Assembly: GCA_030762175.1 (NCBI GenBank)
Contig: CM060835.1
Coordinates: 84,222,001-84,286,000, forward strand
Direction of reading: 5' to 3'
Source of the DNA: Metallyticus violacea
Lineage: Eukaryota; Arthropoda; Insecta; Mantodea; Metallyticidae
Length of the DNA: 64,000 nt
Of this stretch, positions 1-64,000 are shown piece after piece (within the stretch, counting starts at the first letter, position 1; every line of letters starts with the position of its first letter). A model generated the notes under the pieces. That model had not been told where the DNA came from and made no database searches. It worked only from the letters and a program-made list of their open reading frames with translations. Made by a program: the position numbers and the translations under genes.

Positions 1-401
1 TGAGTGTGTAATATTTTTGCATATTTTACAATTATATTTTCATTGAACATTGTCATATTGCCAAAATGAGATGTCTTATAGAAAAATGGAATGCATTTTT
101 TTTATTCTGTGCACCAAAATTAGTAAAAGTCACATATTTTTAATTATACTGCAGAAAAAAACGTTTCATTTGTAACCTTGTCTTATTGTTTTTCTTCAGC
201 TCTTTGGCACATAATCTCCTTCAAATGTAGCATTTAATATTCTAACTAATAAAATCAAAATATTCTCATTTAAACTCCATGCCTTCCACAATTCCCCAGG
301 TCACTTGCTCTTACACTTTACATATTTTTATCAAGCTATCTAAATGCATGATATAATGTTAATCCTCCAGTGGCCATATATTTTTATCAATCAAGCGATC
401 T
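1..401. other. No gene or repeat recognised
   Basis: AT-rich sequence upstream of the first SINE copy. It is probably intron of PUS7, because PUS7 exons follow on the + strand and its earlier exons must lie to the left of the window. No coding signal, splice-flanked conserved peptide or repeat end was seen. Confidence 0.4.
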
Positions 402-653
402 ACTGCCATAGTGGCCAACATTGTTTAGGCAGACTCATGAATACAAGGTCTGGGATTCAATTCCTGCCAGAATTGTCCTCCCTTACAGGTTTTTTCCAGT
501 TTTCCTCAATCATAAATCACAAATGCCAGAGAGGTACCCTAAACTTAGGCCTGGAACATTATTTTCCTTAAAAATAAAGGTTCTTTCCCAATCTATTTCC
601 ATCTCGTGTATAACCAGTTTCTACCACATGTGATGCTTCAGCAGTAAAAACAG
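402..653 (+). repeat. tRNA-derived SINE (family SINE-1), degenerate copy
   Basis: Matches the family seen more clearly at 36952-37230. It has a tRNA-like head with a box A remnant (GTGGCC at 411) and box B remnant (GGGATTCAATTCC near 451), then the shared body with the CCAGTTTTCCTCA and AGGCCTGGAACA segments. It ends in the family 3' segment containing GCTTCAGCAGTAAAAACAG. Divergence from the better copies shows it is old. Confidence 0.8.
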
Positions 654-699
654 ATCTTAACATTATTTTAAAATCAAATGACCTTCTCCTAAGAGATTT

Positions 700-3245
700 C
701 TAAAATACCTGTATTAATCTTCTTCTCTTACACTATTTTCCCTTTCTTTCCCTTTATCCATTTTCTTCTCTAAAGCTTATTGCTTTACTGTCATTGCTCT
801 TGCTGCTTGATGTATTTTCAGACTCATATTTTCTCCCCATTCTTTTTTTTTTTACTTTCATGAGGCATTTATATCCCCATTTTTCAATCAAAAACTTTTC
901 CCTTTCCTGCTGTTCCATTATTTGCCTCCAATGCCTCATTTCTCTTACAACTCTTCCCTTTGCATTCCTGCACTTTCATCATACCATCCCTCTTATTAAC
1001 TGAATATTCTTTCACCCTTATTTTTGCTCTTTCCATCTTCACAATTTTCTCTAGGCTGATAATGACTTCCTCACTTCTATTTCTTTTAATAGCTTCTCTG
1101 TTCATATTTCCCTAATCTTCCTGTCTATATCCCTAGTCTTTTAAGATATATTTCTAATTCATCATCCTTCATTTATATTTTTGAATTTAAATAGCTTCTC
1201 TGTTCATATTTCCCTAATCTTCCTGTCTATATCCCTAGTCTTTTAAGATATATTTCTAATTCATCATCCTTCATTTATATTTTTGAATTTTTACTCCTCT
1301 CTGGTCCAGAATTTCTATATATCTCTTCCCCATGCATTCTGCAATTTAGACTGTACTGGAAAATTACTAGTTAAACACACAATATTCAACATTTTAAAAT
1401 TGATGAGATACACATCTGGTTCTACTGTACTGTAATAATACTGACCATTTTTATTTACAAATGTAAACTCTCCTATGTCATCTTCCCCTTTTTCACTATT
1501 ACATAGCATTGAATTCAACTTCTCACAAAATTTTATCAGCTTCATACCTTTCTTATTACATATTTTATCTTACTGACTTTTTTTTTCATATCCTTTACTT
1601 CTCTTGTATTGCTATCTAGATCCATTATCTTAATTTGCTTTTCTATACTCTTGCATTAAAATCTTCGATAAACTCTTAATATATATGCCTATTTTGTAAC
1701 TACTTTACACCTTGCCTTAGTTTCTTAAATAAATTTGGATCATAAAATTCCAATAACTATGGTGGGTATATACTACTGCAACACACACTTTTTCACTTTC
1801 CCACATACCACTTAAAACACCAGTATTAAGGATAACATGTAACATGAAATGATAGCAATGCATGTAATATAACTAATTATTATAGTAATGGAGCATGTAA
1901 TAAATAAAGAAGATTAAAAAAAACATTTGAAACACACCACAACTCTAAATTTTCACCTAATTCATTGCACGCTTTCACATTGACTTTGAAACCTTTTTAA
2001 CAAAAACCTATTCCACCTAATGCACTCCTTTTTCTCTTCAACTAGAATATCTTTTGCCAGCCAAGTCTTAATCACACCTACCACATTTGGTTAACTTCAA
2101 AACTTGCATAATTTCTTCACTCTTCAGTCTTTCAAGTTACCCTTCTATATTCCAAAATATAACCCTCAGTGATTATCCCAAAACTAATCCTTTTCTATCT
2201 ACCCTAAACTGCTTCAATTTGACCCTACTCCTATTAGCAACTGATCTCTCTCGCTCTCTGTCCTTCCGTGCATGATGCTTCCTCCAATGACAATACAATA
2301 CTGAGCCCTTCATTCCTCAATTCCCAAGCTGCTCTAAAGGCCATTCTATATATATCTTCAATCAACTCTTTAACTGGAAATATCTCTTGGTTAGTGATAT
2401 ATATACCTCTCCTCTCTTCTACTCCATCTTCCTCCCTACTGCCTGCCCTTGGAATTGCTCTTCTTTCTTCATTCTCTGATGACATATCTGTCTCTCTCCT
2501 GCTTGCAACACACATCTCATATTTAGCTAACAAATATTCTGTTTCCTATAATTTATCCACTAATCTAAACCTCAAACAAAAACTTCTCTTCTGGCTCTTA
2601 TTTTCTTCAGCTGTTGTAATAACAAATTTCATATTTCTCTTCGTTTCTTCCTTGTTCCACGAATTTCATCTCTTTTAACTGTTTCTGTTTTAATAGAGGT
2701 ATCCATTTTATTTTCATAGTAGCAAGCTGAACTATAATTGGTTTTGGGTTTGAATCTTTTTTGCCGACTCTAAAAACAAATTATTTCCCATTCTTCCAGT
2801 TGTAAATTCAACTTATCTTGAAAAATCTCTTCAATTTTCTCCCATGTTTGTTTCCCTTTCATTTCTTTAACTCTTTACAAAATGACCCTCTCTGATTGCA
2901 TTCTGCCAGTCCTCTATTCACTTCTTCGAATTCTCCTAATAATGACTTAATTTCCTCAAATTTGCTACTTATTTTTTTCTCATTTCACTTATCCATTCCT
3001 TTTAAATTCACCATGACTTCAGTAATGCACTTCAGCATATCTAAAATTTAATTTGTTTCTGGACCAAAATTGAGTTTTACTCCTCCAATTAATAACAGCA
3101 CCATTAACACCAATGCATACCATGACATCATGCTTGTCTGCTCATGCAATCTTCCACCATCAAATAAAATTAATCCAATTCTATTAAAAAGACCAATTCT
3201 GGCCCTAAACACTTCCAGCTGGATTCCCATCTTTATCTTTTTGTG
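700..3245 (-). mobile_element. LINE remnant (family LINE-1, copy a), 5' part
   Basis: The minus-strand 5' end (about 3236 down to 3048) encodes a peptide with an RARIG block and the motif LLLIGGVKLNFGP. This is homologous to the start of the copy at 43280-48840 (RSRIG, then LLLIGGVEMNLDP) and to the copy at 22945-27240 (VELNPGP). Below 3048 only interrupted, charged, ORF1-like minus-strand frames remain, and I could not identify an endonuclease or reverse transcriptase domain. The right boundary abuts a Tc1-like fragment. The left boundary is an estimate. Confidence 0.5.
1089..1290. repeat. Exact 102-bp tandem duplication
   Basis: The stretch 1089-1190 is followed immediately by a second copy at 1191-1290, identical as read by eye. 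It lies inside the decayed LINE copy. Perfect identity inside diverged sequence means either a very recent duplication or an assembly artefact. Confidence 0.9.
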
Positions 3246-3249
3246 AGTG

Positions 3250-3985
3250 TGTATGAACACACCTGTTCCCAACCACCTCTTATCAGCATCTCCCCACAAT
3301 CCCTTCTTGCACTAACCACATTTTGTAGTCTAGGGGGATTGAAATCAGAACTAGCTGATGGCTAATTAGTAGTGTGTATGTGAAAGGGAGTATCTTAACC
3401 TCCAACTATGTTGTGTCATCCTTGCTTATGAGCTGAGCCAGAATCTTGCTGGAAGCTCCAAGATTCATTGTCATAATTAGATTGGTTCAACATCATCACC
3501 AGGGTCCAGGATACTTTCCATGCTCGGCTTTTAAAGCTTTTTTCACAAGAAGGAAGTCTGGCAAAACCCGTATAGCTCACCTCTCATCAAACCATAAAAG
3601 CATAACTGAAAGGGGAGGAGGGGGTCTCTCATAAATTTTTTGAGAGCTTGAAGAATATACCGTGTCAGTTGGTGATTAAAATCTCTTCAATGGTGAACAG
3701 TTTGTCAATGAAGAAAATCCTATGATGCACGTTGTTGCCATACAGCTGCAGGAATACTCTCGATTTTCAGTTTCCTGCTTCTCCAGTTGTGGGATCAGGA
3801 AATAAACCTGTACACACTAAGTCCAAGATCATTAAACTCGGTAGTTCAGGGTAGCGAAAAATTAATCTCCCATACCATAAATAACTTTGGAATTTTTGTG
3901 GATGCACGCCACTACCGATTTTAACAGCTACTGTTTTTATTGTGTAAGGTTGACCAACTCTCAGGCGATCTTTCACTTTGCTAGA
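3250..3985 (-). pseudogene. Tc1/mariner-like transposase remnant
   Basis: Reading the minus strand, 3480-3430 encodes ESWSFQQDSGSAHK, the DDE-region block (…FQQDSAPAHKA…) shared by Tc1/mariner-like transposases. A PSAS.DFNP-like block follows downstream, corresponding to the W-P-x-x-SPDLNP segment. The N-terminal part may be the frame at 3976-3767. Stops and frame changes show it is dead. The same subfamily appears on the + strand near 9100. Confidence 0.6.
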
Positions 3986-4450
3986 CTCAGTTAATCTTTG
4001 GATTATTCAATACACAAACTTTTTGCAGGAGTTTTAGGGTCTGCAAAATTGTAAAATTTTTCCAATCTTATGGCTATTCGATTTTCGTATTCCGCACTCC
4101 ATTATAACAAGAAGATACACACTTTCTTTTCACAATTGAATACACAATCTTTAGGAACAAGCTTCAGCACAAGCATGGTTTATGTCCTTGACAACCAGCT
4201 ATATGACGTAACCCAAATGTTTGTGACAATATTTATGACTTCAGTAGATATATAATGTTTTCTATGGGTTTCGTACAAAGTAAAATTTTCAATTAACACA
4301 GTTATAAAAGTAAATATGCCTTAAGTGTATAAATCAGTCTTGTGTAAAAAGTACAGTAATGTAAGTAAACATTGTCCCATAATGTTTTGTTTTGGTTTCC
4401 TCCTTGTTTTAAATTGTGCACTTTTGGGTATAGATAAAAATGTGGAACTA
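3986..4450. other. No feature recognised
   Basis: AT-rich spacer between two DNA-transposon remnants. It presumably lies in a PUS7 intron. Confidence 0.4.
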
Positions 4451-5692
4451 TACAGGGTGTATGTAAATTGGTATTAAATATTTTAGGGACATGTTCCTAA
4501 CAGCTGAACATTAAAACATCTGTATAAGCATGGGCCTGAAAAAGCCTTGATTTCAAATTTATATGACTATTGCTAACAAACCAGATAATACAAGTGATAA
4601 ATAACATAAGTTACTAAAATTGTTCAAAGTGGCCTCCTCCCACTTATAATATGTCCACAGCCTGCATTCCATGCTTTGGCATAATTAGTTAAAAATTTCT
4701 GATGTGATTTGTATTTGCTCAAATTCATTGGATTCAAATCTGGTGATCAAGCAGGCCATTCAGCGAATCCCTCTAGACAATCCATGTTTGCAGAAAGTAG
4801 TTATTTAGTAATAATGAGCTATCCAACTAAAGTGAACTGGAGCACCATCGTATATAAACCACATTCTTCTGGTGATGTTCAGAGATATAATATCAATTAA
4901 ATAGTGCAACTCATTGCTAAGAAACTGCAGATAAATAACATTCTTTTTGTGGAAAGAAATTGAGATTAAGAGAAGATTATGGCCGATTCTAGGCCAAATG
5001 TTAAGACTGAATTTTTGTTAGTTTGTCCTGTCACACATAATTCAGGTTTTCATAGGCTCAGATGTGATTTATGACATTTAAAAGACTACTGTATGTGAAA
5101 AGCCAGCTTCATCATTAAACAAGGTAAATGCTAATAAATGAATTAACATGGCACATTGCTATAGAGTGCATTAGCAGAACTTTCATTGTGAATAAATTCC
5201 CTGCACCTTGAATGTGATACAAGTATAGAAAAAATATTTAAAATGGTCTTGGAGCTAATTCCTTTCCTTAATGCAATTTTTCTTGGAAGATCTAATGGGT
5301 TATTGCCTACTTTACAAAGAACTCAGTCCTCAAGCTCGCAATTTCATACCTCTCTTTGTCTACCAGCTTCCAAAATCCTCCTCTCAAATGAGCTTGTCTT
5401 TTGAAGCATTGGTGGGTTTGTTAGAATAACACAAAGTAGCTGCTTGTTAGAATACTTTTTTGCATAAAGTTCACGTGCTTCTAATGCATTCCCATTTGCA
5501 AGACTATGTGTAGTGTAGTACATTTTCAGCAAACAAAGACGTGTGATTGCAAAATAAAAGCATTTGAGTTAGCTACTCTTCAGGAATACAGAAAAACCTG
5601 TAACTCTGAAATGAAGGCTTTTAAGGTTTGTGTTTACATAGATTTTTTTAAAATGTGTAAAATATCTGGCACCAATTTTTATTCACTCTATA
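4451..5692 (-). mobile_element. Tc1/mariner-superfamily transposon with decayed transposase
   Basis: The left end TACAGGGTGTATGTAAATTGG (4451) and the reverse complement of 5671-5692 match at roughly 16 of 22 positions, so they look like degenerate terminal inverted repeats, with TA next to both ends. The minus strand encodes an N-terminal helix-turn-helix-like block at 5532-5344, of the type with GNALEARELYAKKYSNK and later a TSSFERR segment. Further down it encodes YDGAPVHFS, then in another frame EWPA and SPDLNPM, which are DDE-domain landmarks. Several stops and frameshifts are present. It is about 1.24 kb long and ends about 85 bp before a PUS7 exon. Confidence 0.75.
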
Positions 5693-5779
5693 AATAAAAT
5701 TTATTGTATTTGTCAGATTGAAGTGGCTATAGAGTGGTATGTTTTACAGTTACAGTTAATTGTTTATTTTATGTTTCAG

Positions 5780-6125
5780 ATTCCTCGCAACACAAGATTG
5801 CTATATTTGCACTCATACCAGAGTTTGGTGTGGAACATAATAGTATCACGTCGTGTGAAAGAATTTGGACTGAAGCCTTTGGCAGGAGACCTGGTACTGG
5901 TAGAAGATGTAGCAGAGGTAGTTGACCAAGAGGGGACATTAATGTTTACAGATGATTTTCCCAAACGTCCTCGCAAGCTTGCAAAGAAAGAAGCAAGAGA
6001 GGAAGCTCGAAAAAGGAAAGAAGCAGAAGCTGCTGCTGCAGCAGCCAAAGCACAAGAAAAGAAAGAAAAGAAGGAAAGCACTGAAAGAGAAAAAACAGAA
6101 GAAAATGAAGATAAGGACACAAAAG
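5780..6125 (+). CDS. PUS7: PUS7 internal exon (TruD-family pseudouridine synthase)
   Basis: PUS7 converts uridine to pseudouridine in tRNA and mRNA. The exon follows a TTTCAG acceptor and ends at AAAAG before GTAACA, and it starts in phase 0. It opens with IPRNTRLLYLHSYQSLVWN, the conserved motif of the C-terminal half of the TruD domain. Next comes KEFGLKPLAGDLVLVED. After about residue 50 of the exon it becomes a lysine-, glutamate- and alanine-rich segment with an A6 run, EKKEKKES and a basic PKRPRKLAKKEAREEARKR stretch. That charged segment continues into the next exon and looks like a long insertion in the domain relative to vertebrate PUS7. Earlier exons, with the catalytic aspartate, should lie left of the window. 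The exon joins phase 1 to 10967. Confidence 0.95.
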
Positions 6126-6227
6126 GTAACAAGTTTACAGTAATTACAATAGTAGTTCAGGCAGGCAGAGATTTGCATATTTCAATTTCTTAGGCTTAAG
6201 CTTCAGCATTTTCATCTTTATAGGTTA

Positions 6228-6502
6228 GTACTCTTTTTTTTTTTTCCTCCCCTTCTGAGATATTACATGCAGTGAACGCTGGTGATGCATGAAACAAAAT
6301 GATATATTGGGAAAGGATTTTTGTTTTTTAAGGAAGGAAATGTTCCAGGCCTAGGTTTATGGTATTTCTCTGGATTAGCTATATATGAGGACTGAAGAAA
6401 ACCTGGAATAAACCTCAGTCATGGAAGACAGGTAGGAATCGAGCTCCAGCCCTCCCACTCATAAGTCTGCACCTTAATGACCTTGGCCATCCATGGTGGT
6501 AT
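6228..6502 (-). repeat. SINE-1 copy, reverse orientation
   Basis: Read on the minus strand it starts with CCACCATGGATGGCCAAGG (box A region, about 6485-6500). It continues through the GCAGACTTATGAGTGGGAGG-like head and ends in the family 3' segment and an A-rich tail (T run at 6234-6246). It is moderately diverged. It lies in the PUS7 intron about 100 bp after the exon ending at 6125. Confidence 0.85.
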
Positions 6503-7779
6503 TTGATTTATGTCTAACCCATTTACATCATATTTAAATACCTTTTCCCAATCACAGAAATCAGGTTTAAATAGCTCTGAAGCATTGTAGAAAGCTTGTT
6601 CATATGAAATATTCATAAAAAATAAATTCATGAAGATATTTTACTCAAATTTTGCATGCAAATCAACAACACTAGGGGACTTACTTTTTCTATATCTAAT
6701 AGAGTGATTTAGTTTAGTACACCTAAGCAGCCCGGCAAATGAAGAACAACCCCACACTTTTTGCACTACTACATAGTTCACTTCATTGTAGCATACTGTG
6801 ATATTTTAAAGGAAAATGAGCCCAATTTCTGGCAAGCAGACTCAAAGGTATAGATAGAGCTAGCAGGTCAACCTAGAACAGAGTACTCGTGAATTTCTCC
6901 TGGGTTGTTTGTCCTTTCTTCCTTCCTGCATTTATTATGTACTGTTAAGTGTTTGGAGGAAAGAAAATGAAAATCTTTATTGTCCTTTTAATTCAAACAT
7001 AATAGATATTAGCTGGCCTATTTAATACTCCCTGATATAAAACTGCTAGGCTAAATATTTCCAAAAAAGAATACTATCTCTCTCACTCCATGATTCAACA
7101 GAAACTGATGAAGAAATGGGGATTCCAGACACCATCTGATTCTCTATTTGTCATTGTTAACACAAGTGACATCTCTGGTCAAATAGTGCATGTGTGTCTA
7201 TGGAGCAAAGCAGCAATATGAGCTCAGCACTTAAATGGAACATTTTTCCTATATTTTCTTTGATAATATCTTATTTAGGCAACATCTGATGTTCTTTTTT
7301 CTGAAGTTTAGGCATACCCTTATTTTTGTGAAAGTCTAAACTTTCTGTTCTCATTCATGCATATTTCCTAGTACTTAAAGTAAACAAAGAGAAACAGTGA
7401 TAAGAGGATTCCAAGTTGCAGCAAGTTTTTTTCCAATGTCCTTTCTTGCCTGATTTTTATATCGTTAGCTATTGAGTTCCTCAGAGCCTCGTTTCTACAT
7501 CATTTGCCAGTTCTTGGGATGTACAGGAAAGCCTTAAGTTGAAAATCAAGATTAGAAGGAATTTTTAAGATCTTGCATATACATTAGACATATTTTTTTT
7601 TTTCAGAATATATTGATGTGAGGTGCTTTTTGTAACTGATTTTTTAACAAAATGAGCTTATGCATCAGAGTTGGTTCAGGTGCATAATCAGTGAGCCACA
7701 CGATTATGTCCTGTAATGATAAAACAGTATACTTAAGAGAGGTGTTCTGTAAAGACAGACTGAAACTGTAAAAACTTTA
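6503..7779. other. Intronic sequence, nothing recognised
   Basis: PUS7 intron. I found no coding signature or repeat end that I could assign. Confidence 0.5.
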
Positions 7780-8800
7780 CAATAAAAATCAATTTTTCCT
7801 CTTGAATGTCACCATTAAGAGCTATGCACTATCTTTTCATCTAGTTTTGGAAGACGTCCTAAAATCCATTTTTGATATGCACTACAAAATTGCTTCTAAA
7901 GCCATCACTGCATCATTTTCAGAGTTGAATCATCATTCTTTAGGTCCTTTTTGGCATTTGGAAACCAAAAAGTTGCACAGAGCGAGATCAGAGATAGAGA
8001 ATAGTAGAGATGCCTTTCTTGACTAAAAATGTGTAACAGCTGTCACCACATGATGTTGAGTATTGTCATGGTTAAGTTTCCACTTGTCAACAAATTTCCT
8101 CCATTTTTTAGGAATATAGTCTCTAATCAGTTGGTGAAGGACACATTTGTAGTATTCTGCATTGTTTGATTTCTTGAGACTTGATGTATATGCACTATGC
8201 CACAATCAAAAAATGTGATCACTAAAGTCTTATTTCAGATTTCTGGATGTTTCCTTTTTTGGGGTGAAATTGTCCCTTTTGAACCCATTCCGTCTTTTGT
8301 CTCTTCAGTTCAGGATTATAATGGTAAATATAAGTTGATTCATGAGCATCAGCAGTGATAATGGTTTTCCATCAAACTTCTCCTTCATCTTTGTTGCACT
8401 TTTTCCAAAGGTTGCAAACTCAACTTGGTACTCTTTTTTGAATAGGAGTCAGCAGTATGGAAATCAAGCTAGTTCACTTGTAACATGTTCATATGGTCCT
8501 TTAAAATGGTGTAAGCACTTCCAACTGATATGTCCAGCATTTTTGCAAGTTCTGTATGGTCCTCACACATGATTGCAGCAGCAGTGTTGCCTGCAACTTT
8601 GCTAAGAATGGTGGTGGGCTCTCTTCTATTAAAGACTTTATGCCAATAAGAATATGCAGCACGAAACATTGTAGACTCACCATAAGCTTGCAAAGATTAA
8701 GAGATTCTTCAATAGAACACAAATCTTGATTGCATAATATTGTTCTCACATTTTGCCATAATACCAAGTTCAAGACACCGCTGATGAAGAATGGTTGAGT
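7780..8800 (-). pseudogene. mariner transposase remnant
   Basis: The minus strand at 8693-8469 encodes AYGESTMFRAAYSYWHKVF, followed by MLDISVGSAYTIL. This is the paired-type helix-turn-helix region of mariner transposases (AYG...S...YKWYKRF and later VGIS.GS...IL). Downstream minus frames retain a FWFPNAKKDLK block, equivalent to the C-terminal W-FP-LKK-L region, near 7960. Stops and frameshifts interrupt it repeatedly. The terminal repeats were not located with certainty. Confidence 0.7.
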
Positions 8801-8849
8801 TTAGAAAAACATAGCACCTGGCGGTAGTCAAAGTTCCTTAATAGTATAA

Positions 8850-9310
8850 AAATCAGTTGACAGATGGTAGATCATGTTTTTTTGGTACTCCAAAAAATAG
8901 TCTCTGTGTTTATTACACAACCTCATATGTACCATATATACACTTAAAAGTTTTTATTATATTTAATGTGCTTTTTACAAGGTGTATTTATGTATATTTT
9001 AGCGCACAAAGCACCAATCAATCCTGGCCATCACACAATAAGTATGCCCATTATTTGTATCCAATAGATTCCAATGGGACTGCTTTGCTCAATAATAAAC
9101 ACTGCAGCTTTGTGCAGGATTCAGCATCAGCCCACAAAGCAAAGAGCACCCAGGAGTGGTTTAGGCAAATGTATCAAACTTCATTTCACTAGCTAATTGG
9201 CCTTCCAGTAGTACCATTTGAAACGTTGTGTATTTAATTAAAAGCTCTAACATATTTATGGTACATATGAGGGTTTGCAATAAACACCAAGACTATTTTT
9301 AAAGTACCAA
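8850..9310 (+). pseudogene. Tc1/mariner-like transposase fragment
   Basis: The + strand at 9094-9189 encodes CSFVQDSASAHKAKSTQEWF, the same DDE block as the remnant at 3250-3985 in opposite orientation. LANWPSSS follows just after the stop, matching the W-P-S-x-SPDLNP segment. Only part of the catalytic domain is recognisable. Sequence from 9310 to 9620 could belong to the same or another transposon, but I cannot support that. Confidence 0.6.
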
Positions 9311-10966
9311 AAATACGTGATTTACTATCTCTCGACTGAATTCTTGTACTATACTTGGGCAGTAATCATTGGTCCCAGCCTCAATGAACATATTTTTGGG
9401 TAAACGAATATTCTACTGATTTTCAACTTTTTGAGAACTATAAAAATCTCAGGTGCTAATTTTCCCGTTTTCTGAAGCACTATAACTGCCAAATGATTTA
9501 CATAATCACCCACTCCAAATGCAACAGGTTTGCAAAACACATGCACTCTTCACTCATCAACTCTTGATACCAGCCCCATTACTTTCATAAAAATGTGGTA
9601 AGTGACCTTCAAAGTTGTTTGTACAGTCTATCTCAAAAGTTTATAACAGTATGATGAAAGTAGGTGCGTTACATATGAAAATAATTGAATTTGTGCAAGG
9701 AGTTGTACAGATGATCTTATCTGCAAGCCAGAGTCTATTAACTTAAGGGATCCTTCCTATTGGTTGTTAGTGAGAGTAATTTTGTTTGGGAAAACTCTGT
9801 GATATCTGTCTTTTAAAGAGTCAAAGTGGAAACTCCGAATTCTGTCACATACATACTGAAATCTATTTGTAACTTTCTCAACTGCTCCGAAGACATTAAC
9901 AATAGGATCTTTCAAAGGAAGCCTGCTTCTTCATACTATGTATGCTAAGATGACATATCTTGACTTAGAACATTCATCTCAAAATAAGATAGCCTTATAC
10001 TTCACCTGACCACAAAACACTTGACTTATAGTACTGACTAGAACTGTAGAATACAGAGTGCATTTAAGACCTCAGACTAGTTTATGCTTAAGATGTCCTT
10101 GGCCACAGGATGGGTGCATTTGTGAATGAAGAATGTGCCCTTTCATTAATGGCTGGATGAGAAGCTTGTCAAGTGTGAGGGAGGGCACTTTGAGATGTAT
10201 GTAATTCTATTCTGTAAAACTTCTTATATATTCTGTTAATAAACATTGGTATATGGAGAAATAATTTGCAATTGACCTGCCAGCTAAAATATTTATATCC
10301 ATGTGCATCAACCTCCATTTTCAGTTTATAGCTGTAAAGTTACTAGCTTTGCCCGGTAAAGTCATATTTCTGGTGCATCAATCTCAGTTTTGTCTAGCAG
10401 ACACTTTACTGTGGTAAAACTTTGCTGCTCATCAGTGATAAGTAATGTGAAAAAACTAAGGTTTTGGAGCTTAAAGATTATATGAGTATGTTATAACTTT
10501 GTTATCTATAAATAATTTAGCTTATTGAGAGAATGGCTCATGACAATGGGGATTCATTGGAAGAACTAGATGATGAATCTTTTCAAAGCACTACTGAAAA
10601 ATGAAATGGTGCATTCTGTTTTAGAGTTAGATGTATTGGTGTAATGAATGCCATGCATGCATATGAGAATCTGTTTTCTGGAATGGGAAAATGCAACAGT
10701 AAAGGTTATTTTTCATTAAATGTACAGGAAGTAAGTGATTCAAATCTCATGGAAAATCTTTTTTTATCTTGAAATACCACAGCTGCATAAAGAATGATAA
10801 AAACTGTGGTTGTTGTATATGGGCATTAATTTATTAATATATGATGTTAAATTATAAGGATTGCTTTTTAACATGACATAACAAGCTACAGGAAACCAAT
10901 CTGTTTTTACACAACTGAATGATTTGGAGTGCAATATTTTATCATTGGTTTGCATTTATTCATCAG
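9311..10966. other. Intronic sequence, nothing assigned
   Basis: PUS7 intron leading up to the acceptor at 10966. A short open segment at 10531-10602 begins MAHDNGDSLEELDDESFQS. It resembles the acidic N-terminus of some transposases but is too short to classify. Confidence 0.4.
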
Positions 10967-11288
10967 ATGAAAGCACCAAAGACATCAAGGAGAACACTGA
11001 GGAAGAAAACAAAAAAAAGGCAGAAGATGGTGATACAGAAGATGCTGATGGAGAAGCACAAGAAAAGGACACATCACATTCAGAAGTTGTCGAAGAAAAT
11101 CCCAATCATCGCAAGTCAATTGTGCGTGTAATTACAGAAGCAGAGCTTGACTCTGTGAAAATTGAGGATATTGTGATGCCACTGCCTGGTCATGATATAA
11201 CCCTTCCAGATAATATTATACGCTCATGGTATGAGCATTTGCTGGCTGAGGATGGTCTTACATTTGCAACCATGAAACAAACTGTGAA
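10967..11288 (+). CDS. PUS7: PUS7 internal exon
   Basis: The exon follows the acceptor CATCAG and ends at GTGAA before GTAAGT. It completes the charged insertion begun in the previous exon (KENTEEENKKKAEDGDTEDA and onward). It then returns to conserved TruD-domain sequence: KSIVRVITEAELDSVKIED, VMPLPGHDITLPDN and an SWYEHLLAEDGL helix. The VMPLPG element is a family hallmark near the C-terminal end of the catalytic domain. The phase is 1 in and 2 out, and it joins AA+G to give lysine with the exon at 14211. Together with 5780-6125 the non-conserved insert is on the order of 120 residues, so this orthologue would be clearly longer than the human protein in that loop. Confidence 0.95.
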
Positions 11289-12836
11289 GTAAGTTTTTTT
11301 TGGGTATTCATTTTTATATTATTAATCAAGATTTTTAAAACCAGGTTTCATTTTGAAATTTATCCTGAATATTTGCATATTCCTACTAAATATTGCATCA
11401 AATATGACACAGTCGCTATAGACATCTCTAGGTATAGGTACTACAGGTTTCTGTAGTACATACAAGTTTTATTGTCTGATAAAAATATGCATTTGTTAGG
11501 CTTGTTTTTAGTAAAAAAGAAGTTTCAATTTAAGCAAGATGTATCTTTGCATATTTAAGTGAAAATTTTAAGGAGATTCCATTTTACTTTGAGCAAATAA
11601 AAGCAATGAATTTAATTTAATTAATTTAATTTAATTTAATTAATATTTATTTAATTTAAAAAAAGTCATCCAGCACCAAATTCTGAAATGTAAAGCATCA
11701 GTAATTTTTGCACACCAGTTCTCAAAATTTGTTTATTTTGTCTTGAGTATGTATCAGATATTCTAAATTGTTATTCTTATTGAAACCTTCTAAGTTTGTG
11801 AAATAAAAATAAACTTAATCTTAAAATAGAACCTTAAGGGAAACTTATATATGCTTCTATTTTGCATAACAAGTGAAATTTCAAATTTTATTGTTTTTGT
11901 GAAATTCACTAAATTTTAAAAAGGTTAAAATACAAGGAACAAATAGAGTAAAATATTGCCTTTCTCAACTAACAATTAATGTACCATATATGGCTTTCAT
12001 TTTTAATATCATACATCTATACACATTATTTTCTAGGTGTAAATTCACCTTTAGTGCAGAGTTTTTTAATTACAAATGTACTGATGATTGCTTTAGTTTC
12101 CAGTGTATGATTATCTTTATGCATTTTTTTTTAAAGAGGAAGTCACTTAAAATTCACTAATGTAATTATCTTGCTCGGATTTCCAAAACCATACCCTACT
12201 TGAAACATAAACGAACGAACAGATTTAGTGGATTATCTTTGCAATCTAATTTTACTCCTCATATACATCCATACCATTTCTTGGGGCATAAAATCAAACA
12301 AACAAAAATAAATAAAACATTGTCCTGTAATGTTATTAATAATGTTTAATGGCTCCAGTTCAAAAAGTAAGCCATTGCATAATGAACTACAGACTGCTGC
12401 TACTGCAGTGGTGGCAACATCGTCTCACTTGTTTGATTGCAAATTTTAACTGGATGTCTTAGTAGAAGGGAAGCAATCTAACTGCCCATTAGCTGTTCTG
12501 GCACTAAATTCTTAAGCCATGAATTGTACATTTCAGACTAACAGCTGAATAATCATACAAGTTGTAGGCAAAACAGAGTGTTTAATTTGTGCAAAGAACT
12601 ATGTAGCTTTGTATTAACCAAAGCAGCATAATTTTCTGTGTAGTTAAAATAATTATATACTCCTATCAGTCCTTAGCTCTCTATACATCACGGATAGCTA
12701 AAAGTAACTTAGTGTACAATTTTGAGAAAAAGTTACCTTTAGATTATTATAATTTCAACTGATGTAATACTTATACAACAAATTTACTTCTTTAAGATGG
12801 CATATTACAATAAAAAATTCATAAAACAAAAACAAC
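11289..12836. other. Intronic sequence with a (TTTAA)n-like tract
   Basis: PUS7 intron. A short AT repeat of TTTAATTTAATT units lies at about 11610-11660. No coding or transposon signature was recognised up to the target duplication at 12837. Confidence 0.5.
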
Positions 12837-12848
12837 AGTAGCTTATAT

Positions 12849-14157
12849 ATACAAATGAGTCAGTATTAGGTGACACAAAAACTTCACTAACTGATTAATT
12901 CTTTAGAGCATGTTTCAAGAGCATTTGCTCTCATCTTCAGCTGGGGACTGACTAACTCTAGCAGGTGACGCAGTGGCATCTGGTGGTTCCATTAGATAAC
13001 GGAACAGGAAGTTCATTGGTGGAATGGCAAAATTCATAACTCTATGTTTATTTTTTAAATATAAATCTTTTCTCATATTGCTAAATCCTTGGGATTAGTG
13101 GTAGCGTTTAACAGTTAGGCTTCTCCTGCAATGTTATGATCGTAAGTCCAAAAGTGATCTGCAACCGCCGATTTATCCACTTGTTTATATCTTAAATTTC
13201 TGAAGTGTTCTTTGGTCCTTGTCTCCAAATTTTTAGTATATATAGGAAACCTACACATACAGATAATCACATAAAGAATAACAGTTTCAACCCTAAACCA
13301 CACCAACATGCCATTGTAAACAGCCTTGTCCATAGATTGGTAAACATCCCACTCAACAAAGAAGAGTATTCAGCAGAATACTGTTATATCATCAAAACAG
13401 CCCTGGATTCAGCCAATGGATTCAGCAGCTCTTTAGTTGATAAGAAGATCAGACATTTCGAAAGACAGAAAGATATTAAAAACACCACAACTCTCTCCAC
13501 GATAAAAAAGGACATGGTTTTTAAAAGATTCACATATCATCCATGGGCAAACAGGGCATTCATGAAAATCTTTAAAAATTATGATATATGTTTGGCTGCA
13601 CAAAATAAATTTAGTATTGGAAAGCTTCTGAACGGCACCAAAAAGGACGTTATTCCATCCAGCAAGAAGTCAGGAGTGCATCAGATAGATTGTTTGGAGT
13701 GTGATCAGCTATATATAGGCAAAACAATACGAAAAGTGGAGACAAGGACCAAAGAACACTTCAGAAATTTAAGATATAAACAAGTGGATAAATCAGCGGT
13801 TGCAGATCACTTTTGGACTTACGATCATAACATTGCAGGAGAAGCCAAACTATTAAAAGCTACCACTAATCCCAAGGATTTGGCAATATGGGAAAAGATT
13901 TATATTTTAAAAAATAAACATAGAGTTATGAATTTTGACATTCCACCAATGGACTTCCTGTTCCGTTATCCAATGGAACCACCAGATGCCACTACATCAC
14001 CTGCTAGAGTTAGTCAGTCCCCAGCTGAAGATGAGAGCGAATGTTCTTGAAACATGTTCTGAAGAATTAATCAGTTACTGAAGTTTTAGTGTCATCTAAT
14101 ACTGACTCATTTGTATATGTAACAACTTCACTGTTCCTAACTTCTTTTAAGATTACA
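12849..14157 (+). mobile_element. Penelope-like element, head-to-head fold-back insertion
   Basis: Two 5'-truncated copies face each other. The left arm (12849-13227, minus sense) pairs with 13737-14116. The right copy is longer, starting near 13230, and carries one open frame to the stop at 14048. That frame shows a reverse-transcriptase thumb region (IYRKPTHTDNHI, NSLVHRLVNIPL, TTTLSTIKKDM), then the GIY-YIG endonuclease (LYIGKT, then RTKEHFRNLRY, KSAVADHFW). The 12-bp duplication AGTAGCTTATAT flanks it at 12837-12848 and 14158-14169. An extra 41 bp (14117-14157) is present only on the right. The insertion is in the PUS7 intron, 41 bp before the exon C acceptor. Confidence 0.92.
14020..14064 (+). 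ncRNA. Hammerhead-ribozyme-like motif at PLE 3' end
   Basis: The core CTGAAGA (14025-14031) is followed by T and then a stem with GAGAGC pairing TGTTCTT-side bases around GAAT. GAAA follows at 14049-14052, then the palindrome ACATGT (14052-14057) and the expected cleavage base T at 14058. A short stem I is visible, CAG (14022-14024) with CTG (14059-14061). The motif overlaps the end of the PLE reading frame, whose stop TGA (14048-14050) lies in the TTGAAA. The mirrored motif in the left arm (12908-12940) has lost the palindrome (ACATGC). Confidence 0.75.
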
Positions 14158-14210
14158 AGTAGCTTATATGTTTTTTTTCTTCCTTTTTTTCTTTCCTTCT
14201 CCCATCATAG

Positions 14211-14362
14211 GCAGTATTCTGTAAGTGGAACATACAGACGTATGATAGTGCGTCCTAAAGATGTTTCATGGAAAACAATGCATTATTCCAAGGCAACACA
14301 GACACTCATACAATCTGATCTTGAGGAACTAAGAGAAGCACCTCTACCTGAAGATGAACCAG
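14211..14362 (+). CDS. PUS7: PUS7 internal exon
   Basis: The acceptor follows a long T/C tract (14170-14205) ending CATCATAG, and the donor is CCAG before GTAATA. The encoded peptide begins QYSVSGTYRRMIVRPKDVSW, the strongly conserved S-G-x-YR-x-x-x-RP-x-x-V-W motif of eukaryotic TruD-like synthases. An acidic linker follows with DLEELREAPLPEDE. The phase is 2 in and 1 out. A PLE insertion ends only 41 bp upstream, so the normal branch-site region may partly consist of transposon sequence. Confidence 0.95.
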
Positions 14363-14747
14363 GTAATATTCATTATAATTTTATATTAGTTTGTCATTGA
14401 CAGCATGTACACATTGTCAGAATTTCTGAAGAGCTGAAGGATAATTATGAATAATACATTATATCAACATATATAACCCAGGAATGTCCATGGCTACATA
14501 ATGTTGTACATTTGTTCAAGGAAATGTCTAAAATACAAAATAGATAATTTAATTAAAGCCAGTCTCACTTCATAAGAACCATGTGAGGGAATCATACATT
14601 TATACTTACACAGTTGCCTCATTGAGTTAGGAATTTTACATTAATAGAACATCATTACAAAATAATTATAATTAGAAACTTGCTCAAAACAAATAATTCA
14701 TCAGGATATGATGAAATTATCAGTAAAATTTTAAAAGAATGTTGACT

Positions 14748-14870
14748 GGGTCAATGGCTGAGGATGGAAACGCGGTTCCCAAAACATTGTTCCAACTTAG
14801 GAAAATATAGTAAGTGAAGTTGTGTAATTAAGTTACCCATAGTGTATCATTATAAAAATATTGTTTGTTT
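14748..14870 (+). mobile_element. Short PLE 3'-end fragment with hammerhead-like core
   Basis: The LINE reading is interrupted by sequence with TGG then CTGAGGA, T and GGAA...TTCC stem bases, followed by AAAACATTGTT, CCA and the PLE tail pattern AGTAAGTGAAG. The stem I bases TGG and CCA pair. GAAA is changed to AAAA, so it is degenerate. No coding part is present. Confidence 0.5.
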
Positions 14871-14938
14871 CAGGGAAGGCAGCTCATAAACTTACAAATG
14901 AAATTCTGTCAGGACTAACAATAAAATGTGCATTAACT

Positions 14939-16227
14939 AAAATTCTTAATTGGAACATTGCACAGTGAAGTTATTTATATATTAAGGTCATTGTGTGAAT
15001 GAGTCAAACTAGCACTGTTTTGCTCCACTTATTTGTTTAAATGTGTATTCACAAATCCTTCGTTCGCATCTTCAGCCCCATTGTCAACTGTAGGATAAAC
15101 TGGTATGCTGTGGGGATGTGTGCTCTGCTCTGGTGGAGGTGTGATGAACTTGAAGTTAATGTTATCATCACCAGAAGTGTCAAAATTCATTAAACTGTCT
15201 TTGTACTTGTAAATGTAGATTTTCTGTCATGTTGCTAATTCTGTAGGTCCTTGCATTGATTTTAATAATTTTGTTTTTTTTTAATATGTCAGGTTTTCTG
15301 TCCAGAAATGGGATGCCACTGTTGATTTCTCCAACTGCTTGTATTTTTTGTTTCTAAAGTGTTCTTTTAACTGTGTGCCTATGTTTCCTTTTGTTTTTCA
15401 AATGTAGATTTTTTCACCCTCTGCACAATTTGTTTTATAAATACCTGGTTTTATTCTAAAATTTTTTTGTAGTCCATGGATGATATGTGAATTTTTGAAA
15501 AATTAGCTTATCTTTTTTGTTGAAAATATTGTGGTTTCTTTAATAAGCTTTTGCCTCCTGAATTTCTATACTTTTTATGCACTAGTTCTTTATTATAACC
15601 ATTTTTAGCTGCTGTTCTTTCTATTTGTTTGTATTCTTGAAGTATTCTTCTTGCTAACTTTGAGGTTAACTAGCCAATATATAAGTTGTTGCACATGTAA
15701 ACAGATTTAAGTTAAAAATCCCCTGATTGATAATGTTAATGACAGTATTCCACCAGAGAAAATAGCAGGTATTTATAAAATAAGTTGTACAGAATCTACA
15801 TTGGAAAAACAAAAGGAAACATAGGCACAAAGTTAAAAGAACACTTCAGAAACATAAAATACAAGCAGTTGGAGATATCAGCAGTGGCATCGCATTTCTG
15901 GACAGAAAAACCCTACATAATGAAAAAAACAAAATTATTAAAATCAGTGCAAGGACCTACAGAATTAGCAACATGAAAGGAAATCTACATTTACAAGTAC
16001 AAAGACAGTTTAATGAATTTTGACACTTCTGGTGATGATAACATTAACTTCAAGTTCATCATACCTCCACCAGAGCAGAGCACACATCCCCACAGCATAC
16101 CAGTTTATCCTCCAGTTGACAATGTGGATGACGATGTGAATGAAGGATTCGTGAAACCAATTCTACATATTTAAACAAGTAAGTGGAGCAAAAGAGTGTT
16201 AGTTCGACTCATTCACACAATGATCTT
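14939..16227 (+). mobile_element. PLE head-to-head fold-back inside the LINE
   Basis: The left arm (about 14988-15680, minus sense) and right arm (about 15720-16226, plus sense) are inverted PLE 3' regions. The right arm encodes RIYIGKTKGNIGTKLKEHF, then EISAVASHFW, LATWE-like bases interrupted by a stop, and NFDTSGD. AATAAAATG at 14930-14938 (followed by TG) and 16228-16236 is the likely target duplication. The 3' extension is on the left only (14939-14987, minus sense CTTCACTGTG...GTTCCAATTA). Hammerhead-like cores at both ends are mutated. The arms have diverged by substitutions and small indels, so this is older than the fold-back at 16696. Confidence 0.85.
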
Positions 16228-16411
16228 AATAAAATGCATATTGACAAAGTTTTCTTTGATGTAGCTAAAACATTTGTTTTTAATAACCATGAAATTGTAA
16301 TAGGAAAACAAAGCTTTATGGAATTAAAAATGAAGACTTAACTGGTTTATTCTTACCCTCATAACAGAAAACAAAAGTTACAATTAAATTCAGAAAATAA
16401 TCAGTATGGTA

Positions 16412-16605
16412 TAATGTTGATATATGTTGGTATGGGGACACTTATACTTCATTTACTTCAGTTTTTAATTAGACATGTTTTGGGAACATTTGCTTCATCA
16501 TGAGCAGAAGACCAACTGAAAGTGTAACCAAACGAACTTGTCATCAACTTTATTTTACTTTTCATTGTTAATAGCTTCAAGAGTATAAGTTGGTAATCAG
16601 TATAG
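16412..16605 (-). mobile_element. Probable short PLE 3'-end insertion
   Basis: The minus strand shows CATGATGA, a short stem, then AAAACATGTC and the PLE tail pattern near 16520-16455. LINE coding sequence stops at about 16412 and resumes near 16605 (GGTTTCAATTCTTGGTCC at 16642). No endonuclease coding is retained. The boundaries are approximate. Confidence 0.4.
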
Positions 16606-16756
16606 TATTCCAAATTGGGGAATTATTGAACAGATCCACAGGTTTCAATTCTTGGTCCATTGGTTTTTTTTAGTTTATATAAACAATCTCTCACTATAAT
16701 TGAAATCATTTTATGATATAGTCGAACTACACACTCTTATGCTTCACTTACTTGTC

Positions 16757-16806
16757 ACTATTGTAGACCGGTTTCGAGAACAGTTGTTCTCATCATCAGT
16801 TCAAAT
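16757..16806 (-). ncRNA. Hammerhead-ribozyme-like motif, intact core (left arm)
   Basis: Exact mirror of the motif at 17541-17590. The core TCATCAG reads CTGATGA on the minus strand at 16799-16793, and the palindrome ACCGGT lies at 16767-16772. The two motifs would face each other in a single hairpin if the locus were transcribed through. Confidence 0.8.
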
Positions 16807-17540
16807 CTCCGACTGCTGGATAATTCGTTGTGTTGTGGGTATTCTGCTCTGGAGGAGGTGTGATGAACTTAAAGTTTATATTTTCCTCGCCGGAAGTGTC
16901 AAAGTTCATTAAACTGTCTCTGTATTTGTAAATGTATATTTTCTCCCATGTTGCCAATTCTGTAGGTCCTTGCACTGATTTTAACAATTTTGCTTTATTC
17001 ACTATATCGTGGTTTTCTGTCCAAAAATGAAATGCCACTGCTGATTTCTCAATTTGCTTGTATTTTATGTTCCTGAAATGTTCTTTTAACCTTGTGCCTA
17101 TGTTTCTCTTTGTTTTTCCTATGTATATTTTTTCACATTCTTCACAACTTATTTTGTAAATGCCTGGTTTTTTCTCCTGTGGAAAACTTACAAAATAAGT
17201 TGTGAAGAATGTGAAAAAATATACATAGGAAAAACAAAGAGAAACATAGGCACAAGGTTAAAAGAACATTTCAGGAACATAAAATACAAGCAAATTGAGA
17301 AATCAGCAGTGGCATTTCATTTTTGGACAGAAAACCACGATATAGTGAATAAAGCAAAATTGTTAAAATCAGTGCAAGGACCTACAGAATTGGCAACATG
17401 GGAGAAAATATACATTTACAAATACAGAGACAGTTTAATGAACTTTGACACTTCCGGCGAGGAAAATATAAACTTTAAGTTCATCACACCTCCTCCAGAG
17501 CAGAATACCCACAACACAACGAATTATCCAGCAGTCGGAG

Positions 17541-17590
17541 ATTTGAACTGATGATGAGAACAACTGTTCTCGAAACCGGTCTACAATAGT
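17541..17590 (+). ncRNA. Hammerhead-ribozyme-like motif, intact core (right arm)
   Basis: CTGATGA (17548-17554), then T, then a perfect stem GAGAAC/GTTCTC around loop AACT (17556-17571). GAAA follows (17572-17575), then the palindrome ACCGGT (17575-17580) and C at the expected cleavage site (17581). Stem I is weak, with one mismatch. The PLE stop codon TGA lies inside CTGATGA. An extra T separates the core from stem II, as in all copies here. Confidence 0.8.
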
Positions 17591-17798
17591 GACAAGTAAG
17601 TGAAGCATAAGAGTGTGTAGTTCGACTATATCATAAAATGATTTCAATTATATGATTGGCTTCACTGTGAATGTTCCAATTAACATTTTTAGTTAATCTC
17701 TCACTGTCTAAATAACATCAGTAATACTGTTCTATTTGCTAATGATACCAGTGTAACAGTTTGTAGCAATAACTTTGATAGAAAAAATGTGCTTAATA

Positions 17799-18036
17799 GT
17801 TTTGAATAGCGGGAATTTTAACAGTGAAATATAATATAATATACCAAATTATTATTGAGGGAATCACTTAAATTTCACTAATTTTGTTCCACTTACTTGG
17901 ACGTGTTTCAAAGACTGTTGCCTTCATCTTCAGCCTGAATTTGAAGATGAAGGCAACAACCTTTGAAACATGTCCAAGTAGAACAAAATTAATGAAATTT
18001 AAGTGATTCTCTCAATAATAATTTGTTATATTGTAT
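17799..18036. mobile_element. Minimal PLE fold-back without coding sequence
   Basis: An inverted repeat whose arms hold only the PLE 3' end: left arm about 17845-17936, right arm about 17938-18030. Both arms contain GAAACATGTCC-like bases and the AAGTGRAACAAAATTARTG tail. The core is TTTGAAGA in the right arm and CTGAAGA in the left (minus sense, 17933-17927). The extension (minus sense TTTCACTGTTAAAATTCCCGC) is on the left only. It belongs to the same subfamily as 31681-31891 and 54718-56455. Target duplication is not convincing (TTAATAG at 17793 and 18037). Confidence 0.8.
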
Positions 18037-18312
18037 TTAATAGAATTTGTAACTGGTTCAAAGCTAATGAATTATCATTAAATCTAGGTGAAACAAGTAT
18101 CATAAAATTCATAATATATAACTCGCCTGATTTCACATTAACTATAAGTGCTAATAATCGCATACTTGACAAATATAATGATACCAAATTTCTAGGTTTT
18201 AAAGTTGACAAATAATTAATTGGAAAGCACATATATAGCAGATAATAATTTTCACAATTTCATTTCCTACCAAGATGTCCTGCTCCAAATAGTTTTCATA
18301 ATAACATTTTCC

Positions 18313-20022
18313 TGCAGGTGTGCCATAAGTCACCATATCATTAGTTAGTAATGATTAATGGGTCTGTATGAGCATCATCGTGGTCTAGGCAGTTGGATGC
18401 ATCTCCAGATCCTTTGTGACATTTCATGCAACATCTGCAGTATAATGGTTGTGAAGGCAAATTTCTCAGCATCTTTTAGCTCATCATTTGTAGCAATTTG
18501 CAGCCACTTTCTATGTTGCATTTCCCTATAGGCTCTTGTCCGGTGTTGTCAAATGGGGATTATGGGAAGGCCATAGTAATGGTAATGTTATAAATTGGCC
18601 AATCCTTTTTACTGGGAAGTAATCATGTAGAAACTCACAAAAGGTAACACAAAATGGGCTGGTGCACTATTCTGTTGCAACCATACCTGGTCCATAACTC
18701 CTAGTTTAGTTAAATGGGGTATTTATCAGCCTGGAAGATAGTTTCTTCCATTAAGAGCCCTTTAAAAAAATATGGCGCAACATAATTTGCAGCCAAGTCT
18801 GCCCACAACACAACATGTGGTAGTTAAATTCCAATTCCAATGTGAAATGTAGTTTTTCCTTTGCCCAAATTGCATTCTCATCATTAAATTGTAGTTGAAG
18901 TAATGATAGAAACTCCAGAAATAATAAACACATGCTTCAATATGGTTGTTCACATAGCATCACTAAGTTCATTAATGAAACAGAACCAAATTGTTTGCAG
19001 CTGTAAGTCCTTTTTCTTATTGTCGATTTATTTTATTCACGAACACTCTTTAACATTTCAGGTCATCAGTGTCCCATTCTATTCAGGGCGTGAAATGGCC
19101 GACATATTTTGCTCAGAGGCCTCTTTTTTCAGGCTTGAGGTTCTTTTTCATGCCATAAATGTACAACACGGGACCCGCTGCTTTACTTCCCTTCCAAAGG
19201 AAGCCATACTTAGGATTTTTATGCCCGAAAAAATCCATCGATCCTGGCTGGGTTTGAACCTGCGATCTTGAGTTTAGAAGGCAAGTATGGTTACCACTAC
19301 GCCATCAGGACTGACCCTTTTTCTTAAGATGATGTGTTGTTGAAAATGGTACTCCAATGTTGGCTGGCCATTTGCATGCCGATTTACAAGATGACTGATT
19401 GATTGATTCTGCAACTCCAGCATATATGGTGACTAGTCGACACTTTGTGGACTGTCTTTTACACTGTCAGAATGAGTCACTCCTTTCTCTGAAGCTAGAA
19501 GTATTGCTTTTCTTGGAGGAGACTTCCCAAATCTCTGCCTGAATTGCATCATAATTTGTTGTGTTGTCTGTCCAGTGAACCCAAGTGCTTCTTACTAGGT
19601 GCTCTTTGATTGAATAAATACTTGTATTCATCTTGAGCAACTTTATTTTCTTCTTTACCTCTCCTAATTTTATTCCAGACTTGTCAATTACTACCATCAT
19701 GGATACAGGTGCATGCCCAAAGCTGGCACGTTGCACTTGCCAAGTATTAACGAGGCTCTAAATTGTTTCATTCACCTACGGCAGAGAAGCTGCCTTGGTG
19801 CAATCATATCAGGACTTTTTCTTCCCACTATCACAACTCAACCATTTAACTATTTGCTATTTATATCTACTGTCTCCATTGCTGCCAGCACATTGTTGCA
19901 TTGTTGCTAAAATACTCTTATTTTTCATTAAGTGATATTCCAAGTTATAATTTACATAAATTACATAAACATGACATATTGTGAAAAAAATAGGGATATG
20001 GTGACTTATGGTGCTCCCTATA
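18313..20022 (-). mobile_element. Tc1/mariner-superfamily transposon with terminal inverted repeats
   Basis: CCATAAGTCACCATATC at 18323-18339 is matched in inverse at 19995-20011, giving terminal inverted repeats of at least 17 bp near both ends. The minus strand carries a decayed transposase: CVVGRLGCKLCCAIFFKG at 18830-18770 (VGVWCA.....GPYFFEE-like), then FLHDYFPVKRIGQF near 18650-18610 and SPDL-like PSHNPHLTTPD. The N-terminal region (19700-19330) is not clearly recognised. A SINE-2 copy splits it at 19020-19315. The length of about 1.4 kb without the SINE fits the superfamily. Confidence 0.75.
19020..19315 (-). repeat. Second SINE family (SINE-2), reverse orientation
   Basis: On the minus strand the tRNA-like head reads GATGGCGTAGTGGTAACC (box A, 19308-19291) and GCAGGTTCAAACCC (box B, about 19263-19250). 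The body includes GGCTTCCTTTGGAAGG and AAGTAAAGCAGCGGGTCCCG. The 11-bp duplication CCTTTTTCTTA flanks it exactly (19009-19019 and 19316-19326). It is unrelated to SINE-1 in sequence beyond the polymerase III promoter boxes. Confidence 0.9.
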
Positions 20023-20496
20023 CACTACAGAAGGAATGCAGTAGAGCCTTGCCCTGAACTTTTGGTCTTCTAGATCTTCAGGCTGAACATCAGTGATAGA
20101 TATAGATCTGCATGAAAGAAATTACAAAAAACACGGTATTGAGTGAAATGTCTGAATGTGTCATGTCATTGCACGAGTGACAGTTCTTAAAATGAAAGAT
20201 GAATTTTGGAAGGCATTATCAAAACCTAACATAAACTGCATTTTCCTTGCCTACTCAAAAATGTCTTTGAAATGGTATACTCTTTTTGAATAGTCTTTTG
20301 TTTAAACAATACAGTTTTATTTTTACATATAAAGCAACTATTTTCTCAATCAAGGCAGTTAGCCATATTTTGCTTTAATATGGGAATGTATGAAGAGACA
20401 TGAAAATGCTATTTTGAATTATAAATCGGAGCACATTATGCTGTCCATATGCAGATAAGCTGTCATTCTGAAGAAATGTATTGATTTTTCTTGCAG
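20023..20496. other. Intronic sequence, nothing recognised
   Basis: End of the last PUS7 intron, up to the acceptor TTCTTGCAG at 20488-20496. No repeat or conserved motif was recognised. Confidence 0.5.
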
Positions 20497-20936
20497 ATGG
20501 GCAGTATAAAGCACTTATTTTGGAGTTCAGCTTACCATCATCAACATATGCAACAATGGCTTTGCGTGAAATCTTAAAGGCTGATACATCATCACAGCAT
20601 CAGTCTACACTGAACAATTATCATCTTGCAAAAGATGCCAAAAATAAAAATGAAAATAATGCCTCATCTGCAAATGAGAAAAAAACCACAGATAAGTCTG
20701 AGAGTGACGTAGCAGCTGAAGCTGAAACCAAGCCTGAAGTTAAGCTTGAAATTGAGACCAAGCCTGAAGCTGACAAGGTTAATGGAACTGCTGCTGAAGA
20801 AAGTGCCAAAGAAACCGATGCAATGAAAGTGGATTCTGAAAATGTCGCAACCAAGAGAAAGGCAGAAGAAATAGTAGAAGAAAATACTGGTGATGATTCC
20901 ACTGAAGCAAAAAAATTAAAGGCAGAAGAAGCATAG
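20497..20936 (+). CDS. PUS7: PUS7 last exon, stop at 20934-20936
   Basis: It starts in phase 1 (G+AT gives Asp) with [20 protein letters not shown] and [12 protein letters not shown]. This is the conserved C-terminal end of the TruD domain, where a Y-x-A-L...FSLP-STYATM-A-RE-L motif is usual. The domain ends at about QSTLNNY. About 100 further residues form a low-complexity acidic tail rich in E, K, A and T, with two imperfect repeats ([10 protein letters not shown] and IETKPEADK). Two lysine clusters (TKRKAEE and AKKLKAEE) could be nuclear localisation signals. Vertebrate PUS7 ends near the domain edge, so the tail is an extension. The TAG stop at 20934 is unambiguous. Confidence 0.95.
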
Positions 20937-22625
20937 ACTTAAGAATATAAGTATTTGCTTTATTCTAGATTAAGTATAATAGTAATTATTTTAATTCATA
21001 TATTATTATTTGCTTTTATGTCATCTGCATCTAATCAGCTAAATAGTAAAATGCATAAATATAAGGCAGATATTAGTATTTGAAAATAATTTCTTGTATC
21101 CTACTATATCTTTAATTTCATAAAAGGGAGGAAAAAAATACAGAATTGATTTTAGACATATAACATTTAGAGTGGACATTTTACATGGAATTTCCAAGGT
21201 GCTGCTCACATGTAAAGTAAGTACATATTAAAAACATGAAAAAAAATATGTTGTGACAAAGTTTGACTTTTCTTTTGCACTCAAGTTTTCTGAAGTTTAT
21301 TATTCATTTATTAATGTTTAGCAACCTTTTGTATTTTCCTGAAATCCTCTCAAAAGCAATGGAATGGCTTATTTACAAAATGAATGCTATTTAATCATAA
21401 TAATTCTGCCTCTTGTATTGCAACAATATATACATACACATACAAATGTAGGACAACAAACACAGCTTGACATGCTTTATTTTGCAATATTTCAGATTTG
21501 TTAAGTTTATGCTCTACTACTCGGAGGTGTGTAAGACAATACTGAATTTCATTGGTGTTCTCATTGCATAACTTGATCAGAAGTTTAAGATTAAATGCAA
21601 ATTTTCTCTCAAAAGCAATAATCATTACTGCACATTTACTAAAAATTTAGTAAGACATAAGAGATAATAATATGCTGTTTGAATGGGAAATACCAACTAT
21701 ATATATTTTGTGTATTAAAACATCAGTTAGCATATTTAATAATTAAACCTTTTGTCAAAGTGTGTTGAAACCATGGTTTTATTTTATTCATATGTTCTAA
21801 TAGTATAAAATGGAAGTATAAGGTATAATTTGGTGCAATATTTTTTTAAAATTTTTTGTATTCATGAAAAAAAATATCTTCAAAAACTTAGAAACATGGC
21901 ATTCTTAAACATTATAGAAAACTCAGCTTTTAAGTAAGAGAATACCCCATTGGTTACACAAAATAGAATGTTGAGATACTACAGGAGTTTGTGGATGCAT
22001 GTGAGTAATAAGGATGTGGAACACAATGCTATTTTTATGACAGCCATTTAGGTGAGAGATAGAGGAAAGATGATACTACACTATTACAGCAGTCTGCCTT
22101 GAGTAATATAAATCTTATAGTAATGCAGTGTACTATAGAACAGCATGGACTTATTTATTATATGTACAATGAAAAAGCTATTTCAAGTTCAAAAACCACG
22201 AAACATAACTCATGTATACATTGTTACCAACATTTTAAAACTCTTTGGACCGAGAAACTGACAGTGTATGCTAGTACCTTAATACAATTTGCAACTCTGT
22301 AGCTGTGTAAACTAGAGATTTTTACTGGCCTGTAAAATTGCTTGTTACATAGTCTTATGACATTTGCTGTTCCAAATGTTAATGAATCTTATTTCCTTAA
22401 CATACTTTTAAACATTACACCTTGGTGATTCTAATGTCTAACATATGTTAGTTGTTTTATACCACCTTTTTGTACCCTATACCTAGTTATATTTCTGTAA
22501 CTCTGACAAGATACATGGTTTGTGGATCTGTGTAATGCAACATTATTATACCTGTATCACATACTTCACATCTGTATTTATACAGATTTGGCAGTTCTGA
22601 CTGTAATAAAAATAAACATTTTATA
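20937..22625 (+). other. Probable PUS7 3' UTR
   Basis: AT-rich sequence without recognised repeats from the stop to a doubled polyadenylation signal AATAAAAATAAA (22604-22615). The contrast with the repeat-packed introns on either side supports a transcribed, constrained 3' UTR. The true end is not proven, and earlier AATAAA-like motifs exist. Confidence 0.5.
22604..22615 (+). terminator. Polyadenylation signal AATAAAAATAAA
   Basis: Two overlapping AATAAA hexamers, followed within 30 bases by a T-rich stretch (TTATTTCATTTCATTT near 22639). This is the best candidate for PUS7 transcript 3'-end formation. Confidence 0.5.
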
Positions 22626-22944
22626 TAACCTGAAGCGGATTTATTTCATTTCATTTAAGGATTTATATGAAACTCTACTCCAAAGTGTAGAAAGACATTA
22701 GCTAATTATTGTATATTTTGTTTATTTATGTAGTAGTTCATTCAGATTAATCGGATAAAAGCTGAAATGCCTATCTTCAATTTTCACACATCATGAGTAT
22801 CTCAAATTTGTTTTTTTTTTTTGTATCTGGTTTTATAAATAACAGGCTAATTTAGAATGAAAGATTATATGCACATGAATTCTTTGACAGTTCATGACAA
22901 TATAATTAATATAAGGTCCTCATTCTGCCATGCAGTTGGAAATT
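22626..22944. other. Intergenic, nothing recognised
   Basis: Short AT-rich interval between the PUS7 3' end and the LINE copy that follows. Confidence 0.4.
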
Positions 22945-25900
22945 AACTTTATTTATTACATCAGATACAATATAACAATAAGGCCTGGTTCAACCCAAGC
23001 TCTTCACCAGGCCAATATTGAATTTTTACATGCACTCTGGTGAATAATAACAATATTTTTAATGTACAAATTACCCTAAACAAACCGAATGAAACACATA
23101 TCAATATAATAATTTCACAAATACACTGATAAATACAAATACCATACAAATTACCTGGAAAAAACCCAATCCAAATCAAAAATCCTCTCTCCTCACAGAC
23201 TGTATCCATTTTTCTTAACATATTGTCCTAGTTTCCTAAATTGACTTTGATCACCAACCATTTTCTTAGCTGCAATTAATTTATATAACTTCAAGCATTT
23301 CCCATTTATCAGTTTTGTCTCCATGCTCACCATTAGTCCTAAAACCCCTTAATCTCCAAATTCCCAATCTAAACCATGCCAGTTCCTCTCTCTCCTGCTT
23401 ATTGCATTTACTATTATTTCTTTCTCTTTTGGCACCCTCTTTTATCTCCTGATATAACATTAACAAATTCTTCTCCCACATTATAGAATGTAACACCTGC
23501 CCATTCATTTTAATCTGTTTCCAGAAATCTCTCTGCAAATCACCTCTTCTTAGCCATAGATCCCCCATTCCATTCCTCCTTAACTCTTCCCCAACTTTGT
23601 GCATTCGATAGCAATTACCTGTTCCAAATTTTTGGAATATTAAACATTCTTTTAATCATTTTCTTCTGACACAAACCATCCCCATTTCCAAGAGTGCTCC
23701 GACATTTGCTGCATTTTTAGGGATTCCCAACACAATCTTACAAAAACTACTAAGTACCCTATCTATCCATTTCCGTCTTTCCTCTGTCCCTCATAATTCA
23801 ATACCATAGCCCACCTAGACTCCATCATTGCTCTATATAATCTTTCCAACAGCTCAGGCACGACAAACTTACATTTCTTTAATAACTTAATCCCTGGTTA
23901 GCACAGATTTCTTCTGTTTCTCCCATTGACCCAAAACACACAAAACCATTCCTAAATATGAAAATTACTTCACAATCTGTATCTTCTCCCTGGCCATATA
24001 CCCCTTCTCATCCTTTCTCAAATTATTTCCCTTTTTAAACACCATAAATTGTCTTTTCTTGATTAACTTTTAAGATTCCATTTTTTTGCAGTACCTCAAA
24101 ATTTCTGATAACACATACCTTAATGCTATTCCTGAGATAGATGCAACTATTAAACCATCAGTATAGAGTAAGCCCGGAATCTCCAGTTTATTTCATATGG
24201 TTTGTGAATATTCACTGCTGTAAACCTACCATTATGTCATCTATAAATAAATTGAAAAGAATCGGACTCGATTTGCACCCTTGTCTAAGCCCCCCTATCT
24301 GGCAATCTATCATACACCTTTCACTACATCTAACACAGAACATATTATCCTTATAAAGCTCCTTCAGCAAAACAATCATCTCTTACTCATCCCTTTGTGC
24401 CATAATTTATACCATAGCACCTTTGTATTAATTTGATCATATACTTTCTCTAGGTCAACAAATACAGCATATAATCTGCCCAGTTTGTTAGATAAGAGTT
24501 TATCATTGTTTTAGTATCAAATACATAATCAGAGTTCTTCTGCCTTTTCTAAAACTTGATTGAATTGGGGAGATTAGAGTTTTCTTTTCTATCCAACCAT
24601 TTATCATCACTTAAAATTTGCATAAAAACCTTGCCAAAATTTAACTGAAGACCAATTTCTGTATAAATTCCTGATTCATCAATAGATCCTTTACCCTTAT
24701 ACATGGGGCATATAATAGCTGTACACCAACTCTCGGGTATGCTCTTCGTTCACTTGATTGAATTCAATAAACCTGTTAAGCACTCTAATTGGTTTTGCTT
24801 TTGACACCATACCTGAAAAAAATTCTACTGGCAATCCATCTTTTCTACTGCCTTTTCTTCTTTCCCTTCTGAACCTGCTTCAACACCTCTTCACAAGAGA
24901 ACTCTCTGTCAAGCATCTCATTGTATCTTAATTCCAATTCCAAATTCCAACCCATCATCACACCATCCCTAAATTTATATAAGCCTTTAAAATACCCCAC
25001 CCTTTTCTCTAGCACAATTGGTCTCCCCATTCTAGCTTTTGTACAATTTCTTATAATTTTTCATATTAGTTGTGCCTTCCCCAATCCAATTTTTGTCTGT
25101 ATATCTATGGCCTTTTTTTTTTACCCATTCGTCTTTTTTCCAATCTAATAATCTTAGCTCCATCAATCTTCCTCTATCCTCCACTAGAGATTTTCTCTTT
25201 ACTTAATTAAAACACCCTTTACTAAGCTTCTCATTATCCTGCATTCATAATCAAACCAGTCCTTGTCCTAATGAGCATCCTATTTCCTCTCCACTTAAAC
25301 ACAAATTCAAATAACTTAGAGCCTATCCCTCTTTTCTAGCTTTGTACCAATTAATTCCATAAACACATTACAGAATTCATAATTAAATAGAACTCTTAAG
25401 CCTGAGCCTGACAATACCTATATCTGTCCACTTTCTCACCCAATTCCTCCTTGGTAGAACATGGACCCTTCTTTTTGATATTTAATTTGCCCCTCCCATT
25501 CCACCACAAGGGGAAAATGAGAGCTATTGCTCACTCTTCATCACTTTGAAGTTTGTCGCTGAGTCTAAAGGCTCCCAACCAAAAAACCGCAAAATCTACA
25601 ACATTTTGACCACTTGCACTAACAAACTATTTTGGCCTTATTGCTTCTAGTAACACTTCTTATCTTACTCTGTAGCTAAATCATCTAATGTGCTGCAATC
25701 CTTTGCTTGTAAATTCCCAATTCTTGCATTAAAATCACCCAGTAATAAAAATTCTATCATCGGAAATCCTTCTCTGATTTCTTCCATCTCATTTTCTATG
25801 TAGTGGAAGAGGTCTGGGCTGTGAAACTGGGACTTTCTAGGAGGATTATAAACTATGCCTACACATAATGCTAACTTCACCCACATTACCCCTTCCATCT

Positions 25901-27240
25901 TTGATCTGACCCTTCCATTCTTTTCTGTATAATAACCCCAAAGCACCCAATGCTCTCCCCTTGATATTCTTTCTTGAACCCATTTTTCCCAAAAATTCAA
26001 AATCTATCATTCTTATTTCCTCTCCCCCTTCTAATCATATTTCAACTGCATCTAATATGTGTACCTTACCCACTAATCACCCAATAAAGCTCATTGACAA
26101 ACTGCTTTTTAAGCCTTCGCAGTTCCAGAACCAACCTCACAGACCCGACCACCACCTCCTCATGCTATGCTGATTCCACCCTATATCTGAATTCCTGCAG
26201 CTTCTTCATACTTCTCAACTCGATTCCCACATGCCTTTGTACCATGTTACAAGGTTCTTAGAAAGGTGTCCCATGATATTGACGCAACACTCCTACTTGA
26301 TACTTCTTCTCTCTTCTTCCTCCACCTCTTCTCTCATCTGCTGTTGAATCTCTTGTATCCAGGCCTTTTGGATAGATACCAACCCTTCCATGATCCTGGA
26401 ATTCCAGACTCTGCTCGTGTCGACCTCAGCTCTCACTTCTCTCTAGGCACACATAATCAATCCCACTTCAATCTTCCACTTCTCAGACCACCTTGTACAG
26501 GACTTGGAAGCATAACCTGCTGTGTATTACTACCATGTTCCCTTTTATTAAGGGCCACAATGCTTCCATCCATCCATAATTATATATTTTGTATATGGGC
26601 TTGTTTCCCATTTGCACTTGCTTCTTTCATTTCTGATATTATCCTCTTATGTTCCCTCTCTCCTTTGATAAATCCTTATCAATAAAAATATTTCTTCCTT
26701 TAAATTTCTTTGCACTACTTAAGATTTCATGCACAATACTCTTTGTGGTGAACTTCACTTCAATCCTCTTCTGCCCCAACTGATATGCATCTACATTTTC
26801 CCATCCTCCTAATTGCACCTCCAACTTATTTTCCAAAATCTCTTGCACCTCTGATTTGAACCAAATTCCTCTCTTTTCTTCCACTTCAATAATCACCAGA
26901 TTTAATTTGCGGTTTTCACTCTCCTATCTTTCCATCTTAGTTTTAATTACTCCTATCTCCTTTTGTATTGACTCCCACTTCTTCACATATCTTGTGTTTA
27001 ATTTCCTGAGACATTACATTCATCTTATTACCGAGACAAACTTCTAATCCATTCATTCTCTCCAAGATCTTATCCACATTTTCCAAATCATTTGGACCGG
27101 GGTTCAACTCAACTTCCCCCCCTGATGATTAACAGAAAGGCCAGTATAATTCCAGCAATGAAATCTTTCTTGGACTCTTCAATTTCTCTTACTTGTCCTT
27201 GCTTCTGTCAACTTTTAATGAAATTAACACTCACTCAACA
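22945..27240 (-). mobile_element. LINE-1 family copy b, nearly full-length but decayed
   Basis: The minus-strand order is as expected for an APE-type LINE. VELNPGP lies at the N-terminus (near 27115-27095). A KFKGRNIFIDKDLSKE block follows (26720-26665), like the pre-endonuclease region of such ORFs. The endonuclease has LLLGDFNARIG (about 25758-25726). A reverse-transcriptase entry block reads PESWCTAIICPMYKGKGS (about 24750-24695). The C-terminal frames lie at 23604-22961. The 3' end carries AATAAA on the minus strand near 22955. Many stops and frameshifts remain, including a slipped G run just before VELNPGP. Length is about 4.3 kb. Confidence 0.85.
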
Positions 27241-28391
27241 ACTATAATTTCATAATTCTTTCAATTGCCTATTGATTTTTGTAGTTCCACTACAGTATAT
27301 GAGTAATTCCTGTAAACTTAATTTATTTCTCTCTTATAGAGATAATATTTTAGTAATTTTTTTTTTTTTATTCACTAACATATTAAAGTACAGTTTATGA
27401 CTGATATTGGCATTTCCTGTTTTGAATGCATGTTTCAGACCAACATTTTAATTAATGTACTATTAAAGTTCTTGCTACATACTGTAAGAATAATTTATTC
27501 ATTCATTTTCTTTTAAAATGTCTTTTGACACATTTTTCCCAATTTTTTTGATTATAATGGGAAGTGGTTTTCAAGAAATATAAATAATCAAATGGACAAA
27601 TAAAATAAATGCCAAAAGCAATCAGGAAGCTCAATTCTTCTGCAATCTCTCAGTGACTGAAATTGAGGCTCTTAAAAGTAACCAAATGAGACTGTAGTCT
27701 CAAAGTTAATTTTTACATTTGAATATCAATAAATGCATAATAAAGTATTTAAATTATCATTCTCTCTGAGAAACAAATATAAGACCCATTTAGCAGGAAT
27801 GACAATTTGTTCTGTACATAAAAAATCCCTAAGGAATGGACATAATCTAATTCAAAGTATAGCAGCTTATGGTAAATAGCTGTTCCTTCATTTTTCTCTT
27901 ATATGACATCACTTGTAAATTTTTACTAATACTTTACAAATGTGCACTTCTTTTGTGGAATAGAGCCCAGGAAGTTAACTGTAACAGTCTTGCCACTGCT
28001 GAGGGATATTATGTAACAATCAGAACTCATAGCATGCATTCGGTGTTTCTTTTATTATTTATTAGTAGTAAATAGTAATTAATGTTGTATTCATCATAGT
28101 AGATGCTTGAAATACTTGCCCTTCACTGTGAGACATGTCTGAATTCTTTTGAATAAATTTTGAGAAATTACCACAATTTATTCTCCTAAGAAATGGAAAT
28201 TGCTTCCCAAATATTTAGTTTCAGCGCCTTCTTGGATTTTATTTCATATATTACAGTAATTTTACATGGATGAAGATGCAGCAGCTAAGTGGTTTTATAT
28301 GCACTGTTGGCAGACACACCATCTTGCTGGGCTAATTATGTTAAAAGACTTTTGAGGAGAAGTTTCTAATCATTAGACTATTTCTTCAAAC
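27241..28391. other. Intergenic, nothing recognised
   Basis: AT-rich, with a T run at 27358-27369. I saw no coding signature or element ends. Confidence 0.4.
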
Positions 28392-28403
28392 ATCTCTGTT
28401 AAA

Positions 28404-28690
28404 TATTGTACTTATGAAGCTGTTGACAATGGAGTGGCAACATAACCTAAACTTAGTATTCATTTTTTTACACTAAACTCCATTCACTTACACAAAAGTA
28501 AGACGCATTTCGGAAGAATCTCTCCCATCTTCAGTTTCTCACTGAACCGCCGTTACTCAAAACTATGCTGGACAAACGGATGTTCCTCTGGTGAGCAACT
28601 GAATATGAGAGAGATTCTCCTGAAACGTGTCTTACTTTTGTGTAAATGAATGGAGTTTAGTGTAAAAAATGTATACCTAAGTTAGGTTAT
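28404..28690. mobile_element. Minimal PLE fold-back, no coding sequence
   Basis: The arms at about 28442-28545 and 28590-28690 are inverted. Both contain a hammerhead-like core (minus sense CTGAAGA at 28534-28528; plus CTGAATA at 28599) and the tail CTTACTTTTGTGTAA, then AATGGAGTTTAGTGTAAA. The exact 12-bp duplication ATCTCTGTTAAA flanks it (28392-28403 and 28691-28702). The one-sided extension (28404-28441) is on the left. The stem III hexamers are ATGCGT and ACGTGT, each one C-to-T change from the palindrome ACGCGT. Confidence 0.88.
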
Positions 28691-28702
28691 ATCTCTGTTA
28701 AA

Positions 28703-31669
28703 ACCTGTTTTTTGGTTTTGACTTGTCATTAAAAATGCCTTGGGTTTTGAACTTTGCTCATCATTCTGAAAATTGCCCTTCGCAATGGAAATGTAGCACA
28801 GAAGTCTCTCCTGCAGTACTTGTACTAATTTCTTTTGCATGTAACAATTATTAGTAAATATTCTTTGTTGTATCATATGTCTTCACTTTTGACATACTTA
28901 AGAATATACAATACATAGAAAATATAGCATGCTCTTTCTACAGGCATGCAATGAAACAATTCTCTGCATCAGCAAAACTTTAACTCCAATCTTACCAGGA
29001 ATTGCTAATCTACTTAAGTGAACCAATTTCCACTAGTGATGGATAAAGTGGCTCGCTTTTGTGGCTCAGGCCGTTCAGTTTTTCTACAAATGGGGGAAAA
29101 GCAGAGGATTAATATGAAGAAAGAAAAGAGGGAGGGGAACATTTTCATACAGACTTTTATTTTAAAAATAACAATTTCATATACAAATCCAAATTATTTT
29201 TGTGTGAGAAATCACAATTTCACATCAAATGCAAAGAATATTTTGCAAGAGATTGCATTTTCATACAAAAAGAAATTATCTTTTATTAGAAAAAATATAT
29301 TTTCAGATTAAATGCAAATTATTTTTGTTTATAAAAATATTACAGTTTCACATAAAAGCTATTGTACTGACTGGCACTTTAATGTAAAATGCAAATGAAC
29401 TAGCAGCTTACTAGTAGAGCAACCCTGTAACAAGCAATTCCAAGGAAGCATGTAAGTACGTTTTGAGTCTTGCTCCTGATGTGCTTTATATACAAATATA
29501 ACAGAAAGTGAAGGAACATGTTTTCTTAATCTTTCACATTGCATTATCTGAACCTAGACTACAGCACCCTAGACTCTTTGTTTTGGCAACCTCTGAACAT
29601 TCCCAATCCCAAAAAACCATCTCTTCTATTGTACTGATGCAACATGAGAGAGAAAGAGAACCTAATCACTCCTGATCCAAACATTCCTGTATACCTGTTC
29701 CTGAAGAACCATGATTCACTTTTACTGAGTCATCAAAGAACTGCTCAAAAGATCCAATTTGTGAATATGTGACCTTTCTAGTTTCCACTAGTGTATACAA
29801 TCTCCAATTATGTAGGGAAATGATGGAAAGGTATCATTTTCATAAAATATTAAATGTTATGTCATTACAAAAACCTGACCATTTTGTAATTAGAGCAGTG
29901 CATTGAAAAAAAAAACAACTTTTTATGCTCATGTGTTAATGCTTGTACTCCAACTTTTTGCATATAATATTGTAATTTTAGAAAAATCTAGCACAATATA
30001 TGTTCGTTTTTGGGTCTATTATTAACTTATTAGCAAAATATTTTACCTATCATTGTGTAGGTTTGTCAGTTACACAAACTTAATTTCTGTTAAATCTATT
30101 CAGTCAAATTAATTCCTGTACACATTATGATACAGAAAACAATTTATATTACTGATAATAGAGTAGATTCACCCTACACATTTTTAAAAAAATAATTTTA
30201 AAATTATTTTTACATACCCAATCTCTCTTTTAATGAGTTATTTATTTATTTATACAAATTTAATATTTTATTTTAGAAACCAATCTTTCATTTAGCACAC
30301 TTTATAATTCACAAAAGTTCAACCCATTAAACATTTTTACAAGGCCATTGTCAGTAAACACTCTTATCAGCTTATTACCTAATTTCTGTGGTCCTTCCAT
30401 TTGTCTAGTCATCACATTTATAATGCAAGTGCATAACCCTGAAGCAGTTGCCTACAAGGATAATTTACTAAGCAAATTACATAGATTTAGTACTAAAAGT
30501 AAGAAGGGCAACTGAATAACCAGTATATGTTTATGAAACTCAAGTTTTTATGTAGCCTATAATTAGCTTATAGCACATTTCACTCTCTTGGAGGATACAG
30601 CTTACAGAAGTGCCTTTTTAGTGTGCGAGTCTTGACGAGACAGAATCTATGGTTGTATCTAAAGAAGAGCCGGTGTTCCTTATAATTTCTGCCACATTTC
30701 TAGGTTTTATATAGGGAAATATTACAGAATACACTGAGAACAATAATGCTTTGTGATATCTCAGTCAACTGGATAAGTCCAGAGGCACTTTAGCCTTCCA
30801 TGCACAGCAAATAGCATAGGCATATATGCAAGTGGGAAGGTGATAAGATCTGATTTACTCAAGTCAACCCACAGTGGATAGCAGAATCTGTCATTTCATT
30901 TTGAACTTTTAGCATTATGTTTGATGGGAAGGATCTGACCCTTGTGCTTATAATTATTAAATTTCATTCCATTTTTAGTGCACATCAAAAGTGTTTTACA
31001 GAAGTTCCAGGAAAGAAAATGCAGTATAGTTTTTGTTCCTAGTGAATTAGTTTTGAAAGCAAAACTATATCATGTATGTTTCAGCATTTGAAGAGCTATG
31101 AGATAAGACAAGCATCAGACAATTGGAAATAATATTTAACTTGCTTTTGAACTGGACTTGTTCTATTAAATTTATTTTTTAAAATAAGCAACTGTGTTAA
31201 TATTAGCATAAATGTAATTTCAGGGGATATCCTATATGGTACTCTGAAGGCAAAGACTTGTAAAAAGATGTTTCACATGCAGATTGACTGAAATTGCATT
31301 GTAAAACAGCTCAAGGACTACACTTCAAGAGAGCAATGTTTACAGCCCATTGTGATTTGTACATGCACACAGAGAGTGCAGTAATTCTTTTGCCCCAGAG
31401 AAATTATGAGATTTTGGCTGCCAGCCTTGAGACTCTAGTAAGGCAAATATCTGTCCCTAACTTTATAGTTGAAATTAAGATTATTCTAAAATTCTGCTGA
31501 TATTCTACTCCCTGTGTTTTCTCTTATATACTGCTATACTTGGATACTGCTATATTTTTATAAACTGTTATTACTATTTTTTTTTAAATCCCATACAATG
31601 CATGAAATCTGCTTATCTGTTGATTGTCACTTAACGTTATATAAATTCATTGAAATGTTAGGGTACAAA
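28703..31669. other. About 3 kb intergenic, nothing recognised
   Basis: Between PUS7 and MCM3. No conserved peptide, tRNA or repeat family member was recognised. ATTTATTTATTTATA runs occur near 30240. Confidence 0.4.
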
Positions 31670-31680
31670 CTGATTACAGA

Positions 31681-31891
31681 ATAATACAACAATTTTTAAT
31701 GAGGAAATCACTCAAATTTCGCTAATTTTGTTCCATTTTGACATGTTTTGAAGGCTGTTACATTCATCATCATCATCCTTCAGAACATAACCAAGTATGT
31801 GGAACAAAATTAGTGAAATTTGAGCGATTTGCTCATTAAAAATTGCCATATTATACTATATTTCACTGTTAAATTCCTGCTATTTAAAACT
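31681..31891. mobile_element. Minimal PLE fold-back, no coding sequence
   Basis: The left arm from 31681 (AATAATACAACAATTTTTAATG...) and the right arm ending near 31855 are inverted, with GACATGTTTT and the tail GGAACAAAATTAGTGAAATTT. The extension (TTTCACTGTTAAATTCCTGC) is on the right. The 11-bp duplication ACTGATTACAG flanks it (31670-31680 and 31892-31902). The hammerhead core is degraded, and an (ATC)n expansion at 31765-31778 sits where stem II would be. Confidence 0.85.
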
Positions 31892-32154
31892 ACTGATTAC
31901 AGTATGTTTAACCCTTTCATCATTATTGTGGACAAAACAATTCTGTCTACTTAAGTGCCTACCGCACTGCATGGAACAGTTCTTCTCACTTTAATTCTAC
32001 ATTGCTATTATTATCAAATACCTTTTATTATAAGGCATAATGTACTATATACCTGAATGTATTATCACATAAACAGTACCTGTCTTCTTATAATGCTGCA
32101 TAAAGTTCAATGACTCAGCATCTGACTGTAACAGAAATTAATATTGAAATGCAA

Positions 32155-32400
32155 GTGATGTATGCCTCATTGGCAAAGGATAGAGCCCTAAATGGGAGAT
32201 CTACAGTTCGATTCCTGCCAATATTATCCACCACAACTAAGGTTGTTTTCTATAGACCTTGGCAAATGCTGAGAAGCTATCCCAAACATAGGCCTGGAAC
32301 ACTTTCTTCCCATCCCCCATTCCCAAAGAAAAGTATTTTCTCAATTTATCATTTCATCTTTTGTATCAGTGTCAATTGCATGTGCTTTAGTAAAATAAAT
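32155..32400 (+). repeat. SINE-1 copy, strongly degenerate
   Basis: Box B remnant AGTTCGATTCCTGCC near 32205-32219, then the family segments AGGCCTGGAACACTTTCTTCC and ATTTATCATTTCATCTTTTG. The head is poorly preserved. Confidence 0.7.
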
Positions 32401-34269
32401 GGAAGTTAAAAAAAACTGAGCACATCATATACGTTTGCCTGAACCTTGCTTTGAAGCTTACCACAGTGAAAAGATTTTTTAGAAATCAATGTAGGCAGCA
32501 TGCTTATTTTTTCTTTGGCTCACTCTGAAATGTGCTCTATTTTAGTATGAGTCATGTAGAGAAATTTTATTCATTGTTGGTCCCTCCTGTACTAGTGTGT
32601 ATTTTACAAAGAAAGTCGGTTATTACTTTCTTTGACACTACACAAGTATTTCAGTAGGTTCGATTGCTAGCTTATGTTAGACCAGAATCTGAAGCCAGTG
32701 AGAACAAGTATGCAGTGTCAAACTCTGCTATGCATCATTACTTCATAAGACAGCTGTAGCTACTCAGCTAATTCGTGGATATAAGGCAGCAGAAAAACAA
32801 AGTGGCAAATAAACAGTTTCCTTATTAATTTTTTAAATTTAAAATTAATTTCATGTAGGAACTAAAACAGTGAAGCAAATAATTTGTTTTTAAATCAACT
32901 CACTAGCTAATTAAAAATTCTTTATTCATGTTCTACAAAAAAATTAGTTTAGTCTAAAATGTACAAATAACATTTTATACATATCTACAATATATATTAT
33001 TCATAGTTTGACATTTAAATGATTTCTTGGTTTTTGTTCACTCATATATTTTGCAAAATAACAGTAAAAACTCCATTTTAAGAAACAGCTGGAATTGAAG
33101 TAAACATTGACATGCTTGGAAGTGATGAAGACACTTAAATGGTTAATGGCAAAACAATCAATGAAGAATGTACATAAGCATTAAGGAACACAACATGGAA
33201 GACTAAGGTGAAGTACAATTTCACCCTTCCATGTAATGAAAATAAAAGGAGCCCATTTGCTACACATCATGAAACAGATGCAGTTAGACAATGTGGGACA
33301 TTTACCTATAAATTGATCAGTAAATCATAATGAGTAAAATGGAAAAAATACATATATGTTTTACAGCAAATAAAAACTGCTTTATGAAATTTCATACAGA
33401 ATGAATGAATATGTATTTTATGAAATGTGACATTTGAGTATTTCAAAAAATAATTACAATTTTTTTTCTGGTATAGTAAATTTATTTGTGTATTTGTTAA
33501 GTATAATTTTATGACTTTAAGTTCCCAAAAATGCATGTTAGCACATGGTAATAATAAAAATTATTACTGCAATAAACAAAAGTAAACAATTTTAATTGTG
33601 ATATAATAGTTTATGACTGCAATTCCATCTGTTAAGCGTATCTTAAAAAATAAATAAAAAAACATTAAAAGTGCCAGAAAGTTTAGATATATGTGCATTA
33701 GGTGATTTACACTGCAATGCAGAATGGCATTATGAAAAAACTTGTGTTTACACCATGCTTTATATAGTGATATATCAAACAGGGCAAAATATATCCCTGA
33801 AAGGGAGGAAATTTTTCCTTAACGAGAGAGGAAATACTCCCTTTGCCCGTTACTTTGAACCCTGGCTAAACTTATACTAGTTCAAGATGCTATATCATAA
33901 AAGACCTGTATCCTTAACTGTAGAGTACTAAACAAATGCGCTACCGTCATATTGTGATTGTATAAACACCAGAATACAGTGTAATGTTGAATTGTAATTC
34001 AGGTAAATTTACTTAATAATGTGAATACTTATTTCTTTATATGAGATTTTTCTATTTCATTTGCATGGTGCTTGGTTGATATTGTTGGCAATCAATTGGT
34101 TTAAGAATAACTGGTTTTTGTGGTACGTGTTATTATAGGAACAAGAAACATCTAAAATGGTGGTCTAATCACATCCTCCAAAAATGTAATATCTGTTTTT
34201 TGAGTTTATCCTCTCAGCCCTTGTAACTTGTTAAGATCAACTTCCACAAGCTCAGCCAGAGTTGGTCTT
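32401..34269. other. Intergenic, nothing recognised
   Basis: AT-rich with several polypurine and A-rich stretches. A 69-codon open frame at 33671-33880 has no recognisable homology and no splice or promoter context, so I do not call it a gene. Confidence 0.4.
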
Positions 34270-34275
34270 TTTTGA

Positions 34276-34553
34276 ATGGTGTTTAACGCCCGATTTTACT
34301 GTTGCGACACCACAGGCAGTGAACGCTGATGATACGTGAGATGAAATGATATATTGGAAAAGAATTTTTTTTAAGGAAGGAAACGTTCCAGGCCTAAGGT
34401 TAGGGTACATCCCCGGCATTTGCCATTTATGAGGAATGAGGAAAACTTGGAAAAAACTTCAGTCAGGGAGGGCGGTCCTGGCGGGATTCGAACCCCAGAC
34501 CTCCCGCTCACGAGTCCGCACCTTAACGACCTCGGCCTCCCGTGGCGGTGGAG
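34276..34553 (-). repeat. SINE-1 copy, well preserved, reverse orientation
   Basis: On the minus strand: GCCACGGGAGGCCGAGG (box A region, 34550-34530), GACTCGTGAGCGGGAGG, and box B GGTTCGAATCCC (about 34496-34485). The CAGGACC-like body follows, then the 3' segment with AAATCGGGCGTTAAACACC at 34300-34280. The tRNA-like head resembles class II (Leu/Ser-type) tRNAs. Confidence 0.92.
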
Positions 34554-34559
34554 AGAGTG

Positions 34560-35285
34560 GCCAGTCTTGGCAAGATGTTGCAACAATATATTTATATTTT
34601 TTAACAAGTTTTTACTTTAGTAAGTTTTGCTCAAATTATTCAGTTAATCTAATGATCGGCTACTTTACAAGGATAGTACGACTAACGTTCTTAGACAACT
34701 TGGAAATTGAACATGTTAATCTTTGGATTTAATCTCTCCCTTAGATTTCTAAAAACAAAACTTGATGAAATTAAACGAGCAAGAGTGGTAGCACATTGTC
34801 ATAAATTTCTCATTATCTTATCAATTGCAAATTATTCAGGGGAGAGGGAACAAGACCAGTAGACGCAACGGAAATTTGGAAAACAATTTGTAGTGCCAGT
34901 GCAGTATTAATTAATAATTTATTTTGTAAGACATACTACCTTGCGTGATTCAGCTGTACACTATTTTATCTCTCTCGTAAATTGTATAAAAGCCCATGCC
35001 CACGTGCAATTATGGTTAATTATCTGTTGGCAAGGACAAATGCAATAAATTCACAAATTAACTCTTAACCATAGTTGTGGGCAATAACACAATCTTGCGG
35101 TTCGTGGAACCTCTAAGGAATAAAATGTTATAATTATACAAAGATACATTTAAAATAAGGTTAATAAAATATCAGTTTCGATACTTTATTAACTGAACAT
35201 AATCATACACACTTTACTGCAAAATATCAATGGCGAAGTTAGCTATAGTTGACTGGGGAGTCTGAGACTTATCTTAAATTTTCTT
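34560..35285. other. Intergenic, nothing recognised
   Basis: It may include the 3' flank of the hAT element that follows, but no terminal inverted repeat was identified. Confidence 0.35.
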
Positions 35286-35822
35286 TTAGATTAACTCCAT
35301 ACGACACTCTTTTCTGTCTACAAATACACCAATGAATCGATCCCTGAAGCTATGATTCTTGTAAAGTTCATTCAATAGAGGCTTCTCTATTGCAAGTATA
35401 CTTAGATTGCTTAATCTTGCGGTTTTCATGGAGTTCCTTAAGAATGTTTTATACGTTTTAATATGCTCATACATCTTTCACTGGAACATGCTGTCATTGG
35501 AAATGTGCGGACTAAACGAATTAGACACGTTTGTTCGTATGCCGCATCAAGGCCATTATCCAGAAAAATATTTAAGTAGCATTTATGGCGGTAAGTTTGG
35601 TTTCATCAGAGTACACGTTCAGAAGTTCGTTCTTTAATTGTTCACTGTCAAAAATGGATGCAGTTCCAGCAGTTACTTCACTTTTGTTATTGGGGAAGCC
35701 TTATACCCCTGAAATTGCCTTTTATCTAACATTTCTGCATAAAGGAAGTTTTCAAAGTCTCCAAATCGTATTTTCATCTAAATCACTATTATATCAATTA
35801 TTTCATATGTCAGCGTTTTAAA

Positions 35823-35950
35823 TGTTTTTTTTTTTTTTTTTTTTTTTTTGAGTAGTGTTTAACGCCCGTTTTTACTACTGAGGCACCACAGGCGGTGGAC
35901 ACTGATGATACATGAAATGAAATGATAAATTGGGAAAGGATTTTTGTTTT
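35823..35950 (-). repeat. SINE-1 3' fragment with long poly(A) tail
   Basis: A T run of about 25 bases at 35825-35849 is the minus-strand poly(A) tail. The family 3' segment follows with AACGCCCGTTTTTACTACTG and GGCACCACAGGCGGTGGACA. It is 5'-truncated and carries no tRNA head. Confidence 0.88.
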
Positions 35951-36951
35951 AAATGGTGATACTGAAAATGTTTGTGATGCAACATCATTGTTCAATATTT
36001 ATCTGATGTTGATTCATTCATTGACTGTCTCGTGGTTGCACATGTTTACATTAGATACACTTTGTTTGCAGCACTTTGAATAAATGGTCTGTGAAGCAAA
36101 TTATCTTATTATACTAACATAGTAGAAAGAGAAATGTAGGGTCCTCCAATCTCTTAACCACCCTGTAGCACCATTAATAGATTCTTCGTCCCATTGTTCA
36201 TCATTATCGATAATGTGCATAAGAGTTTCTTTCAACTCCTTAAAATGAGAAGTTATTGTTGCTGTTGCTTTAGAGTTCCATCTTGTTGTAGTTTGAAATC
36301 TGCATCTCTCAGGGCCTGAGATTCTCTTTGATGGCTTGCTGAAATTTGTACTAAAAGCAGTCAAATCTTAAATGAAAAGTTACTTCTTTATTGCTTTTAA
36401 TCCACATAGCAAGACCAAATTTAATTTGAGCGCATAACAAGAATGAACTTTGCAAGTGAACATTCTTGTTTTATGATGCTTTGCACAACTCCTGCAGCAC
36501 CGGACATTACAGAAACTCCATCGTAGGTTTGACAGATTCATTTCTTAGCTACACCCATTTGCTTAACACACCAAAAATAACATTTGAGAGTCCGGAAGAA
36601 CTTTTATCTTTTAAAACATCATAAAATCCCACAAACCTGTCCTGAATGGTACTCCCAACACAATAACGAAATATAATGTTCATCTGGGACTAATAAGACA
36701 CGTCCAATTTCATCTACCTGAACAAATACGAATTCACAAGTTGACAGTTCATTTTTAATTTCTTCATTATCACCTGAGTTACACAGTCAACGTTCATTTT
36801 TTAATATAACTCAAAGTTCCTTTAAATCCTGAGGCCGATTCAAAATTCTCTCTTATGAACTGTTCTTCTTTTTCCGGCGATTAAAGCATTTTAAGAAAAT
36901 TACCTTTATTGGCAGAATCGTTACTCTCATCGTGTCCACTGAAGGGAAGTT

Positions 36952-37357
36952 ACCGCCACGGGTGGCCGAGGTCGTTAATGCACAGACTCGTGAGCGGGAG
37001 GTCTGCGGTTCGAATCCCGCCAGGACCATTCTCCCTGACTGGGTTTTTTTCCAGGTTTTTCTCAGTCTTCATAACAGGCAAATGCCGGGGAGGTACCTAA
37101 ACTTAGGCCTGGAACGCTTCCTTCCTTAAAAAAAAAATACACCCTTTCCCAATTTATCATTTCATCTTATGTATCATCAGTGTCCAGCGCCTGTGGTGCC
37201 TCAGTAGTAAAATCGGGCGTTAAACACTGCTCAAAAAGAAGAAGAAGAAGAAGAAGAAGAAGAAGAAGAAGAAGAAGAAGAAGAAGAAGAAGAAGAAGAA
37301 GAAGAAGAAGAAGAAGAAGAAGAAGAAGAAGAAGAAGAAGAAGAAGAAGAAGAAGAA
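36952..37357 (+). repeat. SINE-1 copy, best preserved, with expanded (AAG)n tail
   Basis: Box A TGGCCGAGG (36963-36971) and box B GGTTCGAATCC (37007-37017) are intact. The body and 3' segment match the other copies. The 11-bp duplication GAAGGGAAGTT flanks the whole unit including the microsatellite (36941-36951 and 37358-37368), so the repeat tract belongs to the SINE tail. It interrupts the hAT transposase between the zinc finger and the YDG block. Confidence 0.95.
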
Positions 37358-37360
37358 GAA
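37230..37360. repeat. (AAG)n microsatellite, about 43 units
   Basis: An uninterrupted AAG/GAA run that directly continues the SINE-1 A-rich tail (CAAAAAGAAGAAG). On the + strand it gives an artefactual open frame of arginine codons and has no coding meaning. Confidence 0.97.
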
Positions 37361-37881
37361 GGGAAGTTCCTGTTTCCCCGGGTAATATACCAATTGAATT
37401 AATCTTCCAATAACTCGTCTATTGTAAGTTATTGACCCGTTATGCTTTTATAGCTGAAAGGCGCGCCGCTTTTGATAAGGCATAATCCATTCTTGATTTT
37501 CCAAGAAGATGAAAACGTTCACTGTTCGACATGTGTATTTTCGAAAGTTCATGTTTACGCGCTCTTTTAGGAAAAACTTTTACGCTACTTATGCTACCCT
37601 CACACCATTCATTGTCTCCTCCAAATAGTATGCACACGTAACAATACAATTTACAGTTCACTATACTTTTTGTAAACCATGGGTATTCCCTGTATCACTG
37701 GGACTGGAAAGTTCTTATTTGGCTTCCATCCTTCTGTAAAATATTCAGATGTGGTGTCGGTCTCTTATCCTTTAGAGTACTTTTTTCTTCAAAAGAAAGG
37801 GATGATAATGGTGATTTTATAAGATGGACAACCAATTCATTAATCTCTGCCAGATTGCAGCACTAGCATTCGATTCAGCTA

Positions 37882-39558
37882 GTAACGCCAAGTGAATTTT
37901 TCCAAGTCCGAAGGAGACGGTGCGCATGTGTACGCAGACGTCAGCATCAGACGGACTAAATGAAAGTGAGACTTTAATGCAGCCAACTGTTGCAGGAAAC
38001 CCCCCAGATATCTGTGCAAACATATGTATGCAAGAGCATCTGAAAACATTAAGGAGCGGGCAGTTTTGAAAATTCCAGGCCAAATTACTTTGTTACCTTG
38101 TTACCTTTATTTCTTGACATATGTTTCTGTGTCCTATGGCTTATTCTTGTGAGCAAAGCAAAGGCGGAGGGTCAAGCGTAGTATTGCTTTATTAGTAAAG
38201 TGGATTTAACACTGATGTGCCTAAATGAAGAAGCCTGTTTGCAATTTTTATTTGATGAGGGTCTGCTGAGGACAACAATGCTTTGCACTGCGTAAAATGC
38301 CGTTCTCCGTCCTATTAAGAGAGGGGACCAAACGTACCCCGAATTTTTGCAGGTAAGTATAATAAAATAGAGAACATTAATTACGAATATAGTTAGAATA
38401 CATATTTAAAATGTATTTATCATATAATAAAATGGAAAAAACAGTTGTGAATTTAACTTATGACACATATTTATTTTATTTTATAGGACCGGACACGAAA
38501 AAGTGGCCCGTCCGTGTGCAGAGGTACTGGTTCGAGCGGGCAAAGTTGCCACCATTCCAAATCTTGCTTTGCACACAAATAGTCTTATGAGCTGAGCATT
38601 GTTAAAAGCTCGCTAGGCAACAAAAGCATCAGCTCAAGGGCCGTGTCCGACTGGTTCAATTACTGCCGTGAAGTATGTATGCTGTTCATGCACACAAAAT
38701 AACAGCAAGGGGGAAAATTGTAGGTCCTGGCCACGTCGTTCAGATCGATGGATGTAAAATTGGACGACGCAAATTTCATCGCGGTGGCATGTAGAGGATA
38801 ACTGGATTCTCGGGATGATCGACATGGTGACAAACGAAGTAAGGATGGAGATTTGTCCCTATAACAGGAGAGATTACATCGCGCTGTTCAATTTAATTGA
38901 GCAGTACGTAGAGTTTACCAGCAGGATCCATACAGATGTCCGGGGAGGTTATTATGGGCTAATGGCTGGTGGATTTGCAGCCTATCTAACTGTCAACCAC
39001 TCAGTGCATTTTGTGGAACCCGTGACAAACTGTCACGTGAATAACATCGGATCCCGCTGGAGAATTCTACATCATCGTCTGTGTGGGGGCAACATTAGGC
39101 GGGACACAATGGATGTGCACATTTGTGAATTTTTGTGGCTCCAGAACTGCAAAAACAGACAGCAAACCCTTTTCAAGAACTGATGGAAGACATTCGGCTG
39201 GTGTATCAAATAGTTTAAACGATTATTGCATTTTAGATTATTTTAGGCATTTTATTAGTGCAATTTAGATTAGTTTAGGTATTTTACGAACAAGATAGAT
39301 TATTATGACATTACATTGACTATTCTGCTGCACCATAATACATTAGGTAAAATAATAATACAATTATTACACACACACATTCATATACAAGAATCCTGTT
39401 ATGATCGCAAATAATTTACAACATTATTTAGCGTAAAATTAATTGGGAAAAACGTTCATACATGCACAAAACTCGATTTCTTTTAATCCGCCAAGCGCGC
39501 ATGCGCACTGTGTCTGCTTCGGACTAAAATTTTTCGCATTGCAATTCGCTTGCGTCAC
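37882..39558 (+). mobile_element. Merlin-superfamily DNA transposon with broken transposase
   Basis: The transposase has the ISXO2/IS1595-like domain. VVQIDGCKIGRRKFHRGG (about 38735-38790) holds the first catalytic Asp. HTDVRGGYYGL (about 38927) follows with the second Asp, then LTVNHSVHFVEPVT and VNNIGSRWR (39042-39068), where family members have Glu, as in NNIESHWR of the copy at 41343-42060. The Glu-to-Gly change predicts loss of catalysis. Upstream there are stops at about 38695 and 38795. Both ends share AGTCCGAAGNAGAC and TGCGCATG in inverse orientation (37915-37945 and 39490-39525), as terminal inverted repeats. It is CpG-rich compared with its surroundings. Confidence 0.85.
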
Positions 39559-39800
39559 ATGTTTGAAAGAGAGCCTAAATGGAGATAATACAAGCACTAC
39601 GTAAATAATTATATATAAAAGAATCCTGCTGTCGTCGCAAATCATTCACAACATTATTTAGCGTAAAAGTAATTGCGAAAAAAGTTCAAACATGTAAAAA
39701 ACTCGATTTCTTTCAATCCTCCAAGTGCGCATGATTGCTGTGTCTGCTTCGTACTTAAATTTTTTTTTGCATCGCAACTCGCGTCACGCTTTTGAAAGAA
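39385..39800. repeat. Tandem duplication of the Merlin right end
   Basis: 39385-39582 and 39613-39800 are diverged direct repeats. Both run AAGAATCCTG, CGCAAAT, ACATTATTTAGCGTAAAA, ACTCGATTTCTTT, CTGTGTCTGCTTCG and end near CTCGCGTCAC or CTTGCGTCAC. Only the first unit joins the transposase. The second is either a separate truncated copy or a local duplication. Confidence 0.85.
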
Positions 39801-40400
39801 GGGCCCAACCAAAGGCTTTCGATTGATCTAAGAATATTCCTATATAATATCCAATGCCTTATAATCATCTTATATACAACATGACCTTATTAATTTATTC
39901 TCCAAATAAATTAATAAGACCCTAGGGCATTAACTCTGCCAGAATAAATAAATAAAATTGTTGATCATCGTCACTCCAAGAATTATATAATAACTATCTG
40001 TTCCATTCCAAGTTCCTCAGTGTGAATGTGAAACTTCTAGTGCCCGTTCAGGCCCCTCTCCAGACGTGAAAATAAAACGGTAAATGAAAACCATGGAAAG
40101 GGAAAATTGAATTTAAAAACTGGAGATAGATTCATAGTCAAGGTAAAATTGATAGATAAAGGGACAGAACCTTCAACAGGAAAATGAGGCCTAGATTTTT
40201 AAAGGCATTCGTATTGCAAAAACACATTACTTGATAGGGAGCTGGTAACCTGCATGATGTATATTATTTATACTCATAAATCTCACAATAAACAAATCTG
40301 AGATAATAAATTGCCTTAAAGTAGGATACAGAAACAAAAATTAAATGTTTAAAGAAAAATTTGAGATTTCCACCCAATGAGATTAGAATACTTTGCTCAT
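39801..40400. other. Upstream of MCM3, nothing recognised
   Basis: AT-rich intergenic sequence before the compact MCM3 promoter. Confidence 0.4.
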
Positions 40401-40479
40401 TTGTTTTATGTTTACCAGAATTAACACTAGGGATTGCGCAGATCGCACATGGAAAACGACTGGAGTCAAAACAACAATT

Positions 40480-40630
40480 TCACAGCGGAAGTGACGTTCC
40501 AGATATATCGCACGTGATCATAATTTGGCGGGTAAATGTTATTCCGTGTGATACGGTAACTAAATGCGAAAACTGATTGTGGATCATTTGGATCATTTCA
40601 CGATTGCTTTGATATATTGATTATTTTACA
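40480..40630 (+). promoter_or_regulatory. MCM3 promoter/5' UTR with ETS, CRE-half, E-box and E2F-like motifs
   Basis: GCGGAAGTGACGT (40485-40497) combines an ETS/GABP-type CGGAAGTG with a CRE half site TGACGT. CACGTG (40511-40516) is a palindromic E-box. TTTGGCGGGTAAA (40524-40536) is close to the E2F consensus TTTSGCGC/GGAAA. These lie 95-145 bp upstream of the ATG in the right place for a TATA-less cell-cycle promoter. MCM genes are classical E2F targets in animals. The transcription start site is inferred, not seen. Confidence 0.65.
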
Positions 40631-40702
40631 ATGGCTGAGCTGGAAATCGACCAGCGCTTAAAAGACGCTCAAAGGGAGTATTTAGATTTTCTGGACGATG
40701 AG
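40631..40702 (+). CDS. MCM3: MCM3 exon 1 (start codon)
   Basis: MCM3 is a subunit of the MCM2-7 hexameric DNA helicase that is loaded at origins and unwinds DNA in S phase. The 24 codons MAELEIDQRLKDAQREYLDF and LDDE match the MCM3 N-terminus (QREYLDFLDDEE in animals). The ATG has A at -3 and G at +4, a strong context. The donor is GAG before GTACGG, phase 0. The next exon is 12.4 kb away, past Merlin, PLE, LINE and Gypsy insertions. Confidence 0.93.
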
Positions 40703-41342
40703 GTACGGTATTTTGTATTAGGAAAATATATCCTACTAATGGAAATTAACAACCTAGTTTACAGCATTAAGAAACAAACGAGTAAGCTATAGAGTTTGTT
40801 TATGTTTTAATGAAGGAAATATATGAAAACATTAAGATGCATAAACTCTGAGGGTATTTTCGTGTAATTACAGATGGAAAATCAGTACGTTTACTTTGTT
40901 ATAAGTGGTTATTATAAACAGATGAAGCTTTTATAGAATAGGCAATGCAAATGTTTCCCTTTCTGTGTACATTCTTGTTTATATCTTTCCACATTAAACA
41001 TGCCATTTGGTTTCTTACTTCATTTGATACTAAAATAACTGCTACTCTTCGAATTCAAATGTGACGAGTAGGAAGAAGCGAAAATATACTGAATGATTTT
41101 TTTCTCAGTATAATTAACGATATGCAAGATAGAAACCAAGACATCCAATTTTACAGTTATTTAAAAGGTTTCAATTAAATTGCCTCTATTCTGGTAATTA
41201 AAATACGGAACTATGGTTCAAATTGGAGTACAATTATTTGCAAATATATATCAGAACAAAATGTTTTGTCGTTAGAGCTATCAAAAATGATATTGTTGCT
41301 CATTAGTCAGATCTCATTAAAACATCGGCTCTTTTTTCCGAC
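40703..41342. other. Start of MCM3 intron 1; segment shared with 52078-52170
   Basis: Mostly unassigned. The stretch about 40963-41050 (CTTTCCACATTAAACATG, then ATTTGATACTAAAATAAC and TGCTAC) resembles 52078-52170 (CTTTCCATATTAAATATG, ATTTGATATTAAAATTAC, TGCTAC). This is probably a low-copy repeat of unknown type in direct orientation. Confidence 0.45.
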
Positions 41343-42060
41343 ATGTAACGCGAGCTGCAATGCGAAATTTTTCAAGTCCGAAGCAGACACAGTGCGAATG
41401 CATACTTGACGGATTGAAAGAAATGGAGTTTTTTGACATGTTTGAACGTTTTTCCCAATTTTACGTTAAATAATGTAAATGATTTGGGATTACAGCATGA
41501 TTCTTGAATATATATGTAAAAATGTATTATTATTTTACTTACTGTGTTATGATGCAGGAGAATAGCCAACATAATGTCATAACAATCAATGCAGCGAACA
41601 GAAGTATCTTGTTCGTGAAATATCTAAATCTAAACCTACCTAAATTGCACTAATAAAATATCTTAACCTAAACTAATCTAAAATGCAGTAAACTATTGGA
41701 TACATCAGCTGAATGACTTCCATCAGTTTTTGAAAAGGGTCTGCTGCTCTGTTTTTGCAGTCCTGATGCCACAAAAATTCACAAATGTGCACATCCATAT
41801 TCTGTCCCACCTAATACCGCCTCTAGACAGATGATGATGTAGAGTTCTCCAGTGGGATTCAATGTTATTCAGGCGATAGTCTGTCACTGGGCCCATAAAA
41901 TGCACTGAGTGGTTGACAGTCAGATGAGCTGCAAATCTGGCAACCATAATCCCTTAATAACCTCCCCAGATATGGATTGTGCTGGTAAACTCTATTAAAT
42001 TGAACAGCATGTTGGCATCTCTCCTGCAAGTGGGACAATTGGTGTGTTAAATTGTTGATA
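41343..42060 (-). mobile_element. Merlin remnant, 3' half, reverse orientation
   Basis: The minus strand encodes VARFAAHLTVNHSVHFMGPVT, then NNIESHWR with the catalytic Glu preserved, and CTFVNFCGIRTAKT. These are homologous to the C-terminal half of the Merlin at 37882-39558. Its end (41343-41420, GTAACGCGAGCTGCAATGCG, then AGTCCGAAGCAGACAC) matches the other copy's right terminal repeat. It is 5'-truncated near 42060 and lies in MCM3 intron 1. Confidence 0.85.
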
Positions 42061-42097
42061 ACTGCATGTTTGTGCGATGTGAGGTTATAACTGTCAT

Positions 42098-43195
42098 CGG
42101 CTAGTTAACCTACAAATTAGCAATGAAGAATATTTTAATGAATACAAACAAATAGAAGAAATAGAAGTTAAAATGGTTTTATAAAAGAACTAGTACACAA
42201 AAAGGTGCAGAAATTCAAGAGACAAAAATGTATCAAAGAAACCACAACACTTTCAGCAAGAACAGATGAGCTAATTTTTAAAAAATTTGCATATCATCCA
42301 TGAGCTACAAAAAATTTCAGAATATTCTTAAAGATTTTAATATCAGGTTGGCACCAATTAATAAATTAATGTTAAAAACCTACTGATAATGTTAATTATA
42401 GTATTCCACAAGAGACAAAATCGGGTATTTACAAAATGAATTGTGCAGAATGTGAAAAAATTTACATTGGAAAAACAAAGAGAAACATAGGCACACAGTT
42501 AAAGGAACATTTCAGGAAAATAAAATACAAGTAAATAGAGAAATCAGGAGTAGCATATTATTTTTTGACAGAAAATCACAATAGTGAATAAAGCAAAATT
42601 ATTAAAATCAGTATAAGGACCTACAGAACTAGCAACTTGGGAGAAAATCTACATCTACAAATACAAAGACAGTCAATGAATTTTGATGCTGGGGATGAAA
42701 ACATAAAACTACAAGTTTATCACACCACCAGAGTAGAATACACATTCCAACAGTTTAATGACCGCCATGGGTGGCCGCAGTCGTTAAGGCGCAGACTCGT
42801 GAGCAGAAGGTCTGGGGTTTGAATCCCACCAGGACTGCCCTCCCTGACTGAGGTTTTTTCCAGTTTTTCCTCAGACCTCATAAACAGCAAATGCCAGGGA
42901 GGTGCCCCAAACTTAGATCTTGAGCGTTTCCTTCCTTTAAAAAAAAATCCCAAATATATCATTTCATCTCATGTGCTGTCAGTGTCCACTGCCTATGGTG
43001 CCTCAGTAGTTAAAACGAGCGCTAAACACTATTAAAAAAAAAAAACTTAACGAATAATTAACAGTTGTATTTTAGCTTGGCTGATGATGAGAACCAAATG
43101 TTCTCAAAACCGGTTCTATATATTATGACAGTAAGTGAAGCATTAAGAGTGTGTAGTTAAACTAAATTATACAATAATATCAATTATATTATTTG
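42098..43195 (+). mobile_element. Penelope-like element, single 5'-truncated copy
   Basis: Decayed coding sequence reads from the RT thumb (RLVNLQISNEEYFNEYKQI at 42107) through CAECEKIYIGKTKRNIGTQL (42440-42500) to the GIY-YIG end, with several stops. A SINE-1 copy interrupts it at 42764-43037. The 3' end has a hammerhead-like motif (CTGATGA at 43081, stem GAGAAC/GTTCTC, ACCGGT at 43109) in which GAAA has become AAAA. The tail GTAAGTGAAGCATTAAGAG is that of the 16696 subfamily. No fold-back arm is present. Confidence 0.85.
42764..43037 (+). repeat. SINE-1 copy nested in a PLE
   Basis: It starts CGCCATGGGTGGCCGCAG (box A), with box B GGTTTGAATCCC at about 42815-42826. The body and 3' segment end GCGCTAAACACT plus an A run. 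PLE sequence resumes immediately after it. Flanks AGTTTAATGA and AACTTAACGA are a possible diverged target duplication. Confidence 0.92.
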
Positions 43196-43279
43196 AATAT
43201 CAAAATGTTTAAAACTAATTAAACCACAACACAATCATTTGTTAATCATTCACATCTACTTATTTTTAACTCTATGTAA

Positions 43280-46200
43280 ATAATCCCATAAATTCCTCAT
43301 TTAAGGTAGATCTCCCATTTTCTTTATTGCTAACTCCTTTTGCATTTGCACCCATTTCTCCTTTATCAGTTTTTGCATCCACACTTTTGTGCCGCACATT
43401 CAACAATATGTGTGCAGCACTTTCCATTCCCATGCAAATTGACAAACATTATTTCAAAATTTATCTTTATACCTTTTAATCTCAAAACTCCTAACCTAAA
43501 CCTGCTAGTCTTTCCCTTTATTATTACTATTGTCAATGTATCCCTCCCTGCTACTATTCTCCTTTATTTCCCGATATAGCATCAAAGAATTTTTCTCTCT
43601 CACTACATCTTACATCACTCGTTTATCTATATCCTAGAAGCTCACCCTGACTGGTCTTCAAAAGCCTCTTGTTAATTCTTTTCTTAAAATGACTCTTTAT
43701 AATTCTTTTTCCTTACTCCAAATATTTCCCATTCCATGTTGCAACATTTCTGCACACATTTTGCCTGCCCAGCTGGCTTCTATTAAAATCTTCCTTAAGT
43801 TTCAGGCATTCTTTCAAAATATTATGCAGAAGCTGTTGAATTCTAATCCAATATTTCAGAGTTCTCTTAATTAACCAACCTCACACTCTTACCTTTCCCA
43901 TTTCTAACAAGACACCCACTGTGGCTGCATTTTGTGGAATATCACACATAGTTTTACAAAACATGGCTAGTATTTTATTCATTTCTTTCCAACTTTCTTC
44001 CACCCCCAAACCTTTATTCCATGTGCCCATCTAGATTCCACTAAAGCTCGATATATTCTGTCAAACCATATTACATGGCTTTGCTGGAGCAAAGTACAAA
44101 CATTTCCTTAATAATTATGTAAACTGATTCTTCCAGTCTATAAGGCCATGGTCCAGTGGGATTCTTCTCCTTCATCTTTCCAGACATTTCGTCCATGATT
44201 GCAGTGAATATCTTCAGTGGTGTACTTGATATAATCGTCTACATTTTCCTTAACAATTTTATTGTCATTCTACTTTTTGTTACTGCTATTCCTTTCTGAC
44301 TTTCCTATTGCCCTGATTTACTTAACAGCAATCCCAAATATGTAGACTCCCTAACAACCTGAATATTAATACCTCCCATTGACCATTTCTTCTCCTTCTT
44401 AGTTATTCCATTAAATACTAAGATTTTAGCCTTTTCCTGATGTACCTGATCCTGAAAAACCTCCCTAGATACTATCCCCTCCCCACATCTAACATAAACT
44501 GAGTTCTCTTTATAGATTCCCTGCAATCAAATATCCTTATTCACCTCACCCCCTTACTTTCCAGTTTGTACCTTAATGTCTCTCTATTTACTCTATCACA
44601 CACTCTCTCTAGGTCTGTAAAAACTGCATATAACCTACCAAGCTTCTGGGTTAAATATTAATCAATTAAAGTTTTAATTATAAATACATTGTACTTCCTT
44701 TCCCAAAGCCAAACTGATAAGGGGATATTACTTCATTTCTCTCCATCCAATCATCAATTCTATCTATCAACATATCTGTAAATATTTTACCAAGGCCAGA
44801 CAGAAGAGCAATCTCCCTATAACTACCAGAGTTCTTCCCAGAATCTTTGCCCTTATAAATAGGATAAATAATGGCAGTGTGCCAGCTTTTTGGCATCTTT
44901 TTTTTTTAATAAAAGTTAGTAATCTACTAAACATTTAAACACTACCTGGTCCTCACACCAAACTTGAAAGAATTTGGCTGGTAATCCATCAATACCCACT
45001 ACTTTTTTCGTACTATTTGTATCTGCTTAAAAACTCCCTCCGAATAAGGTCTCTCCAAATTCTCATCTTAGTATACTTTTAGTCCTAAATTCCAATTTCC
45101 CCTAGCTGTAGTTCTAAATTCAAACAATCACTTAAAGTGATCCACCCATTCTTCGAGCTTAACAGAGCCATACTCCTCGCTGATCCTCATTCAGCTTATA
45201 ATAACATACCACGCTACATATTTGTCCTCCCAAACTTGATTTTAACTGCAATTTCCTGAGCCCTTTTCCTTCCTCATTCTTCCTTCTTATTTTCCATCAT
45301 ACACCTATAAATGGCTCTCAACTGTAACAATCTTTATTTTATCCTTGCATCTAACTTTATCTCTCCAATTAATTAGTGCTCTGACGACATTTCTCATATC
45401 TCTACATATCCTACCAATCCTTGCCCTTGATTTATTCCCAATCTTCTTAATAATATCATTGTCACTGCCCAGTTTCAAAGTAAACTCCAACAATTATAAA
45501 CTGCTTTCACTCCTGTTAACTCAGTCTTCCTATTAATTCCCAGAACACACAAATATGCCTCAAGTGAACCAGTATACACTTGATTCCATTTGTATGCCAT
45601 ACTCTATTGCTCACCACCCTATTGATATCTTTTAAAACTTCCATCATATCAACTCTATGTTTCCAGTCAAGGGTGATAGGAAAATAAACACTATTACTCA
45701 CTAAGCTCATTACTGTAAAGAGAGATCTACCAGCTGCATAATGCAAAATCCATAATATTCTGTCCCCCTTTATGTGTAATTCCTTGCTCTCATCCTTCCC
45801 CCAATATCTATTTAAAATCATTAGCCCATTAATTTCACAGAATTGGGTAAGTTTAAATGCTTTTTTGTTTACCACCTTGTCTTCTTCTTATAACCTCCTT
45901 TTACATGCACCTTTTCCCTTCCCCAGAATCTGTAGGTTGAAGGTTTCCATTCCTAGCATTAAAATACCCAAATAAAGATTCTGTCTAGGGTAAGTCCCTC
46001 ATAATCTCATCCATCTCAAATTCTAAATGACAGAGGAGATCAGGGTCATTTCTTGTCAGGTTATAAATTATCCCCACACATAACGATGCATGCATTTTTT
46101 ATAAATAACCACATAACCCCAGTTGTCCAAGAAACTTTCTCTTTAATCATACCAATAAATTAATTTCTAATTTAATACCCTCATTCCTCCTGATAAGTTA

Positions 46201-48840
46201 AATCTCTTTTGTTTCATAGCTCCTTTCCCAAAAAATTCAAAACCAAGTATTTTAATATCTTTACTATAATTTAATTATGTTTCTGCTAGCCCTAAAATAC
46301 TAGCTCTTCTCATTACTATATTAGTAAATCCCTAAAGATACAGCTATTTTTATTCCTTCACAGTTCCAGAAGCCCAGAGTTACTATTTTTCATCTTCTCT
46401 CCCAGTTGTGATCCAAGCCTGTACCTAAATTCTTGCAATTTCTTCCTACTCCGAAGTTGAATCTCTTCTCCTGGAACATCTTGATATTTATGTCCTGACA
46501 CTTCAATATGGGCTCAATTTGCCTGTCTCCAAGATACTTCCACTTGGAATATACACAATGCTTCACTCCTTAGGTTCTTCCTCATTCTAGTGCAATATTC
46601 TTCTCTCCCCTCCACTCCTAGCGCATCATCATCTTTTGCATTTTACAAGACAGCTGCCTGTCTGAGAAAATTCTTAATTCTCCTACGTGATGTCACCATA
46701 ACTCAATCTTCCATCAGCTGATTTTGAACTTTGATTTATTGCCATCTCTAAATCTTGCCTTTCATCTGCACTCTTTCATAGGTTTACCCTTTGTTTCCTC
46801 CTTTTGACCGATTTTTATTGAGTTATTTCTAATACATTATTCCATCATCTGTATATAGGTCTTTTTCTCCCTCCGAACCTTACACTAATTCAACTAACTT
46901 CCTCTTCTATTTATGTTCTTTAAATGATATAGCCATACTAATAAAATGTTATTCTCTTTCAGTTTCTTCACTTTGTGCAAATATTGTAAACCACATACTT
47001 ATTCAATCATTTTGCAATTATCATCCTTCTCTCATATTTTTGCCCCACTCAAAATGCGTAGACTATTTAAGAGTGCATACATCTGATAAGCATTTGTATT
47101 AATCAGCCATATTTTACATTTGATAAACAGTTTTATAAACAACAAACAGGCTTGACCATGGGAAGTCCTCTATCTCCTTTCCTGGCAAATCTTTACAATA
47201 ATTTTGAAATACATATTACTTCAGCCTTTCCACACTTCTTTAAGTGTTGGTACAGATATGTGGATGATATTTTTGCCATAGTTAATAAAAAGTTAATTGA
47301 GGATGGACTAAAGATTTTGAATATTCAAGATAGAGATATAAAATTCACACATGAAATAAAAATAGACAATATGCTACCTTTTTTGGATATTAAAATTATA
47401 AAGAGTAAAGAAAACTTGAAATTTCGCATATATAGAAAAGACACACATGCAGATAATTATATCAAAGAAAATGGTTTTAATCCTATAGCTCACAAACATG
47501 CAATTTTCAATAGTTTGATATGCAGATTGATCAATTTGCCAATAAGTAAAGAAGAATATAACATAGAATATAAAAAAATAAAAGAAATAGCAATTTTAAA
47601 TGGTTTTAATCAAGATTTAATACATAATAAGATTAAAAAATTCCAGAGAAAGAAAAGAATTCAAAATTCCACTACATTATCAACAATTAAAGAAAAAATG
47701 TCCTTTAAAAATTTACATATAATCCAACAGTGATGTATAAATTTAAAAAAATATTTAAAGATATTAATATAAAATTGGCTCCCACTAATAGATTTAGTTT
47801 AAACAACGTTTTGAAAGACAATACTACAGATAATACCCCAAAGGAGAAAAAAGCTGGGATTTACAAGATTTCAATTGCTGAATGTGGTAAGATCTATGTA
47901 GGAAAAACTAAGAGGAATGTGAGCATATGAGAAATTTAAAGTACAAACAAATAGAAAAATCAGCAGTGGCATATCACTTTTGGACCGAAAATCATGATAT
48001 AAAGGGAAAAGTTGAATTATTGAGGGCTGTACGGGGACCGGTAGAATTGGATATTTGGGAAAAGATTTACATCTGCAAACATAAGGTCATTTGATGAATT
48101 TTGACCTTCCGAAGGAAGAAAATATAAATTTTAAGTTCATAAAAGTTCTCACCAGAGTGGAACATTGCTTCTGATACTACGTAACAACAGCCTTTTACAC
48201 CAGTCATCCACGGCCAAAGATGGAGATAACATATCTTTGAAACCGGTACCGAATATTTTTAAGGTTAGTGAAGCATGAAGAGTGTTAGATGACAAAGTTA
48301 ATGCATAGACTATTTCTTATCCATCTAACTTCATCCTCCAAGATTTCTTACACTTCTTGTTGAGCCCAAACACCTCAGTGTTTTTCCATTCCAGCAAATA
48401 ACAGGTTGAATTTTCTATTTTTTTCCTCTAATTTGACTCTTAATTTGAGCTATTTCTTTGTCAATTCCGTAAATGTCTTTTATCTCATGCTTTATCTCCA
48501 TAACAGCTACATTAATTTTATGGTCAAATTGTTCCTCCATTCCACTCAATTTGTTCATAATCTTTTCCAAATTTTCACCATAGTCTGCAGGGTCAAGATT
48601 CATCTCTACACCACCAATCAACAACAGAAACACTTAGATAATTCCCATAATCACCAAGTTGTTCGTCTTATTTCTCCTTACTATAAACATTCCAATCCTT
48701 GACCTGTACATTATCAGACTCACTCCCATTGTCCTTTGTTTCCTTTTTTCATATAATAAACAGGAGCTTACCACCTCACTTCCTCTCTCTTCTTCTGCTA
48801 GTTTAGCACTCTTCAATAGCTAAATGTCAGTTTGGAAAAT
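43280..48840 (-). mobile_element. LINE-1 family copy c, interrupted by a PLE
   Basis: Minus strand: RSRIG and LLLIGGVEMNLDP at the N-terminus (48700-48570), followed by MEEQFDHKINVAVMEIKHEI, a coiled-coil-like segment. The reverse-transcriptase entry is PKSWHTAIIYPIYKGKDSG and SYREIALLSGLGKIF, then RNEVISPYQFGFGKGST (44896-44690), with the C-terminal part down to 43280. It aligns with copy b over most domains. Stops are frequent. The PLE at 47069-48299 split it, leaving a 16-bp target duplication. Confidence 0.85.
47069..48299 (+). mobile_element. Penelope-like element with RT palm and GIY-YIG, inserted in LINE copy c
   Basis: The open frame from about 47117 contains QQTGLTMGSPLSPFLANLY and RYVDDIFAIVNKK (YxDD catalytic motif at 47251-47262), then FLDIKII, RIYRKDTHADNYI and TTLSTIKEKM, stopping at 47731. 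The frame resumes with FKDINIKLAPTNRFSLNNVL and KIYVGKTKRNV, and then breaks again. It shows the most complete reverse transcriptase of any PLE in the window. Target duplication AATGCGTAGACTATTT and AATGCATAGACTATTT (47053-47068 and 48300-48315) differs at one base. The hammerhead core is degraded (CCAAAGA at 48214). This is a single copy, not a fold-back. Confidence 0.93.
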
Positions 48841-48977
48841 CACAAATAGCTTTTCAGAATACCTTATATTGGATAGAACCTCTACAAGAAGAGATGGAAC
48901 TTATCAGTTCATACAAATTATCTTTATTTATTTAAGAGCTTTTAAGTTTTTTGGGAAAATAAACACATAGTTTCTTA

Positions 48978-49721
48978 TATGTTACATTAATGCTTTCAGT
49001 TGTTAACACTAACTCCACTTACTTATTTAAAACTTTGGACTAGTTTCGGGAGAGGTTCCTCCCATCATCGGCTGTTGTTGACTGAGTGCCGTTGTTCGAA
49101 ACGGGGGATGGACGCCCGTTCGCCCCTGTGGTGGTATCTCGTGGCTCTAATAGAAACTTGCTGAGTTCATCCAGCGGCGGAAAATCAAAATTCATTAAGT
49201 TGTTCTTATTTTTTAAAATGAAAATTCTCTCCCATGTGGATAGTTCTATTGGTTTGCGAAGTTGTTTCAATAATTTAATTTCTGGTTTTATTTCATGATT
49301 TTTGTTCCAAAAATGAGCTGCTATTGCTGATTTTTTTGAAACAAAAATCATGAAATAAAACCAGAAATTAAATTATTGAAACAACTTCGCAAACCAATAG
49401 AACTATCCACATGGGAGAGAATTTTCATTTTAAAAAATAAGAACAACTTAATGAATTTTGATTTTCCGCCGCTGGATGAACTCAGCAAGTTTCTATTAGA
49501 GCCACGAGATACCACCACAGGGGCGAACGGGCGTCCATCCCCCGTTTCGAACAACGGCACTCAGTCAACAACAGCCGATGATGGGAGGAACCTCTCCCGA
49601 AACTAGTCCAAAGTTTTAAATAAGTAAGTGGAGTTAGTGTTAACAACTGAAAGCATTAATGTAACATATATTACCACTCCATTGTCTACAGCTTCGTAAG
49701 TACAATTTTTACTTAATTTTT
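48978..49721. mobile_element. PLE fold-back with about 330-bp near-perfect arms
   Basis: The arms 48976-49305 and 49341-49670 are inverted and seem identical (the same 70-residue translation is read from both). Each encodes the end of the endonuclease frame: HFWNKNHEIKPEIKLLKQL, LSTWERIFILKNKNNLMNFD, PPLDEL. The 13-bp duplication ACATAGTTTCTTA flanks it (48965-48977 and 49722-49734). The extension 49671-49721 is on the right only. The hammerhead-like motifs read CCGATGA (U4 to C) with stem GGGAG/CTCCC, GAAA and the palindrome ACTAGT (49602-49607; mirror at 49039-49044). Confidence 0.95.
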
Positions 49722-49734
49722 ACATAGTTTCTTA

Positions 49735-49807
49735 TTAATTGATATACAATGATATCAATTAATATGATTAGCTTCACTGTGCAAGTTCCAATTTACATTT
49801 AAGTAAA
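49735..49807. mobile_element. Micro fold-back of a PLE 3' end, about 73 bp
   Basis: TTAATTGATAT (about 49735-49746) is mirrored by ATATCAATTAA (about 49752-49763) with a few bases between. It is followed by the subfamily extension TATGATTAGCTTCACTGTG and GTTCCAATTTACATT, as seen at 17652-17694. It sits between the second and a third copy of ACATAGTTTCTT (49722-49733 and 49808-49819). So it looks like a separate PLE insertion at the same target, with only about 12 bases copied from each RNA end. Confidence 0.7.
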
Positions 49808-50293
49808 ACATAGTTTCTTGCTTCACATGGTACATAACTTATTCTTAATTTTTCACGGGCTTACAAAAATAATGAAAGAAAGATTAATTGAACTGATTCA
49901 GCTATTTCTGCCTTTAATGAATGCAGATATGATTTAGCTTCTGCAGCAGTGCTGATTTTTCCTTCTATGCATTACAAAGTTGTAGGAGCAGTTTTGCAAC
50001 AGTTTTCATGATTTTTCTTTCAGAAATTAATATCTATGGAACAAAGCTGCAGTACTTAATGGTAAAGACATCAAAACATTTTTCAAAATTAAAAAATGGA
50101 TCATACCTTTCTGTCTGCCCTCATAAAAAGTTTGATAGTTGTTCTAGACAGATATAACCTCTTGAATATATAGCTGAAATTTTTACTAATATTGAACCTA
50201 TTTCAGACCAAAATAATATAGTAGCTGATGTGCTGACCTGAATGAAACCCTTTAAATTATCAAGAAGAACTTATTTACTTCAAAACATCCACT

Positions 50294-50570
50294 GCTACAG
50301 GTGACCGAGGTCATTAAGGTGCGGACTTGTGAATGGGAGGTCTGGGGTTTGATTCCCACCAGAACTGTTCTCCCTGACTGCGGTATTTTCCAGGTTTTCC
50401 TCAGTCCTCAAAAATGGCCAATACAGGGAGGTACCCTAGATTTAGGCCTGGAATATTTCCTTCCTTTAAAAAAATCCTTTCCCAATTTATCATTTCATCT
50501 CATATATCATCAGTGTTCACCACCTGTGGTGCCTTATTAGTAAAAACGAGCATTAAACATTATTAAAAAA
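50294..50570 (+). repeat. SINE-1 copy nested in Gypsy remnant
   Basis: Head TACAGGTGACCGAGGTCATT (box A), box B GGTTTGATTCCC (about 50345-50356), and the family body and 3' segment ending GAGCATTAAACATT plus A run. Confidence 0.92.
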
Positions 50571-50731
50571 AACATTAATCTAAAACTTATTTTATTTTTA
50601 TAGCATTAAATTTAAAAACTGTAACCTGCATTGTGAAACATGAACAGGAATTTTTCAACCTTACATATCACAGCCCTTTCAAAAGACTTGTTTTCGAATT
50701 ACTTCATGGTTAGTATCATCCTGGTATAAGC

Positions 50732-51013
50732 AATTTTTTTTTTATTTATTTAATAGTGTTTAATGTCCATTTTTACTACTGAGGCACCACAGGTGATGGA
50801 CCTGATGATATATGAAATGAAATGGTAAATTGGGAAAGTATATTTTTTAAGAAAGGAAACATTCTAGGCTTAATTGTAGGGTTCTTCTCTGACATTTGCC
50901 ATTTATGAAGATTTAAAAAAAAAACCCAATTGGAAGATGGTCCTGGTGGGAATTGAATCCCAGACCTCCCGCCCAAGAGTCTGCACCTTAACAACCTTGG
51001 CCACACATGGCGT
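50732..51013 (-). repeat. SINE-1 copy nested in Gypsy remnant, reverse orientation
   Basis: Minus strand: CGCCATGTGTGGCCAAGG (51013-50996), box B region GGGATTCAATTCCC near 50970-50953, and the 3' segment and A/T tail to 50732. Flanks TGGTATAAG and CGGTATATG suggest a diverged target duplication. Confidence 0.9.
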
Positions 51014-51700
51014 TCGGTATATGTAGTAAAGTCAATATGGTTTACCAAAGATATTTCTGGCCATCATTGAACCAACTATAGAATAGGGGCAAAAATATGT
51101 TTAAACAGTCAAAAATCTGAAATAGTTGTCACATCAGCATGGTTCCACGACAATATCCTGTAGCTAAAGACAGATTTCAACCTGTCAGTATCGATATTAT
51201 TGTTCATTTTCCCCTTTCAGTTGGATATTGTTAGTGTCTGAAATCTATGCACTGTTTCTGCTGTTAGTCCGAAGCATTTCCTGTGTTAGATATAACAGTA
51301 ACTTTTACTCAAACATTCTATATTTGTTGGATTTTTTGATTTGGTGTTCCTAGCCAAGTTACTACTGATTTGATTCCAGCATGTTTAGAACCTTCTCCAA
51401 ACAACTGGGTTTCCAGAAAATTAGAACAACTTCATATCATCCTGCAAATAATGATTTGTAGAAAGATGGGCACTGTTCTTTAAAAGCTGCTCTCATATGC
51501 CATTCTCTGCATAAATGGACTGATACTTCCAATGGTTCTTGGTTTAAGAACTTGTCAAAGATCTTTGATATTCTCCTGTAAAACTAGTGTAAGGATCACC
51601 CTATATCTTCCTGCCATCAACAGTGATGCAAAGAAAGAATCACACTTGAACAAATTACATAAAATTATTTAACAAGTATAGCCAGACAAATTACTTATCA

Positions 51701-52467
51701 GAAACTTAAGTTATTACCTGCGCAGATACCTGCAACAATGTATTCCTTTGCAAAGATTAAATCTTATTGCCATTGAACAACATTATGAGGAATCCTTAAT
51801 AGTACATTATGTCATGAAGGAAAGGTCTATACATTACACTTCTTACAGATAAAATGAAGAAAGTGAGAATCAAAACATTCAAATCAGCTTTTAATTTAAA
51901 TAAACATTTAATCTCCCCTTCATTTATACCAGAGAAGCTTAAAAAATCTCCAGATTCTTCTAATACCAACTATCATGTTACTGTTCTAACTGGTAGAATC
52001 ATTGCATATAGATTTAGAAGTAAATCTGAGAGCATTATTTGGAGTAAAGTAATGTAGAGTAGTAATTCAATATTTCTTTCCTTTGTACATTTTTCCTTGT
52101 TCATCTTTCCATATTAAATATGTAATTTTTTTCATGCTAATAAAATATATTATTTGATATTAAAATTACTGCTACACATTTGTCAATAAGAGTGAAAGAG
52201 AAATATTAAAATATAAGTCATTGTTTGTAAGCTACAAAGATTAACGTCTTTAAAGACATTAAGAGACTGAAAATATATAAGATGAACAGCTAATGTCCAT
52301 TTAAGAAAGGATTAGAGTTTTTAAAGTGTTTGTGAAACCTGTATTAAAAGAGTTATTATTGCTCTCCACTGTGCATTGCTGCATACAAGCTAAAAACATC
52401 ATTGCATCAGAATGCTCTAGATGCATCATAAAAACTAATTCATAGGAACTGTTTATTCTGGCATTTT
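51701..52467. other. MCM3 intron 1, nothing assigned
   Basis: Possibly the 3' part of the Gypsy remnant. It includes the segment at 52078-52170 shared with 40963-41050. A 67-codon open frame at 51854-52057 is not recognised. Confidence 0.4.
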
Positions 52468-52556
52468 TTTCCTTTCCCAGTTTATCGTTTCATTTCATGT
52501 ATCACCAGTGCCCACCACCTGTGTTGCCACAGTAAAATGGGTACTAAGCATTATTT
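52468..52556 (+). repeat. SINE-1 3' fragment
   Basis: CCTTTCCCAGTTTATCG then ATTTCATGTATCACCAG, CACCACCTGTGTTGCC and ACTAAGCATTATTT match the family 3' segment. It is truncated at its 5' end. Confidence 0.8.
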
Positions 52557-52619
52557 AAATATAAAAACTTTTTTAAAAATTTATTTATATAAAATGTATA
52601 AAAATTATCTTAAAATTAG

Positions 52620-53040
52620 TTCATGTGAATTATAAAATTAATCAATATTTGAATCATGTGTATCCTAGAATTGAGTAAACTACTTTAGGTTACAGTATTT
52701 TTCAACAAGGTTAAACAATTTCTTTTCGAACTGGTTCAAATTCCAAGACCTTTTAATAACTAAATGAAGATTGTTATAGATTTTGGTTTACGTATTATGC
52801 CTTTTAACCAATATTTTCTAGAATTTACAGAACCTTTAGTAATTTTCTCAGCTGACCTTGTTTTGTAGGAGTGTACATCTTTCTTGTATCTAATAGTGGA
52901 ATTGGTACATAGATTATTTTCATACTTATACAGGAGTATTGATTCATTTTGTAAGTGAAGCATAGAGATATTTTGATACCTCTTTTTTTGCAGAATTTCT
53001 AAAGACATGAACATTAAGAAACAATTTTATATTTGTAGTT
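52620..53040 (-). pseudogene. LINE C-terminal fragment
   Basis: The minus strand at 53014-52760 encodes NESILLYKYENNLCTNSTIR, then DVHSYKTRSAEKI and KPKSITIFI. This fits the C-terminal tail of Jockey/CR1-like LINE proteins (LYKF...N, then H-x-Y-NTRS, then IYN.LP..I). FNKFKKKLF-like bases follow near 52730-52700. It ends about 65 bp before MCM3 exon 2. Confidence 0.6.
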
Positions 53041-53105
53041 CTTTGAAGCAATATAAAGGCTTGTTTGAACCTTCATAATTCTATATTGGTTGCAATATTT
53101 TCCAG

Positions 53106-53218
53106 GAAAGTGAAGGTACCTATTCTATGCTTGTAAAAGCAATGGTTTCGGATAAAAAGAAAAGATTATTGATCAATATTAATCACCTTCGGCGAAAGAA
53201 TCCCAAAAGGACAACAAG
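53106..53218 (+). CDS. MCM3: MCM3 exon 2
   Basis: It starts after TTTTCCAG with ESEGTYSMLVKAMVSDKKKR, then LLININHLRRKNPKRTT, matching the MCM3 segment Y...V..L.....RL.VN.NDLRRKN..RA. Residues are about 25-62 of the protein, at the start of the MCM N-terminal domain. The phase is 0 in and 2 out (AG, completed by C in exon 3). The donor is AAG before GTAGGG. Confidence 0.93.
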
Positions 53219-54717
53219 GTAGGGGCATACTTAAGATTTAGCACACTAAGCAAAGCATTAACTGTCAAATAAAGAATTCAAATGCTTGCTGATCGCATTA
53301 CTGTTTGAAGATACTATAAAGTATTTTGATAATTATTTAGCCCATCATGACAGATTTTTAAGGTATTTACTTACAGTCATTTTACTTCACTTTGAAATAT
53401 AATAGTAAAAGTGTTGATTCTTACATGTACATTGCAGTGGTTGTAATGGTAAATTGGCGTACAGTATTGCAGCTAATATAGGTGTGCAGATGTGGGTTTT
53501 GGTGTTGTATCATGCTTTATTTCACTTGAAAAAAGAATATTACAATGTTTTTGAGAAAGAATATCCTTAGATATTGAGTGAGCATAGCAATAGCATAACT
53601 GCTTTGTGTGCATTTCAATCCCTGTCCCACTTTAGGGTTCTGCTGTTATATTTTTTTGTTCTACAAAATATAGAATACAATGATACTTTTAGCACTAAAA
53701 TAAATAAATAAAGAGGATAAATAAAGTGGAATATTATAAGGCAGTAAATTATTTGGTAATGTTTGAGATTAGGTTCGTTTACTCATTTGTTTTTATTACC
53801 GGAAGGCATTAGGTTGCATGAAAGTTTGAGGAGCAAAACTACAAGAGTCAAATCAGAGTTTATGCCCGCATAAAGAAATATTCAAAAGAGGCACAAAATG
53901 ACTGTTTCTTGATGGAGTATCTAAACAATAATAGAATGATAAACTTTCACACAGCTGTAGATAAGTACTAAATGAGCACGGCAGTGCTATTCACAATTGT
54001 GCAAAATTAATGTTATGTGCATCTTAGCAGTAATTTGCATTATTCTGCTTCACTCTCTGTTAGGTTAGGTGCAAAAGAAACAGGCGCTTTATCTCACAGG
54101 CATTTTCCTTTATGTTAAAGGTAATTATCTTCGTAAAGGAATGCATTCATGCATACCAATATATTTACATCATCTATGACATATTCAGTATCACAACATC
54201 AACTAACTGCAGCTATTCACTGCAATCGCGGCATCAATGGCTCCTTTAGAAGCCACTAGATTCATTGCAAAAGATCAGTAGTGCCATATGGCCCACAGCT
54301 TATCTGGTTTTATGCTTATATTTTTTAACAGGGTATGCAGCTAACCATCACAATCACAGTATCAACAGCTCCTTAAGAAGGCACCAAATATGTCACAAAA
54401 GAGCAGTAATCCCATGTTATCCACAATTTATCCACCAGCAGTGCTTATATGTTTGTGATTTTGGTTCTTCTGTGTTTTTATAAGGGTTTGCAGCTATGTA
54501 TGCAGCTATGTATGCATCAATTGTAATGTATTTTTACGCTATGGTGCTTGCCTGGTATTCTGCTTCTATCATCTTCTGGTTTATAATGAAAATAATTTGT
54601 GTTTTTACTTGAATGGTTCTTTATATGCAATCCACTCCCCATAGTGGCAGCTCTGGGAAATAAGAAACAAATGAATAAGGTAACCCATCTATCCTCAAAC
54701 ATTACGAATTATCATAT
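53219..54717. other. MCM3 intron 2, first part; diverged 120-bp tandem repeat
   Basis: 54212-54327 and about 54338-54455 are diverged direct repeats. Each runs GCAGCTA, CACTGCAATCGCGGCATCAA or its variant, GGCTCCTT or AGCTCCTT, AAGA..CA.TA, CCCACAGCTTAT or CCACAATTTATC, and GCTTATAT. The remainder shows no recognised feature. Confidence 0.55.
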
Positions 54718-56455
54718 AACACATTATTTATAAGGAAGTCACTCAAATTTAATCAGTTTTATTCACTTACTTGGACATGTTTCAAAGGCAAATTTCCTTC
54801 ATCGTCAGCACGGTTCCACTGTCAGCTTTCTGGCGTGATATTAAGATGTTGCTCTTTGGATTTTATAAACTTTTTCATGAGGTTGCTGTTGTTTGGAAGA
54901 TCAAAATTAACTAAATTTTCTTTAAAAAAAAATCTACATCGGAAAAACAAAGAGAAACATAGACTCATGGTTAAAGGAACATTTCAGGAACATAAAGTAC
55001 AAACAAAGAGAGAAATCAGTGCAGCATATCATTTTTGGACACAAAATCACGACATAACAAATAAAGCAAAATTATTAAATCAGTACAAGGACCTACGGAA
55101 CTAGCAACCTGGGAAAAAATCTACATCTACAAATACAAAGACAGTCTAATGAACTTTGACATTGCTGGAAATGAAAACATAAACTACAAGTTTATCACAC
55201 TGCCACCAGAGCAGAATACACATTCCCACAGCTCAAGGAATGATCTGACAGTTGAACTTTAGCCTGGCTGAAGATGGGAACTAAATGTTCTGGAAACCGG
55301 TTCCATACATTTATGAAAAGTAAGTGAAGCTTTAAGAGTGTGTAGTTCAACTGAATCATATAATGATATCAATTAATAAATTTTCTTTGTTTTCGTTCAA
55401 GAATATATTTTCCGACAATTCTGTGTATTTTTGAAGAGCTTTTAAGAGTTTGGTTCATTTTGGAACTTTTTTTTATTTTTTGACCAGAAATAGTATGCTA
55501 CAGCTGATTTTTCCCATGTTTAAATAATTTTACACTTCTCATGTGTTCCTTACCGTATAGTAATGTTCCTTCTTGTTTTACCAATATATTTATTATTGAT
55601 GTCTTTGCAACTGATTTCGTAAATGCCTGATTGTTTTGCTGGCGAAATTTTGTCCTTTGTGTTGGTTTTTAGGAGGTTTTTCAACCCATGCATATAGCAT
55701 GGAAAAATGGCTACACAACAGATCTGGTCAAGAAAAAGATAAAAAATTCAAAAAACAAATAAAAGAAATCACCACACTGAAAGGTTACAAAGGAGAGCAG
55801 ATATATAAAAAATTTACATTCCATCCATGGGCACACCAATAATCTCAAAAGATTTTAAAAGAGGCCAACATTATTTTGGCTCCAGTGAATAAATGCTATT
55901 TGAAAAACATAAAAACCAACACAAAGAATAAAATTCTGCCAGGAAAACAATCAGGCATTTACGAAATCAATTGCAAAGACTGCAATAATAAATATATAGG
56001 TAAAACAAAAAGGAATATTACCATACAGTTTAAGGAACACGTGAGAAGTGTAAAATATAAACATATGGAAAAATCAACAGTAGCATTCCATTTCTGTCAA
56101 AAAAAAAAAAAACCATGAGTTCCAAAATGAACCAAAACTCTTAAAGCTCTTCAAAAACCCATAGAATTATCGGTTTGGAAAAATATGTTCTTGAATGAAA
56201 ACAAAGAAAATTTAGTTAATTTTGATCTTCCAAAAACAGCAACCTCATAAAAAAGTTTATAAAATCCAAAAAGCGACATCTTAATACCACGCTGGAAAGC
56301 TTACAGTGGAATTGTGCTGACGATGAAGGAAATTTGCCTTTGAAACATGTCCAAGTAAGTGGAATAAAACTGGTCAAATTTGAGTGACTTTCTCATAAAT
56401 AATTTATTGTACCATACTGTATTTCACAGTGAAAATCCCAAACTATTCAAATTTA
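54718..56455 (+). mobile_element. Large PLE fold-back, itself split by a second PLE
   Basis: The left arm (54718-54923 continuing at 55389-55677, minus sense) pairs with the right copy (about 55685-56402, plus sense). The right copy encodes KKFKKQIKEITTLKGYKGEQ, KFTFHPWAHQ, QSGIYEINCKDCNNKYIGKT and KSTVAFHF before an A-run frameshift. Hammerhead-like motifs with CTGACGA, stem AAGG/CCTT, GAAA and ACATGT are preserved in both arms (54774-54808 minus; 56317-56351 plus). The extension is on the right (about 56403-56450). Target duplication is unclear (ATTATCA at both flanks). Confidence 0.88.
54924..55376 (+). mobile_element. Nested single PLE copy
   Basis: A 5'-truncated PLE of the 16696 subfamily begins at the A run after 54923. 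It encodes KIYIGKTKRNIDSWLKEHFR-like sequence, KLATWEKIYIYKY-like bases and NFDIAGN, all with frameshifts. The 12-bp duplication TAAATTTTCTTT is exact (54912-54923 and 55377-55388), and the host PLE resumes across it. The hammerhead-like motif is intact at 55265-55305: TGG/CCA stem I, CTGAAGA (55268), GAAA and ACCGGT (55296-55301). No extension follows it. Confidence 0.92.
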
Positions 56456-56507
56456 TATTATCAATTATTTCCAGTATTTCCATAATTAGATCAGATAGCT
56501 AATAAAA

Positions 56508-57426
56508 ACATTTTTTAAAAAATTGAGTCGAAATTGTAACATACACACCACTAAAATTCAATAAAATGGAAGACTAGTTTCGGGAGCCATCGCTCCTATC
56601 ATCAGTTCCTGGTTGACTGCCGGTCTCCTTGTTTGTGGTAGGTCGATTCATCTCTGGTGGAGGTTTAATGAACTTTTGTATTAGTACATCACTTGGCGGG
56701 ATTTCGAAATTAAAAACTTTCTCTTTATTCTTCTATATATAGATATTTTCCCAGACTGTAAGTTCAGTTTTTCCTTTAATATTTTTAAGTAATTTGGGGT
56801 TTTTATTAATGTTATGCTGTTCTTTCCAAAAGTGCCAAGCTACCGCCGATTTTTCTTCTTGTGTTTGGTTTATATTCCTAATGTGTTCTTTAGCTCTTGT
56901 TTTTATGTTTCTTTTGGTCTTTCCAAAATATATCAGATGAACTGTAATGATTGTGAAAAAATTTATGTTGGAAAGACCAAAAGAAACATAAAAACAAGAG
57001 CTAAAGAACACATTAGGAATATAAACCAAACACAAGAAGAAAAATCGGCGGTAGCTTGGCACTTTTGGAAAGAACAGCATAACATTAATAAAAACCCCAA
57101 ATTACTTAAAAATATTAAAGGAAAAACTGAACTTACAGTCTGGGAAAATATCTATATATAGAAGAATAAAGAGAAAGTTTTTAATTTCGAAATCCCGCCA
57201 AGTGATGTACTAATACAAAAGTTCATTAAACCTCCACCAGAGATGAATCGACCTACCACAAACAAGGAGACCGGCAGTCAACCAGGAACTGATGATAGGA
57301 GCGATGGCTCCCGAAACTAGTCTTCCATTTTATTGAATTTTAGTGGTGTGTATGTTACAATTTCGACTCAATTTTTTAAAAAATGTTAATATTTGACACC
57401 ACTGTTACAAAAGTTCACTATATTTT
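56508..57426. mobile_element. PLE fold-back with about 420-bp arms
   Basis: The arms 56507-56926 and 56968-57387 are inverted and near-identical. Each encodes YVGKTKRNIKTRAKEHIRNI or its truncated equivalent, EEKSAVAWHFWKEQHN and LTVWENIYI. The exact 13-bp duplication ATAGCTAATAAAA flanks it (56495-56507 and 57427-57439). The extension 57388-57426 is on the right only. It lies in MCM3 intron 2, directly after another fold-back. Confidence 0.95.
57280..57330 (+). ncRNA. Hammerhead-ribozyme-like motif, intact core
   Basis: Stem I GGAA (57285-57288) pairs with TTCC (57323-57326). Between them lie CTGATGA (57289-57295), T, and stem II AGGAGC/GCTCCC around GATG with one outer A-C mismatch. GAAA (57313-57316), palindrome ACTAGT (57316-57321) and C (57322) complete it. 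A mirror copy lies at 56572-56605 on the minus strand. Confidence 0.8.
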
Positions 57427-57439
57427 ATAGCTAATAAAA

Positions 57440-58199
57440 GTTTATTATAAATGAATATATTAGTGGGCAAAGTAGCATAAAGTAATATTAAAATGTAATA
57501 TCTAGTTTCATAAGAATAAGAAAGCTGCAAATACATAGCTCTTTCATTTGGTTTGTTATAAATTAAATATTTTATCAGAGCAAATTTTTAGTAACTGAAA
57601 TTATTAAAATCCATGTTTTCAAAATATATTAATCCTTACAGAGAGTGATAAAAATACATTTGATCTCTTTGAATATAAGAATAAAGATAACTGATTAATG
57701 CATTAGACTCAAGTATGCTTTGCTGTGAAAACTGATTGAGGCATTAGAGTCAAGTATGCTTTGCTATTAGCATAATGAGAGTTTCATTTTCTTTTACTTT
57801 GCTTGCTTCCAAAGCCTGCTAAAACATGAGATTATATTTTGGGGATTAAAACCTTTATTATTTAAAAATAATGATAATGCAGCTATAAGCAGAAAAGTGA
57901 AACATGCAAGCTGCTAACTCAGGTGTTAATGATATTACCTCTCCCAAAGGTTTATACTCTGGAAAGGTTTATACATATAAAAATCTAACAGGCTTTTAAC
58001 ATAACACCAAATTATGTGAAGGCAGCATAGTATATATTGGAATGGAACTCCAATAAACTGTCACAAAAAGAGAAACTTTCTCAGTTGGTAAAATCAGAAA
58101 CAATATAATCCCTCTTATTTGAAAGCTGCTTTTGTTGATTGGCAAAGTTTTAACAGTAATTACAATGCATATTTGTGCCAATAAGTTGTTCTCAAACTT
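57440..58199. other. MCM3 intron 2, short diverged tandem repeat
   Basis: 57690-57730 and 57731-57768 repeat ACTGATTAATGCATTAGACT and CAAGTATGCTTTGCT with small changes. Nothing else was recognised. Confidence 0.6.
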
Positions 58200-58384
58200 G
58201 TATGACTGTCTGGACTGTAATATAATACTTTATTTGGTACATATTTATATTTATTAATGAAATATTATTTCACTTATTCATTACTATATTATTTTTTGTG
58301 TATAGCTGTAGTTAATATTCTACCATTGTTTTTGACGTATCTTGTAAATTACGTATGGAATGAATAAACTGAATTGAAATTGAA
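58200..58384 (+). repeat. LINE 3' end with TTGAA-type tail
   Basis: GACGTATCTTGTAAATTACG, then ATGGAATGAATAAACTGAAT and TGAAATTGAA, is the type of AATAAA-containing 3' end with short (TTGAA)n repeats found on Jockey/CR1-like LINEs. No coding part was recognised upstream. Confidence 0.5.
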
Positions 58385-58628
58385 TGCCTCAGCATTCTGA
58401 ATGTAGGACTATAATAGGGGGGTTGGGGAGAAGTTACTAACGAGAATAACAGAAATGGCAGTTTAGATATTCAGGTTCATAAATAATTTTTTTCTTTGAT
58501 AGGGTAAAAAAAGGGAGGGGTAGATGCCTCATATGAGGTTACAGAATGAACTTAAAATATAATAAAATTATAGAACATTCATAGAATAAACTTTTATTTT
58601 ACTAACCCTTTATCATTTTTCTTTTCAG

Positions 58629-58837
58629 CCTTCTTAATAATGCTTTTGAAGAACAATTGGCTTTTCAAAGAGCTTTAAAGGAGTATGTAGGCAGTTTTGA
58701 TCCAACATATGCAAAAGAAAATGAAGAATTATTCATTGCATTTGAAGGAAGTTTTGGAAATAAACATGTGACACCTCGAACGTTAACATCAAATTATCTG
58801 GGAAACTTGGTTTGTGTGGAAGGAATTGTAACAAAAT
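58629..58837 (+). CDS. MCM3: MCM3 exon 3
   Basis: After CTTTTCAG it reads [20 protein letters not shown], then [20 protein letters not shown] and [11 protein letters not shown], all near-identical to the animal MCM3 N-terminal domain. R-x-LTS and [11 protein letters not shown] lead into the OB fold that contacts DNA in the MCM ring. Residues are about 62-132. The phase is 2 in and 1 out (T, completed by GT in exon 4 to give Cys). The donor is AAAAT before GTAAGA. Confidence 0.97.
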
Positions 58838-59009
58838 GTAAGAAATTCATCTTCAACATTATTAATTGTTACACATCTCATTTTTAATGTGCAGTTAGAG
58901 ACAGTATACAACCCATGTATAAGTACAAGCTTATCTAAAACAGTAGAGGTTTGAATCTAATAATATAGGCTTAATTCTAAATATATAATCAATACCAGCT
59001 TCTCTTTAG

Positions 59010-59140
59010 GTTCTCTTGTGCGACCTAAAGTGGTTCGGAGTGTTCATTATTGCCCAGCAACAAAAAAGGTTTTGGAAAGGCGTTACACGGATCTTACATC
59101 GTTTGATGCATTTCCATCCAGTGCTGTATATCCTACAAAG
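59010..59140 (+). CDS. MCM3: MCM3 exon 4
   Basis: The acceptor TCTCTTTAG is followed by [19 protein letters not shown], then [20 protein letters not shown] and K. This matches the MCM3 OB-fold region. MCM3 has only a degenerate version of the zinc-binding motif present in other MCM subunits, and the single Cys here is in line with that. Residues are about 132-175. The phase is 1 in and 0 out, and the donor is AAG before GTGAGA. Confidence 0.97.
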
Positions 59141-60309
59141 GTGAGAAGGTCACTAATTATAATAATTTTCATGAATTGATATTTAGCTTGTGTTAGCAAT
59201 ACTGCATTATTTATTTTTGAGTAATGGTAGTGTTAGATGTTACTTTGTAATACAGTATAGTAAGGGTAGCTTATTTTTTTATGATTTAATAATTAGTATC
59301 TGAAGTAATCTTTTTAGGCCTTCAGAATGGTGAACTGAGGATTGAGGAACAAATTATTAAGGGGGAAAGGAGCTTTAAGTCCCACTGAGTTCGTGGAAAC
59401 TGTAAATGAAAATCCTGGTAACTTGAATCAAATGTTCAAATGTACCCCTGCGTATGTATTACAGTTAAGACTTATTGTTTACTCCATACTGTTTCAATGA
59501 TGAAGTTACAGGCTTACAATGAAATGTACCTTGCCGATCGGCAAATTAATATGAATGCAACGTAAAATAATTTGTCCTTCAGTGGTATCTCAAGAAGGCT
59601 CTAAGAAATAAAAGAACTGTACTGAAATGTTTACAATTTTTATATATGACTATTTGGTAACATTCTGTGAACATTGTCAAAAGTGCATAGAGATCATTTA
59701 ATAGAGGCATGAACCATTCCAAAAAAAATATATCTGTTCATCCCACTGTTAAAATCACCAAATTAGTTTCAAAGTCCTGAGTGGTACATTATGATAGGTA
59801 ACATCTCTTTGGGGTTTAGCATGTTTTCATATTGATAGTTAAACAGCATGCTTCAATTTTGAAACAAAGAGTAAAAAAAGACCAATGCTATAATACACCC
59901 AGGATTAGCCATTTTGAATCTGTTATGGATGTTGTAAGCAATATTTGACATAAGCTTCCATCTTATTCCAACATGTTAGAACAATCCTCACAAATTTGGG
60001 AGAATTTGAAACTGCACATTGCTTTAAGTGAAATTGAGAGAAGCATAGTAGGAAACTTGGATGGATACTAGCATAGTAGGAATCCATTTTTGCTCTACTT
60101 TGTCTAGAGCATTGCTCAGGTATAGCTGCAAGTATATTTGGTACCTTTAAAATAGCATAGTTGCAGTTTTAATAATTTCTCTGGTTCATGCAGTATAATC
60201 AAATACTTTTATTAGTTTTATTTTTATGTATATAAACTCTCCTATCTCCATTTTTGATATTGCTATAACATAATGCAGTTTTTTCAATAGGGTACATATC
60301 TACTTCTTT
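59141..60309. other. MCM3 intron 4, nothing recognised before the mariner
   Basis: AT-rich. No element ends or coding signatures were seen. Confidence 0.4.
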
Positions 60310-61560
60310 TTTTTTTAAGTAAGGGATATTTGACAAGTCTGTGCCAACTCAGAAGATGGTAGCACTGGATTTTTTTCAACATTTCTTACCAACGTAGTGA
60401 CTGTTGAGAGATGGTGTATATTGTTATAAGCAGTTAAGAAGCTTAAGTCTGCTTGAGAGCCATTTTGCTGCTTAAATTTGTAAATATGTATTCAAACTGG
60501 AAAAGCATGAATTTCGTGTATTAATAAGACATTACTTTTTGAAAGCAGCAGAAACTAAAACAATGCTGGACAAAAATATGACAAATTTGCTCCTTGCCTT
60601 ACAATGGATATATAGTTTGGTGAGTTTAGATTAGTTGAATGAACATAAATGATGCAGACCATTCCTGAGAGGTAACAACTTTTGAAATGATTGAAAAAAT
60701 TCTTTATATGGTACTGAGTGAGTGGAGATGGTGTCGGATATTGCTGAAGCTGAGGCCACTTCTCGAGATCAGGCACCTAATATTTTGCAATATCATTTAC
60801 AAAGGAAAAGCTATTGCCTAGGTGAATGCCATGTTTACTAATGATTGATCATATAAGAGAATGGATTGTCACTTCCATGCAGAATTTACAGTTGTTTAAA
60901 TGGAATGCAAATCAATTTCAGGGATGTTATATGATAGTTGATCAAACATGGATTCACTACCTTATGTAACAAATGAAGGAGCAATATGGAACAGTGATTG
61001 GCAACCAGATAAAGTGCTTCAGAAGATAAATACAGTTCCCCCAGCAGGAAAGTTGATGGCGACTGTATTTTGGAATTGCCACAAGATGATTTTAATTAAC
61101 TTTTTGGAAAAGGGCAAAACAATAACTGGTGAATATTACGCTATGCTTCTGGGGCAATTATAGGAGGCAATGAAGAAGAATCATCCTATTTTGGCAAAGA
61201 AATCCTGTTACATCATGATAATGCGCCAATGCGTGAGTCTGTAATTGCAATCTCAAAAATATTGGACTTTAAGATATAAAATCTTTCCTTATCCCTCCCT
61301 AATCTTTGGATTTGGCTCCTTTGGATTGCTTTCTTTTCCCCCAATATAAAGAAATTCTCTTCAAATGAAAAGGTCTCCAAAAGAAATAGATGTTGTTCAT
61401 AGCTGAAAAAAATCACATTTTATGAATCGAATAAACAAATAAGAAAACTACTGGAAAGAGTATATAGATTTGAAATGAGATTAGGTTGAGGATTGTTTTT
61501 TCCCCAAAGAATATGTTTTATTTATTTCTGTACAGAAATCTCAATCATCCCTCATATGAT
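60310..61560 (+). mobile_element. mariner transposon with decayed transposase
   Basis: The + strand shows KLEKHEFRVLIRHYFLKAAE (about 60495-60550, first helix-turn-helix) and DQTWIHYL-like bases near 60940. GKLMATVFWNCHKMILINFL, then EKGKTITGEYYAMLL, follow at 61050-61155, then NLWIWLL/FFSPNIKK near 61320-61350 (the FP.LKK C-terminal block). This order is that of mariner transposases of the SETMAR type. Frames are interrupted by stops and indels. It sits 50 bp before MCM3 exon 5. Confidence 0.85.
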
Positions 61561-61604
61561 ATCATTAGCATTTCACTATATTATTTTCTGATTACAACTG
61601 TTAA

Positions 61605-62189
<585 letters not shown>

Positions 62190-62430
62190 TACTATTTGGC
62201 TCTGGCATGCATCTGATGAACTTGAAATTAATTTTTCTACTCCTGGGATATCAAAGTTCATTGGGCAATTTTTGAATTTGTGGATATAAATGTTTTTCTC
62301 ATGCGTTCAGTTCTGTATGCCTTTTACTGCTTTTAACAGTTATAATTTTTCTTTAATCTCATCATTTCTTGTCCAAGAATGAGCTGCCAGAGCAGATTTC
62401 TCTATTTGCATATACTGAGTGGTTTTTTCC
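62190..62430 (-). mobile_element. PLE endonuclease-end fragment, reverse orientation
   Basis: Minus strand: YMQIEKSALAAHSWTRNDEI (about 62415-62360), then LLKAVKGIQN, EKNIYIHKFKN and MNFDIPGVEK (to about 62225). This is the C-terminal part of the PLE GIY-YIG protein. No hammerhead-like motif or second arm was seen. It belongs to a more diverged subfamily. Confidence 0.75.
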
Positions 62431-62859
62431 TTTTGTGGTACTGCTCCACATACATTTGACAGAGCTTTGAGTTCTGTTTTGTTCCCACACTTGAAAGTCA
62501 GTTGGGGAGCTGGAGGAGAGGGGAGGTTAGTACAAGTTTAACTCTGGGATTGTATGGACATGGGTGCGACAGTGTATTAATTAATTGTTAGGCAGAATAT
62601 TAATTATGTGAATGTCTCTTCAGATATTCTATTCCCCAAGCAGTATTTATTTATATTTCATACATGTGTACAAAATTGGCTCGTGAATGTATGGGGATTA
62701 TTTTTCAAGACAAATTTTGATTTACAGTTTGGTAAGTAAATTTTGTGAAATTGGAAGTATTTTTGATAAAAAGTGTACATAGCCATGCACAGTATTCACG
62801 AAAGGTTAGATAACATTTGGCATGCTGTGGAACATTCTCCTAAAAATCACACATCTTTC

Positions 62860-63120
62860 TCAGCTAACTGGAATTTCCTATTCCTCTGTTGAATGGCTAC
62901 TGAAGTTAAAACTCAAATCATTTTTACTGTAGTGCTAGAACTTAAACCGGGTGGCCTTGCATCCAGGAGTAGATTTTGAATTGTGTGCATGATGGAAAAA
63001 TTGATCCTAATCTAATTTTCTTTATGGACGATTCTTGATTCCGCCTAAGTGGCTATGTTAATTCCAAAACAACCTGCTTTATATATGATCCCATCAGTCC
63101 CCTGATTTAATGCCGTGGTA
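62860..63120 (+). pseudogene. Tc1/mariner-like transposase fragment
   Basis: The + strand reads DGKIDPNLIFFMDDS, a stop, then FRLSGYVNSKTT at 62992-63075. This is the PDLIFFTDESWF-LSGYVNSQN block of the transposase subfamily seen at 4451-5692 and 18313-20022. Only the first catalytic segment is recognisable. Confidence 0.65.
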
Positions 63121-64000
63121 TTTTTTTTTTATCTCTGGAGGTCATTAAAGAAAAAAACTCTGAAAGGAACCCAGTACATAAACTGTGGATAGTTATTGTA
63201 TGGTTGATTTTAGATACAAAGTAGGCAGGGAAAATTAAAGTACTAAATATGATATTTAATATTTACAATGAATATTTAACATACAAAATTATCTTACAAA
63301 ATTTCCCAATATAATCAAACCATGATGAAAAAATCTATTAAGAAAACAGCTGCAGTATGGAGTATAGCAGAATAAACCAAGCTAAAAGCCTACACTAAAG
63401 TTAGTCACCAAGTCATTGCTCTCATCAAAGAAAATGAGTCAGAATTCAGATTTTCCAAATTTAAAAAATTAATCCTGTGATAAGCCTTGCCAGAGGATTG
63501 CTTGCAGAATAATGAACACAAATTCCCACATAGCCAGATGATAGACTAGAGCAAGAACAAGCCAGGTGTCCAAACATTATTTATACCAAAGATGAAAGCT
63601 AACTCCTCTGAGCAAACAAGTAGAGTAATAAAGAAAAGGAGTTGGAAGTAGTAGGTGCTATTTAGCAGTAAATGATGGAAGGAAAAGTTTGAAGATTCGA
63701 AAGATTCCTAGCATAGTAAGGACGCACAGCATAACTGAGCAGCAAAAGCCTATATGCTGCTATAATGTCTTTAGTTTTAACATCCCAAATGCTAGGATTT
63801 TAAATATTGCCTAATTAATTTTTATGAACTGTAGTAAACTGTGTCATGGCATTTTCACAGCAAAAATTCTTATTTATACAGGATGACTCTAAAGTGTGGC
63901 AACATAGGTTGTAAAGTTATTGAACTCTATTGTATTATACAACTCCGTTATTTGTACTGATAGCAAAAACTGAATAGAAGAGAAAAATGTTTTTCCATCT
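63121..64000. other. MCM3 intron 5, possible transposon end at 63878
   Basis: TACAGGATGACTCTAAAGTG at 63878 resembles the ACAGGGTG-type end of the Tc1-like elements here and could begin another element beyond the window. The rest is unassigned. Confidence 0.3.

What the first reader, a model, noticed from the sequence alone, without database searches (positions are those of the whole stretch)
12837..57439. Recurrent head-to-head fold-back PLE insertions
At least ten insertions share one architecture: two copies of a PLE 3' region inverted about a short centre, 5' truncations inward and 3' ends outward, with a single target duplication around the pair. They lie at 12849, 14939, 16696, 17799, 28404, 31681, 48978, 49735, 54718 and 56508. 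Arm lengths range from about 12 bp to more than 600 bp, and the two arms are often unequally truncated. Because one duplication encloses both copies, each pair is one insertion event. The simplest model is that both 3'-OH ends of a staggered break primed cDNA synthesis from separate RNA molecules (or a dimer) and the cDNA 5' ends were then joined. Inverted partial copies are known for Penelope in Drosophila virilis, but such regularity and the coding-free miniature forms seem worth describing.
Basis: partly seen in the sequence, partly recalled or inferred. Interest (0 to 1): 0.9.

Follow-up and report, generated by a model that had tools for sequence, protein, structure and literature searches.

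The report
Mirror-image Penelope retroelement insertions
The ten mirror-image insertions are real and are a known way in which Penelope-type jumping genes land, but in the clean pairs examined here exactly one of the two halves carries a short extra 'tail', which suggests that both cut DNA ends start copying the element's RNA, each from its own start point.

Summary
All ten listed pairs are head-to-head Penelope-like (PLE) 3' regions inside one 7-14 bp target duplication. The architecture is not new: head-to-head inverted pLTRs inside one TSD, with an optional tail on one of them, are printed as typical Penelope structure (PMC3846280), and a purified PLE cleaves and extends both target strands from two RNA start sites (PMC11167929). 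Exactly one arm of each pair carries a tail of about 34-55 nt: 10 of 10 in the window, 40 of 40 counted two-armed insertions with an exact TSD once young copies from the same 2.32-Gb genome are added. One more has one tail and a one-mismatch TSD; one compound locus without a TSD has two tails. In 13 of 23 pairs whose arms differ by 3 nt or more at the centre, the untailed arm is the longer, so simple snap-back copying cannot make those. Arms of one insertion differ five times less than arms of different insertions, which favours one RNA source. Best model: both ends of one staggered cut prime on one PLE RNA (or its sister), one at each start site, and the cDNA ends are joined.

The parts
12837..12848 (.). 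A: left TSD AGTAGCTTATAT (right copy 14158-14169)
12849..13239 (-). A: left arm, untailed
   Evidence: 94.1% to right arm
13240..14116 (+). A: right arm with GIY-YIG reading frame, longer at the centre
14117..14157 (+). A: tail (right arm only)
14920..14928 (.). B: left TSD AATAAAATG (right copy 16228-16236; continues GCAT with a 1-nt indel)
14933..14983 (-). B: tail (left arm only)
14984..15690 (-). B: left arm, longer at the centre (junction placed by eye)
15691..16227 (+). B: right arm, untailed
16685..16695 (.). C: left TSD AATCTCTCACT (right copy 17695-17705)
16696..17187 (-). C: left arm, untailed, 29 nt longer at the centre
17188..17651 (+). C: right arm (GIY-YIG), 464/464 identical to left arm
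17652..17694 (+). C: tail (right arm only)
17793..17799 (.). D: left TSD TTAATAG (right copy 18037-18043), weak
17800..17833 (-). D: tail (left arm only)
17834..17938 (-). D: left arm, short, begins at the hammerhead-like core
17939..18036 (+). D: right arm, untailed
28392..28403 (.). E: left TSD ATCTCTGTTAAA (right copy 28691-28702)
28404..28441 (-). E: tail (left arm only)
28442..28568 (-). E: left arm, short (junction approximate)
28569..28690 (+). E: right arm, untailed
31669..31679 (.). F: left TSD ACTGATTACAG (right copy 31892-31902)
31680..31785 (-). F: left arm, untailed, longer at the centre
31786..31854 (+). F: right arm
31855..31891 (+). F: tail (right arm only)
48965..48978 (.). 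G: left TSD ACATAGTTTCTT(AT) (right copy 49722-49735)
48979..49325 (-). G: left arm, untailed, about 20 nt longer at the centre
49326..49667 (+). G: right arm
49668..49721 (+). G: tail (right arm only)
49722..49733 (.). H: left TSD, shared with G (right copy 49808-49819): same 12-bp target used twice
49734..49748 (-). H: left arm (12 nt paired), untailed
49749..49763 (+). H: right arm
49764..49807 (+). H: tail (right arm only)
54708..54714 (.). I: left TSD ATTATCA (right copy 56457-56463), weak
54715..55690 (-). I: left arm, untailed, interrupted by nested single copy L (54924-55376)
55691..56411 (+). I: right arm, longer at the centre
56412..56456 (+). I: tail (right arm only)
56495..56507 (.). 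J: left TSD ATAGCTAATAAAA (right copy 57427-57439)
56508..56934 (-). J: left arm, untailed
   Evidence: 99.5%
56935..57386 (+). J: right arm, about 26 nt longer at the centre
57387..57426 (+). J: tail (right arm only)
47069..48305 (+). K: single-arm PLE copy (RT and EN remnants), untailed, TSD TAGACTATTT 47059/48306
54924..55376 (+). L: single-arm PLE copy nested in I, untailed, TSD TAAATTTTCTTT 54912/55377

Best explanation
Each pair is one PLE insertion made by paired target-primed reverse transcription. The element's GIY-YIG endonuclease makes a staggered cut; both 3'-OH ends prime cDNA synthesis on PLE RNA. One end starts at the distal start site and so carries the tail; the other starts about 40 nt further upstream at the proximal site and so has none. 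Both cDNAs copy the same RNA (or sister RNAs from one locus), stop at or before its 5' end, and their free ends are joined head to head, with 0-7 nt overlap or up to 13 nt of filler. Filling the stagger gives one TSD. Shown by sequence: head-to-head arms, one TSD, exactly one tail, closely clustered tailed and untailed ends, common source of both arms. Inferred: that the two starts belong to opposite target strands in one complex, that one RNA molecule serves both, and how the ends are joined.
For: One TSD and one tail per pair in 10 of 10 window insertions. Genome, exact TSD and exactly one tail: alpha 7 of 7 pairs and 7 further two-armed insertions among 12 single ends read upstream; gamma 11 of 12 pairs; epsilon 5 of 6, the sixth having one tail and an 11-bp TSD with one mismatch (sequence, read by eye). 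So 40 of 40 counted with an exact TSD; independent choice by the two arms would give at most 0.5^40. Tailed ends of alpha copies fall within 3 nt; untailed ends within 12 nt (2115-2127 on the reference copy), which the query's end partly imposes. Published: a purified PLE cleaves and extends both strands, and the tail equals the RNA stretch between two RT start sites (PMC11167929). The untailed arm is longer at the centre in 13 of 23 unequal pairs, so neither arm can be a full copy of the other there. Arms within an insertion 6/3673 differences, between insertions 253/30242.
Against: The in vitro paper saw no difference in start site between strands, so strict asymmetry is not predicted by it. 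Near-equal arms (7 of 12 alpha pairs within 30 nt against 0.78 expected) and a recurring 14-19 nt difference also fit a hairpin (self-priming) step. Two insertions at different sites (L125, L127) share one centre and a third place has a joint near the same point, which free end joining would rarely give. Arm identity could come from later conversion between arms. One compound locus (L131) has two tails and no TSD. My genome queries required the 3' end, so insertions begun at other RNA positions would be missed. No host name, RNA, protein or read data were available.
Confidence: 0.7

Rival explanations
1. Self-priming (snap-back): one cDNA or antisense template folds back at its end and is copied into the second arm. 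This is the explanation offered in print for head-to-head Penelope copies (PMC3846280 Discussion).
For: Near-equal arms in 7 of 12 alpha pairs and short centres in window C, D, G, H, J; differences of 14-19 nt recur (L121, L122, L123, L069, L134, L125/L127); palindromic centres.
Against: The copied arm cannot exceed its template, yet 13 of 23 unequal pairs have the untailed arm longer at the centre and the tail on the shorter arm; overlaps at the joints are only 0-7 nt. A mixed model (snap-back inside, second primed cDNA outside) or later loss of bases at the centre is not excluded.
Confidence: 0.15
2. A head-to-head copy, once made, is transcribed and re-inserted as a unit, so pairs are inherited structures.
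For: L125 and L127 share one centre at different sites with different TSDs.
Against: Joints differ in the 12 alpha pairs placed; a search with the L125 centre found two places at 100% over the full length and one more at 81% with extra bases, in 40 scored of 876 candidates; both arms of L125 share two states absent from L127, and the tail is on opposite arms relative to the centre.
Confidence: 0.07
3. Two separate RNAs from different source loci are copied, one from each break end.
For: Compatible with one TSD and with arms of different length in A, B, I.
Against: Within-pair divergence 0.16% against 0.84% between pairs; shared private states in both arms of L069, L073, winC and L125.
Confidence: 0.06
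4. Assembly or sequencing artefact (foldback chimeras).
For: Perfect palindromes are a known artefact class (recalled); no reads could be inspected.
Against: An artefact would not create one TSD, a conserved tail on one side and off-centre joints, repeatedly, also in old pairs with 84-94% arm identity.
Confidence: 0.02

Closest known systems
Penelope/Poseidon-type EN-containing PLE insertions with inverted pLTRs (Adineta vaga Pen2a and relatives, PMC3846280)
   Same: Head-to-head inverted 3' regions, one TSD (8, 9 and 10 bp in the passages read), a 31-bp tail on one inverted pLTR, 5' truncation, AT-rich targets.
   Different: There the inverted pLTR flanks mostly longer elements, some such copies have no TSD, and the tail is called optional; here 14 of 19 alpha insertions followed up are head-to-head pairs, several window pairs are too short to hold coding sequence, and the tail is on exactly one arm in 40 of 40 counted with an exact TSD.
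Poseidon of Anolis carolinensis (PAc) in vitro reaction (PMC11167929)
   Same: Both target strands cut and extended; two start sites whose interval is the tail; hammerhead motif; unprocessed RNA used.
   Different: That paper reports no strand difference in start site, and the parts read do not follow the products to head-to-head joints; here start sites are anticorrelated between the two ends.
LINE-1 twin priming (recalled, not looked up)
   Same: Second target strand primes on element RNA; inverted product inside one TSD.
   Different: In twin priming the two cDNAs cover adjoining parts of the RNA; here both cover the same 3' region.

Membership tests
EN-containing Penelope-like element | C-terminal GIY-YIG endonuclease domain | tested here: met
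   PF01541 E 1.9e-6, 28.5 bits over cut-off 22.6 in C right arm; A right arm 18.7 bits, below cut-off
EN-containing Penelope-like element | PLE reverse transcriptase upstream of the endonuclease in one frame | tested here: inconclusive
   Copy K gives RVT_1 E 2e-5, 24.9 bits, below cut-off 29.6; no intact full-length frame was read and no phylogeny made
EN-containing Penelope-like element | Pseudo-LTR / tandem arrangement | not tested
   No full-length tandem copy was examined
EN-containing Penelope-like element | Hammerhead ribozyme motif near the 3' end | tested here: inconclusive
   A CTGANGA-stem II-GAAAC-NN-GTC-like motif, mismatches allowed, was found in 19 of 21 arms tried (not in B left and F right; stem II 5-7 pairs, 3 in F left); Rfam listed no hammerhead at E<=1
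EN-containing Penelope-like element | Optional 30-40 nt 3' tail | tested here: met
   34-54 nt, one arm only, 10 of 10 in the window
EN-containing Penelope-like element | 5' truncation and TSD of variable length | tested here: met
   TSDs 7-15 bp, variable truncation
MITE / TIR DNA transposon | Fixed terminal inverted repeats and transposase relation | tested here: not met
   Arm length 12 to about 880 nt, arms carry GIY-YIG, ends asymmetric by the tail

The most novel reading that the evidence does not exclude
PLE integration obligatorily uses its two RT start sites once each, on opposite target strands and on one RNA: the asymmetric head-to-head pair is the normal product of PLE integration rather than an aberration, and start-site choice is coupled between the two subunits.
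Probability: 0.45. Interest if true: 0.75.

Novelty: new member of a known kind. Interest (0 to 1): 0.5.

Why it matters
How PLEs complete integration is open: the in vitro study read here leaves the steps after first-strand synthesis to be validated (PMC11167929). A genome with many young, nearly identical head-to-head copies (dozens read here, over a thousand candidates per family in two searches) and a strict one-tail pattern gives a direct test between paired priming and the self-priming explanation in print, and predicts what a reconstituted two-strand reaction should yield. Practically, long near-perfect palindromes of this kind can trouble assembly and repeat annotation.

Tried and rejected
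TIR transposon or MITE: rejected, the arms carry GIY-YIG and their lengths vary. Hammerhead cleavage as the cause of the 5' truncations: by eye, the arms run through or end upstream of the motif and I saw none in the window that begins exactly at the expected cleavage point (sequences). Rfam microRNA matches at the palindromes are all below gathering scores and reflect hairpins. Fold-backs as self-propagating units: see rivals. Arm-length coupling in the window: random re-pairing reaches the observed similarity in 13 of 200000; without H in 287; with the six long-armed pairs alone in 58408, so the window alone does not prove it. In the seven alpha insertions found by one 3' end only, 2 of 7 are within 30 nt against 0.15 expected (reached in 1436 of 200000), but the log-ratio statistic is not significant (97632 of 200000). 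Relatives in viral contigs: none in two scans. Protein database: switched off, so that query could not be made. The RVT_1 search of the genome served only to learn that the assembly is held.

Dropped before counting: alpha has 28 unpaired matches; 26 ends were read for the tail (18 tailed, 8 untailed), two (C1:9986920, C1:2915187) not at all. One far pair (C1:35071178 / 35078156) is tail-to-tail, 7 kb apart, both ends tailed, and was left among the unpaired. Twelve of the 28 were read upstream: 7 two-armed with one tail; 1 single with TSD (L076, untailed); 1 single without TSD (L079, tailed); L075 and L077 tailed, with no partner end or TSD found within about 4.4 kb; L074 sits inside another alpha copy and also shows one tail and a 13-bp direct repeat, but the repeat is alpha sequence, so it was not counted. 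Gamma: 17 unpaired, 12 read for the tail only (6 tailed, 6 untailed). Epsilon: six new pairs read, the other matches not. The searches scored only 40 of 1290, 1516, 876 and 563 candidates. Of the 41 one-tailed pairs (40 exact, 1 with a mismatch) the centre was placed in 26, could not be placed in 4 (D, E, H, L130) and was not read in 11. In the spaced stretches, 15 of the 20 inverted repeats listed had no TSD by that test.
Full report
Observation. The window is a 64-kb piece of a 2.32-Gb eukaryote assembly (310 contigs, host not named to me). It carries at least one PUS7/TruD exon. The arms carry a GIY-YIG domain (PF01541, 28.5 bits in C, cut-off 22.6), so the sequence is PLE 3' region. All ten pairs were aligned arm against arm and their flanks compared. 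Every pair has one TSD: 12, 9, 11, 7, 12, 11, 14, 12, 7 and 13 bp for A to J. With the same geometry imposed on random positions, >=9 bp occurs in 28 of 4000 and >=7 bp in 201 of 4000, so D and I rest on geometry and family resemblance rather than on TSD length.

The tail. In 10 of 10 pairs the TSD abuts one arm end within 0-1 nt and lies tens of nt beyond the other (41, 51, 43, 34, 38, 37, 54, 44, 45 and 40 nt; 55 for B if only its exact 9-bp TSD is used; right arm in seven, left arm in three). The interval is element sequence: it aligns between insertions around a CACTGT-like core (CCATTGT in E and G). By tail and arm the insertions fall into about five families, my labels: alpha B, C, H; beta D, F, I; gamma E, G; delta A; epsilon J. 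[quoted passage not shown]

Genome-wide test. I searched the own assembly with pre-tail 3' ends, so that the query did not contain the tail. It did contain the usual untailed end, so arms begun further upstream would be missed. Alpha gave 42 matches from 40 scored of 1290 candidates, 41 of them 100% identical over the 122-nt query, i.e. very young. Seven head-to-head pairs among them all have one tail and an 11-13 bp TSD. Of 12 unpaired alpha ends read upstream, seven are also two-armed with one tail and a 12-14 bp TSD (L069-L073, L078, L080; the L072 TSD was placed by eye next to its partner arm), one is single and untailed with an 11-bp TSD (L076), one single and tailed without TSD (L079), and three were not counted (L074, L075, L077). 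Gamma gave 12 new pairs; 11 have one tail and an 11-15 bp TSD, and the twelfth (L131) is compound, holds a tandem repeat of its left part, has two tails and shares no TSD. Epsilon gave six new pairs; five have one tail and an exact TSD (those of L132-L134, 10-12 bp, read by eye from the printed sequence), and the sixth has one tail and a TSD with one mismatch. Together 40 of 40 counted insertions with two arms and an exact TSD have exactly one tail. In 20 stretches of 10 kb taken without regard to PLEs (18 spaced, 2 window flanks), 20 inverted repeats were listed; three have a TSD of 10-12 bp with one end abutting and the other 32-49 nt away, one has the same geometry with 7 bp, one a 7-bp match with a 22-nt gap, and 15 have none; random placements reached >=9 bp in 6 of 600. 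Such fold-backs are therefore found across the genome, and the window is rich in them.

Centres. Where the joint could be placed, the arms are nearly equal in many cases and very unequal in others: alpha differences are 14, 18, 15, 3, 16, 651, 1, 57, 736, >2000, 1015 and 29 nt. Seven of 12 are within 30 nt against 0.78 expected by re-pairing (0 of 200000 re-pairings reach seven). Four of these twelve (L121-L124) were chosen for reading because their ends lie close together, and without such picking the test is weaker. Overlaps at the joint are 0-7 nt and fillers up to 13 nt. Counting differences of 3 nt or more, the untailed arm reaches further at the centre in 13 (C, F, G, L070, L072, L073, L080, L121, L122, L125, L128, L133, L134) and the tailed arm in 10 (A, B, I, J, L069, L078, L123, L124, L127, L129); three are equal within 1 nt (L071, L126, L132); D, E, H and L130 could not be placed; 11 more pairs were not read inside. 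For F, G and B the assignment of the centre rests on homology to other copies.

Mechanism. A second arm copied from the first cannot carry a tail that its template lacks, so the 13 cases exclude simple snap-back copying for them, unless bases were later lost at the centre. The self-priming account in print (PMC3846280 Discussion) therefore does not cover these insertions as it stands, although a mixed scheme, in which a hairpin forms at the centre and a second primed cDNA supplies the other end, is not excluded and would explain the recurring 14-19 nt difference. Arms of one insertion are far more alike than arms of different insertions (6 of 3673 against 253 of 30242 sites, ten alpha insertions) and share private states in L069, L073, winC and L125. 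I conclude that both arms come from one RNA or one source locus, with later conversion between arms as the caveat. The simplest joint reading is paired priming: both ends of one staggered cut prime on the same RNA, one at each of the two start sites. That the starts are anticorrelated goes beyond the in vitro result, where no strand difference was seen.

Oddities. L125 and L127 are insertions at different sites with different TSDs that share one centre, with the tail on opposite arms relative to it. A search with that centre found these two at 100% over the full length and a third place, C2:28614030, at 81% in both directions with extra bases, i.e. another palindromic joint near the same point (40 scored of 876 candidates). 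G and H, of different families, used the same 12-bp target, leaving three copies of it. Three of nine gaps between neighbouring insertions are <=90 bp (P = 0.0002, or 0.0018 if only half of the window were available).

Known or new. The architecture and the tail are known; membership among EN-containing PLEs is supported but not complete (RT below cut-off, hammerhead by motif only, pLTR not tested). In the three answered paper searches and in what I read (PMC3846280 passages and Discussion; PMC11167929 parts 1-2 of 4 and passages; PMC8969392 section 11 part 1 and passages; passages of PMC12910113, PMC3136932, PMC5718144, PMC6431247) I found no statement that exactly one arm always carries the tail, nor a test of arm extent against tail. 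The original Drosophila virilis papers were not looked up, and Craig et al. 2021 and Cervera and De la Pena 2014 are not held.

Noticed in passing
window 48965-49819: Insertions G and H, from different PLE families, share one 12-bp target sequence present three times: the same staggered site was used twice.
   Followed up: partly
window 12837-18043, 48965-49819, 54708-57439: PLE insertions are clustered: three of nine gaps between neighbours are 90 bp or less.
   Followed up: partly
L125:540-640 and L127:540-640: Two head-to-head insertions at different sites, with different TSDs, share the same centre but carry the tail on opposite arms relative to it; a third place (C2:28614030) has a similar joint with extra bases.
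   Followed up: partly
L131:1-776: Compound gamma locus: a 400-nt stretch of flank plus left arm is repeated in tandem with a 376-nt period; the adjoining pair has two tails and no TSD.
   Followed up: partly
window 38758-42038: DNA transposon remnant with an IS1595-like (Merlin-type, name recalled) transposase match (E 0.0012, below cut-off) and imperfect inverted repeats 38853-39575 / 41327-42038.
   Followed up: no
window 42768-43066 and 50301-51004: tRNA-like SINE copies (by eye), one inside PLE copy M and an inverted pair at 50.3-51.0 kb.
   Followed up: no
window about 500-3000, 23500-27000, 43500-47000: Three pyrimidine-rich stretches on the + strand (62-68% C+T in half-kilobase bins) with no mutual similarity in a masked blastn.
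   Followed up: partly
window 37236-37361: Perfect (AAG)42 microsatellite.
   Followed up: no
window 5642-6193: PUS7/TruD-like exon (PF01142) followed by a lysine/alanine/glutamate-rich stretch.
   Followed up: no
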